DNA of 64,000 nt. Source: Arion vulgaris (lineage: Eukaryota; Mollusca; Gastropoda; Stylommatophora; Arionidae). The notes under the pieces were generated by a model. The model was not told the origin of the DNA, made no database searches, and saw only the letters and a list, made by a program, of their open reading frames with translations. Each line of letters begins with the position of its first letter. Positions within the stretch are counted from its first letter, which is position 1. Below are positions 1 through 64,000 of the stretch, piece after piece. The position numbers and the translations under genes were made by a program. The DNA is taken from contig CM036755.1 of assembly GCA_020796225.1 (NCBI GenBank), positions 83,895,803-83,959,802 on the forward strand. The letters are read 5' to 3'.

Positions 1-50
1 TACAGTGCGAGAGCAATTATTATTATTTTTATTGTTATTATTTATTCCCC
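1..50 (+). mobile_element. Possible 3' tail of a non-LTR element
   Basis: The first 50 bases contain GCGAGAGCAATTATTATTATT. This resembles the 3' end of the RTE-like copy near 20850-20875 (GTACGAGAGGAATTATTATT), an element ending in an ATT-rich tail. The body of the element would lie left of the window. The call rests on one short similarity and could be a simple AT-rich tract. Confidence 0.3.
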
Positions 51-83
51 TCAACATGAATATATATTTTCCAGTTCCAGCCA

Positions 84-2153
84 AGATGAAATATGAACAA
101 ACAATATGAAACTGCAAGGATACAATAGTAACAAGATGAAATATGAACAAACAATATGAAACTGCAAGGATACAATAGCAACAAGATGAAATATGAACAA
201 ACAATATGAAACTGCAACGATACAATAGCAACAAGATGAAATATGAACAAACAATATGAAACTGCAAGGATACAATAGCAACAAGATGAAATATGAACAA
301 ACAATATGAAACTGCAAGGATACAATAGCAACAAGATGAAATATGAACAAACAATATGAAACTGCAAGGATACAATAGCAACAAGATGAAATATGAACAA
401 ACAATATGAAACTGCAAGGATACAATAGCAACAAGATGAAATATGAACAAACAATATGAAACTGCAACGATACAATAGCAACAAGATGAAATATGAACAA
501 ACAATATGAAACTGCAAGGATACAATAGCAACAAGATGAAATATGAACAAACAATATGAAACTGCAAGGATACAATAGCAACAAGATGAAATATGAACAA
601 ACAATATGAAACTGCAAGGATACAATAGCAACAAGATGAAATACGAACAAACAATATGAAACTGCAATGATACAATAGCAACAAGATGAAATATGAACAA
701 ACAATATGAAACTGCAAGGATACAATAGCAACAAGATGAAATATGAACAAACAATATGAAACTGCAAGGATACAATAGCAACAAGATGAGATATGAACAA
801 ACAATATGAAACTCAAGGATACAATAGCAACAAGATGAAATATGAACAAACAATATGAAACTGCAAGGATACAATAGCAACAAGATGAAATATGAACAAA
901 CAATATGAAACTCAAGGATACAATAGCAACAAGATGAAATATGAACAAACAATATGAAACTGCAATGATGCAATAGCAACAAGATGAAATACGAACAAAC
1001 AATATGAAACTGCAATGATACAATAGCAACAAGATGAAATATGAACAAACAATATGAAACTGCAATGATGCAATAGCAACAAGATGAAATATGAACAAAC
1101 AATATGAAACTCAAGGATACAATAGCAACAAGATGAAATATGAACAAACAATATGAAACTGCAAGGATACAACAGTAACAAGATGAAATATGAACAAACA
1201 ATATGAAACTCAAGGATACAATAGTAACAAGATGAAATATAAACAAACAATATGAAACTGCAAGGATACAACAGTAACAAGATGAAATAAGAACAAACAA
1301 TATGAAACTGCAAGGATACATCAGTAACAAGATGAAATATGAACAAACAATATGAAACTGCAAGGATACAATAGCAACAAGATGTAATATGAACAAACAA
1401 TATGAAACTGCAACGATACAATAGCAACAAGATGAAATATGAACAAACAATATGAAACTGCAATGATACAATAGCAACAAGATGAGATATGAACAAACAA
1501 TATGAAACTGCAAGGATACAATAGCAACAAGATGAAATACGAACAAACAATATGAAACTGCAATGATGCAATAGCAACAAGATGAGATATGAACAAACAA
1601 TATGAAACTGAAAGGATACAATAGCAACAAGATGAAATATGAACAAACAATATGAAACTGCAAGGATACAATAGCAACAAGATGAGATATGAACAAACAA
1701 TATGAAACTCAAGGATACAATAGCAACAAGATGAAATATGAACAAACAATATGAAACTGCAAGGATACAATAGCAACAAGATGAAATATGAACAAACAAT
1801 ATGAAACTGCAATGATACAATAGCAACAAGATGAAATATGAACAAACAATATGAAACTGCAATGATGCAATAGCAACAAGATGAAATATGAACAAACAAT
1901 ATGAAACTGCAAGGATACAATAGCAACAAGATGAGATATGAACAAACAATATGAAACTGCAAGGATACAATAGCAACAAGATGAAATATGAACAAACAAT
2001 ATGAAACTGCAAGGATACAATAGCAACAAGATGAAATATGAACAAACAATATGATACTGCAAGGATACAATAGCAACAAGATGAAATATGAACAAACAAT
2101 ATGAAACTCAAGGATACAATAGCAACAAGATGAAATATGAACAAACAATATGA
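84..2153. repeat. 50-bp minisatellite, about 41 copies
   Basis: The monomer runs from ACAAGATGAAATATGAACAA through CTGCAAGGATACAATAGCA. Most copies are 50 bp. Several are 49 bp, lacking one G in the CTGCAAGG segment (for example near 813, 912, 1111, 1210, 1709 and 2108). Common point variants are AAGGATA/AACGATA/AATGATA and AGATGAAAT/AGATGAGAT. No stop codon occurs in several minus-strand frames, so long hydrophobic ORFs appear there; these are products of the repeat, not genes. The array ends about 25 bp from the splice donor of the micro-exon at 2185-2211. Confidence 0.97.
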
Positions 2154-2184
2154 TATAAAACAGTTTATACAGTTTGTTACTTAC

Positions 2185-2211
2185 GTCCGTAAGTGCTCAT
2201 TAACCACACTT
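2185..2211 (-). CDS. 27-nt micro-exon, cassette K-VWLMSTYG
   Basis: On the minus strand an acceptor (ATTTTACAG) precedes exactly 27 nt, followed by the donor GTAAGTAAC. With two nucleotides completing the previous codon and one left over, it reads V-W-L-M-S-T-Y-G. The split first codon becomes K if joined to the exon at 4929. It shares Trp-Leu and the GGAC 3' end with most of the other six micro-exons. It is the most downstream member in the window, and the transcript would continue left. The 27-nt length is symmetric, so skipping keeps the frame. Function is unknown. The evidence is sequence pattern only; no transcript was seen. Confidence 0.75.
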
Positions 2212-2278
2212 CTGTAAAATACAAAATAATTGAAATCAATATTGAACCATTGTTTGAATTAACGAATGTTTTTTGTTA

Positions 2279-2688
2279 CTGGTTATTGGTTACTAAACTG
2301 ACGTCATTGTACTCCAGGCAGACTCATAGGTGCTCAGTCTACCTCAACAGATATCGAAGAGTATGCATTCTAATGGTTCCTGTGACTCGCTGATTAAACA
2401 CACCTCTCGCTCTGCCTCTGAGGCATCCAGTTCGACTTGAACAACGGGTAACTACAAACTGCCTAAATCGCTTGATCGATTCAACATCGATTTTAGTGTC
2501 CTCATCCAACAGACAGTCACGAAGAGACCGAAGAATATCCCCTTATCCATCTTCAACTCCCCAACAATCGATGCTGTTGATGCAAGCCTGGCTGCTCTCT
2601 CATTACCGTATACATCCGCATGCCCAGGACAGTATATCCACGTAAGCCGCTGGAGGTTAGCAACTTCTATAGACGTCATCCACTCAAG
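2279..2688 (-). pseudogene. 5'-truncated RNase H end of family-A non-LTR element
   Basis: On the minus strand this encodes the last third of the RNase H domain and 3' tail of the same element family as 29118-30490, including WIYCPGHAD and GNERAARLAS. The final catalytic position, read GNERAD in relatives, is GNERAA here, so the Asp is lost. The copy begins abruptly near 2688 and ends at the family 3' motif TTAGTAACCAATAAC. It is a dead 5'-truncated insertion in the intron downstream of the micro-exon at 4929, in the same orientation as the micro-exon gene. A similar fragment lies at 38071-38536. Confidence 0.85.
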
Positions 2689-3036
2689 TAGTCATCCTGT
2701 TGTATCCATGTTTCTGTTAATGAACACCAATACTATTGATCTTAGTTCTTGTTTTTTCTGCAACAGACTATTTTTTAAATGTTAATTATGACTTACCTTT
2801 CTATTTAATTCGTTCATTTTCTCTCTCTCCCTCTTTCTTTCTATCTATCTTTCTTCTTCATTGCTTACGTGTGCATCAACATGAGAGTGCACACATTCAG
2901 CTTATAGAACTGTGAATTTGTGTACTTGAGTTTACTGGACCTCGAGGTTCCCATAGAGGAGACAATCAATTGACCGTGGATTACTGGCTGGTGTAAATGA
3001 GCATCAACATGTTGAAGAGGTCTATTCTTCTTTGAT
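2689..3036. other. Unassigned intron-like sequence
   Basis: No gene is seen. A pyrimidine-rich TC tract occupies about 2818-2866. Confidence 0.6.
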
Positions 3037-3131
3037 GTTTCTTTTACTGGTACACCTAGAGATTGTTTCTTTTACTGGTACACCTATAGATTGTTTCTTC
3101 TACTGGTACACCTAGAGATTGTTTCTTCAGT
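3037..3131. repeat. 28-bp tandem repeat, about 3.4 copies
   Basis: The monomer is GTTTCTTTTACTGGTACACC plus TAGAGATT, with one T/C and one G/T variant between copies. It is flanked by single-copy sequence. Confidence 0.93.
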
Positions 3132-3176
3132 GCATGCACTTTGTGGGAATTACGTATTGTTCTTACAAGACTGGGA

Positions 3177-3322
3177 ACCACCACATTATCCCCGAGACGT
3201 GCAGACCTACATAGAGTGTTGAGTGACCACCACATTATCCCCGAGACGTGCAGACCTACATAGAGTGTTGAGTGACCACCACATTATCCCCGAGACGTGC
3301 AGACCTACATATAGTGTTGAGT
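3177..3322. repeat. 49-bp tandem repeat, 3 copies
   Basis: The monomer begins GACCACCACATTATCCCCGA and ends TAGAGTGTTGAGT. Copies are nearly identical; the third has TATAGTG for TAGAGTG. It lies 45 bp from the 28-bp repeat. Confidence 0.95.
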
Positions 3323-3556
3323 GTGGAACTACTTCATGAAGCTGAATGGATATATAAAAGACATAGTCGTATGTATGAAACGACTGCGCAAGATCAATTT
3401 TGCATCTGAGAGTAAGAATGTTGAATGTGCAACCATTGAAGGAAGTAGTATAAGCATCTGTGGAGAAGAGACAAGATCATAATCACATCTCGATGTCAAC
3501 ATGGCATAATGTGAGAAGAATGGTGAGAGTTTTAACTGCTGGCATAAACCGATTAG
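3323..3556. other. Unassigned spacer between arrays
   Basis: Single-copy sequence without a convincing ORF or splice-flanked micro-exon. Confidence 0.5.
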
Positions 3557-4727
3557 CCATCTGAGGTAAAGGATGTTTAGTGTGTAACTACTACAAGATG
3601 TCTACTAGAAAAATGAGGTAAAGAATGTTTAGTGTGTAACTAGTGCAAGATGTCGACTAGACAGATGAGGTAAAGAATGTTTAGTGTGTAACTACTACAA
3701 GATGTCGTTTACACTGATGAGGTAAAGAATGTTTAGTGTGTAACTACTACAAGATGTCGTTTAGACTGTTGAGGTAAAGAATGTTGAGTATGTAACTACT
3801 ACAAGATGTCGTTTACACTGATGAGGTAAAGAATGTTGAGTGTGTAACTACTACAAGATGTCAACTAGACTGATGAAGTAAAGAATGTTGAGTGTGTAAC
3901 TACTACAAGATGTCAACTATACTGATGAGGTAAAGAATGTTGAGTATGTAACTAGTGCAAGATGTCAACTAGACTGATGAGGTAAAGAATGTTGAGTGTG
4001 TAACTACTACAAGATGTCAACTAGACTGATGAGGTAAAGAATGTTGAGTATGTAACTACTACAAGATGTCGACTAGACTGATGAGGTAAAGAATGTTGAG
4101 TATGTAACTACTACAAGATGTCGACTAGACTGATGAGGTAAAGAATGTTGAGTGTGTAACTACTACAAGATGTCGACTAGACTGATGAGGTAAAGAATGT
4201 TGAGTGTGTAACTACTACAAGATGTCGACTAGACTGATGAGGTAAAGAATGTTGAGTGTGTAACTAGTGCAAGATGTCGACTAGACTGATGAGGTAAAGA
4301 ATGTTGAGTGTGTAACTACTACAAGATGTCGACTAGACTGATGAGGTAAAGAATGTTGAGTATGTAACTAGTGCAAGATGTCAACTAGACTGATGAGGTA
4401 AAGAATGTTGAGTATGTAACTACTACAAGATGTCAACTAGACTGATGAGGTAAAGAATGTTGAGTATGTAACTACTACAAGATGTCAACTAGACTGATGA
4501 GGTAAAGAATGTTGAGTGTGTAACTACTACAAGATGTCAACTAGACTGATGAGGTAAAGAATGTTGAGTATGTAACTAGTGCAAGATGTCAACTAGACTG
4601 ATGAAGTAAAGTATGTTGAGTGTGTAACTACTACAAGATGTCAACTAGACTGATGAAGTAAAGAATGTTGAGTGTGTAACTACTACAAGATGTCGTTTAG
4701 ACTGTTGAGGTAAAGAATGTTTAGAGC
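3557..4727. repeat. 52-bp minisatellite, about 22 copies
   Basis: The monomer is GATGAGGTAAAGAATGTTGA, GTGTGTAACTACTACAAGAT, GTCGACTAGACT. Variant sites include GTGTG/GTATG, ACTACTACAA/ACTAGTGCAA and GTCGAC/GTCAAC/GTCGTT. The first and last units are the most diverged, and the central ones are nearly uniform, as expected for expansion from the middle. It ends about 195 bp downstream (on the minus strand) of the donor of the micro-exon at 4929. Confidence 0.96.
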
Positions 4728-4928
4728 GTAACCGTATTAATAGATCGACATTACATCGAAGGAAAATAATATATGTTATTTCTATCAACATTTGAAAGAG
4801 AAATCTGAAAGCAAATATAAATGTTGATAATGCTAGTTATGATGTCCCTAAAGTCATTTCTTCTCTTAGCATCTTCTAAAACAAACACACGACACAAGGC
4901 GTATATGTTAATAAGTTTAATTACTTAC

Positions 4929-4955
4929 TTGCACCAGCTCCACTCAACCAAAGAC
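4929..4955 (-). CDS. 27-nt micro-exon, cassette R-LWLSGAGA
   Basis: The minus-strand acceptor is a strong polypyrimidine tract ending TTCTTCAG. It is followed by 27 nt and the donor GTAAGTAAT. In the shared phase it reads L-W-L-S-G-A-G-A, with a split codon giving R when joined to the exon at 12102. The final codon is GCA (Ala) rather than GGA (Gly), and the last base is A instead of C. Trp-Leu is kept (Leu codon TTG). It lies between a 22-bp array on the acceptor side (about 50 bp away) and a 52-bp array on the donor side. Confidence 0.77.
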
Positions 4956-5003
4956 CTGAAGAAAAAAAAACAACAACAATGTAGTCAGCACAATTAATTG
5001 GAT

Positions 5004-5668
5004 ATTATAACAGTTGTCTCATTAAATTATAACAGTTGTCTCATTAAATTATAACAGTTGTCTCATTAAATTATAACAGTTGTCTCATTAAATTATAACA
5101 GTTGTCTCATTAAATTATAACAGTTGTCTCATTAAATTATAACAGTTGTCTCATTAAATTATAACAGTTGTCTCATTAAATTATAACAGTTGTCTCATTA
5201 AATTATAACAGTTGTCTAATTAAATTATAACAGTTGTCTCATTAAATTATAACAGTTGTCTCATTAAATTATAACAGTTGTCTAATTAAATTATAACAGT
5301 TGTCTCATTAAATTATAACAGTTGTCTCATTACATTATAACAGTTGTCTCATTAAATTATAACAGTTGTCTCATTAAATTATAACAGTTGTCTCATTAAT
5401 TTTATAACAGTTGTCTCATTAAATTATAACAGTTGTATCATTCAAATTATAACAGTTGTCTCATTAAATTAAAACAGTTGTCTCATTAAATTATAGCAAT
5501 TGTCTCATTAAATTATAACAGTTGTCTCATTAAAATTATAACAGTTGTCTCATTAAATTATAGCAATTGTCTCATTAAAATTATAACAGTTGTATCATTA
5601 AATTATAGCAATTGTCTCATTAAATTATAAAAGTTGTCTCATTAAATTATAGCAATTGTCTAATTAAA
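5004..5668. repeat. 22-bp minisatellite, about 30 copies
   Basis: The monomer is ATTATAACAGTTGTCTCATT plus AA. Later copies (after about 5390) are more diverged, with one-base indels and GCAATTGTC variants. The array directly abuts an APE endonuclease fragment at 5672, with no spacer. Confidence 0.97.
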
Positions 5669-5671
5669 TTC

Positions 5672-5880
5672 CACTCCACCCTATTGCCCTTCTCGGTCTA
5701 ATCTGAAGGTGTGATAACCTCTGATCTCGAATCTATGTTGGGCATTTAGATGGGTCTCTTGTATGCACGCAACATCAATCTCGTCTTCTGCAAGTCTTAT
5801 TGCGAGTGCTTGCTTTCTGTGATGAATACCTTCGGCATTCCATTGCACAATGTTTAATCGTCGATGGCCAGTACTTTGCC
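5672..5880 (-). pseudogene. APE endonuclease N-terminal fragment of a non-LTR element
   Basis: On the minus strand this reads as the start of an apurinic-like endonuclease: NIVQWNAEGIHHRKQAL, then CIQETHLN, then FEIRGYHTFR. The Asn and Glu that begin the EEP active site (N in VQWNAEG, E in QETH) are present. The rest of the domain (GDFN, SDH) is missing, because the copy stops at the 22-bp array. The reading continues toward higher coordinates but is split by a SINE at 5899-6103. It is dead by truncation. Confidence 0.85.
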
Positions 5881-5898
5881 GTATTGAACCAGTAGCTT

Positions 5899-6103
5899 GC
5901 CCGCGTGCCCAGCGTGTTCGTAGCGCGTTGGACTACGGGTGACTAGTCCTCTGTAAGCGGGTTCAACTCCGCGGAATGGCATAAAAGCTACAGGTTCCCC
6001 AGATTTACGGTGTTCGTGGCACCGAGCGGAAGGGTTACGATGTCCATGACACCGAGCCGAAGAAGTTTCAGCTCAAGTGCTTCTGGATCGGAAAAAAAAA
6101 ATA
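5899..6103 (+). mobile_element. tRNA-derived SINE, copy 1, with 12-bp target duplication
   Basis: A 205-bp element starts GCCCGCGTGCCCAGCG and ends in a poly-A tail. GGTTCAACTCC at 5960-5970 matches a Pol III B box, and TGCCCAGCGTG near the start is an imperfect A box. Flanking direct repeats AACCAGTAGCTT at 5887-5898 and 6104-6115 are the target-site duplication and prove insertion into the endonuclease element. A second copy is at 44264-44469, about 90% alike by eye. The source tRNA was not identified. Confidence 0.88.
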
Positions 6104-6115
6104 AACCAGTAGCTT

Positions 6116-7272
6116 TTTCCCATGGGCCTCGCACGCTGCTTTGCCTAGTTGGTTACACGGTCGTATCGAACCAGTAGTGTTTTTCCCGTGGCCCGCAACC
6201 ACTGGTTTGCTAAACCGGAAGACGGGGACCTTCAGTAGCATAAAGTGGGCCCCTTCGACGCATGGGGCCCGGCACTCGTCCTGCCCGACGGATCTCCACA
6301 GGCATAGCATCATATCGACATTCTGTATTAAAAATATTCATGATAAAATTTGGTCTATGCAGCCTTAGCATGGGTAACTACCTCACAACTTTCAGTGTCA
6401 ATTGGAACTCAGTTGCTTGTCTTTCGGCCGTGTGTCCGATTTCAACCAACGTTTATTGGGTTCGCTCTCCGTTTCCTTTGATTGCCCCCAGCCAGAACCC
6501 ACAAGGCAGTGGTTGCTATTTTCTTTCAGAGCAGCGACCCTTAGACGGCATGCACTCCCGGGCTTATGAGCGATATCTTCCCACAACCGGTCGTTTTAAT
6601 GAACATCTTGGTTTGTCGTCCGTTCAGGTTTTTTTACGATTTGCTCCGTTAGCCTTTGGTTGCCCCCAACCATAAACTACAAGGCAGCAGCGGTTCACTG
6701 CTAGGGAGGACAGACTTTTGTTTCATGGCACGCTTTCGTAGTTCTTTTGAACATTGGGCATATTTTTGCGGGCTTCGGACAGGAAATGTGTGAGTTGTTT
6801 AGGGATTTCCGGCCTCTGCATTGCAGTATGTGCATTTTTGCCACTTTTGTTCTCGGACTCTCGAACTCTGCTGTTTCGTACTCGTTTGAACTTGGGCTTA
6901 TTTTTCGGACTTCGGCCAGGAAATGTGTGCAGTGTTCAGGAAATTCCAGCCCATGCATTTCTTTTCTAAGTTTACACTACCAGCACTGATAAATTCGCAC
7001 GCTGCTGTTCCGTGCTTTTGAACTTGGAGATGTTTTTACGGACTTCGGACAGGAGATGCTTGATTTGCTCACGGATTTTCGGCCCCTGTATTGTTTTTCG
7101 TGTTTGCACTTCTACCTTACTTGTAGGTCTCCCGATCCCTACCCCTTTTGCCAGACCGGAACCTAAGGCTGTTGCCAGGGTCACCGCGTCGAGGTTGGGG
7201 CAGGGTCTTGGTTAGCTCGTCCCTTCGCTAACCCTGGCTCATATTACCGCCGTGACCATGAGCTTTTGAATC
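6116..7272 (-). other. GC-richer region joining the endonuclease fragment to 18S-like DNA
   Basis: On the minus strand this lies between the 18S-like segment and the endonuclease fragment. It may be the 5' part (5' UTR or ORF1-like) of that non-LTR element. It contains two internal duplications. A diverged triplication of about 135 bp covers roughly 6742-7120, and a TTGCCCCCAACC/AAGGCAG motif occurs near 6480 and 6660. Minus-strand ORFs of 62-88 codons exist, with recurring HFLAEVRK / HLLSEVRK motifs, but I recognise no domain. Composition is clearly less AT-rich than the flanking introns. Confidence 0.5.
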
Positions 7273-7273
7273 G

Positions 7274-7401
7274 TGTCATCTATTGAACCTCGATAGATTT
7301 AATGAGCCATTTGCGGTTTCACCTTGAGACAGTCTGTACTTAGACATGCATGGCTTAATCTTTGAGACAAGCATATGACTACTGGCAGGATCAACTAGAT
7401 A
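7274..7401 (-). rRNA. 18S rRNA 5'-end fragment (about 128 nt, pseudogene)
   Basis: The minus strand closely follows the start of eukaryotic SSU rRNA: TTGATCCTGCCAGTAGTCAT, then GCTTGTCTCAAAGATTAAGC, then CATGCATGTCTAAGTA, then GGTGAAACCGC and AATGGCTCATTAAATC. The canonical CTGGTTGATCC is CTAGTTGATCC here, and there are further changes after ATTAAATC. Similarity fades near 7274, so this is a fragment, not a functional gene. CGAGGTTC and GATGACACGAT are reminiscent of molluscan 18S (from memory, low confidence). Confidence 0.85.
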
Positions 7402-7760
7402 GCTTTCATGGACGTGACTGGACGGACAATGCTCGGAGTAGGGAGACAGCGCTCTGTGCAGAGCGGATCCCGACGTCCCCGGCGAAAATGCGAAATTGAT
7501 GCGAAACGACAGAGCGCTCGCCTCCCACCGTTTTGCCGGCAAGACTGCGTCTCGCTAAGCAAAGAACGACACCATATTTCTATATGCGAACCCACAAGCT
7601 CGTTGCGAGAGCCGGGCCTTTTTTACGAGACCACCGACGAGCTTTTAAAAGTTTAGAATGATTGTATCACATCACGACCGAACAACTTCGATATACGGAC
7701 ACACACACACCGCCAGTAAGACCGCGCGAGCGAGCGAGTCTTAATAGCAGAAGCTACATT
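7402..7760 (-). other. Probable 5' external transcribed spacer remnant
   Basis: This segment lies directly upstream of the 18S start on the minus strand and is noticeably GC-richer (GCGAGCGAGCGAG, CACACACACAC near 7700-7735) than surrounding DNA. Position alone suggests 5' ETS of an rDNA unit. No independent family signature can be seen by eye. Confidence 0.45.
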
Positions 7761-8681
7761 GTCCCTTATTCGCTGGGAGCCTCATTCACTTCGTCGCGTG
7801 AAGAAGCGGAGTGTACGCTCAGTCGTTAGAGACTATGCACGCAATTGGCTATCGACACTGGGGAACCGAGCTCGCTTACTGGCTCGCCCCTACAGTTATT
7901 TTCAAAACGAGGAGGCACAGTTTGCGAGGTTTTACGAGCAGATGCATGGAGAGAAAACGTATTGTGGAAGAAGCCGGTTGTGAAGCAACGTGGCATGTTT
8001 CTTTAAGGGACTTTACAAATAGATTTAAATTAATTTTTCCGTGCGAAGAACGGATAAACTGTTAGTTAGTAATAAAATAAAGTGCGTTCTCTAAATCGAT
8101 TAGAAAGCAAAGAATTCTCTGGGAATGTTAACGACGAATCTGATTGGCTGCGTGTCTTTGTGACGGCAAAATGTGTTCGCGGTAGGGCAGTGCGTGTTAA
8201 CAGTTGTAAACATTGCTGATACACACTGTGCTAAAATTGTTTAATTAGATCGCAAGACTGTGCAATACATGTATATATATAACTCATGGACCTGAATATG
8301 GACCCACAAAAACCAATTTTAACAGTTTTCTGAGTGCAGGGTGCCTCCACTGGTTGATTGGACTGTGTTACCAGGATCGTTCAAAACCACTTTTCACAAC
8401 TGTTCTTGCCATGATTGATCTTAATATAGAGATGACCTCCTTACCCTATTTGACCTAGTTATAGTTAATATCATTTATATAATTAACCACCTGCAGAGCA
8501 CATACTTGAAGACTTCCACGAATATGACATACTAAGGTAAATCACTGGCCTAACGAAGCAACACTCGACATAAAACTAAACGGACCTCTGTGTGAGCTAC
8601 AAAAGACAGTGAACTTTACACAAGAGAAAACATTGAATATATAGACAATATTTCAAACGAAAGAAAGGAAGGAAGGAAGGA
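7761..8681. other. Unassigned sequence
   Basis: No gene recognised. Short plus ORFs at 7759-7983 and 7811-8065 overlap in different frames and show no domain. A GGAA-rich tract (GAAAGAAAGGAAGGAAGGAA) ends at about 8680, beside the MITE. Confidence 0.5.
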
Positions 8682-9344
8682 TTAAGGGGGGATTCTGGTC
8701 TTGAAACTTTTTTCGTTGCTTTGATATTAATGTTGAATTTGTATAACAATTTTGAAAGATTGTGACTTTGAATAGTAAAAGTAAATTAGAAAAAAAGTCA
8801 ATCGCGTTGCCATGGAAACAATACAAAATGGCCGCCAAGCACACAATTTCAAATCCCTAAGGCTCTGAAGTTAATGAATATAAATGAATTCTGCTTTCAC
8901 TCTAAGGTGAGCAATTGTAATATCTACAAAATTACACATCATTTTTAGGATATATCAAATATTACATTTTTTATGAATTTGTGTGTAAACACACCCCCCA
9001 AAAACAGCTTTTTTTGACCAAATTTTGAGGAAATTTTTACCCAAAATTTATTAAAAAATTAGATATTTAATATATCTAAAAATGATGTGTAATATTTTAG
9101 ATATTACAATTGTGCACATTAGAGTGAAAACATAATTCATTTACATTCATTAGATTCAGAGCCTTAGGGATTTGACATTTTTTTTTGGCGGCCATTGTGT
9201 ATTATTTCCATGGTAACACTGACATTTTTTTTTTTTTTTTCTACTATTCTAAGTCATACTCTTTCAAAATGCTTATACACATTTTATATTAATATGAAAA
9301 CAACGAAAATAGATTCTTGATTTTCAAGACCAGAATCCCCTTAA
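8682..9344. mobile_element. Foldback MITE with TTAA target duplication (piggyBac-like)
   Basis: TTAA at 8682-8685 and 9341-9344 flank a 655-bp element with long inverted arms. The left arm begins GGGGGGATTCTGGTCTTGAAA, and the right end is its complement, TTTCAAGACCAGAATCCCC. The arms match inward over about 280 bp, for example CCATGGAAACAATACAAAATGG versus the complement of GTATTATTTCCATGG. The loop lies near 8990-9050, with CACCCCCCAAAAACAG. No transposase ORF is present, so it is non-autonomous. The TTAA duplication is the piggyBac hallmark, though another family is possible. Confidence 0.82.
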
Positions 9345-9725
9345 CCACCTGAATGTTGCTGACCGTCTTGCTATAATTGATCTTCTTTCTATAGTTAACC
9401 AAATGATTGATGTATTTACATGTAATATTTGTATAGAAATATACTCATCAATAAAAACAAACCCAGACAAAACATGACAGGAACTGGAAAACGCAAGTGG
9501 CATGTACGGATATAATTTCCGAGATCATTGCCACTGGAGCATAGTACACCACCTTACAAACATTTTTCATTTCTACCCTCAGAAAACTCAGCACAAAGTC
9601 ATTTTTACTGATGATAACTAGGTGCATCGGGCATAACAAGATCCAAACGATGAGACCCCTGATTGTCAGTCCCTGTCGAATATACACTAGAGAACGACCC
9701 TGTCTGTGGCGTTGAAGTTAGGTGT
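9345..9725. other. Unassigned sequence
   Basis: Single-copy. A 79-codon minus ORF (9448-9687) has no recognisable motif. Confidence 0.5.
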
Positions 9726-10034
9726 TCACCTCTCGTTTAAAGCGTTCTCGATTCACTTCTTTATGGAGCCATCACGATATTTTTGCTAATCTCTAGTTTA
9801 AAGCGTACTCGATTCACTTCCTTATGAAGCCATCACGATATTTTTGCTAATCTCTGGTTTAAAGCTACTCGATTCACTTCCTTATGAAGCCATCACGATA
9901 TTTTTGCTAATCTCTGGTTTAACGCGTACTCGATTCACTTCCTTATGAAGCCATCACGATATTTTTGCTAATCTCTGGATTAAAGCGTACTCGATTCACT
10001 TCCTTATGGAGCCATCACGATATTTTTGCTAATG
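9726..10034. repeat. 61-bp tandem repeat, 5 copies
   Basis: The monomer runs TCTGGTTTAAAGCGTACTCG, ATTCACTTCCTTATGAAGCC, ATCACGATATTTTTGCTAATC. One copy lacks a base (AAGCTACTCG). The first and last units are the most diverged. Confidence 0.95.
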
Positions 10035-10317
10035 TGGCTAATTTGATTGAAGATGAAATCGACTTGCTAGTCTTATCGAGATGAACGAGAAAACTTATAG
10101 AGATAACTTGTTTAAGTTGAGAACGTCAAATAACCCTAGACAGTTCAAAATCGAGAAGAACAGACTGGAAAACAGCTGGATAATGTTCATTGGACCTGAG
10201 AGTAATTTCTCCAAACCGTTCTGTCCTGGGCAACTCACTAAATCTCAGACTTTAAAAACAAAATTAAAACATAGGTGTGCATCGATGGAAGTTCAGATAC
10301 ATGAATAGAATGAAAAC
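10035..10317. other. Unassigned sequence with a 75-codon ORF
   Basis: An ORF runs at 10081-10308 on the plus strand, Lys/Asn-rich and ending before the mariner-like MITE. No domain, splice context or upstream signal supports it as a gene. Confidence 0.4.
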
Positions 10318-10581
10318 TACAGGGTGCTCAACTTAAAAGCAGCCTGTGAATGGAGCTAATCTAACATATATGTATGGAAATGGAAAGGTTCAGTTATGAC
10401 GTAGTATAGGTCAAGGTTGTGTGACGGTGTGTAATTGTAGTGCGGGAAGGGGCGGTGAACAAATGTGATGTAGGACAAGCTAGTCAGAAGCGGTTTAAAT
10501 ATTAAATAGACGAGATGCAATGCGCACCTGGTAAATTTATATTTATCACTGGGGCTGCTTTTAAGTTGAACACCCTGTAGA
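10318..10581. mobile_element. 260-bp MITE with TA duplication (Tc1/mariner-like)
   Basis: TA at 10318-10319 and 10580-10581 flank terminal inverted repeats of about 26 bp. The left end is CAGGGTGCTCAACTTAAAAG and the right end, reversed, is CAGGGTGTTCAACTTAAAAG; both continue CAGCC. There is a single mismatch (C/T). The TA duplication and CAGGGTG ends fit Tc1/mariner MITEs. The interior has no ORF. Confidence 0.88.
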
Positions 10582-10803
10582 AATGGCAGTCAGGTCTAAA
10601 TGTAATTTGAACAAAAGTAACATCAGTTATTGGTAAAATTGTCCATTCTCAGTAAATACTGTTAATAGTGGTTGTTTACTTGGCTAAACCTGGACACTTC
10701 CAGCGAGATTCACACAAAGTAAATTATATACGCGTGTGCTATATAGACATACAGTCAATTAGCATTAAAGAAATGACAAGCTTTAGAGGGTGCATCCTTG
10801 GAG

Positions 10804-11160
10804 ACCATCATTAAGAGACGAAGATGGAGGTGGTTCAGACATACATGTCGTATGCCAGTGGGGGCAGTGGCTAGGACAGCTCTCCAGCTCTCAGATAGAC
10901 AGCGGATGGGAAGAGAAGACCTGGGTGTAAAAAGGAAACATGGAGAAGTACGGTGGAGAGAGAGTTGAAGGAGTGTGGTCTGACGTTGGAGACGGTTGGT
11001 AGAAAGGCAGCAGAACGGCAACAGAGGAAGTCTCATGTGGAAGCCTTATGTGGAAGTCTCATGTGGAAGCCTTATGTGGAAGTCTCATGTGGAAGCCTTA
11101 TGTGGAAGTCTCATGTGGAAGCCTTATGTGGAAGTCTCATGTGGAAGCATTATGATGTCA
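10804..11160 (+). pseudogene. C-terminal fragment of an RTE-like non-LTR reverse transcriptase
   Basis: In frame this reads TIIKRRRWRWFRHTCRMP, then GAVARTALQL. After one frameshift near 10950 it reads RELKECGLTLETVGRKAAER followed by HVEALC. This is the familiar C-terminal tail (K-RRW-W-GH--RMP, P-TTWRR, W--LV-ALC) after the thumb of RTE-like elements. The polymerase core is absent. The last codons (SHVEALC) have been copied into a 26-bp minisatellite at 11029-11153, so the ORF continues as a repetitive tail to 11330. Confidence 0.82.
11029..11153. repeat. 26-bp minisatellite derived from RT C-terminal codons
   Basis: About 4.8 copies of AGTCTCATGTGGAAGCCTTA plus TGTGGA. The first unit overlaps the codons for S-H-V-E-A-L-C of the RTE-like fragment, so the array grew from element coding DNA. 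26 is not a multiple of 3; the plus reading cycles through frames without a stop. Confidence 0.93.
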
Positions 11161-11285
11161 ATCGGGACACGAAGAGAATATATTTATTAGTATTAAGGGA
11201 CTCTGGAAAAAAACAATATATTACAAGCTCAGGTTTCAAACTACAAATCTTTATTTTTGAAAAGTACACAACAACGGTCGTTTCA

Positions 11286-12003
11286 CCAGCCTTCAATCAA
11301 CATGGAACTAGTACTGTTTGTGGCTGTTAGATTGTGACCATAAGTCTTCAATCAACATGGAACTAGTACTGTTTATTGCTGCTAGACTGTGAACATAAGT
11401 CTTCAATCAACATGGAACTGGTACTGTTTATTGCTGCTAGACTGTGAACATAAGTCTTCAATCAACATGGAACTGGTACTGTTTGTCGCTGTTAGACTGT
11501 GACCATAAGTCTTCAATCAACATGGAACTAGTACTGTTTATTGCTGCTAGACTGTGAACATAAGTCTTCAATCAACATGGAACTAGTACTGTTTATTGCT
11601 GCTAGACTGTGAACATAAGTCTTCAATCAACATGGAACTGGTACTGTTTGTCGCTGTTAGACTGTGACCATAAGTCTTCAATCAACATGGAACTAGTACT
11701 GTTTGTCGCTGTTAGATTGTGACCATAAGTCTTCAATCAACATGGAACTAGTACTGTTTATTGCTGCTAGACTGTGAACATAAGTCTTCAATCAACATGG
11801 AACTAGTACTGTTTATTGCTGCTAGACTGTGAACATAAGTCTTCAATCAACATGGAACTGGTACTGTTTGTCGCTGTTAGACTGTGACCATAAGTCTTCA
11901 ATCAACATGGAACTAGTACTGTTTGTCGCTGTTAGATTGTGACCATAAGTCTTCAATCAACATGGAACTGGTACTGTTTATTGCTGTTAGACTGTGACCA
12001 TAT
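11286..12003. repeat. 55-bp minisatellite, about 13 copies, with higher-order pattern
   Basis: The monomer is CATGGAACTAGTACTGTTTA, TTGCTGCTAGACTGTGAACA, TAAGTCTTCAATCAA. Two monomer types alternate in blocks: TTTATTGCTGCTAG..GAACAT and TTTGTCGCTGTTAG..GACCAT. The series repeats as a composite unit of several monomers. It ends about 93 bp from the donor of the micro-exon at 12102. Confidence 0.95.
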
Positions 12004-12101
12004 AACGAAGGAGATCGCAGCACCTTAGATATGTCCAGAATACAATGAAAATAATTCAAACTGAAATTAAAAACTGACTAAATAGTTATGTTGTTACTTA
12101 C

Positions 12102-12128
12102 GTCCGGCAGGTTCTGTTAGCCATTTTC
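12102..12128 (-). CDS. 27-nt micro-exon, cassette R-KWLTEPAG
   Basis: The minus-strand acceptor is ATATGTTGCAG, followed by 27 nt and the donor GTAAGTAAC. In the common phase it reads K-W-L-T-E-P-A-G, with a split codon giving R when joined to the exon at 17960. Leu is CTA. The 3' end GGAC is shared with four other exons. In frame 0 it carries TAA at codon 4, as the others carry a stop, so only the split-codon phases are open. Confidence 0.78.
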
Positions 12129-12944
12129 CTGCAACATATGAATACGTATCTATATTTAGACATATTTGAATATGTGATGTGGATGTTACGTTATGATAGC
12201 TATAGTTCGCTCCATGTTTCGTCAACATCTATATCGACCGATATAAAATCATCCACTTGACAGAAATGATTCTATATGGTGGGTGATGTTTGCAAGCGCA
12301 AAATCAAAGTTGCGCTGACAGCGCTTAATGAAACGACACTCTACATTATTTGTGCCTAGCCCCAGTCCAGTATTTCCCGGGGCCAGGACAAATGCAGAGT
12401 AGCAACTGCAAATTGCCAAGTGCCGACACGCTCCTCAAAAAGACTGGGAATGTTCCTACTACGAAATAAACGCAAAGTTGTCAGGAAAGTAAGGCCGACA
12501 ATGTAACGATTTGACAGGCTATAAAAATCCACACATTGGCGAAGGCTGACACTTTTCACTGTGTGTTATACGCGTAAGACGCCGTCCCAGGACAAGCTTA
12601 TGCGCACCCAAAAAACTGAGAAATGTTCCTAATCCGGAATATAGTCAGAAAGGCTGCACAGCACTTTGGTGTAGATCATAAAGACCAAATATACATCGAA
12701 AGATAATACGGTAAAAGAGCAAATTCTAGGGCAATCTACTCTAGCAAATAAAATGCTGGCAAAACGGAATGTGCTGGCCTAGTCACCATTGGAGCATAAT
12801 TGGCACAGCGTATAAAGAACGTCCTTCTCAAAGATACATTATTTATCACAATAAGAATGATAACATTGGCCACGAACAACGAACAAAAAGAAAAAGAAGA
12901 AGAAAGAGGAAGAAGAGTATTGAGAAAGGCGTATTTGCATTTAA
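12129..12944. other. Unassigned sequence with a weak internal duplication
   Basis: No gene is supported. A diverged direct repeat covers about 12435-12475 (GACTGGGAATGTTCCTACTA) and 12615-12650 (ACTGAGAAATGTTCCTAATC), each preceded by a CCAGGACAA motif. A purine-rich tract occupies 12880-12925. Confidence 0.5.
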
Positions 12945-15900
12945 GTCAACCTAGACCAGTCATCAATTTAGTAGACTCGTCCAACACAGAATAAGTCAAC
13001 CTTGACCAGTCATCAATCTAGTAGACTCGTACAACACTGGATAAGCAACCTAGACCAGTCATCAATCTAGTAGACTCGTACAACACTGGATAAGCAACCT
13101 AGACCAGTCATCAATCTAGTAGACTCGTACAACACTGGATAAGCAACATAGACCAGTCATCAATCTAGTAGACTCGTCCAACACAGGATAAGTCAACCTA
13201 GACCAGTCATCAATCTAGTAGACTCGTCCACCACAGGATAAGCCAATCTAGACCAGTCATCAATCTAGTGGACTCGTCCAACACAGGATAAGCAACCTAG
13301 ACCAGTCATCAATCTAGTAGACTCGTCCAACACAGGATAAGCAGCCTAGACCAGTCATCAATCTAGTGGACTCGTCCAACACAGAATAAGCAACCTAGAA
13401 CAGTCATCAATCTACTGGACTCGTCCAACACAGAATAAGCAACCTAGACCAGTCATCAATCTACTGGACTCGTCCAACACAGAATAAGCAACCTAGACCA
13501 GTCATCAATCTACTGGACTCGTCCAACACAGAATAAGCAACCTAGAACAGTCATCAATCTAGTGGACTCGTCCAACACTGGATAAGCAACCTAGAACAGT
13601 CATCAATCTAGTAGACTCGTCCAACACAGAATAAGCAACTTAGAACAGTCATCAATCTAGTAGACTCGTCCAACACAGAATAAGCAACCTAGACCAGTCA
13701 TCAATCTACTGGACTCGTCCAACACAGAATAAACAACCTAGAACAGTCATCAATCTAGTGGACTCGTCCAACACTGGATAAGCAACCTAGAACAGTCATC
13801 AATCTAGTAGACGTCCAACACAGAATAAGCAACCTAGAACAGTCATCAATCTAGGGGACTCGTCCAACACAGAATAAGCAACCTAGACCAGTCATCAATC
13901 TACTGGACTCGTCCAACACAGAATAAGCAACCTAGAACAGTCATCAATCTAGTGGACTTGTCCAACACTGGATAAGCAACCTAGAACAGTCATCAATCTA
14001 GTAGACTCGTCCAACACAGAATAAGCAACCTAGAACAGTCATCAATCTAGTAGACTCGTCCAACACAGAATAAGCAACCTAGACCAATCATCAATCTACT
14101 GAACTCGTCCAACACAGAATAAGCAACCTAGAACAGTCATCAATCTAGTGGACTCGTCCAACACTGGATAAGCAACCTAGAACAGTCATCAATCTAGTAG
14201 ACTCGTCCAACACAGAATAAGCAACCTAGAACAGTCATCAATCTAGCAGACTCGTCCAACACAGAATAAGCAACCTAGACCAGTCATCAATCTACTGGAC
14301 TCGTCCAACACAGGATAAGCAGCCTAGAACAGTCATCAATCTAGTGGACTCGTCCAACACAGAATAAGCAACCTAGAACAGTCATCAATCTACTGGACTC
14401 GTCCAACACAGAATAAGCAACCTAGACCAGTCATCAATCTACTGGACTCGTCCAACACAGAATAAGCAACCTAGACCAGTCATCAATCTACTGGACTCGT
14501 CCAACACAGAATAAGCAACCTAGAACAGTCATCAATCTAGTGGACTCGTCCAACACTGGATAAGCAACCTAGAACAGTCATCAATCTAGTAGACTCGTCC
14601 AACACAGAATAAGCAACTTAGAACAGTCATCAATCTAGTAGACTCGTCCAACACAGAATAAGCAACCTAGACCAGTCATCAATCTACTGGACTCGTCCAA
14701 CACAGAATAAGCAACCTAGAACAGTCATCAATCTAGGGGACTCGTCCAACACTGGATAAGCAACCTAGAACAGTCATCAATCTAGTAGACGTCCAACACA
14801 GAATAAGCAACCTATAACAGTCATCAATCTAGTAGACTCGTCCAACACAGAATAAGCAACCTAGACCAGTCATCAATCTACTGGACTCGTCCAACACAGG
14901 ATAAGCAGCCTAGAACAGTCATCAATCTACTGGACTAGTCCAACACAGAATAAGCAACCTAGAACAGTCATCAATCTACTGGACTCGTCCAACACAGAAT
15001 AAGCAACCTAGAACAGTCATAAATCTACTGGACTCGTCCAACACAGAATAAGCAACCTAGACCAGTCATCAATCTAGTGGACTCGTCCAACACAGAATAA
15101 GCAACATAGAACAGTCATCAATCTACTGGACTCGTCCAACACAGAATAAGCAACCTAGACCAGTCATCAATCTACTGGACTCGTCCAACACAGAATAAGC
15201 AACCTAGAACAGTCATCAATCTACTGGACTCGTCCAACACAGAATAAGCAACCTAGACCAGTCATCAATCTACTGGACTCGTCCAACACAGAATAAGCAA
15301 CCTAGACCAGTCATCAATCTAGTGGACTCGTCCAACACAGAATAAGCAACCTAGACCAGTCATCAATCTAGTGGACTCGTCCAACACAGAATAAGCAACC
15401 TAGACCAGTCATCAATCTAGTAGACTCGTCCAACACAGGATAAGCAGCCTAGACCAGTCATCAATCTAGTGGACTCGTCCAACACAGAATAAGCAACCTA
15501 GAACAGTCATCAATCTACTGGACTCGTCCAACACAGAATAAGCAACCTAGACCAGTCATCAATCTACTGGACTCGTCCAACACAGAATAAGCAACCTAGA
15601 CCAGTCATCAATCTACTGGACTCGTCCAACACAGAATAAGCAACCTAGAACAGTCATCAATCTAGTGGACTCGTCCAACACTGGATAAGCAACCTAGAAC
15701 AGTCATCAATCTAGTAGACTCGTCCAACACAGAATAAGCAACTTAGAACAGTCATCAATCTAGTAGACTCGTCCAACACAGAATAAGCAACCTAGACCAG
15801 TCATCAATCTACTGGACTCGTCCAACACAGAATAACCAACCTAGAACAGTCATCAATCTAGGGGACTCGTCCAACACTGGATAAGCAACCTAGAACAGTC

Positions 15901-17500
15901 ATCAATCTAGTAGACGTCCAACACAGAATAAGCAACCTAGAACAGTCATCAATCTAGTAGACTCGTCCAACACAGAATAAGCAACCTAGACCAGTCATCA
16001 ATCTACTGGACTCGTCCAACACAGGATAAGCAGCCTAGAACAGTCATCAATCTACTGGACTAGTCCAACACAGAATAAGCAACCTAGAACAGTCATCAAT
16101 CTACTGGACTCGTCCAACACAGAATAAGCAACCTAGAACAGTCATAAATCTACTGGACTCGTCCAACACAGAATAAGCAACCTAGACCAGTCATCAATCT
16201 AGTGGACTCGTCCAACACAGAATAAGCAACATAGAACAGTCATCAATCTACTGGACTCGTCCAACACAGAATAAGCAACCTAGACCAGTCATCAATCTAC
16301 TGGACTCGTCCAACACAGAATAAGCAACCTAGACCAGTCATCAATCTAGTGGACTCGTCCAACACAGAATAAGCAACCTAGACCAGTCATCAATCTACTG
16401 GACTCGTCCAACACAGAATAAGCAACCTAGACCAGTCATCAATCTACTGGACTCGTCCAACACAGAATAAGCAACCTAGACCAGTCATCAATCTACTGGA
16501 CTCGTCCAACACAGAATAAGCAACCTAGACCAGTCATCAATCTACTGGACTAGTCCAACACAGAATAAGCAACCTAGACCAGTCATCAATCTACTGGACT
16601 AGTCCAACACAGAATAAGCAACCTAGAACAGTCATCAATCTACTGGACTCGTCCAACACAGAATAAGCAACCTAGACCAGTCATCAATCTACTGGACTCG
16701 TCCAACACAGAATAAGCAACCTAGAACAGTCATCAATCTAGTGGACTTGTCCAACCCTGGATAAGCAACCTAGAACAGTCATCAATCTAGTAGACTCGTC
16801 CAACACAGAATAAGCAACCTAGAACAGTCATCAATCTAGTAGACTCGTCCAACACAGAATAAGCAGCCTAGACCAATCATCAATCTACTGAACTCGTCCA
16901 ACACAGAATAAGCAACCTAGAACAGTCATCAATCTAGTGGACTCGTCCAACACTGGATAAGCAACCTACAACAGTCATCAATCTAGTAGACTCGTCCAAC
17001 ACAGAATAAGCAACCTAGAACAGTCATCAATCTAGCAGACTCGTCCAACACAGAATAAGCAACCTAGACCAGTCATCAATCTAGTGGACTCGTCCAACAC
17101 AGGATAAGCAACCTAGAACAGTCATCAATCTAGTGGACTCGTCCAACACTGGATAAGCAACCTAGAACAGTCATCAATCTAGTAGACTCGTCCAACACAG
17201 AATAAGCAACCTAGAACAGTCATCAATCTAGTAGACTCGTCCAACACAGAATAAGCAACCTAGACCAATCATCAATCTACTGAACTCGTCCAACACAGAA
17301 TAAGCAACCTAGAACAGTCATCAATCTAGTGGACTCGTCCAACACTGGATAAGCAACCTAGAACAGTCATCAATCTAGTAGACTCGTCCAACACAGAATA
17401 AGCAACCTAGAACAGTCATCAATCTAGCAGACTCGTCCAACACAGAATAAGCAACCTAGACCAGTCATCAATCTAGCGGACTCGTCCAACACAGGATAAG
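12945..17500. repeat. 49-bp minisatellite, about 93 copies, with higher-order blocks
   Basis: The monomer is CCTAGACCAGTCATCAATCT, ACTGGACTCGTCCAACACAG, AATAAGCAA. Dimorphic sites are GACCAG/GAACAG, CTACTGG/CTAGTGG/CTAGTAG and ACAGAATAAG/ACTGGATAAG. A rare 47-bp monomer (AGTAGACGTCC, lacking TC) recurs at 13806, 14784 and 15909. These spacings equal 20 and 23 monomers, showing block duplication. The whole array lies in the intron between the micro-exons at 17960 and 12102. Confidence 0.98.
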
Positions 17501-17953
17501 GTTAGAAATATATTATTGGCATACTCCTGTCACTTTTTATTTCATAATTTATTTGTTCCACATGTCTATGTAAATTATATGTTTAAGTTAATTGTTTACA
17601 TTTCATTTATTGTCATACAAATTTGGATCCGCCTTTGATGATATCGTCAACCTATATGAAGTGTATTACTGTAAAATTAGTTCCTTAGCACAGCTTTGCT
17701 AGTTTCCTCAAAACATCAAACAAATTCTCCGATATGTAAAATTTAAGATGCATTTCGACCTGTAAATGATACATCTCGTTGGTCAACGTAAATAATTTAT
17801 TGATTGTCATAAGACTGCGTGCAAACTTCCATAACAATGCAACAAATACTTTTTTGATAATATTGAACTTGAATAAGGGCAAACATTTGTAAACAAACTA
17901 TAGCGTTGTGTGACACACTGTAACTATTCTGTATATAAATACAACTCTTAACT
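17501..17953. other. Unassigned intron sequence
   Basis: AT-rich single-copy DNA between the 49-bp array and a micro-exon donor. The 65-codon minus ORF (17685-17882) shows no domain. Confidence 0.5.
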
Positions 17954-17959
17954 ACTTAC

Positions 17960-17986
17960 GTCCGTCGGGGATAGCTAACCAGCGGC
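17960..17986 (-). CDS. 27-nt micro-exon, cassette G-RWLAIPDG
   Basis: The minus-strand acceptor is TTATTTGCAG, followed by 27 nt and the donor GTAAGTAGT. It reads R-W-L-A-I-P-D-G in the common phase. The split first codon is GGC (Gly) when joined to the exon at 21258, so the usual basic residue sits one place later. It keeps Trp, Leu (TTA), final Gly (GGA) and a terminal C. The acceptor-side flank (17988-18040) is duplicated at 18768-18820. Confidence 0.78.
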
Positions 17987-17987
17987 C

Positions 17988-18040
17988 TGCAAATAACAAT
18001 AAACTCATTTGAATGTTTCATGTCAAGTTTGACTCAATGT
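17988..18040. repeat. Left copy of a 53-bp direct repeat flanking an insertion
   Basis: GCAAATAACAATAAACTCATTTGAATG and following bases recur with a few mismatches at 18768-18820. The two copies bracket the 48-bp minisatellite and an RT fragment. This could be an unusually long target-site duplication or a local segmental duplication. It includes the acceptor-side CTGCAAAT of the micro-exon. Confidence 0.8.
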
Positions 18041-18047
18041 TATTGTG

Positions 18048-18192
18048 TCTATTGTCTATTCCCTGGTGGAAGATGTACTTGGCTGTCCACTCTTGTCTAT
18101 TGTCTATTCCCTGGTGGAAGATGTACTTGGCTGTCCACTCTTGTCTATTGTCTATTCCCTGGTGGAAGATGTACTTGGCTGTCTACTCTTGC
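18048..18192. repeat. 48-bp tandem repeat, 3 copies
   Basis: The monomer is TCTATTGTCTATTCCCTGGT, GGAAGATGTACTTGGCTGTC, CACTCTTG. A length of 48 gives 16-residue repeats in every frame. It directly abuts, and may be partly derived from, the 3' end of the minus-strand RT fragment, whose reading runs into the repeat (VDSQVHLPPGNRQ). Confidence 0.95.
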
Positions 18193-18750
18193 CGTTAAGC
18201 ATAGGGATGGGAGCATTAACTTACGTTCTAGGGCCAGATGAGTCACCCTTGTTGTGTTATATCCGTGTTTATGTTGTGTGGTCTTGATATTGTTCATCCA
18301 TCTTTTTCTGGGTCTTCCCTTAGCTCTAGTAGACAATCTCTTTTTATTGTATGCTGTTATTGTTGGTTGGTTATATTTAATTCTTATTAAATGTCCAAAC
18401 CACCGCATTCTTTCGAAGTATTCGAAGCATGAAGTTATGCCCACTCTGCTTCTGATGTCTTCATTTCGTAGTCTGTCTTTCCTGGTGACTGCCACTGCCT
18501 TCCTCAATCATTTCATTTCACACGCGGCTTACTACGATGTGTTGCTGTAAGAGACCAAGTTTGGCACTGGTAACAACATTTTGGTAGAAAAAATACTTTT
18601 TATCATTTGTCTTTTCACTTCTATCTTGATCTTTGGGTGTTGTAGTAATGGTGCCAGCTGGTAGGTGACTGCATTTGCTTTTTGACACCTTGTCTCTATT
18701 TCGCTATCGAGTTTTCCGTTCTGTGTGAACATTCTTCCTACATTTTAAAA
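18193..18750 (-). pseudogene. C-terminal RT fragment, family E non-LTR
   Basis: Minus-strand reading, in two frames: IETRCQKANAVTYQLAPLL, then VTRKDRLRNEDIRSRVG, then RMRWFGHLIRI, then KGRPRKRWMNNIK. This is the region after the RT palm (thumb and basic tail) of a non-LTR element. It has the same VTR+DRLRNEDIR signature as the longer copy at 49860-51720. A frame break lies near 18510-18530. It is followed by the 48-bp repeat and bracketed by a 53-bp direct repeat. Confidence 0.82.
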
Positions 18751-18767
18751 TACTTATCCCCCTTTGC

Positions 18768-18820
18768 TGCAAATAAAAATAAACTCATTTGAATGTTTCA
18801 TTTAAAGTTTGACTCCATGT
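18768..18820. repeat. Right copy of the 53-bp direct repeat
   Basis: Matches 17988-18040 with a few substitutions (AAATAAAAATAAACTC versus AAATAACAATAAACTC). Confidence 0.8.
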
Positions 18821-19469
18821 TTTCTGTTACAACTATACAAACTAATAACTGATAAAAAGGAATCAAATAATAATGAATTAATAGTGATAATATTGACCTC
18901 GTTATAACAGTTATTGTGGTGGTATTGATATAAGTGGCTACATTGTGGCATGTTATGTTAATGGTGATAATGTTTGCTTTGTTATTAATGGTCTCAAAAG
19001 TATTTGGGAAACAAGCAGTTTGTTTTCATGTAGCAGTCAATAAGTCTAAAAATTTGTTGCAAAATATATTATTACATTTTCAAAATATAATATTATCAAA
19101 ACGGTAAGGGATCTCAGTAAATGCTATTGTAACAATGTAAAGGGTCCATGAGTGTACATACATACCAAATATTCAGCTCATACATGTTATAGTCACTGTT
19201 GTAGATCATTTTTAACAAATTCAATATGGCCGCTGTTTATCGTGGTTTCCATAGCAACCGTAAAGTGTATAGTCAAATTGATAGCATTTTTGCATTTAGT
19301 GATCTTCAGTATCCAACTATATACCATATATGAACTGTAAAATGTACTAGTACGCAATCTAGTTATTCAACGTTAGCAAAATAGTGATCTCAAAGATCGC
19401 AACAACTGGAGAGGGATCACCCAATTATCAGTAATGACCAGACTTTCTGAAAAATCATTCTTAATTGAA
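18821..19469. other. Unassigned intron sequence
   Basis: AT-rich. ATGGCCGC and TTTCCATAGCAAC near 19225-19260 recall motifs in the MITE at 8682-9344, but no inverted repeat was found here. Confidence 0.45.
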
Positions 19470-20872
19470 TCAAAGGAGCAGTGGACACAACCCTGAGAGA
19501 AGAACAAGCTGGTTTTAGACCTGGGAGAAGCTGCTTAGATCAAATAATTTTACTGCATTCTCATCTTTTAGATAAAGGCCTCCTTGGTCGAAACGTTGCT
19601 GTATATTGTCATTGTTTTTGTAATTTGTAAAACTACATTGCTTGGTGATAACGTGTTTCGCAAGTCAAATAGTTTTACTGCAGTCTCATCTATATTGTGA
19701 TTAGATCAAATAATTACCCTGCGACTAATCTTGGAGGTATATATTGAGAAGCAACAACCAATTATACTAAATTTCATCGATTTAATAAAAAAGCCTTTGA
19801 TAGTCTACACAGAATCTCCCTCTCGAATATTCTAAGGTGCTATGGAATACCAGACAAAATAATAAACATTATCAAGAGCCTCTATGATGGTTCACAGTGT
19901 GCAGTTCGCACTGATGGTGGACACATCGATTGGCATATGGTTGAAACCCGAGTAAAGCAAGGCTGCATTCTATCTCCGCTATTGTTTGGAGTGGCCATTG
20001 ACTGGGGATGCGAAAATGTTGCAGGGGTGAAACTGGCATCGAATGGGTAGAAAATAGTCAACTAGAAGATTTGGATTTTGCAGATGATATTGCCTTGTTA
20101 AGTAGAAACAACCAAGATATGCAAAGAAAAACAGACAACTTGTCATCTATAGCATCAAAAGTTGGAGTGCAGATAAGCTATGAAAAACAAATATAATGAA
20201 GACACCTATGGCAAGTAATGCAGATATCACACTGGAATCTAAAATGATAAAAATAACAGAGCAGTTCACCTCTTTAGGTAGCAATTTTGATTGCACAGGA
20301 AATGTTGAAAAAGAAATTATGATACGAATTGGCAAAGCAACATCAGCTTTTAAAAGTCTAAATAAAATATGGAACTGCAAGTTATATAGTATTAAAACTA
20401 AATTACGAATTTTCAATTCAAATGTTGTATCAATCCTAACATATGCCAACGAGAGTTGGAAAATGACTAAAGATATAGAAAGCAAGCTGAATGCATTTGA
20501 AAATAGATGTCTGCGAAAAATAATGAATATAAAATGGAACGAATTCAGGAGAAGTGATGAAATCAGAGAAATGTCTGGTCAACCACTAGTGACAACTGTT
20601 ATAAGAAAGAAAATAGATGGAGATATGTTGGGCACACCTTGAGGAGAAATGATCAACGAATATCGAAGCAGGCATTGAAGTGGGATGCAAAGAGTTCAAG
20701 AAAGAGAGGATGACCTAAGGAGACCCTGAAACGAACTTTACTGAGAGAGGCAATAACTATCGGTCTCAGTTCCATGGAGGAGATTGAGCGAGTTGCACAG
20801 GATAGAGCGGTATGGAGAAATTGCTTGCAAGCCCTATGTAACGTAAACGGTACGAGAGGAATTATTATTATT
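19470..20872 (+). pseudogene. RTE-like non-LTR reverse transcriptase (family D), broken
   Basis: Motifs in order: LREEQAGFRPGRSCLDQI (near 19490), KKAFDSLHR (motif A, near 19790), CYGIPDKIINIIKSLYDG, VKQGCILSPLLFGVAIDW (motif B region, near 19955), LDFADDIALLS (motif C, 20070-20102), then the thumb with YANESWKM and ENRCLRKIMNIKW, and the C-terminal tail ending NCLQALCN before an ATT tail. The catalytic FADD is intact. The copy is disrupted by a 151-bp insertion (19550-19700), a frameshift near 20005, stops near 20195 and 20640, and has no endonuclease. 3' fragments of the same family lie at 45150-45700 on the other strand. Confidence 0.9.
19550..19700 (+). mobile_element. 151-bp interspersed repeat with 15-bp target duplication
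   Basis: TTAGATCAAATAATT occurs at 19535-19549 and again at 19701-19715, so the 151 bp between is an insertion into the RT. The insert contains GATAAAGGCCTCCTTGGTCG followed by AAACGTTG, and TTTTTGTAATTTGTAAAACTAC. A second copy lies in reverse orientation at 45353-45529. The GATAAAGGCC..GGTCGAAAC stretch resembles a degenerate hammerhead core, as known from Penelope-like element ends; this is inference. Confidence 0.75.
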
Positions 20873-21251
20873 AATCATATGTACACATTTTCCCAGAGAT
20901 GTGTACATACGATTTATGAACAATTTATTTATCTCCATAAATTTGATGAATACATACATAGTTGAAATACTATTGTTTTCCAATTCGTGTGTCGATTATA
21001 GACAGCGGAAAATAAACATCAACAATAAAATGTACTAATATTGATGTTTTAAATGTCCCTGTAAGTGCAGTCTCCAAGTTTGGAACGAGACGACAGACTA
21101 CATAAGTGTTTGTTCAGGTATTTATTTCTGTCTTGCCACATTGCTTCTGTTTAAAATGTTGAGATAATCACGAACAAAGAATCACATCTCTCAAGAGCTT
21201 CTTGTCCTAAACACACACAGCGATAAACATATTTATTGAATATTGTTAGTT
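20873..21251. other. Unassigned intron sequence
   Basis: AT-rich single-copy sequence between the RTE-like tail and a micro-exon donor; nothing recognised. Confidence 0.5.
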
Positions 21252-21257
21252 ACTTAC

Positions 21258-21284
21258 CCGCGGCATATGTGTTTAGATAAGATT
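21258..21284 (-). CDS. 27-nt micro-exon, diverged cassette Q-SYLNTYAA
   Basis: The minus-strand acceptor is ATTATTTCAG, followed by 27 nt and the donor GTAAGTAAC. In the common phase it reads S-Y-L-N-T-Y-A-A, with a split codon giving Q when joined to the exon at 36048. It is the most diverged of the seven: Trp becomes Tyr (TAT), the final Gly becomes Ala (GCG), and the last base is G. Length, splice sites, phase and the Leu (CTA) are kept. Nearly 15 kb of nested retroelements separate it from the next exon upstream. Confidence 0.68.
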
Positions 21285-21329
21285 CTGAAATAATAATCAA
21301 AAAATGTACATCTATTTAAAGTCTAGAAG

Positions 21330-21720
21330 TTGCACTTCTTCTTCTTCTTCTTTATTCTTTTGTCGTCACACTGCCACCAGATTGTTGGCCAGTATCGTGG
21401 TTTTCTGTCTCTGTCTTGCGCTATTCGGGTGGCTTGGGTGTTTGTTTTTGTTCTTTGACAGGATTCTTTTATGCAATATAACCATGTTTTTCGTGATCTT
21501 CCTCTCTCCTTCTTTCCTGATGTACAAGACTGTATACTGTGGAGTTTGGTTGCATTCTTATTAAGTGGCCAAACCACTTCAGTTTTTGTTTCTCAATGTA
21601 ATTCAAGCAAGGTTCTGTGCCAACTTTCTTTCTTATGCTTATGTGGTGACTCTGTCTTTTCTGGTGTTGTTGGTAACTTTACGCGGGCACCGCATTTCAC
21701 TGTTATATTTTGCGTCTGTG
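21330..21720 (-). pseudogene. C-terminal RT fragment of a non-LTR element
   Basis: Minus-strand reading: EMRCPRKVTNNTRK, then a tail with K-WFGHLIRMQPNST (reconstructed by eye across frames), then GRSRKTWLYCIKESCQRTK and ATRIAQDRDR, ending in an (AGA)n-rich 3' tail at about 21330. This is the region after the thumb of a non-LTR RT, with several frameshifts and no palm. It lies just on the acceptor side of the micro-exon at 21258. Confidence 0.75.
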
Positions 21721-21804
21721 GAGGTCATATCCGGTGCCGGCAAGATGGCGGTTGAATTTCGTACCGTTACAATGATAATGTACTATGCAACATCAAATAT
21801 ATGA

Positions 21805-21985
21805 TTACATCCAAGCTTAAAGTTGTTCACGTGCTGACAAGCTGTATGACTAAATCCAAGCTTAAAGTTGTTCACTTGCTGACAAGCTGTATGGCTACAT
21901 CCAAGCTTAAAGTTGTTCACGTGCTGACAAGCTGTATGACTAAATCCAAGCTTAAAGTTGTTCACGTGCTGACAAGCTGTATGGC
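21805..21985. repeat. 45-bp tandem repeat, 4 copies
   Basis: The monomer is TCCAAGCTTAAAGTTGTTCA, CGTGCTGACAAGCTGTATGA, CTAAA. Because 45 is a multiple of 3, both strands show 15-residue repeated ORFs, which I regard as by-products. It lies just upstream of the family-A element. Confidence 0.95.
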
Positions 21986-22049
21986 TGAGGATAGAATCAG
22001 TCGCTAACGTGAAACGGGATTTCTGGCCGTGCTACGGAGTATCGTGCAC

Positions 22050-24385
22050 TAGCGCCAGAACCCGTCATAGCAAAGACGCAGTGTTCAGTGTTACCAACGG
22101 ATATGGATACATCAAAAGGTATGATCGTGTCTGTCTTAGGTACACGTAGGAGAAGAGGGCGAAGAAAGAAAAATCGAGCAGGAGCTAGAAAGAGAAAGCT
22201 AAAATGTGATAGATTGGGTCACCACCACGTTCGAATACTGTACTGGAATTGCGCCGGCGTGAGACAAAAGTGTCCCATCTTGGACAAACTTCTTTACGGT
22301 GCTGACGTTGTTGCATTACAAGAGACCAACTTGGGTACTGGTACAATTCAAGCCCCTGGATTTCATGTATTCTACAACAGAAAACATCTTGGACAGGTTA
22401 TCTTTGTAAGCAATAACTTGCATGCGTCTGAAGTAGATGTATCGGGATGGAATTGCGATGACTTGCAATTACATGCTGTTAGAATACAGACATCAACACC
22501 CCTCGTTATTGTCAATGTATATGCATGTAACGGGAGAGTAGATGCCTCCAGGTGGCAAGGAATATTCGAACAGGATGAAAGCAATATCCTCTTTTGTGGT
22601 GATTTCAATGCCAGAGGACAACAGTGGGGTAATATCATTACCAATCGACAGGGAAAGGAATTGGAGGATACATTGGTCACAACAGATTTGGTGTGCCTTA
22701 ATACAGGTCAAGCAACCAGGCTGACTAAATGACCGGGCGATTCAGATGCGGCAATCGACCTGGCACTGGTTTCATCCGCCCTTTCTCCCTACTGTAGATG
22801 TGATGTCTTGGGATACCATGGTAGTGATCACTGCCCATGCGTTGTCTTTATCGAGAGGCGCCGATCGAGTAGAAGTCGGATTACGTCGAAAGCTTTCACG
22901 TATGACAACGCAGCTCGAGACACGATTGGTAAAATTCGACATGCCAAGCCCCAAGTATCTCATCGGGTGCGGAAGAATATAACACAGCCACTGTGGTGGA
23001 ATGGGGAGATTGATACCATTTGGCGCACCAAAAGAAGATCGGTTAATGCATGGCAAAAGGCACACCGAGCAGCCACAGCTTTGTCTGAGCATATCTTGGA
23101 GTTGAAAGTGGACATGGATGTGAAAATGGCACATTTTAAGATTTGTGCTAACCAAGCAAAGTTAGCTATGTGTGAAGAATTGTGTGTACAAAGGTTTTCC
23201 GATAGCTCCCTCTAGAAATTTTGGCGGTTTCACCAGGCCATGGACGGCACGCCACACAGACGTATCTACCAGATTTTCAAGATCACGATCTGGTGTGGAG
23301 GAAAACTGACGAAGATAAAGGAATGGCATTTCTGGAACATTTTATTCAACAGACGAATCGAAATGATAGGGAGATAAGCAAGACTCAATATCATTTCACT
23401 GCTATCGGAGCAATGTGTCGACACGGAGTGGAATGACGATCTTGAATTCACGAGTGATGAAATACGTGCAATGCTTAAGAGATCACACAACACTGCACCA
23501 GGCCCCGATGGTATCCAATACAGTGACATAAGCAGGATATCGGACGAAGACATGAATGAGCTTAGTAAAGAATTAAACACTAGTTTAAAAAATGGCGAGA
23601 TCAGGGAGGAATGGCTTCACAATTATTTAATACCACTAGAAAAACCTAACAAAAATCACAAACACATAAGCGGTTTTAGAATAATTGCAATGCAGAACAC
23701 AGTGGGCAAGCTTCTGGAAATGTTAGTGGCACGCAGACTCTATCAGGATTTGAAGGAACGTCGCATGTTTCTTTCCACCCTCGACGGATACAGGCGGAAT
23801 ATATAAACTTGGTGTAATGCATCGATCTTTTCCTATGACGACTTTGAAGGTTTCCAGGCTGTTGTACTAAATCTCGAGGATGCTTACAACAAAGTTCCAA
23901 TCACATACCTTATACAAAGGCTCACGCTATTCAAAATCGATACATTGCTCACAAGATGGATTGCAAGGGCCCTGTTCGAGAGAAAAGTGGCACTCAGGTG
24001 TGGTAATTTGTAGTATGTGCCGGCAAAAATTTCACCAAGCCTACCCCAGGGGTCCCCACTACCTCCAAGACTATTGAATGTATTCACCATAATGATTGCG
24101 AAGCAGCAATTATCTTGCAGAGGACGAACACTGTCATTTGCAGACGACATCATGATGTACAGGCAGGGGAGAAACAGGGATGAAATTGCTAATAAACTCC
24201 AGGAAGAACTGAACCGCATAATGGCCTGGTGTGATGTTTCTGGTGCAACCATAAACCATACCAAAGCTGTGCTATCATGGTTCTCCTAAATAATCACATT
24301 GTGAAGTCTGACACACCACATGTCACTTTAAATGGACATACTCTCACCCGAACAGCATCTATGAGTTATTTGGGTATGGACATCA
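22050..24385 (+). pseudogene. Family-A non-LTR element, 5' part: endonuclease and RT
   Basis: The ORF opens at 22088 with a basic leader (RRRRGRRKKNRAGARKRK). An APE endonuclease follows: ILYWNCAGVRQ, VVALQETNL, LFCGDFNARGQQW, and after a stop at about 22730, DAAIDLALVS and LGYHGSDHCP. RT follows: APGPDGIQY, IPLEKPNKN, GFRIIAMQNTVGKLLE, then NLEDAYNKV (motif A, with Asn where Asp is expected), LPQGSPLPPRLLN and SFADDIMMYRQG (motif C). Stops and frameshifts occur near 22732, 23217, 23438, 23805 and 24010. The reading is cut at about 24385 by the nested family-B element and resumes at 26175. The lost motif-A Asp argues that this copy cannot polymerise. Confidence 0.9.
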
Positions 24386-24389
24386 GAGA

Positions 24390-26165
24390 AAAAGGTCTTA
24401 CTGCGTCATGGGGTACCTCAGAGTGGAGTTATGTCTCCAACTCTCTTCATTGACTACATCAACGACCTAGTAAAGGATCTGCCAGCAGGAGTGAAGGTCG
24501 CTCTATATGCAGACGATGTAGTGCTATGGTGCGCAGACGAACACACAACATCTGCAACTAGTAGACTACAGCGAGCAGCAGATAAACTTATGGAATGGGC
24601 AGAGAAATGGTACGTTACAATCAACACAGACAAAACCTCCACAACACTGTTCTCCCTCTCCCCCAGTGACAAAGCAGCCAACATACACTTAGGAACCACC
24701 CCAATACAAAAAGAAAGCAATCCAACTTATCTAGGGATCACATTTATTAAACGACTCACATGGAACAAGCATATAGAAAACACAGAAGGAAAGGCCAGAC
24801 GAAAAATTGGAATACTCAGAAAACTGGCAGGTACCAACTGTGGAGCTAATGAACACACACTTAAGAATGTCTATAGCGGAACAATTAGACCCCACCTAGA
24901 GTTCGGCTCAACAGCATGGGCTACAGCTGCTAAAAAACACCTGCAGACATTGGACAGAGTGCAAAATCAAGCACTCAGGATTATCACCAGAGCCATGAAA
25001 TCTACAACTATCACAGAGATGCATAAAACCACTGGAGTACAAGCCCTGGCTTACAGAAGGGAAACCAAAAATATGATCCAGATGGAGAAATACACCAGTA
25101 TGCACTTGTATCCAATGAAAGCAAGAATAAATGATTTGGCACTTGGACGACTAAAACGCAGCAGCTTTGTCCATCGGGGAAAGCGACTAAAAAGACAGTA
25201 TCAAGATGACCTACCAATGCACACAACACCACCGATACCTAGTCTCGACCCTGTCCCCTGGCAACAAGTTAGCGATAGAGCAAAAATCATCACAACAATT
25301 AGTGGAGTCACAGCTGGAAAAATACACAATGACCTGCAGAAGAGAAAAGCTATTATGTGCATGATCCAAGAAAACTACACTAAACAATCATGGATCCACG
25401 CCTACACCGATGGATCTGCAACAGATCCAATCAAGAACGGAGGGGCTGGTATCTATATTACATATCCCAACAATCACACCGAAACAAAGTACATGCCAAC
25501 TGGTAAATTTTGTTCAAACTACACTGCATAGGTTCAAGCACTATTACAGGCCGCAATGATGATCAATAATTCCAACTCTGACTGCCAACAAGTGGTATTT
25601 TCACAGATGCACTATCTGTTTTGCAAGCCCTACAGAGTAACCATCCATCTCTGAGAAAAGAGCTCAGCAAGATCTCTACCAACATAATAGTCACACTTCA
25701 GTGGGTACCATAACACTGCGGAGTGCAAAGTAACGAGAAGGCAGACAAACTTGCTAATAAGGGAGCAGAATGTGAACAAATAGATAATGAAATCACGTAC
25801 TTTGACAAAAAAGAGCTATCATGGACATTAGAAAAGAACCTAAACCATCCAACGATGACTACCACACACTTGACAGACAAGGACAGACTATCATTTTCCG
25901 ACTCAGGATAGGCCATAACAGACTGAACAAACACCTACACAGGCTAAGATTGTCCCCAACCCCTCTGTGCGCCTGTGGCTCCGCTGAACAAACCACAGAA
26001 AAAGTCCTGCAAGACTGTCCCCTGTATGTCCTGCCAAGAAAGGAATGCTGGCCCCACAACACTACATTCAAAACTACATGGCACTAGAGATGAGCTCCAA
26101 ACAACAGTAGATTTCATCATAAAAACGCGTCTAACGGTATAATCATCAAAAAAGCGATCGCAAAG
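24390..26165 (+). pseudogene. Family-B non-LTR element, 5'-truncated, nested in family A
   Basis: Begins inside RT at LRHGVPQSG, then MSPTLFIDYINDL, LYADDVVLW (intact YADD motif C, 24501-24527), TYLGITF, a thumb region to about 25250, and RNase H starting WIHAYTDGSATD (about 25393). A stop at 25530 breaks the RNase H; WVP-HCG and NEKADKLANKG follow at 25705-25760 in another frame. The C-terminal zinc-knuckle-like CACGSAEQTTEKVLQDCPL is near 25970. The 366-codon ORF 24431-25531 is the longest element ORF in the window. Similar TATTTGG sequences at 24368 and 26174 may be the target duplication. Confidence 0.9.
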
Positions 26166-26174
26166 AAGAAGTTA

Positions 26175-27490
26175 TTTGGATGTATAATTTGTTCGCAGTC
26201 TATGCTTTAGGGACCATATCGACCAAGTTATTGCCAAGGCTCGCAACGCACTATCCGCACTGAGAATCATGGCGGCTGCTAACATTGAGCAACGCCTTCT
26301 TGTGCTCTTGTACCAAGGTATTGTTCTGTCATGTATAGAATATGCATGCGCTATCCTAACAATTAGTCCTACGCAAACAGTGAGACTGGAAAGAATTCAG
26401 AATATGGATATGCACATCATTCTGGGATGCACCAAAGATACACCAGGAGTGTCAATGCGATTCCTTCTTGATCTCCCAACTATTGCTAACAGAATTGAAA
26501 CTTGGAGGGTTTGATCATATCTAAGAATCAATGCAAACAAGGAACATCTTCTCCATGCAGAACTCATTAAGGACAAAGGGTGTAGACTCAAGAGAGGCAG
26601 ATCATGGATGAGTCAGGCGGAAGATACGCTTAGGAAAATATGTGATCCTTCCGGAATTGAAACAGGAGAAGAATGGATTGCTGTACCACCTCAATTTCAG
26701 ACAGCTTTCACAGTTAGCCTATCTATTAAGAAAAACTGCGAACAAAATAATCTATCACTGCTAAACGTGGAGGTGGAGGCTCTCTTGAATAACGTCATCA
26801 ATGATACAGATGTGGTTATTTACAACGATGGTTCAGTCATTCGCCAACAACGCTGTACGTGAGCTTTTTCAGCACGCTCAGGAGGAAAAATAATAAGAGA
26901 GGCCAGTGGGACCTACGCAACAACCACAAGTAGCTTGACAATGGTGGTTCGGGCGGTTACGGAGGCGGGGAACTGGTTGGAATCTCGCAACTACTCTCGT
27001 GTTTTCATACTCAGTGACTCCATGAGCATGATTCGTAAAGCCGAATCAGGTATGGTGAGACACAGCTGGGTGGAGGTACTGGTACAGACAATGATCAGAG
27101 AAATCACCTTCATTTTTGTCCCTGGTCACGCAGGAGTTAGGGGTAATGAACGAGCTGATAGATTGGCTGGCTTCGCTACAATATCAGAGGAAGCTGCCAT
27201 GGATCGAAGTGACATTCTTCACGCATTGAGAGAGTCTTTCCGAGCACATGAGTTTCAGGGCTGTGAATCCCACTCGCTAACCGGATTGAAAGAGATGGGT
27301 GTCAATATTGGTGCAGCCCGAAAAGAACGACATATTAAATATGCAAAGAGATTGATTAATCAACATCGAACTGGTGTGCTGGGTCGCTGGACGCTTCTGT
27401 GTTTGCTGAGGCGGGGATCAGAGCACCTATGGACATGTCCGGAGTGCTATGATGATAGTCCTCATATAACTGATTTTGCGTCTGCGCTTT
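26175..27490 (+). pseudogene. Family-A element, 3' part: RT thumb and RNase H
   Basis: Continues the element interrupted at 24385: DHIDQVIAKARNALSALR, EYACAILTISP, HIILGCTKDTPGVSM. A linker and RNase H follow: VVIYNDGSV (Asp), an RNase H middle with Glu not clearly visible because of a stop at 26861, FILSDSMSM (Asp) and VPGHAGVRGNERADRLAG (Asp). The C-terminus ends with HLWTCPECYDD, a CxxC-type zinc motif. Stops occur near 26514 and 26861. Together with 22050-24385 this is a nearly full-length EN-RT-RNase H element, of the kind found in the I group of non-LTR elements. Confidence 0.88.
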
Positions 27491-27859
27491 GCTCATTGTC
27501 CTTGTTTGGCTCTGGTAACATAGTAGGTATGAAAATGCGGACAAAAATACTGACCAAGGTGTAAAAAGAAGGAGGATCCATGCTGATGCTGGTTCCAGAA
27601 AGTGACAGATCTCTTTAGTTCATTTGGTGCAACGAACGTGTACGACAGGAACTAAAGGATATCACTATTGTCCGTCTGTATAAGCGCAAATGCAAACTCC
27701 AGGTCTGCAGTGATTACAGGGGTGTCTCCCTCCGGTCAACTGATGGCAAGATACTGGCCAGAGTCCTCCTCAATCGCTTTATGGGTCATATGGAACAGGA
27801 CATACTCACTGAGACCCAATGTTGCTTTAAAACGGGACACGGAACAGCAGACATGATAT

Positions 27860-28012
27860 TTGTAGCTCGTCAACAACATGAGAAATGTAGCTCGTCAACA
27901 ACATGAGAAATGTAGCTCGTCAACAACATGAGAAATGTAGCTCGTCAACAACATGAGAAATGTAGCTCGTCAACAACATGAGAAATGTAGCTCGTCAACA
28001 ACATGAGAAATG
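27860..28012. repeat. 25-bp minisatellite inside RT coding sequence, 6 copies
   Basis: Exact copies of TGTAGCTCGTCAACAACATG plus AGAAA. One copy corresponds to the RT codons V-A-R-Q-Q-H-E-K between the GTADMIF and CQEQN segments, so the array expanded from that site. Copies are near-identical, so the expansion is recent relative to the decay of the element. Confidence 0.96.
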
Positions 28013-28483
28013 TCAAGAACAGAATTGCAACTACTACATGGTCTTTGTTGATTTCATGAATGCGTTCCACACGGTCAAAAGAGAGGATCTATGGAACACC
28101 ATGAAAAATATGGATGTCCAATGAAATTCATTAAGATCGTCAAACAGTTTCACGAGTGCATGATGGCTCATTAACTTGATGAAAGTGAGTTATCGAAGGT
28201 CTTCCATGTCACAAACAGAGTTGTGTACTAGCCGCAAAACTCGTCAGTGTGATGTTTGCTGCCATGCTCATGGATGTCTTTTAGGACGGCAATGAACAAG
28301 GAGTAAAGATTGCATACAGTAAAGACGGTAACCTGTTCTGTTCTGTCTTAGGAGGTTAAATCCTCCTCCAAGCTAAAATACAAGAATCAACCATCTTAAA
28401 CCTGTTCTTTGGTGATTTGCTGCTGCCTATTCATAATCAATACAGAGGAGAAACATACATGGACACGTTCTCCATGGTCTGTT

Positions 28484-28520
28484 ATATGTTATGTTATGTT
28501 ATGTGATGTTATGTTATGCG
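28484..28520. repeat. ATGTT microsatellite
   Basis: About seven imperfect ATGTT units (GTTATATGTTATGTTATGTT, then ATGTGATGTTATGTTATGCG) within the decayed family-C RT. Confidence 0.85.
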
Positions 28521-29021
28521 ATCAACGTCATGGCACATATGGCATTCTCATTCGTGCTCTGTCAACCGCTGCAGCAGCCATCCCAAAGTCAATCTGCACA
28601 CCGTACACATGAGAAGTTGATTACTATATCTTCTCTCTCTACCACGAAGACGACACTGTCTGGTATGTTGTGGTCTGTGATATGTTTAGCCTTACCATTA
28701 ACACCAAGAAAACAGATGTCATGTTCCAGCCCGCCCCTAGATAGCAGTACGATGACACAGTCATCAATATTAAACACAATATTAAGTCGTAGATAGTTTT
28801 GACAGAGAGCATGTTCGAAGAGAATTGTGTCGAATGTTTGAGTTGATGAGTTGAAAGAAACAATGTCAGTAAGGAAATTAAAGATGGGGCTTAGAAAGAA
28901 CAGCGACATCGATGTATCAAATCTACATTATGGAGAGCTGGGGAAGGGGGAGATTTGGCTTCAAATTTAGAAAATAAGACAGTGAAAGAAACCATATCTT
29001 TGAGAATCCGCATCTAGTTTG

Positions 29022-29117
29022 TTATGAGAAGTAAATATTTGCGTGAAGTTAGAGAAATGCGTCGAAAAAGCTATCACATTGTGTATTTAGACGGAACATG
29101 GATTAATAATCACCAAA
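29022..29117 (+). pseudogene. DDE-type transposase fragment
   Basis: In frame: MRSKYLREVREMRRK, then HIVYLDGTWINNHQT. The pattern IVYLDETWxNxHxT is the first catalytic Asp region of a widespread invertebrate DDE transposase group (recognised from memory). Here Glu after the Asp is Gly. Only about 32 codons remain. It joins directly to the 5' end of the family-A fragment at 29118, so it was probably the target of that insertion, or the two were fused by deletion. Confidence 0.65.
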
Positions 29118-30490
29118 CCAAGTCAAGGCTGACCTACCCCGTGTAATCGTTGATGAACATACCATCGAGCGCAGAGACAGGTTGTGCTTTCTTGGAATAA
29201 CCTTTGATCGTAGTCTATCTTTCAAACATCATATTGAACAGACGATACAACGGTGCAAGCGTGGTCTTGCTGCTCTCAAAGTTATGGTGGCCGCACACCT
29301 TGAGCAGAGACTGCTTGCCGTTTTGTTCGATCGGCTGGTTATGTCAGTGGTAGATTACGGACTCAGAATTCTTACCATATCAAGATCACAATGGGAACGA
29401 CTCGAACGGGTTCGGAATGAAGGTATGCGTATAGTCCTGGGCTGCACTAGAGATACCTGATTGTGAAGATGAGAAATATGCTTGGCCTTCTGTCACTACG
29501 CTCCCGTCATGCAATCGCCCAAACCAAGGCATATATGCGGGTTACTTCGGATAAGAGACATCCACTACACAAGAACACTAATGATGTTAAGGGTACGAGA
29601 ATCAAGCGTGGCATGTCGTGGATGACCCAGGCTGAGAGAAACTTTGGCCAGGTGATTACGGTTGCGACCCTACCAAAAGGGAAGAATGGATCCCAACAGA
29701 TGGTAGCATGATCAAATATCTCAACGTTATCATTACTCTTGGAAGAGAATGTAGAGATTGGGGCAACATGAAGGCTGATCTCGCAGTTAAGCAACTGATA
29801 GAAGATAATGCAAGGGATGATGATGTTGTTGTATATACCGATGGGTCGGTTCAACGTGGTGAGAAATCCGGCTGGGGTTTCTTGGCTACTGCGCATGGTA
29901 GGGTTGTTGCAGAGCGAAGTGGGGCATACAGGACAACTACTTCTAGTATGAGGATGGAGGTTGAGGCCGTTACTGCTGCCCTCCATTGGATCTCTGGGAC
30001 TTCATTTACTGGGGCAGTTGTTGTATCTGACTCTCAGTCGATGCTTCACAAGATCCATAAGTGCAGGTTTCGGTATGAGCGGATGTCGTCTATAGAAGTT
30101 TCTAGCCTCCAGTGGCTTACGTGGATATACTGTCCTGGGCATGTGGTTGTTTGCGGTAATGAGAGAGCGGACAGGTTTGCATCAACAGCATCGCTTGTTG
30201 GGGAGTTGAAGATGGATAAGGGGGATGTTCTTCGGTCTCTTCGCGACTGTCTGTTGGATGAGGACACTAAAATTGATGTTGAATCGATCAAGCGATTTAA
30301 ACAGTTTGGAGTTACCCGTTGTTCAAGTCAAACTGGATGCCTGAGAGGCAGAGTGGGAGGTGTGTTTAATCAGCGAGCCACGGTAACCATCAGTATGCAT
30401 ACTCTTCGATACCTGTTGGAGGAGACTGAGCACCTATGGGTCTGCCGGGAGTGCAATGACGTCAGTTTAGTAACCAATAACCAATTAAAT
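29118..30490 (+). pseudogene. Family-A element fragment: RT thumb plus complete RNase H
   Basis: Reads RLTYPRVIVDEHTIERRDRL, LGITFDRSLSFKHHIEQTIQ, YGLRILTISRSQW, VLGCTRDT, then a linker. From 29708 an uninterrupted RNase H follows: VVVYTDGSVQRG (Asp), SSMRMEVEAV (Glu), VVVSDSQSM (Asp), CPGHVVVCGNERADRFAS (Asp). All four acidic residues are in place. The C-terminal HLWVCRECND (CxxC) follows. The 3' end is GTTTAGTAACCAATAAC. 5'-truncated. This is the best-preserved RNase H in the window, and the fragments at 2279-2688 and 38071-38536 are truncated relatives. Confidence 0.9.
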
Positions 30491-30495
30491 ACAAG

Positions 30496-31230
30496 CGTTT
30501 CTTTAGCGGACAACTATGCTTACCTTGGTAGCACCTTATCCAGATCGACAAACATAGACTCTGAGGTCAACATTAAGATATCCAAACAAGTGCTGCGTTC
30601 GGAAGGCTGTGTGTTACTGTGTGAGAGCGGAACGGGATAAGCGTAACCCCAAAACTGAAAGTTTACCGGCCCATAGTGCTAACCACTCTGATGTACGCCA
30701 GCGAGACATGGACAATGTATAGCAGACACGCAAGAAAAATAAATCACTTCCACACAAGCTGTCTACGCAGACAACTAAATATAAACTGGCAGGACAAAAA
30801 TTCCAGATACCAAAGTTCTCATAAGAGTAAAGATCCCAAGCGTCAACACCCTGTTACAGAAGGCTCAAGTGAAAAGAGCCGGTCACGATGCTCTGATGAC
30901 TGATAAACGCACCACAAAACAGCTGATGTATGGCAAGCTCGAATGGAGCAGACGTTCTGCTGGTGGACAGAAAAAACCACTTTAAAGACACTCTTAACAT
31001 GTTTCTGAAATGCTTCGATAAAGAAACCACGTTCTGGGAATCTCTTGCACAAGATATCCAAATGTGGCGCTGTAACAACATGAGAGGATTTCGCATAGAT
31101 GTGTCGTTGAAGCATAGAGAAAACGATCTGAACAAAAACAACAGAACACACTACACCCACATGTCTAACCTCGTTCATGTATGCCCGACCTGTGGTAGGG
31201 AAGTGCGTTTTGGGATTTAACTCTACAGTC
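30496..31230 (+). pseudogene. Family-C non-LTR element, C-terminal part
   Basis: Reads YAYLGSTLSRSTNIDSEVN, then in shifting frames LTTLMYASETWTMYSRHARK, FHTSCLRRQLNI, LMYGKLEWSRRSAGGQKK, FWESLAQDIQMWR and VHVCPTCGREVRFG. The last is a zinc-finger-like CPTCG motif, whose second half (LYSHLRTHQR) has been amplified into the 62-bp array that follows. It completes the element begun at 27580 and is split from it by 28800-30495. Confidence 0.85.
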
Positions 31231-31878
31231 ACCTCCGAACACACCAGAGAAGTACAGCAGCCCTTTGAGTTTGAGGATTGTACACTACAGTCACCTCCGG
31301 ACACACCAGAGAGGTACAGCAGCCCTTTGAGTTTGAGGATTGTACTCTACAGTCACCTCCGGACACACCAGAGAGGTACAGCAGCCCTTTGAGTTTGAGG
31401 ATTGTACTCTACAGTCACCTCCGGACACAACAGAGAGGTACAGCAGCCCTTTGTGTTTGAGGATTGTACTCTACAGTCACCTCCGGACACACCAGAGAGG
31501 TACAGCAGCCCTTTGTGTTTGAGGATTGAACTATACAGTCACCTCCGGACACACCAGAGAGGTACAGCAGCCCTTTGTGTTTGAGGATTGTACTCTACAG
31601 TCACCTCCGGACACACCAGAGAGGTACAGCAGCCCTTTGTGTTTGAGGATTGTACTCTACAGTCACCTCCGGACACACCAGAGAGGTACAGCAGCCCTTT
31701 GTGTTTGAGGATTGTACTCTACAGTCACCTCCGGACACACCAGAGAGGTACAGCAGCGCTTTGTGTTTGAGGATTGTACTCTACAGTCACCTCCGCACAC
31801 ACTAGAGAGGTACAGCAGCCCTTTGTGTTTGAGGATTGTACTCTACAGTCACCTCCGGACACACCAGAGAGGTGCAGC
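31221..31878. repeat. 62-bp minisatellite derived from an RT zinc-finger segment
   Basis: About 10.6 copies of TCTACAGTCACCTCCGGACA, CACCAGAGAGGTACAGCAGC, CCTTTGAGTTTGAGGATTGT, AC. One frame of each unit reads LYSHLRTHQRGTAAL, the expected completion of the CPTCG finger just upstream, so the array grew from element coding DNA. A GAGTTT to GTGTTT change separates the first three units from later ones. Confidence 0.96.
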
Positions 31879-32990
31879 AGCAACCGTCTGTGGCTGTTGT
31901 CATCATTTCTGCCATGGACAACTATTTGTTTATATAATGAGCCCCAGCCGGTTCTACGGAGTTCATACACCGTTGACTGTTCCTCTAGCAGATCAGGCAA
32001 GAAAATACGCATACAAAAGAAGAGGTAGAGGAGAAAAGAGAATCGGACGTAAGAGACGACCAGGACAGAGATGGTTTAGAAGAAAGACAGATCGACTTGT
32101 CCTCAACTATCTTCGTATTGGCTACTGTTGTAGCTACTGGCCATTGAAAGGAACATGGAACAATGCTGGCAGGTTTGTTTATGATGTTTCTGAGGGCTTC
32201 CAATCCATGCAAGAGACTGTTGTTGTGGTTATCGACTTGAAGAATTTTTCATAACAAGGTATAGATTCGTTGCTAAAGTGCGAGATTAATCACCTTGGCT
32301 GGTGAACTGCTTCTTTAATAGAGAAAATCGTTGCACTTCGTTTAGGAACATGGCCTTCGGATACTGCACGTATATGCCCGGGATTACCCCAGGGTTCTTC
32401 TCTATCTCCCATGTTGTTTAATATTTGCACAGCAAATGTAGCTAAAATTCAGCCAACCGGGTTGTGTCGGATATTTACTTTTGCAGAGGACATCTTAATA
32501 TATAAGACTGGGCCAGATAGATGAGAGATGGTTGAAGATATTGAGAAAATATTGTATATCATCTAGCGTTAGTGTAGAATGTAGATAGTCTCACCATCAG
32601 GCCAATCATTACAAAGTCGTGTATGTTGTGGTGTTCTTTGAATAATTCCATAGTCAAGGCTGAACTATGCGGAGTCACCTTTGATACAGTCCATCAAGCG
32701 CCGTGACAGGCTGCACTATCTTGAAATAACTTTTGATCGCAATCAATCTTTCAAACACCATGTTGAACAAACGATGCAACGTTGCAAGTGCGGTTTTACG
32801 GCTCTCAAGGTTATGATAGCCGTACACCATGCGCAGAGACTACGTGTCCTTTTGTTCGATTATCTTGTTATGTCCGTGGTAGGCTCAGCATTCTCGCGAT
32901 ATCACAATGTGAACGACTCAAACGTTTTTAGAATGACGTCATGCGTATAGTCCTCAACTGAACTACAGATACCCCTAGAGAGACCTGCAA
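31879..32990 (+). pseudogene. Family-A related fragment with internal deletion
   Basis: Begins with a basic stretch (KRRGRGEKRIGRKRRPGQRW) like the family-A N-terminal leader, then YDVSEGFQSMQETVVVVIDL (RT motif A, Asp present), LPQGSSLSPMLFNICTAN, FAEDILIYKTG (motif C with Glu for the first Asp of FADD), then FDRNQSFKHHVEQTMQRC and thumb remains. The endonuclease and the RT fingers are missing, so the leader appears joined to the palm by deletion. Ends near 32990 where the opposite-strand family-B fragment starts. Confidence 0.8.
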
Positions 32991-33004
32991 GCGTGATCTT
33001 CTTC

Positions 33005-34440
33005 TTTTTTTGCGTTCGGTTTAGTTGCTCGTCTAAACCATGAGATGGGCTGCCTCTATGAAGCTGCATGTCAGTTGGAGTTCTTCGAGAGTTTCCCATA
33101 GCTTGCTCTGTAATCTTTGTTCACGAGGCCATGTTTCGTTTCGTTGATGTATGTATGATGGACATGACTGCAGAATGTGTTCTGGAGTCTGTTTTTATGT
33201 CTGGCATGCACACTGTGCAGTCTGAGCAGGTTTTATTCTGTGCATGTGGAGGTTGAGCCTGCTGTGACCTGTTCTTAGGCGAAAGATTGTTGTTTGCTGT
33301 TTTCTGTTTAGTCTGCTGATGGGATCTTGTGGGTGTTTGCTGTGGGTATGTTGCCTCTACAACTCTTTGTATTTTTGCTTGATATGTGTCTTGATTTCTG
33401 GTAGTGACATTGAGTGTTTGTGTTGTATAAGTTTTGTTCCCTCCTTAGCCAGCCTGTCTACTCTCTGATTTCCTGGTACGCCACAGTGGGCTGGTATCCA
33501 CTGCAGAATAATTTTGTTGTGTTCTGAGAGCTAGTTTAGCTGTAGTGTTAGCTCTCTTTCCATGTTATCTTGTGGTTCCCTTTGTGTGGCCTGTAGGACT
33601 GACAAGCAGTCGCAAAGGAGGACAAGTTGGTTGTTTTGGATGTTTCTTTACTGCAGTATTTTTGAGGCATCCACAATTGCCTGTTGTTCGGCTCCAAATA
33701 TTTCTTGAGAGTTCTCCAGTGGCACCTGCATTTTTTAGTGCGGTGCCATTTTGGGAAGTATGAAGATGGTTCAGGCCCCTCCTTTCCTCGCTGTCGTGTC
33801 TGATGATCCGTCTGTGTATATATGGGTCCACTCGGGATGGGTGGTATGAGGTGTTAATGTGTTCTAGTGTCTTTGCTCTCAAGATGGGATCTGTTTCTTC
33901 ACACTTTTTGTCTACCTCTGCAATTGTTGTTATCACTGTAAAGTTGGACTGCAGGTCTGTAGGTTGCTGGTCATTTGAGAGGTTGCCGGTGTTTTTTGCA
34001 GAGAGCGATTTAGCGCTTGAATTTTTCTATTAATGGAAGTAGTTTTTGTTCCCTGCGTTTCCCTGTCTCTCAAGGCCAGCAGTTACCTCCACATCTTTGA
34101 TTTGTGTACGTCTCAGACCTCCGGTGATGATTCTGAGGCCTATGTTCTGTATTTTGTCTAGCTTGTATAGATTTGTTTGTGTTGTAGTTGTGTAGGCTCC
34201 TGTGCCATACTCCAGTTTTGGACGTACATACCCTGTGTATATTTGGCGTGTGGTGTTTGCATCTGCACCCCAGTGGGTTCCTGCTAGTTTTTTCATGAGT
34301 CTTAATCTTGGTGTGGCTTTCCTTTGTATTTCTTATATGTGGGGGACCCGATGTAAGTCTTTTGTAAGTCAATTTTATTCCTAGATAGGTAGGGTTGTTC
34401 TCCTTTGGTAGAAGCGTGAATCTAACTTCATGCAGCATAG
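33005..34440 (-). pseudogene. Family-B element fragment: RT thumb and RNase H
   Basis: Minus-strand reading: NNPTYLGIKLTYKRLTS (about 34400), MKKLAGTHWGADANTTRQIY, VRPKLEYGTGAYTT, DKIQNIGLRIITGGLRR, then RNase H remains including WIPAHCGVPGNQRVDRLAKE (about 33420-33515; Val-Asp where Ala-Asp is usual), and a Cys/His tail. It is collinear with 24720-26000 and with 46745-48100. Many frameshifts. 5'-truncated at about 34440. Confidence 0.85.
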
Positions 34441-34614
34441 ACAAAAATCATTGGGATCTGTTGGCCAAACAGGCAAACATGGCAGTGAGGGTGGCTCAAA
34501 AGAAAGTAAGACAAACACCATCACATATGGAGGCAAAAGAGAGCGCAGAGCCAGAGAGATAATCGTATGTATCAAATACAGTCTGTAGTGTCACCTACAG
34601 CAACCGTGGCAAGG

Positions 34615-35580
34615 ATTAGTTAGTATTTCTTCCTTTCGTGCCAAAGGCGGCCACATAGGGCAGAGGTTTTAGATCTCCATGTGATGCAGTTCTTTTCTAA
34701 CAGTTGGAGATCTTGTATGGTTTTACATCCCAATAGTTTACTTTCTTGTAGGATTGTTCTTCGTAGGGTGGCTTTAGGTCTTCCACGTTTTCTTTTCCCA
34801 ACTGGTGACCACATAAGGACTTGTCGATTTAGTCTCTTTTCGTCTAATCTAAGAACATGACCTAAATATTTCCACCTTCGTTTCCTTATAATATTTAATA
34901 CGGGTTGTTGGTGTGTTCTATCTCTCACTGTGTTGTTAGAAACGAAATCACTTCATTTTAATTTTAATAATTTTCGGAGACATTTATTCTCAAAGCTGTC
35001 CAGTTTCTTATCAATTTTCTCTGTTGATTTCCAACTTTCACAACCGTAGGTCAGTACAGGAATCACACATGACCTAAATAATTTAACTTTTGTGCATATA
35101 CTAAGGTCTTGAGATTGCCATATATTTGTTAACTTAGTGAAGGCTGCTAGCTGCTATAGCAATTTGAAAGTTTATTTCTTTCATCGTGTCTCCGTTAATT
35201 GACATTTTGTTACACAAATATGTAAAATGTTTAACTTTCTGCGGTGTTTGGCCATTTATTACGATGTTGTCTATTGAGTTTGTGAAGTCAATAATTGTGG
35301 TCTTGGCAGAAGTAATCTGGAGACCAACCTGATCTACAAGTGTGCAAAGTTTGCTCGTTAGTTTGTGAGTTCCTTGTGTGTTTGAATTCAGTATGGACAC
35401 GTCATCGGCAAAGTCAAGATCAAATAGTCTGCTTTTATTAAGTCATTTGATGCCCAGTTTACCATCTTGGGTGCATTTGCGCATGATCCAGTCTATATAT
35501 ATCCTAAAAAGCATTGGTGACATAATGCAGCCCTGCTTCACACTCGAATTGGCTATAAACCAGTCTGAGTTTCCTGTATC
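34615..35580 (-). pseudogene. RTE-like RT C-terminal half
   Basis: Minus-strand reading: GCIMSPMLFRIYIDWIMRKC (about 35540-35480), LDFADDVSIL (motif C, about 35420), LQITSAKTTIIDF, KHFTYLCNKMSINGD, an intervening thumb with SWKSTEKIDKKLDS-type sequence, then RKRRWKYLGHVLRLD, KRKRGRPKATLRRTI and a terminal ALCGRLWHERKKY. Motif C is intact, but the fingers and motif A are absent. The 5' truncation coincides with a 41-bp minisatellite at 35570-35735 built from its CCVRTDTGN codons. Confidence 0.85.
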
Positions 35581-35735
35581 AGTTCTTACACAGCAGGATG
35601 ATCAGTAATGTTTCCTGTATCAGTTCTTACACAGCAGGATGATCAGTAATGTTTCCTGTATCAGTTCTTACACAGCAGGATGATCAGTAATGTTTCCTGT
35701 ATCAGTTCTTATACAGCAGGATGATCATTAATGAT
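35570..35735. repeat. 41-bp minisatellite at the RT truncation point, 4 copies
   Basis: The monomer is TTTCCTGTATCAGTTCTTAC, ACAGCAGGATGATCAGTAAT, G. On the minus strand each unit reads SCCVRTDTGN in one frame, the segment just before the RT motif-B block, so the array expanded from element codons at exactly the point where the element copy ends. Confidence 0.94.
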
Positions 35736-36041
35736 TATCAACTTCAATATTTTCATGACAGTAACAGCAGATACTATTATTCAGCACGGAACAAACAACG
35801 TCAAGCAAAACCAATGTTCTCCTGAGACAAAGAGGCTAGTGATGATAAGTTAAATACTGCCATACGCGTGTAGTGATTTCTTGAAAATAAACTTTACAAT
35901 GACAATATTATATTTCCCTTCACAACTACATCGCCTTTATTAACAGTAAGACATAAATGCAAGTAACTATATCTTCCAATCATTTACTGCTTCTATAAAA
36001 CAATAGTACTAACGGACTTAGTCATTTCAACACAAATAGTT
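35736..36041. other. Unassigned intron sequence
   Basis: AT-rich single-copy sequence on the donor side of a micro-exon. Nothing recognised. Confidence 0.5.
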
Positions 36042-36047
36042 ACTTAC

Positions 36048-36074
36048 GTCCTTGGCTTCTCTTTAACCAAAGTC
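36048..36074 (-). CDS. 27-nt micro-exon, cassette R-LWLKRSQG
   Basis: The minus-strand acceptor has a pyrimidine-rich tract and GTTGGGCAG, followed by 27 nt and the donor GTAAGTAAC. It reads L-W-L-K-R-S-Q-G in the common phase, with a split codon giving R when joined to the exon at 38580. Leu is TTA, the end is GGAC. Frame 0 has TAA at codon 4. Confidence 0.78.
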
Positions 36075-36199
36075 CTGCCCAACAAAAGAATTGAAACAAA
36101 ATTGAATGGAAACTCTATTGCTTTAATTACAAATATGAATAGCAGCATGATTGACACAATTCAATGCTTTTTCTACTCAAGTCCAATTGTAGTACAAGT

Positions 36200-36450
36200 A
36201 GGACTCTTTCAGTCTCCAAGTACTAATAAACAATATCCAATGAGATCTTCCAAGTGACCCATCAGCAAGCAAGCATAACTGGGACCCATCTTAGCGCCCA
36301 TGGTCACGCCACTAATCTGATCAAAGTACTCCCCATTGAACTCGATGGAATTCGTGGTGAGTACCAGTTCAGATAAGCGGGTACGAGTAGTGGTGGCAAT
36401 GGGCTGATGGGGGCGCTGCCTCGTTCTAATTCTCATCCCCCTCTCCCCTT
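36200..36450 (-). pseudogene. Penelope-like element RT fragment
   Basis: Minus-strand reading: LVLTTNSIEFNGEYFDQISG, then VTMGAKMGPSYACLLMGHLE. The block F-Q--G-AMG-KMGPSYA-LFMG is characteristic of Penelope-like RTs and unlike non-LTR RTs. Only about 75 codons remain; the catalytic YxDD and the GIY-YIG endonuclease are not seen. It lies in the intron upstream of the micro-exon at 36048. Confidence 0.82.
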
Positions 36451-36914
36451 GGCACCACTAGACATTAGACCATCATGCTTCTCTCTTTCATCGCGAATAT
36501 GCACCTACGTGTAGCCACTCTTGACATCGCTTTTCATACTCTACTTATTGATATGGCTTCGCTCTCATACTTGTGGGAGTCACTTGTGACTATAGCTCTA
36601 ACCAGCTGGTATTGCAGTCTGTAGTTGTCGGTTTCTTGCTCATCTATTTATGCATATTGCCCCAGTAGGGCTCATGTCTCTTCGGCTTTACGTTTGTTGA
36701 ATTTCCACCCACTTGGGTATGCTGCTTGAATACTATCTAATGTCAAGTCTCCTCTTTTTCATATTCCACCATTCTTACCATCCTCTTCCGCACTTCACCC
36801 TCCGGCAACACTGATGGTGTAGATTTCATTTGGAAGGGAGTTGGGGGAGGAGTAGGGCCGCTGTGTTTCAAGTTGGTATGGCTCTAATTACCTCCCCTCC
36901 TACTGCACCACATT
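36451..36914. other. Unassigned sequence
   Basis: No domain recognised. It could include decayed Penelope-like sequence, but I cannot show it. Confidence 0.45.
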
Positions 36915-37657
36915 TAGTAAAGTTGCCTCCCCTTTCCCATCTTCACCCATCATACATTTGTTCTATTGTCTCCCCTTTCTCATCTTCACCCATCATAGGT
37001 TTGGTCTATTGTCTCCCCTTTCTCATCTTCACCCATCATACATTTGTTCTATTGTCTCCCCTTTCCCATCTTCACCCATCATACATTTGTTCTATTGTCT
37101 CCCCTTTCTCATCTTCACCCAGCATACATTTGTTCTATTGTCTCCCCTTTCTCATCTTCACCCATCATACATTTGGTCTATTGTCTCCCCTTTCCCATCT
37201 TCACCCATCATACATTTGGTCTATTGTCTCCCCTTTCCCATCTTCACCCATCATACATTTGGTCTATTGTCTCCCCTTTCTCATCTTCACCCATCATACA
37301 TTTGGTCTATTGTCTCCCCTTTCCCATCTTCACCCATCATACATTTGGTCTATTGTCTCCCCTTTCTCATCTTCACCCATCATACATTTGGTCTATTGTC
37401 TCCCCTTTCTCATCTTCACCCATCATACATTTGGTCTATTGTCTCCCCTTTCTCATCTTCACCCATCATACATTTGGTCTATTGTCTCCCCTTTCTCATC
37501 TTCAACCATCATACATTTGGTCTATTGTCTCCCCTTTCTCATCTTCACCCATCATACATTTGGTCTATTGTCTCCCCTTTCTCATCTTCACCCATCATAC
37601 ATTTGGTCTATTGTCTCCCCTTTCTCATCTTCACCCATCATACATTTGGTCTATTGG
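36915..37657. repeat. 43-bp minisatellite, about 17 copies
   Basis: The monomer is CTATTGTCTCCCCTTTCTCA, TCTTCACCCATCATACATTT, GGT. Strongly pyrimidine-rich on the plus strand. All three plus frames are open, because 43 mod 3 = 1 and one monomer series has no stop, giving ORFs of 233-286 codons that are repeat by-products. Confidence 0.97.
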
Positions 37658-38070
37658 AAGCGGCCTGACACCTTCGCTTTCTACTCCTGATGTTCTGACC
37701 TGGCCTCGGGGCGGACAGGTGGGTATAAACCTTTCATATATGTAACCTTCCTTTCGATCCAAGATTTAGTTCATCTAGGATTCATTGTGTGTGTGTTTGT
37801 ATGTTATCTGAAGAAGACTTATAGTCGATACGTTGGATTTGTGTATTTCGGTAACCAGTCGGTCGATTCCTTAATATGTTTCCTTTATTCAATCTGTAAT
37901 CTAAGAGAAGTGCATAATATTTGAATACGATTCTGACAAGACTTTCTATGTAGACTATACAACACATTTCCTAGTCAACAAAACATATGCGTATAGTCAG
38001 TTTCACAGTAAGTTTTCTGGTACTATAATGCGCAATGTCTGCATCACATTTTTAAACATTATTAATATTA
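37658..38070. other. Unassigned sequence with a hammerhead-like motif
   Basis: Around 37808-37840 lies CTGAAGAAGACTTATAGTCG followed by ATACGTTGG. This resembles the CTGATGA-stem-GAAAC core found at ends of Penelope-like elements, with two core changes. The rest is unassigned. Confidence 0.4.
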
Positions 38071-38536
38071 GTTATTGGTTACCGAACTGACGTTATTTTA
38101 TCTCCGGGTAGACATATATGTGCTCAGACGCCCCAAACAGATATCGAAGAGTATGCATACTGATGGTTCCCGTGGCTCGCCGATTAAACACACCTCTCAC
38201 TCTGCACCGCTGGCATCAAGTTCTACTTGTACAACGGATAACTCCAATCTGCTTAAATCGCTACATCGATTTTAATGTCCTCATCCAACAGACAGTGGCG
38301 AAGAGAATGAAGAACATCCCCCTTATCCATCTTCAACCCCCCAACAATCGATGCTGTTAATGCAAGCCTGTCCGCTCTCTTATTACCGTAAACACCCGCA
38401 TGCCCAGGACAGTATATCCACGTAAGCCTCTGGAGGTTAGAAACTTCTATAGACGACATCCACTCATACCGGAACCTGCCCTTCTGGATCTTGTGAAACA
38501 TCGACTGAGAGTCAGATATAACAACGGCCCGAGTAA
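38071..38536 (-). pseudogene. 5'-truncated RNase H end of family-A element
   Basis: Minus-strand reading: MFHKIQKGRFRYEWMSSIEV, LTWIYCPGHAGVYGNKRADR (RNase H final Asp kept), LKMDKGDVLHSLRHCLLDED. Homologous to 30010-30480 and to 2279-2688. It ends at the family 3' motif (GTAACCAATAAC). The 5' truncation at about 38536 lies 38 bp from the donor of the micro-exon at 38580. Confidence 0.87.
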
Positions 38537-38579
38537 ATAAACATTACTAAGAATGAATTGAATGTATTCCGTTACTTAC

Positions 38580-38606
38580 GTCCGCTTTCTTGTGCTAGCC
38601 ATAGAT
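38580..38606 (-). CDS. 27-nt micro-exon, cassette x-LWLAQESG
   Basis: The minus-strand acceptor is TTCATTTGCAG, followed by 27 nt and the donor GTAAGTAAC. It reads L-W-L-A-Q-E-S-G in the common phase. The split first codon ends in AT and depends on an upstream exon not found here. Leu codons are CTA; the end is GGAC. It is the most upstream member in the window. No further AG/27/GTAAGT locus is seen between here and 64000. Confidence 0.78.
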
Positions 38607-38762
38607 CTGCAAATGAAAATAATATGAAGAGCTATATATATCTGCGATTAAATAATCCTGATGTAGATTTATGATTAGGAAAATTGACATAGGTCTTAAT
38701 GTTGTTTCTTATTTAGCAGACTAGGTATATCTACAAATGAATTCTATATTTATATATGTATA

Positions 38763-39244
38763 TGTTGGAGGGAATGGCTATGCCAGGGGCATAGAGCCAT
38801 GGCCTCAGGGCAGAGAGCCTCATACTAGACAAGTAGATAGGATAGTAGAAGCTAGCTAGATAGTATATGGAGACACCTTGAGGATTTGCACACCAAAGCT
38901 GCGCACTATGATGAGAATAGCAGCACTAGAACAAGACTTTGACGTAGATTAGTTAGGATTGCTTAGCGACGATAGTGACAACATAGGAGACCAACATAAA
39001 AAATAGACGCAAGCAAACGTGTTTTTGATACGACTACGATATCTAAGATCAATAAACTTGTATGAAGTCAACAAACCAGTGTTTGTAGTTTATAACCAGT
39101 GTATGCTGTTTACTGTCACCATCAACAGAAACTTGTATGAAGTCAACAAGCCAGTGTTTGTAGTTTATAACCAGTGTATGCTGTTTACTGTCACCATCAA
39201 TACCATAATAACTGATAACCACAACAAATAAACCCACTTCTACA
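38763..39244 (+). repeat. 5' LTR, 482 bp
   Basis: Starts TGTTGGAGGGAATGG and ends CCCACTTCTACA. Contains two 75-bp tandem units (39056-39205) beginning ACTTGTATGAAGTCAACAA. Matches the 3' LTR with scattered substitutions and short indels, so insertion is not recent. Confidence 0.88.
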
Positions 39245-39262
39245 ATTCTGGTGTCAGAAGTT
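39245..39262 (+). promoter_or_regulatory. Probable primer-binding site
   Basis: ATTCTGGTGTCAGAAGTTTG begins right after the 5' LTR. TGGTGTCAGAAGT is a common gypsy-type PBS start. The complementary tRNA was not determined. Confidence 0.6.
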
Positions 39263-40070
39263 TGAAATTACAGCTGCCACATTCACGGACCAGAACTTGA
39301 GTCAATAATATCAGGTCAGTTGAGCGTTTTCTATATGTCCTTCTACGACTGACTTCCCTTGTCGTTGTTTTGACCTTCGTCCAGTGAAGGTGATATCAAG
39401 AATTTGCGTCCAGGAATCGTTTTTTAATATGTCCTTCTACAACTGAGGACTCTTGTCGTTGTTTTGAACTTCGTCTAATGACAATGTTATCAAGCATTTT
39501 TGTTCAAATATCGAATTTTATATATGACCTTCTACAACTGAGGACTTAAGGCGTCGTCTTGACCTTCTGCCAGAGAAGGTGTAATCGGAAATTTTCTTCC
39601 AAACATCGCATTTGATATTCGTCCTTCTACAATTGTTGAGAATCTTCTTCAGGAATCGATTTTATATGTACGCATATACACTGAAGACTTCCGAACTGGG
39701 CTTTGCCCTTCCTACAGCGACGGTTTCGGGAGAACAGCGCTAACAGGGACCGGACAGTCCAAGGTAGTAACTAATTGAATTGTGATATATTTGATAATTG
39801 ATATATATTTGCTTTCTTTAAATTGCGATTTTCCTCTACAGATGGTATGTCCTACCTCAATACCAGGGGGAGCAAGTCATGTGGGGATGCGGATCTCACA
39901 ACGGCAGGGGTTATGACCCTTGGATCTAGGAAGCGCAAAGGATGTCCTTGTGCCACAACCTGTGGCCCGCCCCATTGCAGGGGGTCACACTAGAATGATA
40001 CGTTTATACCGCATCTCTCCTGCCCAAAGTCTCAACCCCACCTGCTGAATCCCCTACGTATATTTGGGGA
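39263..40070. other. LTR element leader, diverged repeats
   Basis: Contains four diverged units of about 90-110 bp between about 39335 and 39700, each with TCCTTCTACAACTGAGGACT or a variant and a TTGTCGTTGTTTTGA-like segment. No ORF is recognised before gag. Confidence 0.6.
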
Positions 40071-40074
40071 ACGG

Positions 40075-40620
40075 GAGGGGCCCCCATTGAAGATTTTGCC
40101 AGGGACATTCGTTCCCATTGGCGTTGCTATGGGATGGATGGGGAGGAGCAAATGGTTACATGCTAGACCACGTGTCGGATACAATAAAGAGTGAACTCCG
40201 CATCCAACGGCTGGAGGTTAACTACCCAGAAGCGTTGTTACGGCGGTTGATGAGGGAATACGGCGACAACAGAACTGTTCATGAACTGTTGTCCATTTTT
40301 TTCAGGACGACGCAGAGGGTGGGTGAGTCCTGTAGGGAATTCTCACACCGCCTGACCGACATTCACGCCAAGGTGACTGCAGCGCAATCCGGCGAAGGAC
40401 TTGCTTTATTGGAGCAAAGTATTTTGCACGACCACTTCATCAAGTCGTTAAACTGTCATCCTTTGATGCTATTGGACCTTACGTCTCAATACCCCCTCTT
40501 TCCTTTCTGCAAACCCGAGATGCAGCGTTGCGCTGGGAAAATAACCCTAACATCGATGCCTCGCCGAATACGATTCCGCAGCAGATGCGACATCTGTAGC
40601 GCCGAGTTGGCTACCTAGAG
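40075..40620 (+). pseudogene. gag (capsid-like) of the LTR element, frameshifted
   Basis: Frame 1 near 40080 reads GAPIEDFARDIRSHWRCYGM. After a shift near 40150 the 166-codon ORF (40118-40618) gives LDHVSDTIKSELRI, PEALLRRLMREYGDNRTVHE, LLSIFFRTTQRVGESCREFS and LLEQSILHDHFIKSLN. These match the retrotransposon gag capsid region of gypsy elements (recognised from memory). A further shift near 40500 moves DAALRWENNPNIDASPN into another frame. Confidence 0.78.
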
Positions 40621-40732
40621 ACTAAAATAGACCAATTGTCCCGATAATAAAAGGCTGATACCAAGCAATGGCCACGGAATAATCCAGTATGGCGCCAGAA
40701 GTGAGGCTCGTCCGCATCGCAGCATGCGGCGT

Positions 40733-40774
40733 TGTACAGGATGCTCTAGGCAGGGCTATGATGACATAGATTGT
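40733..40774 (+). pseudogene. Gag zinc knuckle with His to Tyr change
   Basis: In frame: C-TG-C-SRQG-Y-DDID-C. This is the CX2CX4HX4C nucleic-acid-binding knuckle with the His replaced by Tyr (TAT for CAT, one base). It follows the gag remains and a stop, and the knuckle is probably inactive. Confidence 0.7.
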
Positions 40775-40825
40775 TGGTCCCATCCTTTCTACGGTCACCA
40801 CTCAGGGAGACGGGCACATCCCTGA

Positions 40826-41461
40826 GTGCCCGGAGACATAGACCATGAAAAGCAAAACTATGATATGACCGAATCAGTCGTTATTAAGTCGGTTGAAGCG
40901 CAGAATGTCATACAAAACCGTCACTGGGTATCAGAGGATAAGTCCCACGAAAAGCAAAACTATGATATGACCGAGACAGTCGTTCTTAAGTCAGGTGAAG
41001 CGCAGAATGTCATACAAAATCGTCCCTGTGTTTCAGAGGACAAGTTCCAGGCACGGCAAAACTATGATATGAATGAATCATTCGTTCGTGAGACGGGTGA
41101 AGAGCGGAATGGCAGACAAAATATTCCGTGTGTGCCCGAGGACAGGGCCCACGAAAAGAAAAAAAAAACTGTGATAGGGAGGAATCAGTCGCTAGTGGTT
41201 CGGTTGAAGAGCAAAATGTCGGACAAAGTCTTCAAATCAGCGTCCGTTGAGAAGCTCCTCCATACCATCGAAGAGCAAATAAGGTTTTTAAGTTATGTTA
41301 GTGTTAAGCAATCAGAATTAATGTATGATAGAAATCATAAGCTACAACCTCATGGAAAACAAAGTGTAGAGTCGATAGGCACGAAAGTAACTCTTACGAG
41401 TTCCAAGATTACTGAAACAGGGTTGAAGAAAACTATCGAAAAAGGGTGGAGACTGCAGTAA
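40826..41461 (+). CDS. 211-codon ORF with 34-residue repeats in the LTR element
   Basis: Open reading frame in the element interior with three tandem 34-residue units, each containing KQNYDMTES, EAQNVIQNR and SEDK (the third diverged: RQNYDMNES, EERNGRQNI, PEDR). A Lys-rich segment follows, then a C-terminal half predicted polar. No known domain was recognised. It may be a gag/accessory remnant or non-functional; the third unit and a run of A near 41160 suggest decay. Not a host gene as far as can be seen. Confidence 0.45.
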   Translation: MPGDIDHEKQNYDMTESVVIKSVEAQNVIQNRHWVSEDKSHEKQNYDMTETVVLKSGEAQNVIQNRPCVSEDKFQARQNYDMNESFVRETGEERNGRQNIPCVPEDRAHEKKKKTVIGRNQSLVVRLKSKMSDKVFKSASVEKLLHTIEEQIRFLSYVSVKQSELMYDRNHKLQPHGKQSVESIGTKVTLTSSKITETGLKKTIEKGWRLQ

Positions 41462-42376
41462 AACTTGGAAAAATAGAAAACTAGCAATGCTAAAGCAAAC
41501 GTGAAACGACAAGGAAGTACTAAAACCATCCATGTTAATGTACAAAAATTCAAACACCCATTGGATAGCCCTGGCAATAGCAGTCAGTCGGAAAGAGTGA
41601 GAAGCAAAGCATGGTGGCCTAAGTCCATCTTTAGAGGGGACACAGAAGAGAATACACGTATAACATTTGGTAAGCTTATGTTTACCTCAGCAGAAACGGA
41701 TCATGAGAACCTCACGCAGATATTGAATGAGGTTAAGGAGAAGAATTTGAGCCAGGTTCAGGTCCAAGGACCGCTTGTTCAACAGCTGGACCGCGTCCGC
41801 AATCTCGATCTAGGGACACGTCAACGGCAATACAAGTAATTAAAATCATTAAGATTGAACACCAACAAGAATAAATAAACAATCCGGGATCCGATGAGTG
41901 TACCGATGAGCAAACTAAAACTTATTGTCTTCCAGTAGACAATGGTAAAGAGAGAGGTGAAAATAAGGGGGTATCATTATGCATATAGGTTCAAGAATGT
42001 CTGGGACAGACACTAAATCTTTGAGTACAGATTATGAGCAAAATATGAACTGCAATACGAAATGTGATTTTCAAATCTGGACAAATTCAGAGCCAGTGAA
42101 AACATTTGGTTCTGATGTGCAACAGCGTGTACAAATTGGTCACAAGTTTCTTAGCCGGTTGGACAATGCGTTGTTCCATCGAAGGAACTGCGTTTATTCT
42201 GTGGCCGGGCTGTGCGATGGAATACCATAGTAGTGATGGGATTGTTCATGCTATATGTTAGCACTGGTGCCCTGTGCTTACCTCAGCATTGTGAGCAATG
42301 CCCGATCCCCTCAATCTACGGGCTGGGGTATAATCATGGCTTTTTCTCTTTACTGATAGGGGCCTACATTGTCCTT
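41462..42376. other. LTR element interior, unassigned ORFs
   Basis: Plus ORFs at 41501-41839 (112 codons) and 41979-42230 (83 codons) lie in the same strand as gag but carry no protease, RT or integrase signature. They may be remains of deleted pol or of an element-specific region. Confidence 0.4.
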
Positions 42377-43335
42377 GTAAATATACTTCTTAGTGGACGG
42401 AGTGGGGATTATAAATATACTTCTTAGTGGACGGAGTGGGGATTGTAAATATACTTCTTAGTGGACGGAGTGGGGATTGTAAATATACTTCTTAGTGGAC
42501 GGAGTGGGGATTGTAAATATACTTCTTAGTGAACGGAATGGGGATTATAAATATACTTCTTAGTGGACGGAGTGGGGATTATAAATATACTTCTTAGTGG
42601 ACGGAGTGGGGATTGTAAATATACTTCTTAGTGGACGGAGTGGGGATTATAAATATACTTCTTAGTGGACGGAGTGGGGATTGTAAATATACTTCTTAGT
42701 GGACGGAGTGGGGATTGTAAATATACTTCTTAGTGGACGGAGTGGGGATTGTAAATATACTTCTTAGTGGACGGAGTGGGGATTGTAAATATACTTCTTA
42801 GTGGACGGAGTGGGGATTATAAATATACTTCTTAGTGGACGGAGTGGGGATTATAAATATACTTCTTAGTGGACGGAGTTGGGATTATAAATATACTTCT
42901 TAGTGGACGGAGTGGGGATTATAAATATACTTCTTAGTGGACGGAGTGGGGATTGTAAATATACTTCTTAGTGGACGGAGTGGGGATTGTAAATACACTT
43001 CTTAGTGGACGGAGTGGGGATTATAAATATACTTCTTAGTGGACGGAGTGGGGATTGTAAATATACTTCTTAGTGGACGGAGTGGGGATTGTAAATATAC
43101 TTCTTAGTGGACGGAGTGGGGATTATAAATATACTTCTTAGTGGACGGAGTGGGGATTGTAAATATACTTCTTAGTGGACGGAGTGGGGATTGTAAATAT
43201 ACTTCTTAGTGGACGGAGTGGGGATTGTAAATATACTTCTTAGTGGACGGAGTGGGGATTGTAAATATACTTCTTAGTGGACGGAGTGGGGATTGTAAAT
43301 ATACTTCTTAGTGGACGGAGTGGGGATTGTAAACG
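42377..43335. repeat. 34-bp minisatellite inside the LTR element, about 28 copies
   Basis: The monomer is GTAAATATACTTCTTAGTGG, ACGGAGTGGGGATT. The main variant is GATTATAAAT/GATTGTAAAT; single odd units have AGTGAACGGAATG or GTTGGG. Only the LTR element is expanded; no spacer variation of the CRISPR kind is present. Confidence 0.97.
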
Positions 43336-43535
43336 GGCCATCATTGATACTGTTCCCATGGGTTATCTGGTGGAGAAAGAATTCGATCACAACCTCGTTA
43401 ACCGTAAATTGAGTGATTCGTACGCATGCCCCCGAAACCGAGTTTTCAAAATACCAGACCCGCTGTTGAGAATGATGTTGAAACAAATAAGTAAAATCTG
43501 TGGGATTTGTTGTATGGATAGTCAACTTCATTAAA
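43336..43535 (+). other. Possible coding remnant after the 34-bp array
   Basis: The plus frame continues from the array as IIDTVPMGYLVEKEFDHNL and KIPDPLLRMMLKQISK, ending at 43534. No family is recognised. Confidence 0.3.
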
Positions 43536-43539
43536 TGAG

Positions 43540-43920
43540 GTTATATAAAGTTAAACTAAATATATAAAATCTGTGGGATTTTGTGTCATACCTTTGGCAT
43601 TTTGGGATGGATATTAATAACTCATTGACTTAAGGTCGTGTAAAAGTGGAACCAAATATATAATATATTTGAGGTTTTACTTAATTCTGTTGGGATTATT
43701 GGATGGATTTTAATACCTTGTTGAGGTTACATGATGTTGAACCAAATATGTCAAATAGTTGGGGTTTTATTTAATTCCTTTGGGTTGTTGGGTGGATTTT
43801 AATACCTCGTCGAGGTTGCATAATGTTGAACCAAATATGTAAAATATTTGGGGTATTATTTAATTCCTTGGGGTTTGTGGGGTGGTTGATAATACATCAT
43901 GGAGATGAATTGATGTTAAC
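43540..43920. repeat. Diverged tandem repeat of about 90 bp, 4 units
   Basis: Units carry AACCAAATATGTAAAATATT, a GGGTT(T)TATTTAATTC segment and GGATTTTAATACCT. Unit starts fall near 43649, 43740 and 43830, with an older one near 43560. Confidence 0.75.
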
Positions 43921-44263
43921 ATACAATATTGTATTCATTATTGTGTTTGAGAATTTGAAGTTGCATGATGATTTCCATTAATAACTTGTTTTTTTTGCTC
44001 AATATTTTCAGAAAGGGACTTGGTAACTACAACAGGGACTTGCGACCATACATGTATGACACCTCATCACACCCAGACTCACACCATGTAAGTAAGGATA
44101 GGATGTTACAATACAGCCACCTTACATTTCCGACTGCTGATATACACGATGCAGAGCAACAGACGAGTTGATGAGTCGCATTTAATTATGTGTGGTGACA
44201 TTTATTTCATACAACTTTGGTCGACTCTAATTAGCTAACGTGATGGTGTTAGAATACATGGTC

Positions 44264-44469
44264 GCACGCGTGCCCAGCGTGTTCGTAGCGCGTTGGACTA
44301 CGGGTGACTAGTCCTCTGTAAGTGCGGGATCAACTCCGCGGACTGGAAGAAAAGTTACAGGTTCCCCAGATTTACGGTGTTCGTGGCACCGAGCAGAAGG
44401 GTTACGATGTCCATGACACAGAGCCGAAGAGCTTTCAGCTCGAGTGCTTCTGGAACGGAAAAAAAAAGG
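44264..44469 (+). mobile_element. tRNA-derived SINE, copy 2
   Basis: Same family as 5899-6103, starting GCACGCGTGCCCAGCG with B-box-like GGATCAACTCC at 44328-44338 and a poly-A tail ending near 44467. Flanks ATACATGGTC (44254-44263) and ATACATGATC (44470-44479) form a 10-bp target duplication with one mismatch. Inserted inside the LTR element shortly before the 3' LTR. Confidence 0.86.
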
Positions 44470-44673
44470 ATACATGATCCAGTAAGGGGAGGTCAGTAGA
44501 GCCAGTTCTCGGAGCAAAGACGAGTTGATGAGTCGAATGTAATTATGTGTGATGACTAATTCCCATTTAATTCCTACAACAATCATCATGACTCCAGGCT
44601 AGGACTGTACCAGGCGTCTGGCCCCAGAACCATCCTCGTGGAAATAGTTCAACCTGCCGGGTCGTCAGAAAAC

Positions 44674-44685
44674 TGGAATGGGGGG
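44674..44685 (+). promoter_or_regulatory. Polypurine tract before the 3' LTR
   Basis: TGGAATGGGGGG directly precedes the 3' LTR TGTTAGAGG, the expected position of the plus-strand primer of an LTR element. Confidence 0.65.
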
Positions 44686-45149
44686 TGTTAGAGGGAATGG
44701 CTATGCCAGGATACATCCATGTCCTCAGGGCAGAGAGCCTCATACTAGACAAGTAGATAGGATAGAAGAAACGAGCTAGATAATATAAGGAGACATCGTA
44801 GGGGTTTGCACACCAAAGTTGCGCACTATGATGAGAATAGCAGCACTAGAACAAGACTTTGACGTAGATTAGTTAGGATTGCTTAGCGACGATAGTGACA
44901 ACATAGGAGACCAACATAAAAAATAGACGCAAGCAAACGTGTTTTTGATACGACATCTAAGATCAATAAACTTGTATGAAGTCAACAAGCCAGTGTCTGT
45001 AGTTTATAACAAGTGTATGCTGTTTACTGTCATCATCAACAGAAACTTGTATGAAGTCAACAAGCCAGTGTTTGTAGTTTATAACCAGTGTATGCTGTTT
45101 ACTGTCACCATCAATACCATAATAACCAACAAATAAACCCACTACTACA
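44686..45149 (+). repeat. 3' LTR, 464 bp
   Basis: Starts TGTTAGAGGGAATGG and ends CCCACTACTACA. Shares the 75-bp internal duplication with the 5' LTR. Differs by substitutions and small indels (for example CGACATC for CGACTACGATATC). Confidence 0.88.
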
Positions 45150-45352
45150 CATATATAATAATAATTCTTCTGCTACCGTTACACGTTACATAGGGACTGC
45201 AAGCAATTTATCCATACCGCTTCATCCCGGACAACTCGCTCAAACTCCTCCATTAAACTGAGACCGATATTTCTTGCTTCTCTCAGCAAAGTTCGTTTCA
45301 GGGTTTCCTTAGTTCGACCTCTCTTTCTTAATCACAATATATATATGGGACT
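45150..45352 (-). pseudogene. 3' end of a family-D RTE-like element
   Basis: On the minus strand the sequence follows the C-terminus and tail of the copy at 20700-20870: ACCCTGAAACGAACTTTGCT, then GTATGGATAAATTGCTTGCA, and an ATT tail at its 3' end. Continues at 45556-45700 on the far side of an insertion. Confidence 0.85.
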
Positions 45353-45529
45353 GCAGTAAAACTAATTGATTGGCAAAACACGTAATCACAAAGTACTGTA
45401 GTTTTACAAATTACAAAAACATTGACAAAATACAACAACGTTTCGACCAACAAGGCCTTTATCAAGCAAACGAACTAAAACTGACCTAATACGTCACAAC
45501 GAAGAGTTGCAGAGAAATGTCTAAATATT
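45353..45529 (-). mobile_element. Second copy of the 151-bp interspersed repeat
   Basis: In reverse orientation this matches 19550-19700: AAAGGCCTTGTTGGTCGAAA, CGTTGTTG and TTTTTGTAATTTGTAAAACT. The flanks CACAATATATATATGGGACT (45333-45352) and a longer AT version ending at 45561 look like the target duplication, with (TA)n slippage. It splits a family-D fragment, as copy 1 does, but at a different site. Confidence 0.72.
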
Positions 45530-45555
45530 CACAATATATATATATATATATATAT

Positions 45556-45700
45556 GGGACTTTCTTGAACACTTTGCATCCCATTGAAATGCCTGCTTTG
45601 ATACTCGTTGATCATTTCTTCTCAAGGTGTGTCGAACATATCTCCATTTTCTTTTTCTTATAACAGTTGTCTATAGTTGTTACCCAGATATTTCTCTGCT
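45556..45700 (-). pseudogene. Family-D element fragment, continued
   Basis: The minus strand carries GACAACTGTTATAAGAAAAA, GAGATATGTTCGACACACCT and AAGCAGGCATTTCAATGGGA, homologous to 20590-20705. It adjoins the fragment at 45150 once the 177-bp insertion is removed. Confidence 0.84.
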
Positions 45701-45854
45701 TTCATTACTTCTCATTTTATCTATATATATATCGTGATCTTTCTCACATTTAATTGACAACTAACTCTGTGGTTTACGTATTGCAAATATGTCTGATATC
45801 ATAATTGATTGAGTTGTTGATTGTTGTACTATATATAATCGTAACATTATATTG

Positions 45855-46720
45855 TCTTCTTCACCCTTCGCCTCTAGGGAAGCATAGGTCCGCAACCAAG
45901 GCCTTCCAGACGCACCTAACTAAGGCCTTCTAGACCCGCCTAACTAAGGCCTTCTAGACCCACCTATCCAAGGCCTTCTAGACCCACCTAACCAAGGCCT
46001 TCTAGACCCACCTATCCAAGGCCTTCTAGACCCACCTAACCAAGGCCTTCTAGACCCACCTAACCAAGGCCTTCTAGACCCACCTAACCAAGGCCTTCTA
46101 GACCCACCTAACCAAGGCCTTCTAGACCCACCTAACCAAGGCCTTCCAGACCCACCTAACCAAGGCCTTCCAGACCCACCTATCCAAGGCCTTCTAGACC
46201 CACCTATCCAAGGCCTTCTAGACCCGCATATTCAAGGATATATTTTCCAGATCTCTCCACTCTCTCCCCATTTTCTTGCATTCCGTCTCCAACTCCTGTC
46301 TCCAGGTGTTTATGAGTCTTCACCTACCTCTATTGCCCTGGTGGTTCCATCGGAAAGCTTGTTTTGTGATGTTGTTTGGGGTTTCCTCAGTGTGTGTCCT
46401 ATTCCTCGCCACCTTCTGCTCATTATTTATTATTCCACCTGTCGATGTCCTATTCAATCCAGATTCCCATGTTTGTAGTCCTGTCATACCATCATAGATG
46501 GAGTATCTTGTGCAGGCATCTATTGATGAGCTTCTGCAACCTTTTGGTGTTCCCTTAGTTGTTCTCCATGTCTCCGCACCATATAGAAGGACAGTCTTGA
46601 CATTTAAGATCAATATCACTATCTTAGTTTTTTTCTGATCGTTCTTGAACTGCATATGTTCCCCAGAATAGCAAAGGCTGAAAATTATACGTTGCCATTC
46701 ATGAATCTCCAAGACATTAT
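45855..46720 (-). pseudogene. RTE-like RT C-terminus split by a 24-bp array
   Basis: Minus-strand reading: VKTVLLYGAETWRTTKG, then INRCLH, NNITKQAF-W-PQG (across frames), ending after the array in WKALVADLCFPRGEG. The C-terminal tail is typical of RTE-like elements. Between the tail's W--LV segment and its end lie about 14 copies of a 24-bp repeat. Upstream RT is missing. Confidence 0.8.
45892..46226. repeat. 24-bp minisatellite derived from RT C-terminal codons, about 14 copies
   Basis: The monomer is AACCAAGGCCTTCTAGACCC plus ACCT. The lower-coordinate edge unit (GCAACCAAGGCCTTCCAGAC) is the codons for V-W-K-A-L-V of the RTE-like C-terminus on the minus strand. This is the same W--LV-LC site that expanded in the separate copy at 11029. 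Confidence 0.94.
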
Positions 46721-46744
46721 GTCGTTTCCATGATTATAAAATGT

Positions 46745-49500
46745 ACAAAACAGTTATTGAGTCCTTCTTCTTCTTCAGCGATCTCTGGTCATGCGCTTAA
46801 TTTACTGTGGACCACAAACTGGGCAGTCAGCTTCAGGTCTGTCAGGTTTCCCCAAGGCTTAGTTTTCAGGTCGACTGGGTGTGGCCACATGTTGCTTCTC
46901 AGCTCACACAGAAGAGGACAGTCTTGCAGGATATGCTCTGGTGTCTGTTCTGCCTGCTGACACTGGCAGAGAGCTGTTTGACTTATTCTTAGTCTGTATA
47001 AGTGTTTGATGAGTCTGCAGTGTCCGGTGCGTAGTCGAAATATAATTACCTCGTCTGTTCTGCTTAGGTCTTTGAGGGAGTCTTTTCCATAATCATATCC
47101 AGTGTTTGTCTTCCAGTCTACTGCAGATTTTCTCTGTATGAGGGTTTTGACCTCTTGAAAAGACAGGGCTTGGTAAATTTGCTCTTTTGCACTGCCCTCC
47201 TTGGCTAAGACATTGGCACTCTCATTGCCTGCAATGCCACAGTGAGATGGAATCCACTGCAAGTGAATTTCTGCCTTTTCTGAAAGCTGAGCAAGTTCTC
47301 TTTTAGGTTTTGTACTGTGCTGTCAGTGGATTTAGCCTCCAGGGCTTGTATAGCTGACAGTGAGTCTGTAAGAAATACCATCTTGCCTGCAGCTGCTTGC
47401 AGCTTATTCATGTGCTGTGCTGCCATCAGAAGGGCTAAGAGTTCTGCTTTGTAGTTGGAACATATTCTTCCAGTAGGAGCCGCTAGAGACACAGTGGTAG
47501 CATCTGGGTGCCTAATGTACACTCCTGCTCCACCATTCATGGTTGCCTCCATTGCCGATTCATCTGTGTAAATTCTTATCCAGCTGTCTTCTGGAAACAT
47601 GTAATGGAGATGTTCCATCGTAATTGCTTTTTTCACTAGATTAGGCTCGGCATCTTTGCTTAATAATTTAGGGATGGAAGTTGAGAAGTTTAGTGGTACT
47701 GAGTCTGGTTCCCAGTGATCAAAAGTAATTCTTCAGGTATGGAATTATGATTTAGTAGTTCCAAGTATGACTTTCCTATTTCTTTTGCTTTGTGGTTTAG
47801 ACGTGTACGCTTTAGTCTGTTCTTTATTATAGCCGCCATTTTTTCATGCAGTGGATGGTGAGGCATTCTTTTGATCCTTTCAGTCTGTAGAATCACTTTT
47901 CTCCTTCTTCTGTCTTCCAAGGGCTGGATGTTGGCTGCTTTTTCCATTTCTACAATTGGTGTAGATTTCATGGCTCCCAAAATAGTACGCAGACACCTGT
48001 TTTGTGTTTTTCCAGTATCGATTTGTTTGAATGGGCTGCTGATATCCATGTCGATGATGCATATTCCAGGGTCGGTTAACTGCACCAGTGTACACCTGAC
48101 TCAGGATTCGACTATCAGCTCCCCAGGTAGTTCGAGCCAGCTTCCGCATCACACTTTGTTTCCTCATAGCCTTTCTGTTTGTTTCCATTATGTGATGTTT
48201 CCATGTCAGACGACTGTCAAGCTTAACTCCCAAAAAGGTTGGAGTATGGGAACGGGAACGATATCATCGTTAAATTTCAGTCTGAAGTGTTCTTCCTTTG
48301 TTGACAATGAGAAAAGCGTTGCTATAGTTTTGCTCCGGTTTATTTCTAGACCCCATTTACTTGCCCACATTATGACGCTGTTCAGGCTTTCCTGGAGTTT
48401 AAAGATGGCGGGACTCAGAAACTCGGAGGTGTACCACACAGCTAGATCATCAGCGTGGAGAGAGTGTGATACATGTCTGGGCAGAGCTTGTGGCAGATCA
48501 TTGATGTATACCAGGAAAAGCAATGGGGACAGTACGCTGCCCTGTGGGACTCCTGCTCTTAATTTTAATCTGAGACTGTGCACTCCATCCAATTTTACAG
48601 ATGCTTGTCTATGGGTAAGAAAGTCTTTTATCCAATAGTACATTCTACCCGTATTCCACTGCGTAAGAGCTTGAGTAGCAAACCATTTTTCCAGACTTTG
48701 TCGAAGGCCTTAGACATGTCGAAGAATACTGTGAGGGTTTTCTTCTTTTCTTGGAAGCCATTTTCTATGTCCTGTGCGAGGTATGCCACTTGGTCATCAG
48801 TGCTTCTATGCTGCCTGTAGCCTGTCTGGGCTGGATCCAGTTTATGGTTGGATTCTAAAAACCACTGGAGTCTAGTGGTTATCACTCTCTCCAGCAGTTT
48901 TGCAGTGCAACTTAGCAAACTTATAGGTCTGTAGCTCTGCGGATCCTTTTTGTCTTTTCCCTTTTTGAAAAGTGGGTGGATTGTGGCATTTTTCCAGATG
49001 TCTGGGACTCTCCCTTGTCTCCAACTATTGTTAAATATCTGGAGTAGAAGACTTTGTGCTATTGGGCCTATTTGTTTTAGCATGTCGTTTGATACTCCAT
49101 CTGGTCCAGGGGCCTTTTTACGATTGAGCTTTTCCAGTGCTCTCTACAGCTCAGTCAGTGTGATGTCTATCTCCATACAGGGTTCACTTGTTGCTTTTTT
49201 GAATGTAGAATTTATCTCACTTCTGACTTATTTCCCTTGCTCCTGACTTATTGAGCATGAGCTTTCTTGCTTGTAACACTGGGTCATCAGGGCGGCTGCT
49301 AGCTTTCCTGTGAGAAGTTGTTCTCCTTGCTGGAGAACTGTTTTCCCTCTAGATGGGTTGTCATCGTTCAGGGCTTTTGTAAGTCTCCACAACTTTTGAG
49401 TATCTTTTACCATGTTCAAAGAGGATGTCTTTTCTTTCCAGTATTTTCGACACTGCTGGTTTCTTTCTCTTTATTGAGTCCAATACTTGATGTTTCACTC
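46745..49500 (-). pseudogene. Family-B non-LTR element: linker, RT, RNase H
   Basis: Longest element on the minus strand. In order: MVKDTQKLWRLTKALNDDN (linker), PLFKKGKDKKDPQSYRPISL and RQHRSTDDQVAYLAQDIENG (RT fingers), VFFDMSKAFDKVW (motif A, Asp present), RAGVPQGSVLSPLLFLVYIN (motif B), LHADDLAVWY (motif C with His for Tyr), thumb, then IRIYTDESAMEA, YKAELLALLMAAQHMNK and VFLTDSLSAIQAL (RNase H D, E, D), and GNESANVLAKEG, where Asn replaces the last catalytic Asp. The C-terminus has CQCQQAEQTPEHILQDCP. Frameshifts near 48210, 47640 and 47250. No endonuclease seen. Confidence 0.9.
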
Positions 49501-49859
49501 ATAATTCTGTCGATGTTATCATGTTTTACCCTACACTCAACCTTTCCCACAGAGTATCCTAACTCAATATGTGTCACAAATATGTCATATATCTGTTGTA
49601 CCATTATTTCTATCTATCAGTCTTTATTTCAATGTATATGTCCATTAAATACGGCAATTTGTTTTCTTCCGGTCAAGATGGCGCAGCGCACGTGGACAGA
49701 ATAAACGCATCACATACTATAAATTGTATCTGAAATGTTTTGATATAGATAGCACGTTATGACGCTGAAACAACACGATGAGCTTGACTAGCTAAGAGTC
49801 GTCGTACTATTGACGTAAAAGAAGTGAGCAAAAAGATAGAACTCACACTAGCCCCTTTC
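49501..49859. other. Unassigned sequence between element fragments
   Basis: No ORF or repeat with recognisable identity; may include the decayed 5' side of the family-B element. Confidence 0.45.
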
Positions 49860-51720
49860 TCTTTCTTTCTCGAATCCTGTATGCCTCACAGCGTCAGGTC
49901 AGGAAGAGATTTCTAAAACGGACCCTAGTATGCGCTTCGTAGATAGTCTCTTTCGTCGCCTCTGTTATCTCTGAGGTCCATCTTTTGCGTGGCCGGCCTT
50001 TTGCTTTGTACCCATTGTATCGGAGCAGCATTGCTATTTAGGGTGTACTGTCTGATGGTAATCTGCTTACGTGACCGAACCATTTAATTTGTTGTTTCTT
50101 GATGAAGTCTAGTACTGATGTTGTACCCACTTTTTCCTGATGTCTTCATTTCTCAACCGGTCTCTTCTTGTTACACCCAGCATTCTGCGTAGACACTTCA
50201 TCTCTGTTGTGACTAGTTTTCTTCTATCGTTTGTTGTCAGCGTCCAGGTTTGGCACTGGTAACATAATGTGGGGAGAAAGATTGTGTTGAACATTGCTCT
50301 TTTTGTGTTCATGGTGACGTGTTTGCATCTTAAAATTGGCGCCATTTGCCCTATCATTTGGTTTGCTTTGTTGCATCTGTGTTGAATTTCATTAGTTATT
50401 CTTCCATTTGCTGAAAAATGCTCCCCAGGTATGTGAAATCTTTTGCTTGATTTAGTAGATGATTATCGATGGAGATGTTGGTAGTGTTTTCCTCTCTGGC
50501 GAATGTCATTACTTCTGTTTTGTCGATGTTAATTCTCATGTTGTATTCGTTACATGCTAACTGGAGTCTGTTGATGTGTTGTTGTAGCTGTTCTTCTGTT
50601 GTTGATATGATTGCCTGATCGTCTGCAAAAGAAATTCATTTAAGAGTTCTCCGAGGTTGTTTCCTTCGCTGGTGTTAGCTATTTTACAAATGTGGTCAAT
50701 GTACGTGATGAATAGCAGCGGGGATAGTACGCAGCCTTGTCTTACTCCTGACCCTACGTGAAACTTTTCTGATAATCCTGTATTTGTTCTAATCGTACAT
50801 TGGCTGTCAGTATAAATGTTCTTGCAAAGGTTGATTAGGTGTTCATTAACCCCATAGGTTGTTAGTATTTTCCACAACTTGTGCCTATCTACGCGGTCGA
50901 ACGCTTTTCCTGATCTACAAATGCAACGTGTAAATGTTTGTCGGATTCGATAGTCCTTTCTACTAACTGTCTGAGGGCGAATATTGCGTCTGTACAGCTT
51001 TTGTTCTTCCTGAATCCCATTTGGGAGTCATTAAGCTGTGGCTCGATGATGTGGCGGAGCCTTTCTCAAGTATTTTGCAGAATATTTTCCCAGTGTGGCT
51101 CAGTAGCGCTATGCCTCTATACTTTGTACAGTCCCTCTTGCTACCTTTCTTCTTCCAGATGGGAACAATTGTAGCATTCCTCCAATCTTCTGGTGTTTCT
51201 TGTGTGATCCAGACTTGGTTGAATAGTCTATGAGCCAGCTGATTCCTACCTCTTTAGTTACTTTGATTAGGTCGGCCGGGATATTGTCTGGGCCTGGTGT
51301 TTTATTAGGTGGGGCCATATTTACAGCATTTCTGATCTCTGATAGTGTTATGCTTGGTTCTACTTCTGAAGTTACATTTACTGTGAGTTCTTGAGTGTTC
51401 GGTTGGTCCTCTTGTTGAAGGTTGAGAAGTTCACTAAAGTATTGTCGCCATCTGTTCATTATCATTTTGGATCATTAAGAGCTTGGCCGTTTTTATCGTT
51501 AATAATTTCAGTTGGGTCATATTGTTCTTGTCTTTCCAGCATAGCTTTAATTTTCTTGTAAAAATGTCTTGTTGAATTTTGTAGTCTGAATTTAATGTTT
51601 CGCCATAATCTTGCCATGCTTGTATTTTAGACTTCTTTATTATCTCCTTGGCTTGTTTTCTAGCTGTTCTATACTCAGTGAGGTCGTTTTGATGTTTGTT
51701 TTTGCCCATAGTTGTATCAC
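49860..51720 (-). pseudogene. Family-E non-LTR RT, broken
   Basis: Minus-strand reading in several frames: NDLTEYRTARKQAKEIIKK, RWRQYFSELLNLQQEDQ, NKTPGPDNIPADLIK, TIVPIWKKKG-type segment, then DRHKLW and LCKNIYTDSQCTIRTNTG, VGSGVRQGCVLSPLLFITYI (motif B), a degraded motif C, MNTKRAMFNTIFLPTLCYQ and VTRRDRLRNEDIRKK. Related to 18193-18750. No endonuclease or RNase H. It ends about 160 bp before the 43-bp satellite. Confidence 0.87.
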
Positions 51721-51880
51721 ACTAGCCCACATGTGCTATAAGAATGTGTTCCAGTATTTGACTCTACAGCCCTCTCAGCATACACTAAAGGGTACATCAA
51801 CACTTCATCTGAGATTGTTATCATCATCGCTTGCGATCAACATCTACTAATACATGGCTCTACACTACTATTTTCTCATA

Positions 51881-54800
51881 TGTTCATAGTTCATTTGTAC
51901 AGTTCTAGCTTCACTGCAACGGATGTTCATAGTTCATTTGTACAGTTTCAGCTTCACTGCAACGGATGTTCATAGTTCATTTGTACAGTTTCAGCTTCAC
52001 TGCAACGGATGTTCATAGTTCATATGTACAGTTACAGCTTCACTGCAACGGATGTTCATAGTTCATATGTACAGTTCTAGCTTCACTGCAACGGATGTTC
52101 ATAGTTCATATGTACAGTTACAGCTTCACTGCAACGGATGTTCATAGTTCATATGTACAGTTACAGCTTCACTGCAACGGATGTTCATAGTTCATTTGTA
52201 CAGTTCTAGCTTCACTGCAACGGATGTTCATAGTTCATTTGTACAGTTCTAGCTTCACTGCAACGGATGTTCATAGTTCATTTGTACAGTTTCAGCTTCA
52301 CTGCAACGGATGTTCATAGTTCATTTGTACAGTTTCAGCTTCACTGCAACGGATGTTCATAGTTCATATGTACAGTTCTAGCTTCACTGCAACGGATGTT
52401 CATAGTTCATATGTACTGTTCTAGCTTCACTGCAACGGATGTTCATAGTTCATATGTACAGTTCTAGCTTCACTGCAACGGATGTTCATAGTTCATATGT
52501 ACAGTCCCAGCTTCACTGCAACGGATGTTCATAGTTCATATGTACAGTCCCAGCTTCACTGCAACGGATGTTCATAGTTCATATGTACAGTTCTAGCTTC
52601 ACTGCAACGGATGTTCATAGTTCATATGTACAGTTACAGCTTCACTGCAACGGATGTTCATAGTTCATATGTACAGTTACAGCTTCACTGCAACGGATGT
52701 TCATAGTTCATTTGTACAGTTCTAGCTTCACTGCAACGGATGTTCATAGTTCATATGTACAGTTACAGCTTCACTGCAACGGATGTTCATAGTTCATTTG
52801 TACAGTTCTAGCTTCACTGCAACGGATGTTCATAGTTCATTTGTACAGTTCTAGCTTCACTGCAACGGATGTTCATAGTTCATTTGTACAGTTACAGCTT
52901 CACTGCAACGGATGTTCATAGTTCATTTGTACAGTTCTAGCTTCACTGCAACGGATGTTCATAGTTCATATGTACAGTTACAGCTTCACTGCAACGGATG
53001 TTCATAGTTCATTTGTACAGTTCTAGCTTCACTGCAACGGATGTTCATAGTTCATTTGTACAGTTCTAGCTTCACTGCAACGGATGTTCATAGTTCATTT
53101 GTACAGTTACAGCTTCACTGCAACGGATGTTCATAGTTCATTTGTACAGTTCTAGCTTCACTGCAACGGATGTTCATAGTTCATATGTACAGTTACAGCT
53201 TCACTGCAACGGATGTTCATAGTTCATTTGTACAGTTCTAGCTTCACTGCAACGGATGTTCATAGTTCATTTGTACAGTTCTAGCTTCACTGCAACGGAT
53301 GTTCATAGTTCATTTGTACAGTTCTAGCTTCACTGCAACGGATGTTCATAGTTCATTTGTACAGTTACAGCTTCACTGCAACGGATGTTCATAGTTCATA
53401 TGTACAGTTACAGCTTCACTGCAACGGATGTTCATAGTTCATTTGTACAGTTCAAGCTTCACTGCAACGGATGTTCATAGTTCATATGTACTGTTCTAGC
53501 TTCACTGCAACGGATGTTCATAGTTCATTTGTACAGTTCTAGCTTCACTGCAACGGATGTTCATAGTTCATTTGTACAGTTCTAGCTTCACTGCAACGGA
53601 TGTTCATAGTTCATATGTACAGTTCTAGCTTCACTGCAACGGATGTTCATAGTTCATATGTACAGTTCCAGCTTCACTGCAACGGATGTTCATAGTTCAT
53701 TTGTACAGTTTCAGCTTCACTGCAACGGATGTTCATAGTTCATATGTACAGTTCTAGCTTCACTGCAACGGATGTTCATAGTTCATTTGTACAGTTACAG
53801 CTTCACTGCAACGGATGTTCATAGTTCATTTGTACAGTTACAGCTTCACTGCAACGGATGTTCATAGTTCATTTGTACAGTTACAGCTTCACTGCAACGG
53901 ATGTTCATAGTTCATTTGTACAGTTACAGCTTCACTGCAACGGATGTTCATAGTTCATTTGTACTGTTCTAGCTTCACTGCAACGTATGTTCATAGTTCA
54001 TTTGTACAGTTCTAGCTTCACTGCAACGGATGTTCATAGTTCATTTGTACTGTTCTAGCTTCACTGCAACGGATGTTCATAGTTCATTTGTACAGTTCTA
54101 GCTTCACTGCAACGTATGTTCATAGTTCATTTGTACAGTTCTAGCTTCACTGCAACGGATGTTCATAGTTCATTTGTACAGTTCTAGCTTCACTGCAACG
54201 GATGTTCATAGTTCATTTGTACTGTTCTAGCTTCACTGCAACGGATGTTCATAGTTCATTTGTACAGTTCTAGCTTCACTGCAACGTATGTTCATAGTTC
54301 ATTTGTACAGTTCTAGCTTCACTGCAACGTATGTTCATAGTTCATTTGTACAGTTCTAGCTTCACTGCAACGTATGTTCATAGTTCATTTGTACAGTTCC
54401 AGCTTCACTGCAACGGATGTTCATAGTTCATTTGTACAGTTCAAGCTTCACTGCAACGGATGTTCATAGTTCATTTGTACAGTTTCAGCTTCACTGCAAC
54501 GGATGTTCATAGTTCATATGTACAGTTCTAGCTTCACTGCAACGGATGTTCATAGTTCATTTGTACTGTTCTAGCTTCACTGCAACGGATGTTCATAGTT
54601 CATGTACAGTTCTGAGCTTTACTGCAACGGATGTTCATAGTTCATTGACAGTTACAGCTTCACTGCAACGGATGTTCATAGTTCATATGTACAGTTCTAG
54701 CTTCACTGCAACGGATGTTCATAGTTCATATGTACAGTTCTAGCTTCACTGCAACGGATGTTCATAGTTCATATGTACAGTTCTAGCTTCACTGCAACGG

Positions 54801-57800
54801 ATGTTCATAGTTCATATGTACAGTTACAGCTTCACTGCAACGGATGTTCATAGTTCATATGTACAGTTCTAGCTTCACTGCAACGGATGTTCATAGTTCA
54901 TATGTACAGTTACAGCTTCACTGCAACGGATGTTCATAGTTCATTTGTACAGTTCTAGCTTCACTGCAACGGATGTTCATAGTTCATTTGTACAGTTACA
55001 GCTTCACTGCAACGGATGTTCATAGTTCATTTGTACAGTTACAGCTTCACTGCAACGGATGTTCATAGTTCATATGTACAGTTCTAGCTTCACTGCAACG
55101 GATGTTCATAGTTCATATGTACAGTTACAGCTTCACTGCAACGGATGTTCATAGTTCATTTGTACAGTTACAGCTTCACTGCAACGGATGTTCATAGTTC
55201 ATATGTACTGTTCTAGCTTCACTGCAACGGATGTTCATAGTTCATTTGTACAGTTACACTTCACTGCACGGATGTTCATAGTTCATATGTACAGTTACAG
55301 CTTCACTGCAACGGATGTTCATAGTTCATATGTACAGTTACAGCTTCACTGCAACGGATGTTCATAGTTCATATGTACTGTTCTAGCTTCACTGCAACGG
55401 ATGTTCATAGTTCATTTGTACAGTTACAGCTTCACTGCAACGGATGTTCATAGTTCATATGTACAGTTCTAGCTTCACTGCAACGGATGTTCATAGTTCA
55501 TATGTACAGTTCTAGCTTCACTGCAACGGATGTTCATAGTTCATATGTACAGTTCTAGCTTCACTGCAACGGATGTTCATAGTTCATATGTACAGTTACA
55601 GCTTCACTGCAACGGATGTTCATAGTTCATATGTACAGTTCTAGCTTCACTGCAACGGATGTTCATAGTTCATATGTACAGTTACAGCTTCACTGCAACG
55701 GATGTTCATAGTTCATTTGTACAGTTCTAGCTTCACTGCAACGGATGTTCATAGTTCATTTGTACAGTTACAGCTTCACTGCAACGGATGTTCATAGTTC
55801 ATTTGTACAGTTACAGCTTCACTGCAACGGATGTTCATAGTTCATATGTACTGTTCTAGCTTCACTGCAACGGATGTTCATAGTTCATTTGTACAGTTAC
55901 AGCTTCACTGCAACGGATGTTCATAGTTCATTTGTACAGTTACAGCTTCACTGCAACGGATGTTCATAGTTCATATGTACAGTTACAGCTTCACTGCAAC
56001 GGATGTTCATAGTTCATATGTACAGTTCTAGCTTCACTGCAACGGATGTTCATAGTTCATATGTACAGTTACAGCTTCACTGCAACGGATGTTCATAGTT
56101 CATTTGTACAGTTACAGCTTCACTGCAACGGATGTTCATAGTTCATATGTACTGTTCTAGCTTCACTGCAACGGATGTTCATAGTTCATATGTACAGTTA
56201 CAGCTTCACTGCAACGGATGTTCATAGTTCATTTGTACAGTTACAGCTTCACTGCAACGGATGTTCATAGTTCATTTGTACAGTTTCAGCTTCACTGCAA
56301 CGGATGTTCATAGTTCATTTGTACAGTTTCAGCTTCACTGCAACGGATGTTCATAGTTCATTTGTACAGTTTCAGCTTCACTGCAACGGATGTTCATAGT
56401 TCATATGTACAGTTCTAGCTTCACTGCAACGGATGTTCATAGTTCATATGTACTGTTCTAGCTTCACTGCAACGGATGTTCATAGTTCATATGTACAGTT
56501 CTAGCTTCACTGCAACGGATGTTCATAGTTCATTTGTACAGTTTCAGCTTCACTGCAACGGATGTTCATAGTTCATTTGTACAGTTCTAGCTTCACTGCA
56601 ACGGATGTTCATAGTTCATATGTACAGTTCTAGCTTCACTGCAACGGATGTTCATAGTTCATATGTACAGTTCAAGCTTCACTGCAACGGATGTTCATAG
56701 TTCATATGTACAGTTCTAGCTTCACTGCAACGGATGTTCATAGTTCATTTGTACAGTTACAGCTTCACTGCAACGGATGTTCATAGTTCATTTGTACAGT
56801 TACAGCTTCACTGCAACGGATGTTCATAGTTCATATGTACAGTTCTAGCTTCACTGCAACGGATGTTCATAGTTCATTTGTACAGTTACAGCTTCACTGC
56901 AACGGATGTTCATAGTTCATATGTACAGTTCTAGCTTCACTGCAACGGATGTTCATAGTTCATTTGTACAGTTACAGCTTCACTGCAACGGATGTTCATA
57001 GTTCATATGTACAGTTCTAGCTTCACTGCAACGGATGTTCATAGTTCATTTGTACAGTTACAGCTTCACTGCAACGGATGTTCATAGTTCATTTGTACAG
57101 TTACAGCTTCACTGCAACGGATGTTCATAGTTCATATGTACAGTTCTAGCTTCACTGCAACGGATGTTCATAGTTCATATGTACAGTTACAGCTTCACTG
57201 CAACGGATGTTCATAGTTCATTTGTACAGTTACAGCTTCACTGCAACGGATGTTCATAGTTCATATGTACTGTTCTAGCTTCACTGCAACGGATGTTCAT
57301 AGTTCATTTGTACAGTTACAGCTTCACTGCAACGGATGTTCATAGTTCATATGTACAGTTACAGCTTCACTGCAACGGATGTTCATAGTTCATATGTACA
57401 GTTACAGCTTCACTGCAACGGATGTTCATAGTTCATATGTACTGTTCTAGCTTCACTGCAACGGATGTTCATAGTTCATTTGTACAGTTACAGCTTCACT
57501 GCAACGGATGTTCATATTTCATATGTACAGTTCTAGCTTCACTGCAACGGATGTTCATAGTTCATATGTACAGTTCTAGCTTCACTGCAACGGATGTTCA
57601 TAGTTCATATGTACAGTTCTAGCTTCACTGCAACGGATGTTCATAGTTCATATGTACAGTTACAGCTTCACTGCAACGGATGTTCATAGTTCATTTGTAC
57701 AGTTCTAGCTTCACTGCAACGGATGTTCATAGTTCATATGTACAGTTACAGCTTCACTGCAACGGATGTTCATAGTTCATTTGTACAGTTCTAGCTTCAC

Positions 57801-60800
57801 TGCAACGGATGTTCATAGTTCATTTGTACAGTTACAGCTTCACTGCAACGGATGTTCATAGTTCATTTGTACAGTTACAGCTTCACTGCAACGGATGTTC
57901 ATAGTTCATATGTACTGTTCTAGCTTCACTGCAACGGATGTTCATAGTTCATTTGTACAGTTACAGCTTCACTGCAACGGATGTTCATAGTTCATTTGTA
58001 CAGTTACAGCTTCACTGCAACGGATGTTCATAGTTCATATGTACAGTTACAGCTTCACTGCAACGGATGTTCATAGTTCATATGTACAGTTCTAGCTTCA
58101 CTGCAACGGATGTTCATAGTTCATATGTACAGTTACAGCTTCACTGCAACGGATGTTCATAGTTCATTTGTACAGTTACAGCTTCACTGCAACGGATGTT
58201 CATAGTTCATATGTACTGTTCTAGCTTCACTGCAACGGATGTTCATAGTTCATATGTACAGTTACAGCTTCACTGCAACGGATGTTCATAGTTCATTTGT
58301 ACAGTTACAGCTTCACTGCAACGGATGTTCATAGTTCATTTGTACAGTTTCAGCTTCACTGCAACGGATGTTCATAGTTCATTTGTACAGTTTCAGCTTC
58401 ACTGCAACGGATGTTCATAGTTCATTTGTACAGTTTCAGCTTCACTGCAACGGATGTTCATAGTTCATATGTACAGTTCTAGCTTCACTGCAACGGATGT
58501 TCATAGTTCATATGTACTGTTCTAGCTTCACTGCAACGGATGTTCATAGTTCATATGTACAGTTCTAGCTTCACTGCAACGGATGTTCATAGTTCATATG
58601 TACAGTTCTAGCTTCACTGCAACGGATGTTCATAGTTCATTTGTACAGTTTCAGCTTCACTGCAACGGATGTTCATAGTTCATTTGTACAGTTCTAGCTT
58701 CACTGCAACGGATGTTCATAGTTCATATGTACAGTTCTAGCTTCACTGCAACGGATGTTCATAGTTCATATGTACAGTTCTAGCTTCACTGCAACGGATG
58801 TTCATAGTTCATATGTACAGTTCTAGCTTCACTGCAACGGATGTTCATAGTTCATTTGTACAGTTACAGCTTCACTGCAACGGATGTTCATAGTTCATTT
58901 GTACAGTTACAGCTTCACTGCAACGGATGTTCATAGTTCATATGTACAGTTCTAGCTTCACTGCAACGGATGTTCATAGTTCATTTGTACAGTTACAGCT
59001 TCACTGCAACGGATGTTCATAGTTCATATGTACAGTTCTAGCTTCACTGCAACGGATGTTCATAGTTCATTTGTACAGTTACAGCTTCACTGCAACGGAT
59101 GTTCATAGTTCATATGTACAGTTCTAGCTTCACTGCAACGGATGTTCATAGTTCATTTGTACAGTTACAGCTTCACTGCAACGGATGTTCATAGTTCATA
59201 TGTACAGTTCTAGCTTCACTGCAACGGATGTTCATAGTTCATATGTACAGTTCTAGCTTCACTGCAACGGATGTTCATAGTTCATATGTACAGTTCTAGC
59301 TTCACTGCAACGGATGTTCATAGTTCATATGTACAGTTCTAGCTTCACTGCAACGGATGTTCATAGTTCATATGTACAGTTACAGCTTCACTGCAACGGA
59401 TGTTCATAGTTCATTTGTACAGTTACAGCTTCACTGCAACGGATGTTCATAGTTCATATGTACAGTTCTAGCTTCACTGCAACGGATGTTCATAGTTCAT
59501 ATGTACAGTTCTAGCTTCACTGCAACGGATGTTCATAGTTCATATGTACAGTTCTAGCTTCACTGCAACGGATGTTCATAGTTCATATGTACAGTTCTAG
59601 CTTCACTGCAACGGATGTTCATAGTTCATATGTACAGTTCTAGCTTCACTGCAACGGATGTTCATAGTTCATTTGTACAGTTACAGCTTCACTGCAACGG
59701 ATGTTCATAGTTCATTTGTACAGTTACAGCTTCACTGCAACGGATGTTCATAGTTCATATGTACAGTTCTAGCTTCACTGCAACGGATGTTCATAGTTCA
59801 TTTGTACAGTTACAGCTTCACTGCAACGGATGTTCATAGTTCATATGTACAGTTCTAGCTTCACTGCAACGGATGTTCATAGTTCATATGTACAGTTACA
59901 GCTTCACTGCAACGGATGTTCATAGTTCATTTGTACAGTTACAGCTTCACTGCAACGGATGTTCATAGTTCATATGTACTGTTCTAGCTTCACTGCAACG
60001 GATGTTCATAGTTCATATGTTACAGTTACAGCTTCACTGCAACGGATGTTCATAGTTCATTTGTACAGTTACAGCTTCACTGCAACGGATGTTCATAGTT
60101 CATTTGTACAGTTTCAGCTTCACTGCAACGGATGTTCATAGTTCATTTGTACAGTTTCAGCTTCACTGCAACGGATGTTCATAGTTCATTTGTACAGTTT
60201 CAGCTTCACTGCAACGGATGTTCATAGTTCATATGTACAGTTCTAGCTTCACTGCAACGGATGTTCATAGTTCATATGTACTGTTCTAGCTTCACTGCAA
60301 CGGATGTTCATAGTTCATATGTACAGTTCTAGCTTCACTGCAACGGATGTTCATAGTTCATATGTACAGTTCTAGCTTCACTGCAACGGATGTTCATAGT
60401 TCATTTGTACAGTTTCAGCTTCACTGCAACGGATGTTCATAGTTCATTTGTACAGTTCTAGCTTCACTGCAACGGATGTTCATAGTTCATATGTACAGTT
60501 CTAGCTTCACTGCAACGGATGTTCATAGTTCATATGTACAGTTCTAGCTTCACTGCAACGGATGTTCATAGTTCATATGTACAGTTCTAGCTTCACTGCA
60601 ACGGATGTTCATAGTTCATTTGTACAGTTACAGCTTCACTGCAACGGATGTTCATAGTTCATTTGTACAGTTACAGCTTCACTGCAACGGATGTTCATAG
60701 TTCATATGTACAGTTCTAGCTTCACTGCAACGGATGTTCATAGTTCATTTGTACAGTTACAGCTTCACTGCAACGGATGTTCATAGTTCATATGTACAGT

Positions 60801-63800
60801 TCTAGCTTCACTGCAACGGATGTTCATAGTTCATTTGTACAGTTACAGCTTCACTGCAACGGATGTTCATAGTTCATATGTCAGTTCTAAGCTTCACTGC
60901 AACGGATGTTCATAGTTCATTTGTACAGTTACAGCTTCACTGCAACGGATGTTCATAGTTCATATGTACAGTTCTAGCTTCACTGCAACGGATGTTCATA
61001 GTTCATATGTACAGTTCTAGCTTCACTGCAACGGATGTTCATAGTTCATATGTACAGTTCTAGCTTCACTGCAACGGATGTTCATAGTTCATATGTACAG
61101 TTCTAGCTTCACTGCAACGGATGTTCATAGTTCATATGTACAGTTACAGCTTCACTGCAACGGATGTTCATAGTTCATTTGTACAGTTACAGCTTCACTG
61201 CAACGGATGTTCATAGTTCATATGTACAGTTCTAGCTTCACTGCAACGGATGTTCATAGTTCATATGTACAGTTCTAGCTTCACTGCAACGGATGTTCAT
61301 AGTTCATATGTACAGTTCTAGCTTCACTGCAACGGATGTTCATAGTTCATATGTACAGTTCTAGCTTCACTGCAACGGATGTTCATAGTTCATATGTACA
61401 GTTCTAGCTTCACTGCAACGGATGTTCATAGTTCATTTGTACAGTTACGCTTCACTGCAACGGATGTTCATAGTTCATTTGTACAGTTACAGCTTCACTG
61501 CAACGGATGTTCATAGTTCATATGTACAGTTCTAGCTTCACTGCAACGGATGTTCATAGTTCATTTGTACAGTTACAGCTTCACTGCAACGGATGTTCAT
61601 AGTTCATATGTACAGTTCTAGCTTCACTGCAACGGATGTTCATAGTTCATTTGTACAGTTACAGCTTCACTGCAACGGATGTTCATAGTTCATATGTACA
61701 GTTCTAGCTTCACTGCAACGGATGTTCATAGTTCATTTGTACAGTTACAGCTTCACTGCAACGGATGTTCATAGTTCATATGTACAGTTCTAGCTTCACT
61801 GCAACGGATGTTCATAGTTCATATGTACAGTTCTAGCTTCACTGCAACGGATGTTCATAGTTCATATGTACTGTTCTAGCTTCACTGCAACGGATGTTCA
61901 TAGTTCATATGTACAGTTACAGCTTCACTGCAACGGATGTTCATAGTTCATATGTACTGTTCTAGCTTCACTGCAACGGATGTTCATAGTTCATATGTAC
62001 TGTTCTAGCTTCACTGCAACGGATGTTCATAGTTCATATGTACAGTTCTAGCTTCACTGCAACGGATGTTCATAGTTCATTTGTACAGTTAAAGCTTCAC
62101 TGCAACGGATGTTCATAGTTCATATGTACTGTTCTAGCTTCACTGCAACGGATGTTCATAGTTCATATGTACTGTTCTAGCTTCACTGCAACGGATGTTC
62201 ATAGTTCATTTGTACAGTTACAGCTTCACTGCAACGGATGTTCATAGTTCATATGTACAGTTCTAGCTTCACTGCAACGGATGTTCATAGTTCATATGTA
62301 CAGTTCTAGCTTCACTGCAACGGATGTTCATAGTTCATATGTACAGTTCTAGCTTCACTGCAACGGATGTTCATAGTTCATATGTACAGTTCTAGCTTCA
62401 CTGCAACGGATGTTCATAGTTCATATGTACAGTTCTAGCTTCACTGCAACGGATGTTCATAGTTCATATGTACTGTTCTAGCTTCACTGCAACGGATGTT
62501 CATAGTTCATATGTACAGTTACAGCTTCACTGCAACGGATGTTCATAGTTCATATGTACTGTTCTAGCTTCACTGCAACGGATGTTCATAGTTCATATGT
62601 ACTGTTCTAGCTTCACTGCAACGGATGTTCATAGTTCATATGTACAGTTACAGCTTCACTGCAACGGATGTTCATAGTTCATATGTACAGTTACAGCTTC
62701 ACTGCAACGGATGTTCATAGTTCATATGTACTGTTCTAGCTTCACTGCAACGGATGTTCATAGTTCATTTGTACAGTTACAGCTTCACTGCAACGGATGT
62801 TCATAGTTCATATGTACTGTTCTAGCTTCACTGCAACGGATGTTCATAGTTCATTTGTACAGTTGCAGCTTCACTGCAACGGATGTTCATAGTTCATATG
62901 TACTGTTCTAGCTTCACTGCAACGGATGTTCATAGTTCATATGTACAGTTACAGCTTCACTGCAACGGATGTTCATAGTTCATTTGTACAGTTACAGCTT
63001 CACTGCAACGGATGTTCATAGTTCATATGTACAGTTACAGCTTCACTGCAACGGATGTTCATAGTTCATTTGTACAGTTACAGCTTCACTGCAACGGATG
63101 TTCATAGTTCATTTGTACAGTTACAGCTTCACTGCACGGATGTTCATAGTTCATATGTACAGTTCTAGCTTCACTGCAACGGATGTTCATAGTTCATTTG
63201 TACAGTTACAGCTTCACTGCAACGGATGTTCATAGTTCATTTGTACAGTTACAGCTTCACTGCAACGGATGTTCATAGTTCATTTGTACAGTTACAGCTT
63301 CACTGCAACGGATGTTCATAGTTCATATGTACAGTTACAGCTTCACTGCAACGGATGTTCATAGTTCATTTGTACAGTTACAGCTTCACTGCAACGGATG
63401 TTCATAGTTCATATGTACAGTTACAGCTTCACTTCAACGGATGTTCATAGTTCATTTGTACAGTTACAGCTTCACTGCAACGGATGTTCATAGTTCATTT
63501 GTACAGTTTCAGCTTCACTGCAACGGATGTTCATAGTTCATATGTACAGTTACAGCTTCACTGCAACGGATGTTCATAGTTCATATGTACAGTTACAGCT
63601 TCACTGCAACGGATGTTCATAGTTCATATGTACAGTTACAGCTTCACTGCAACGGATGTTCATAGTTCATATGTACAGTTCTAGCTTCACTGCAACGGAT
63701 GTTCATAGTTCATTTGTACAGTTACAGCTTCACTGCAACGGATGTTCATAGTTCATATGTACAGTTCAAGCTTCACTGCAACGGATGTTCATAGTTCATA

Positions 63801-64000
63801 TGTACAGTTACAGCTTCACTGCAACGGATGTTCATAGTTCATATGTACAGTTCTAGCTTCACTGCAACGGATGTTCATAGTTCATATGTACAGTTCCAGC
63901 TTCACTGCAACGGATGTTCATAGTTCATATGTACAGTTCTAGCTTCACTGCAACGGATGTTCATAGTTCATATGTACAGTTACAGCTTCACTGCAACGGA
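51881..64000. repeat. 43-bp satellite array, about 282 copies, runs off the window
   Basis: The monomer is TTCATAGTTCATATGTACAG, TTCTAGCTTCACTGCAACGG, ATG. Most variation is at three sites: CATATG/CATTTG, ACAGTT/ACTGTT and TTCTAGC/TTACAGC/TTTCAGC. A run of three TTTCAGC monomers recurs at 56283, 58347 and 60111. The spacings are exactly 48 monomers (2064 bp) and 41 monomers plus one inserted base (1764 bp), showing block duplication. Short ORFs inside are by-products. Only scattered indel monomers (for example near 54600, 55255, 60020, 60880, 61448, 63135). Confidence 0.99.

What the first reader, a model, noticed from the sequence alone, without database searches (positions are those of the whole stretch)
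2185..38606. Micro-exon gene of symmetric 27-nt exons encoding nonapeptide W-L cassettes
Seen: seven minus-strand loci, each AG|27 nt|GTAAGT, at 38580, 36048, 21258, 17960, 12102, 4929 and 2185. All are open in the same 2+1 phase. Codon 2 after the split codon is aromatic in 7/7 (TGG six times, TAT once). Codon 3 is Leu in 7/7, using CTA, TTA and TTG, a synonymous pattern pointing to protein-level selection. The last full codon is Gly (5/7) or Ala (2/7). Six of seven donors extend as GTAAGTAA. The other residues vary freely. Known: micro-exon genes with symmetric tiny exons and fast-evolving products occur in schistosomes. Inference: a secreted or processed repeat protein built from 9-residue modules that can be skipped or included without frame change. 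Glycine followed by a basic residue at several joins would fit amidated peptides, but this is speculative.
Basis: partly seen in the sequence, partly recalled or inferred. Interest (0 to 1): 0.92.

Follow-up and report, generated by a model that had tools for sequence, protein, structure and literature searches.

The report
Giant genes of nine-residue micro-exons
An animal chromosome carries what look like very long genes whose repeated nine-amino-acid protein units each lie on their own tiny 27-letter exon thousands of bases apart, an arrangement that would let units be left out or combined without breaking the protein.

Summary
All seven 27-nt exon-like loci are at the stated places, on one strand, with good splice sites. 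The window's own genome (1.52 Gb, unnamed) shows that they belong to a run of about 20 such cassettes over 189 kb of the same strand, and to a family: 69 cassettes counted in a 6.7-Mb stretch of one chromosome and 13 at a second locus. A general cassette pattern hits 76 places genome-wide, 68 of them in these two regions; the reversed pattern hits 13. The unit is x-W-L-x-[ST]-x-[DE]-G-[K/R/Q]. Most likely these are micro-exon genes working like Schistosoma 10-3/MEG-4, encoding tandem nonapeptide-repeat proteins. Splicing, skipping and secretion were not shown: there were no RNA data, and no first or last exon was found. The amidated-peptide idea is weakly supported.

The parts
38580..38606 (-). 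27-nt micro-exon cassette, LWLAQESG plus split codon; first of the window's seven in transcript order
36048..36074 (-). 27-nt micro-exon cassette, LWLKRSQG
21258..21284 (-). 27-nt micro-exon cassette, SYLNTYAA (most divergent of the seven: Tyr for Trp, Ala for Gly)
   Evidence: missed by the 3-mismatch consensus
17960..17986 (-). 27-nt micro-exon cassette, RWLAIPDG
12102..12128 (-). 27-nt micro-exon cassette, KWLTEPAG
4929..4955 (-). 27-nt micro-exon cassette, LWLSGAGA
2185..2211 (-). 27-nt micro-exon cassette, VWLMSTYG; last of the seven inside the window, the run goes on below coordinate 1
1..64000 (-). part of the inferred gene: cassettes lie beyond both window ends (at window-relative 66120, 75722, 82075, 85877 and from -3306 down to -103184; all minus strand, none above threshold on plus in 264 kb). 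Introns between the seven are 2.5-14.8 kb and hold minisatellites and LINE fragments

Best explanation
The seven loci are internal coding exons of one very long micro-exon gene on the minus strand (about 20 cassettes over 189 kb), a member of a family of such genes clustered on one chromosome with a relative on another. Each cassette is a symmetric exon between phase-1 introns (27 nt in those found; one of 24 and one of 30 nt also seen) and encodes one nonapeptide unit x-W-L-x-[ST]-x-[DE]-G-[K/R/Q], so the mature RNA encodes a tandem nonapeptide-repeat protein. Because cassettes share length and phase, and on C3 the split codon at a join gives Lys, Arg or Gln in 65% of all possible pairings and a stop in 1%, cassettes could be skipped, gained or lost without breaking frame or unit. 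Shown: cassettes, splice-site context, phase, few strand changes along the cluster, clustering, flank-inclusive duplication between neighbours at the second locus. Inferred: joining in series in one RNA, optional skipping, that one run is one gene. Guessed: secretion, and a structure of short strands (xWLx[ST]) with tight turns (x[DE]G[KR]).
For: Splice anatomy and single strand. A matrix made from the window's seven alone gives 22 places scoring 8 or more on minus (the seven and 15 others, some weak) and none on plus in 264 kb; a matrix from 62 cassettes gives 20 on minus and 0 on plus, 14 of the 20 being in its training set. Genome-wide exact pattern AG N5 TGGYTR N12 GGACGTAAGT: 16 hits, reversed control 0; 15 on C3 79.47-86.01 Mb, one on an unplaced contig. 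General pattern: 76 hits, reversed control 13; 55 in C3 79.3-86.0 Mb, 13 in 89 kb of C26, 1 on the unplaced contig, 7 elsewhere. The 69 cassettes need only seven runs cut at strand changes or gaps over 300 kb. Phase: in 62 distinct C3 cassettes 1 has a stop in the free columns of phase 2+1, 9.0 +/- 2.2 expected by within-column shuffling (minimum 2 in 2000), while the 1+2 phase has 25; for the 66 distinct cassettes on C3 and C26 together 1 against 9.9 +/- 2.4 (0 of 2000 as low). With the last base left free by the pattern it is A 36, C 22, G 6, T 2 of 66; on C3, T would make a stop at the join with 47 of 67 partners. Lengths 24 and 30 keep the frame.
Against: No RNA evidence. No signal peptide or start exon was found by a simple scan in the window's 38607-51879, in 38 kb beyond the 5'-most C3 cassette or in 4.9 kb upstream of the 5'-most C26 cassette; no terminal exon was recognised. 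Equal length in a homologous exon series is also what mutually exclusive exons show, and most of my scans looked only for 27 nt; the one that allowed 12-80 nt found 17 of 27, one of 30 and two dismissed strays of 12 and 39 nt. The patterns hold TGG, T and GG, so conservation at those columns is partly built in. With two mismatches the genome-wide total (130) does not exceed the reversed control (155). One C3 cassette (85612624) has a stop in phase. At C26 join tolerance is weaker: Lys/Arg/Gln 52%, stop 5% of pairings, and its stop depletion alone is modest (0 against 2.3, 69 of 2000 shuffles as low).
Confidence: 0.74

Rival explanations
1. Mutually exclusive cassettes (Dscam-like): every cassette is an alternative for one nine-residue slot between two constant exons, and one is chosen per RNA.
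For: Homologous exons of the same length and phase in series on one strand, with variable residues around a fixed W-L core.
Against: No shared selector word beyond chance in 380-400 nt on either side of the window's seven (at most 3 of 7 upstream and 4 of 7 downstream share an 8-mer, random sets average 2.7-2.8, P 0.63 and 0.075). Lengths of 24 and 30 nt occur. The last base of the cassette varies (A 30, C 29, G 7, T 1 of 67), which a single downstream exon would turn into different residues, whereas joins between successive cassettes give Lys, Arg or Gln in 43 of 62. The reviewed precedent with 27-bp exons (Schistosoma 10-3) is described as made up of multiple such exons.
Confidence: 0.13
2. 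Relic exons: the cassettes are remnants of an ancient repeat gene, kept or copied passively, with few still used.
For: Large repeat-filled introns, one cassette with a stop (85612624), a cassette turned into a 37-bp tandem array at C3:85375662-85376027, weak cassettes such as EWIAGLDK (10.3 bits).
Against: Splice sites are intact in the window's seven, the phase is open in 66 of 67 C3 cassettes, and in the window the motif columns are kept while the free exon columns are near random (identity 0.31 against 0.27).
Confidence: 0.07
3. Regulatory or non-coding exons: the 27-nt exons act as poison exons or parts of a long non-coding RNA, with the conserved TGGYTAR as an RNA element.
For: All seven in the window have a stop in frame 0 at the same place, about 2e-4 under the coding reading; with seven sequences an independent-column model fits better than any codon model.
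Against: Outside the window that frame-0 stop is not fixed (41 of 67 C3 cassettes; 6 of 13 C26 cassettes have any frame-0 stop), while the 2+1 phase is open in 66 of 67 and 13 of 13 and codon 3 keeps its amino-acid class with a free third base.
Confidence: 0.05

Closest known systems
Schistosoma mansoni 10-3 antigen (MEG-4 family)
   Same: [quoted passage not shown] the 1988 original is not held).
   Different: 10-3 also has 81-bp repeats (same passage) and a signal peptide (PMC3961193, passages); no 81-nt period was looked for here and no signal peptide found. No 10-3 sequence was compared.
Micro-exon genes (MEGs) of flatworms
   Same: Short symmetric exons of 6-36 bp forming about 80% of the coding region (PMC5825161, passages; PMC4350168, passages); operational criteria of exons under 70 nt divisible by three in runs of at least four (PMC7653826, passages).
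   Different: MEG exon lengths are given as a range of 6-36 bp; here those found are nearly all 27 nt and homologous to each other. MEGs are said to appear restricted to platyhelminths; the organism here is not identified.
Bicycle and megacycle genes of aphids
   Same: Many micro-exons, almost all internal ones starting at codon position 2 as here; megacycle has more than 100 micro-exons (PMC9168663, passages).
   Different: Bicycle proteins are named for CYC motifs (recalled); none is in these cassettes. No fixed 27-nt unit is described in the passages seen.
Tandem mutually exclusive exon arrays (Dscam type; recalled)
   Same: Homologous exons of one length and phase in series.
   Different: No selector words found near the window's seven; introns of 2.5-14.8 kb between them; cassettes of 24 and 30 nt exist.

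Membership tests
Flatworm micro-exon genes (MEG) | series of short exons divisible by three, in runs of at least four | tested here: met
   20 cassettes of 27 nt on minus over 189 kb (a scan for 27 nt only), plus one of 30 nt; as sequence candidates, not as verified exons
Flatworm micro-exon genes (MEG) | micro-exons make up most of the coding sequence (about 80%) | tested here: inconclusive
   no conventional exon could be assigned near the cassettes, but the gene ends are unknown
Flatworm micro-exon genes (MEG) | signal peptide or secreted product | tested here: inconclusive
   a simple scan found no signal-peptide first exon with a phase-1 donor on the coding strand; the first exon may lie elsewhere
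Flatworm micro-exon genes (MEG) | exon skipping gives protein variants | not testable with these tools
   no RNA data
Flatworm micro-exon genes (MEG) | sequence relationship to a known MEG family, platyhelminth host | not tested
   protein database switched off; organism unnamed
Schistosoma 10-3 / MEG-4 | 27-bp exons together with 81-bp repeats | not tested
   the 27-nt length agrees; an 81-nt period was not examined
Aphid bicycle genes | internal exons start at codon position 2 | tested here: met
   phase 2+1 in C3 and C26 cassettes
Aphid bicycle genes | paired CYC motifs (recalled) | tested here: not met
   no CYC in the cassette translations printed
Mutually exclusive exon array (Dscam type) | shared selector/docking elements in introns | tested here: inconclusive
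   no shared k-mers beyond chance in 380-400 nt on either side of the window's seven; more distant elements and the other cassettes were not examined
Dispersed repeat | flanks homologous between copies, scattered over the genome | tested here: not met
   no common flank in the window (weak pairwise matches 2185/36048 and 17960/21258); 68 of 76 general-pattern hits in two regions. In C26 neighbouring cassettes do share flanks (75% over 203 nt for one pair), read as local tandem duplication

The most novel reading that the evidence does not exclude
A chromosome cluster of giant combinatorial genes: about twenty independently skippable, order-tolerant nine-residue cassettes per gene generate large numbers of repeat-protein isoforms per animal or tissue. 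It would be a MEG-like diversity system with a uniform, join-tolerant module, possibly outside flatworms, maintained by duplication of exon-plus-flank units.
Probability: 0.25. Interest if true: 0.92.

Novelty: new variant of a known kind. Interest (0 to 1): 0.74.

Why it matters
Genes in which a long series of coding exons are homologous 27-nt units, spread over about 190 kb, are an extreme test for splicing: how are twenty 27-nt exons in kilobase introns recognised and ordered? The family shows an exon unit evolving as a module: same length, same phase, joins that mostly tolerate any order, flank-inclusive duplication between neighbours at one locus and no common flank at the other. It gives a concrete case for asking whether micro-exon genes arose more than once, and for testing combinatorial protein diversity with long-read RNA. 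Such genes are easily missed: micro-exon genes are described as a challenge for gene finding (passage of PMC7653826).

Tried and rejected
Rejected: chance; dispersed repeat; frame 1+2 and frame 0. Led nowhere: tRNA and Rfam scans of the window (0 hits); PDB search of the joined peptide (best E 1.1) and Pfam (best 17.8 bits, below its 22.1 cut-off); first exon with signal peptide; constant exons by self-comparison (69% of the 264 kb is covered by another place in it); selector search; viral contigs and genome-contig scans (0 exact matches with the corrected pattern). Organism: not identified. LINE fragments with RNase H reminded me of molluscs (recalled, untested); a molluscan marker family (PF14830, recalled) did not complete; the Arion vulgaris assembly (1.54 Gb, 26 scaffolds; passages of PMC9392753) is similar in size to G000, which proves nothing. 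No paper describing such a family came up in the ten library searches (some asked other questions, and I saw listings, abstracts or passages only); that is no proof of absence.

My own error: the genome pattern and of all genome search pattern calls from 7 to 70 had 13 N between TGGYTR and GGAC instead of 12, and searches used it too; their zero or odd results mean nothing. Corrected.
Full report
WHAT WAS CHECKED. All seven loci are present letter for letter on the minus strand, with YAG acceptors and GTAAGT donors. They are the whole set of this kind that the scans find in the window. A matrix scan leaves a gap from 36.7 to 7.6 bits and finds nothing comparable on the plus strand (best 4.5). 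Separate scans for the acceptor half (which requires TGG) and the donor half of the motif return six and seven of the seven, plus one plus-strand stray each. The raw count of seven is not the evidence, since shuffled sequence also reached seven for length 27 in 200 tries. The evidence is spacing (7 of 9 minus-strand GTAAGT against 0 of 8 on plus) and column information. The seven share no common flank. Of the pairwise comparisons two are notable: 2185 and 36048 match over 71 nt including the exon (76%, E 4e-7), and 17960 and 21258 over 115 nt some hundreds of bases upstream (70%, E 1e-6). 41% of the window is tandem arrays, and LINE fragments are common (five open frames scanned, four with a Pfam match; others by eye).

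WEAK POINT OF THE FINDING AND HOW IT WAS SETTLED. With seven sequences the claim of protein-level selection was not safe. The 1+2 phase was open in 7/7 too, frame 0 carried a stop at one place in 7/7, the chance of that under the proposed phase was about 2e-4, and an independent-column model fitted better than any codon model by 2-7 log units. The window's genome resolved it. In 62 distinct cassettes from the same chromosome the proposed phase has 1 stop in the free columns, where 9.0 +/- 2.2 are expected from the same columns shuffled; the 1+2 phase has 25 (19.2 +/- 2.7 expected); the fixed frame-0 stop is present in 39 of 62 only. With five more cassettes the counts of exons with any stop are 1, 31 and 45 of 67. 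At C26 they are 0, 5 and 6 of 13, a modest depletion on its own. In the 66 distinct cassettes found with the general pattern, the first and third bases of codon 3 were free to vary. The codon is Leu 57, Phe 6, Ile 2, Val 1, with first base C 41, T 22, A 2, G 1 and third base A 44, C 11, G 7, T 4.

EXTENT. The window is C3:83,895,803-83,959,802 of a 1.52-Gb assembly. A matrix from the window's seven alone gives 22 places of 8 bits or more on minus and none on plus in 264 kb. A matrix from 62 cassettes (14 of them from this segment) gives 20 of 27 nt on minus, from 83,792,618 to 83,981,705, and none on plus; one of the 20 is weak, EWIAGLDK at 10.3 bits. A scan open to other lengths adds one of 30 nt at 83,831,330 and two strays of 12 and 39 nt that I dismissed. 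For one search I took the 64 listed rows that lie in C3 79.3-86.1 Mb, leaving out seven rows of a 37-bp tandem array there and all rows elsewhere, and added five; EWIAGLDK and the 30-nt exon were left out. These 69 (67 distinct) fall into seven runs of 15, 7, 19, 12, 2, 6 and 8. Runs are cut at strand changes or gaps over 300 kb, so strand coherence inside a run is by construction; the point is that so few cuts are needed. In one search the total with up to two mismatches (130) does not exceed the reversed control (155); but in its 0-1 mismatch rows 49 of 54 are in this stretch, 2 in C26, 1 on an unplaced contig and 2 elsewhere. The general pattern gives 76 hits against 13 for the control: 55 in the C3 stretch, 13 in C26:20.000-20.089 Mb, 1 unplaced, 7 elsewhere. 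A 24-nt cassette (KWLKTRG) and a further 27-nt one (RWVKDRFR) lie in the same C26 locus.

THE UNIT. Among 67 distinct C3 cassettes: Trp 64, Leu 56, Ser/Thr at position 5 36, Asp/Glu at position 7 32, Gly 62. Part of the Trp, Leu and Gly conservation is imposed by the search patterns. The split codon between successive detected cassettes is Lys 17, Gln 13, Arg 13 of 62. Over all ordered pairs of C3 cassettes the join gives Lys, Arg or Gln in 65% and a stop in 1%; at C26 52% and 5%. With the last base left free by the pattern it is A 36, C 22, G 6, T 2 of 66, although G is the usual base there (recalled); T would give stops with 47 of 67 C3 partners. The C3 joins thus look suited to free combination; that they are used so is inference.

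HOW IT PROBABLY WORKS. The RNA of each run is spliced from many 27-nt exons into a repeat protein with one nonapeptide per exon. Cassettes can be skipped or duplicated without cost to the frame. Duplication of exon plus flank is visible at C26, where neighbouring cassettes share flanks (75% over 203 nt for the best pair). Decay is visible on C3 (a cassette with a stop; a cassette turned into a tandem array). The unit suggests a short strand (xWLx[ST]) followed by a tight turn (x[DE]G[KR]); this is a guess. The amidation idea finds Gly followed by Lys/Arg at 28 of 62 joins, too irregular to favour it.

AGAINST. There is no RNA. No start, signal peptide or terminal exon was found. Equal length and phase also fit mutually exclusive exons; against that stand the 24- and 30-nt cassettes, the variable last base and the lack of shared words near the window's seven. 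That one run is one gene is assumed.

COMPARED WITH THE KNOWN. [quoted passage not shown] MEGs in general have symmetric exons of 6-36 bp in about 80% of the coding region and mostly secreted or membrane-anchored products (passages of PMC5825161 and PMC4350168). Aphid bicycle genes share the phase (passages of PMC9168663).

VERDICT. A real and striking micro-exon gene family; a new variant of a known kind on present evidence, with the combinatorial reading open.

Noticed in passing
51880-64000 (runs off the window): One 43-bp minisatellite array of about 282 copies, more than 12 kb.
   Followed up: no
window 1-64000: 41% of the window is tandem-repeat arrays of many different units; local repeats stop within 29-99 bases of an exon at several cassettes.
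   Followed up: partly
20184-20642, 22013-30640, 46789-51721: Fragments of several LINE families on both strands: Pfam matches to RT, RNase H, endonuclease and DUF6451 in the first two stretches, the third by eye only.
   Followed up: no
40826-41461 (+): Open frame of 211 aa with about three 102-bp repeats in it, next to a 175-aa frame at 40091-40618 without a Pfam match.
   Followed up: no
G000:C3:85375662-85376027 (-): A cassette exon with its donor site appears as a tandem array with a 37-bp period (seven rows).
   Followed up: no
G000:C26:20006001-20016000 (L040): Neighbouring cassettes share flanks, and intron minisatellite units resemble cassette flanks, as if arrays and exons amplify from the same units.
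   Followed up: partly
G000:C3:83763459-83765643 and 84007623-84009814: A 2.2-kb inverted pair, 96.5% identical, lies on either side of the cassette run.
   Followed up: no
G000:C3:84004782-84004886 (-): A 105-nt exon-like stretch open in one frame with a GTAAGT donor, 23 kb upstream of the first cassette; its phase does not fit the cassettes directly.
   Followed up: no
G000:C3:85612624 (+): A cassette with a stop in the coding phase, close in sequence to the intact one at 85624966.
   Followed up: no
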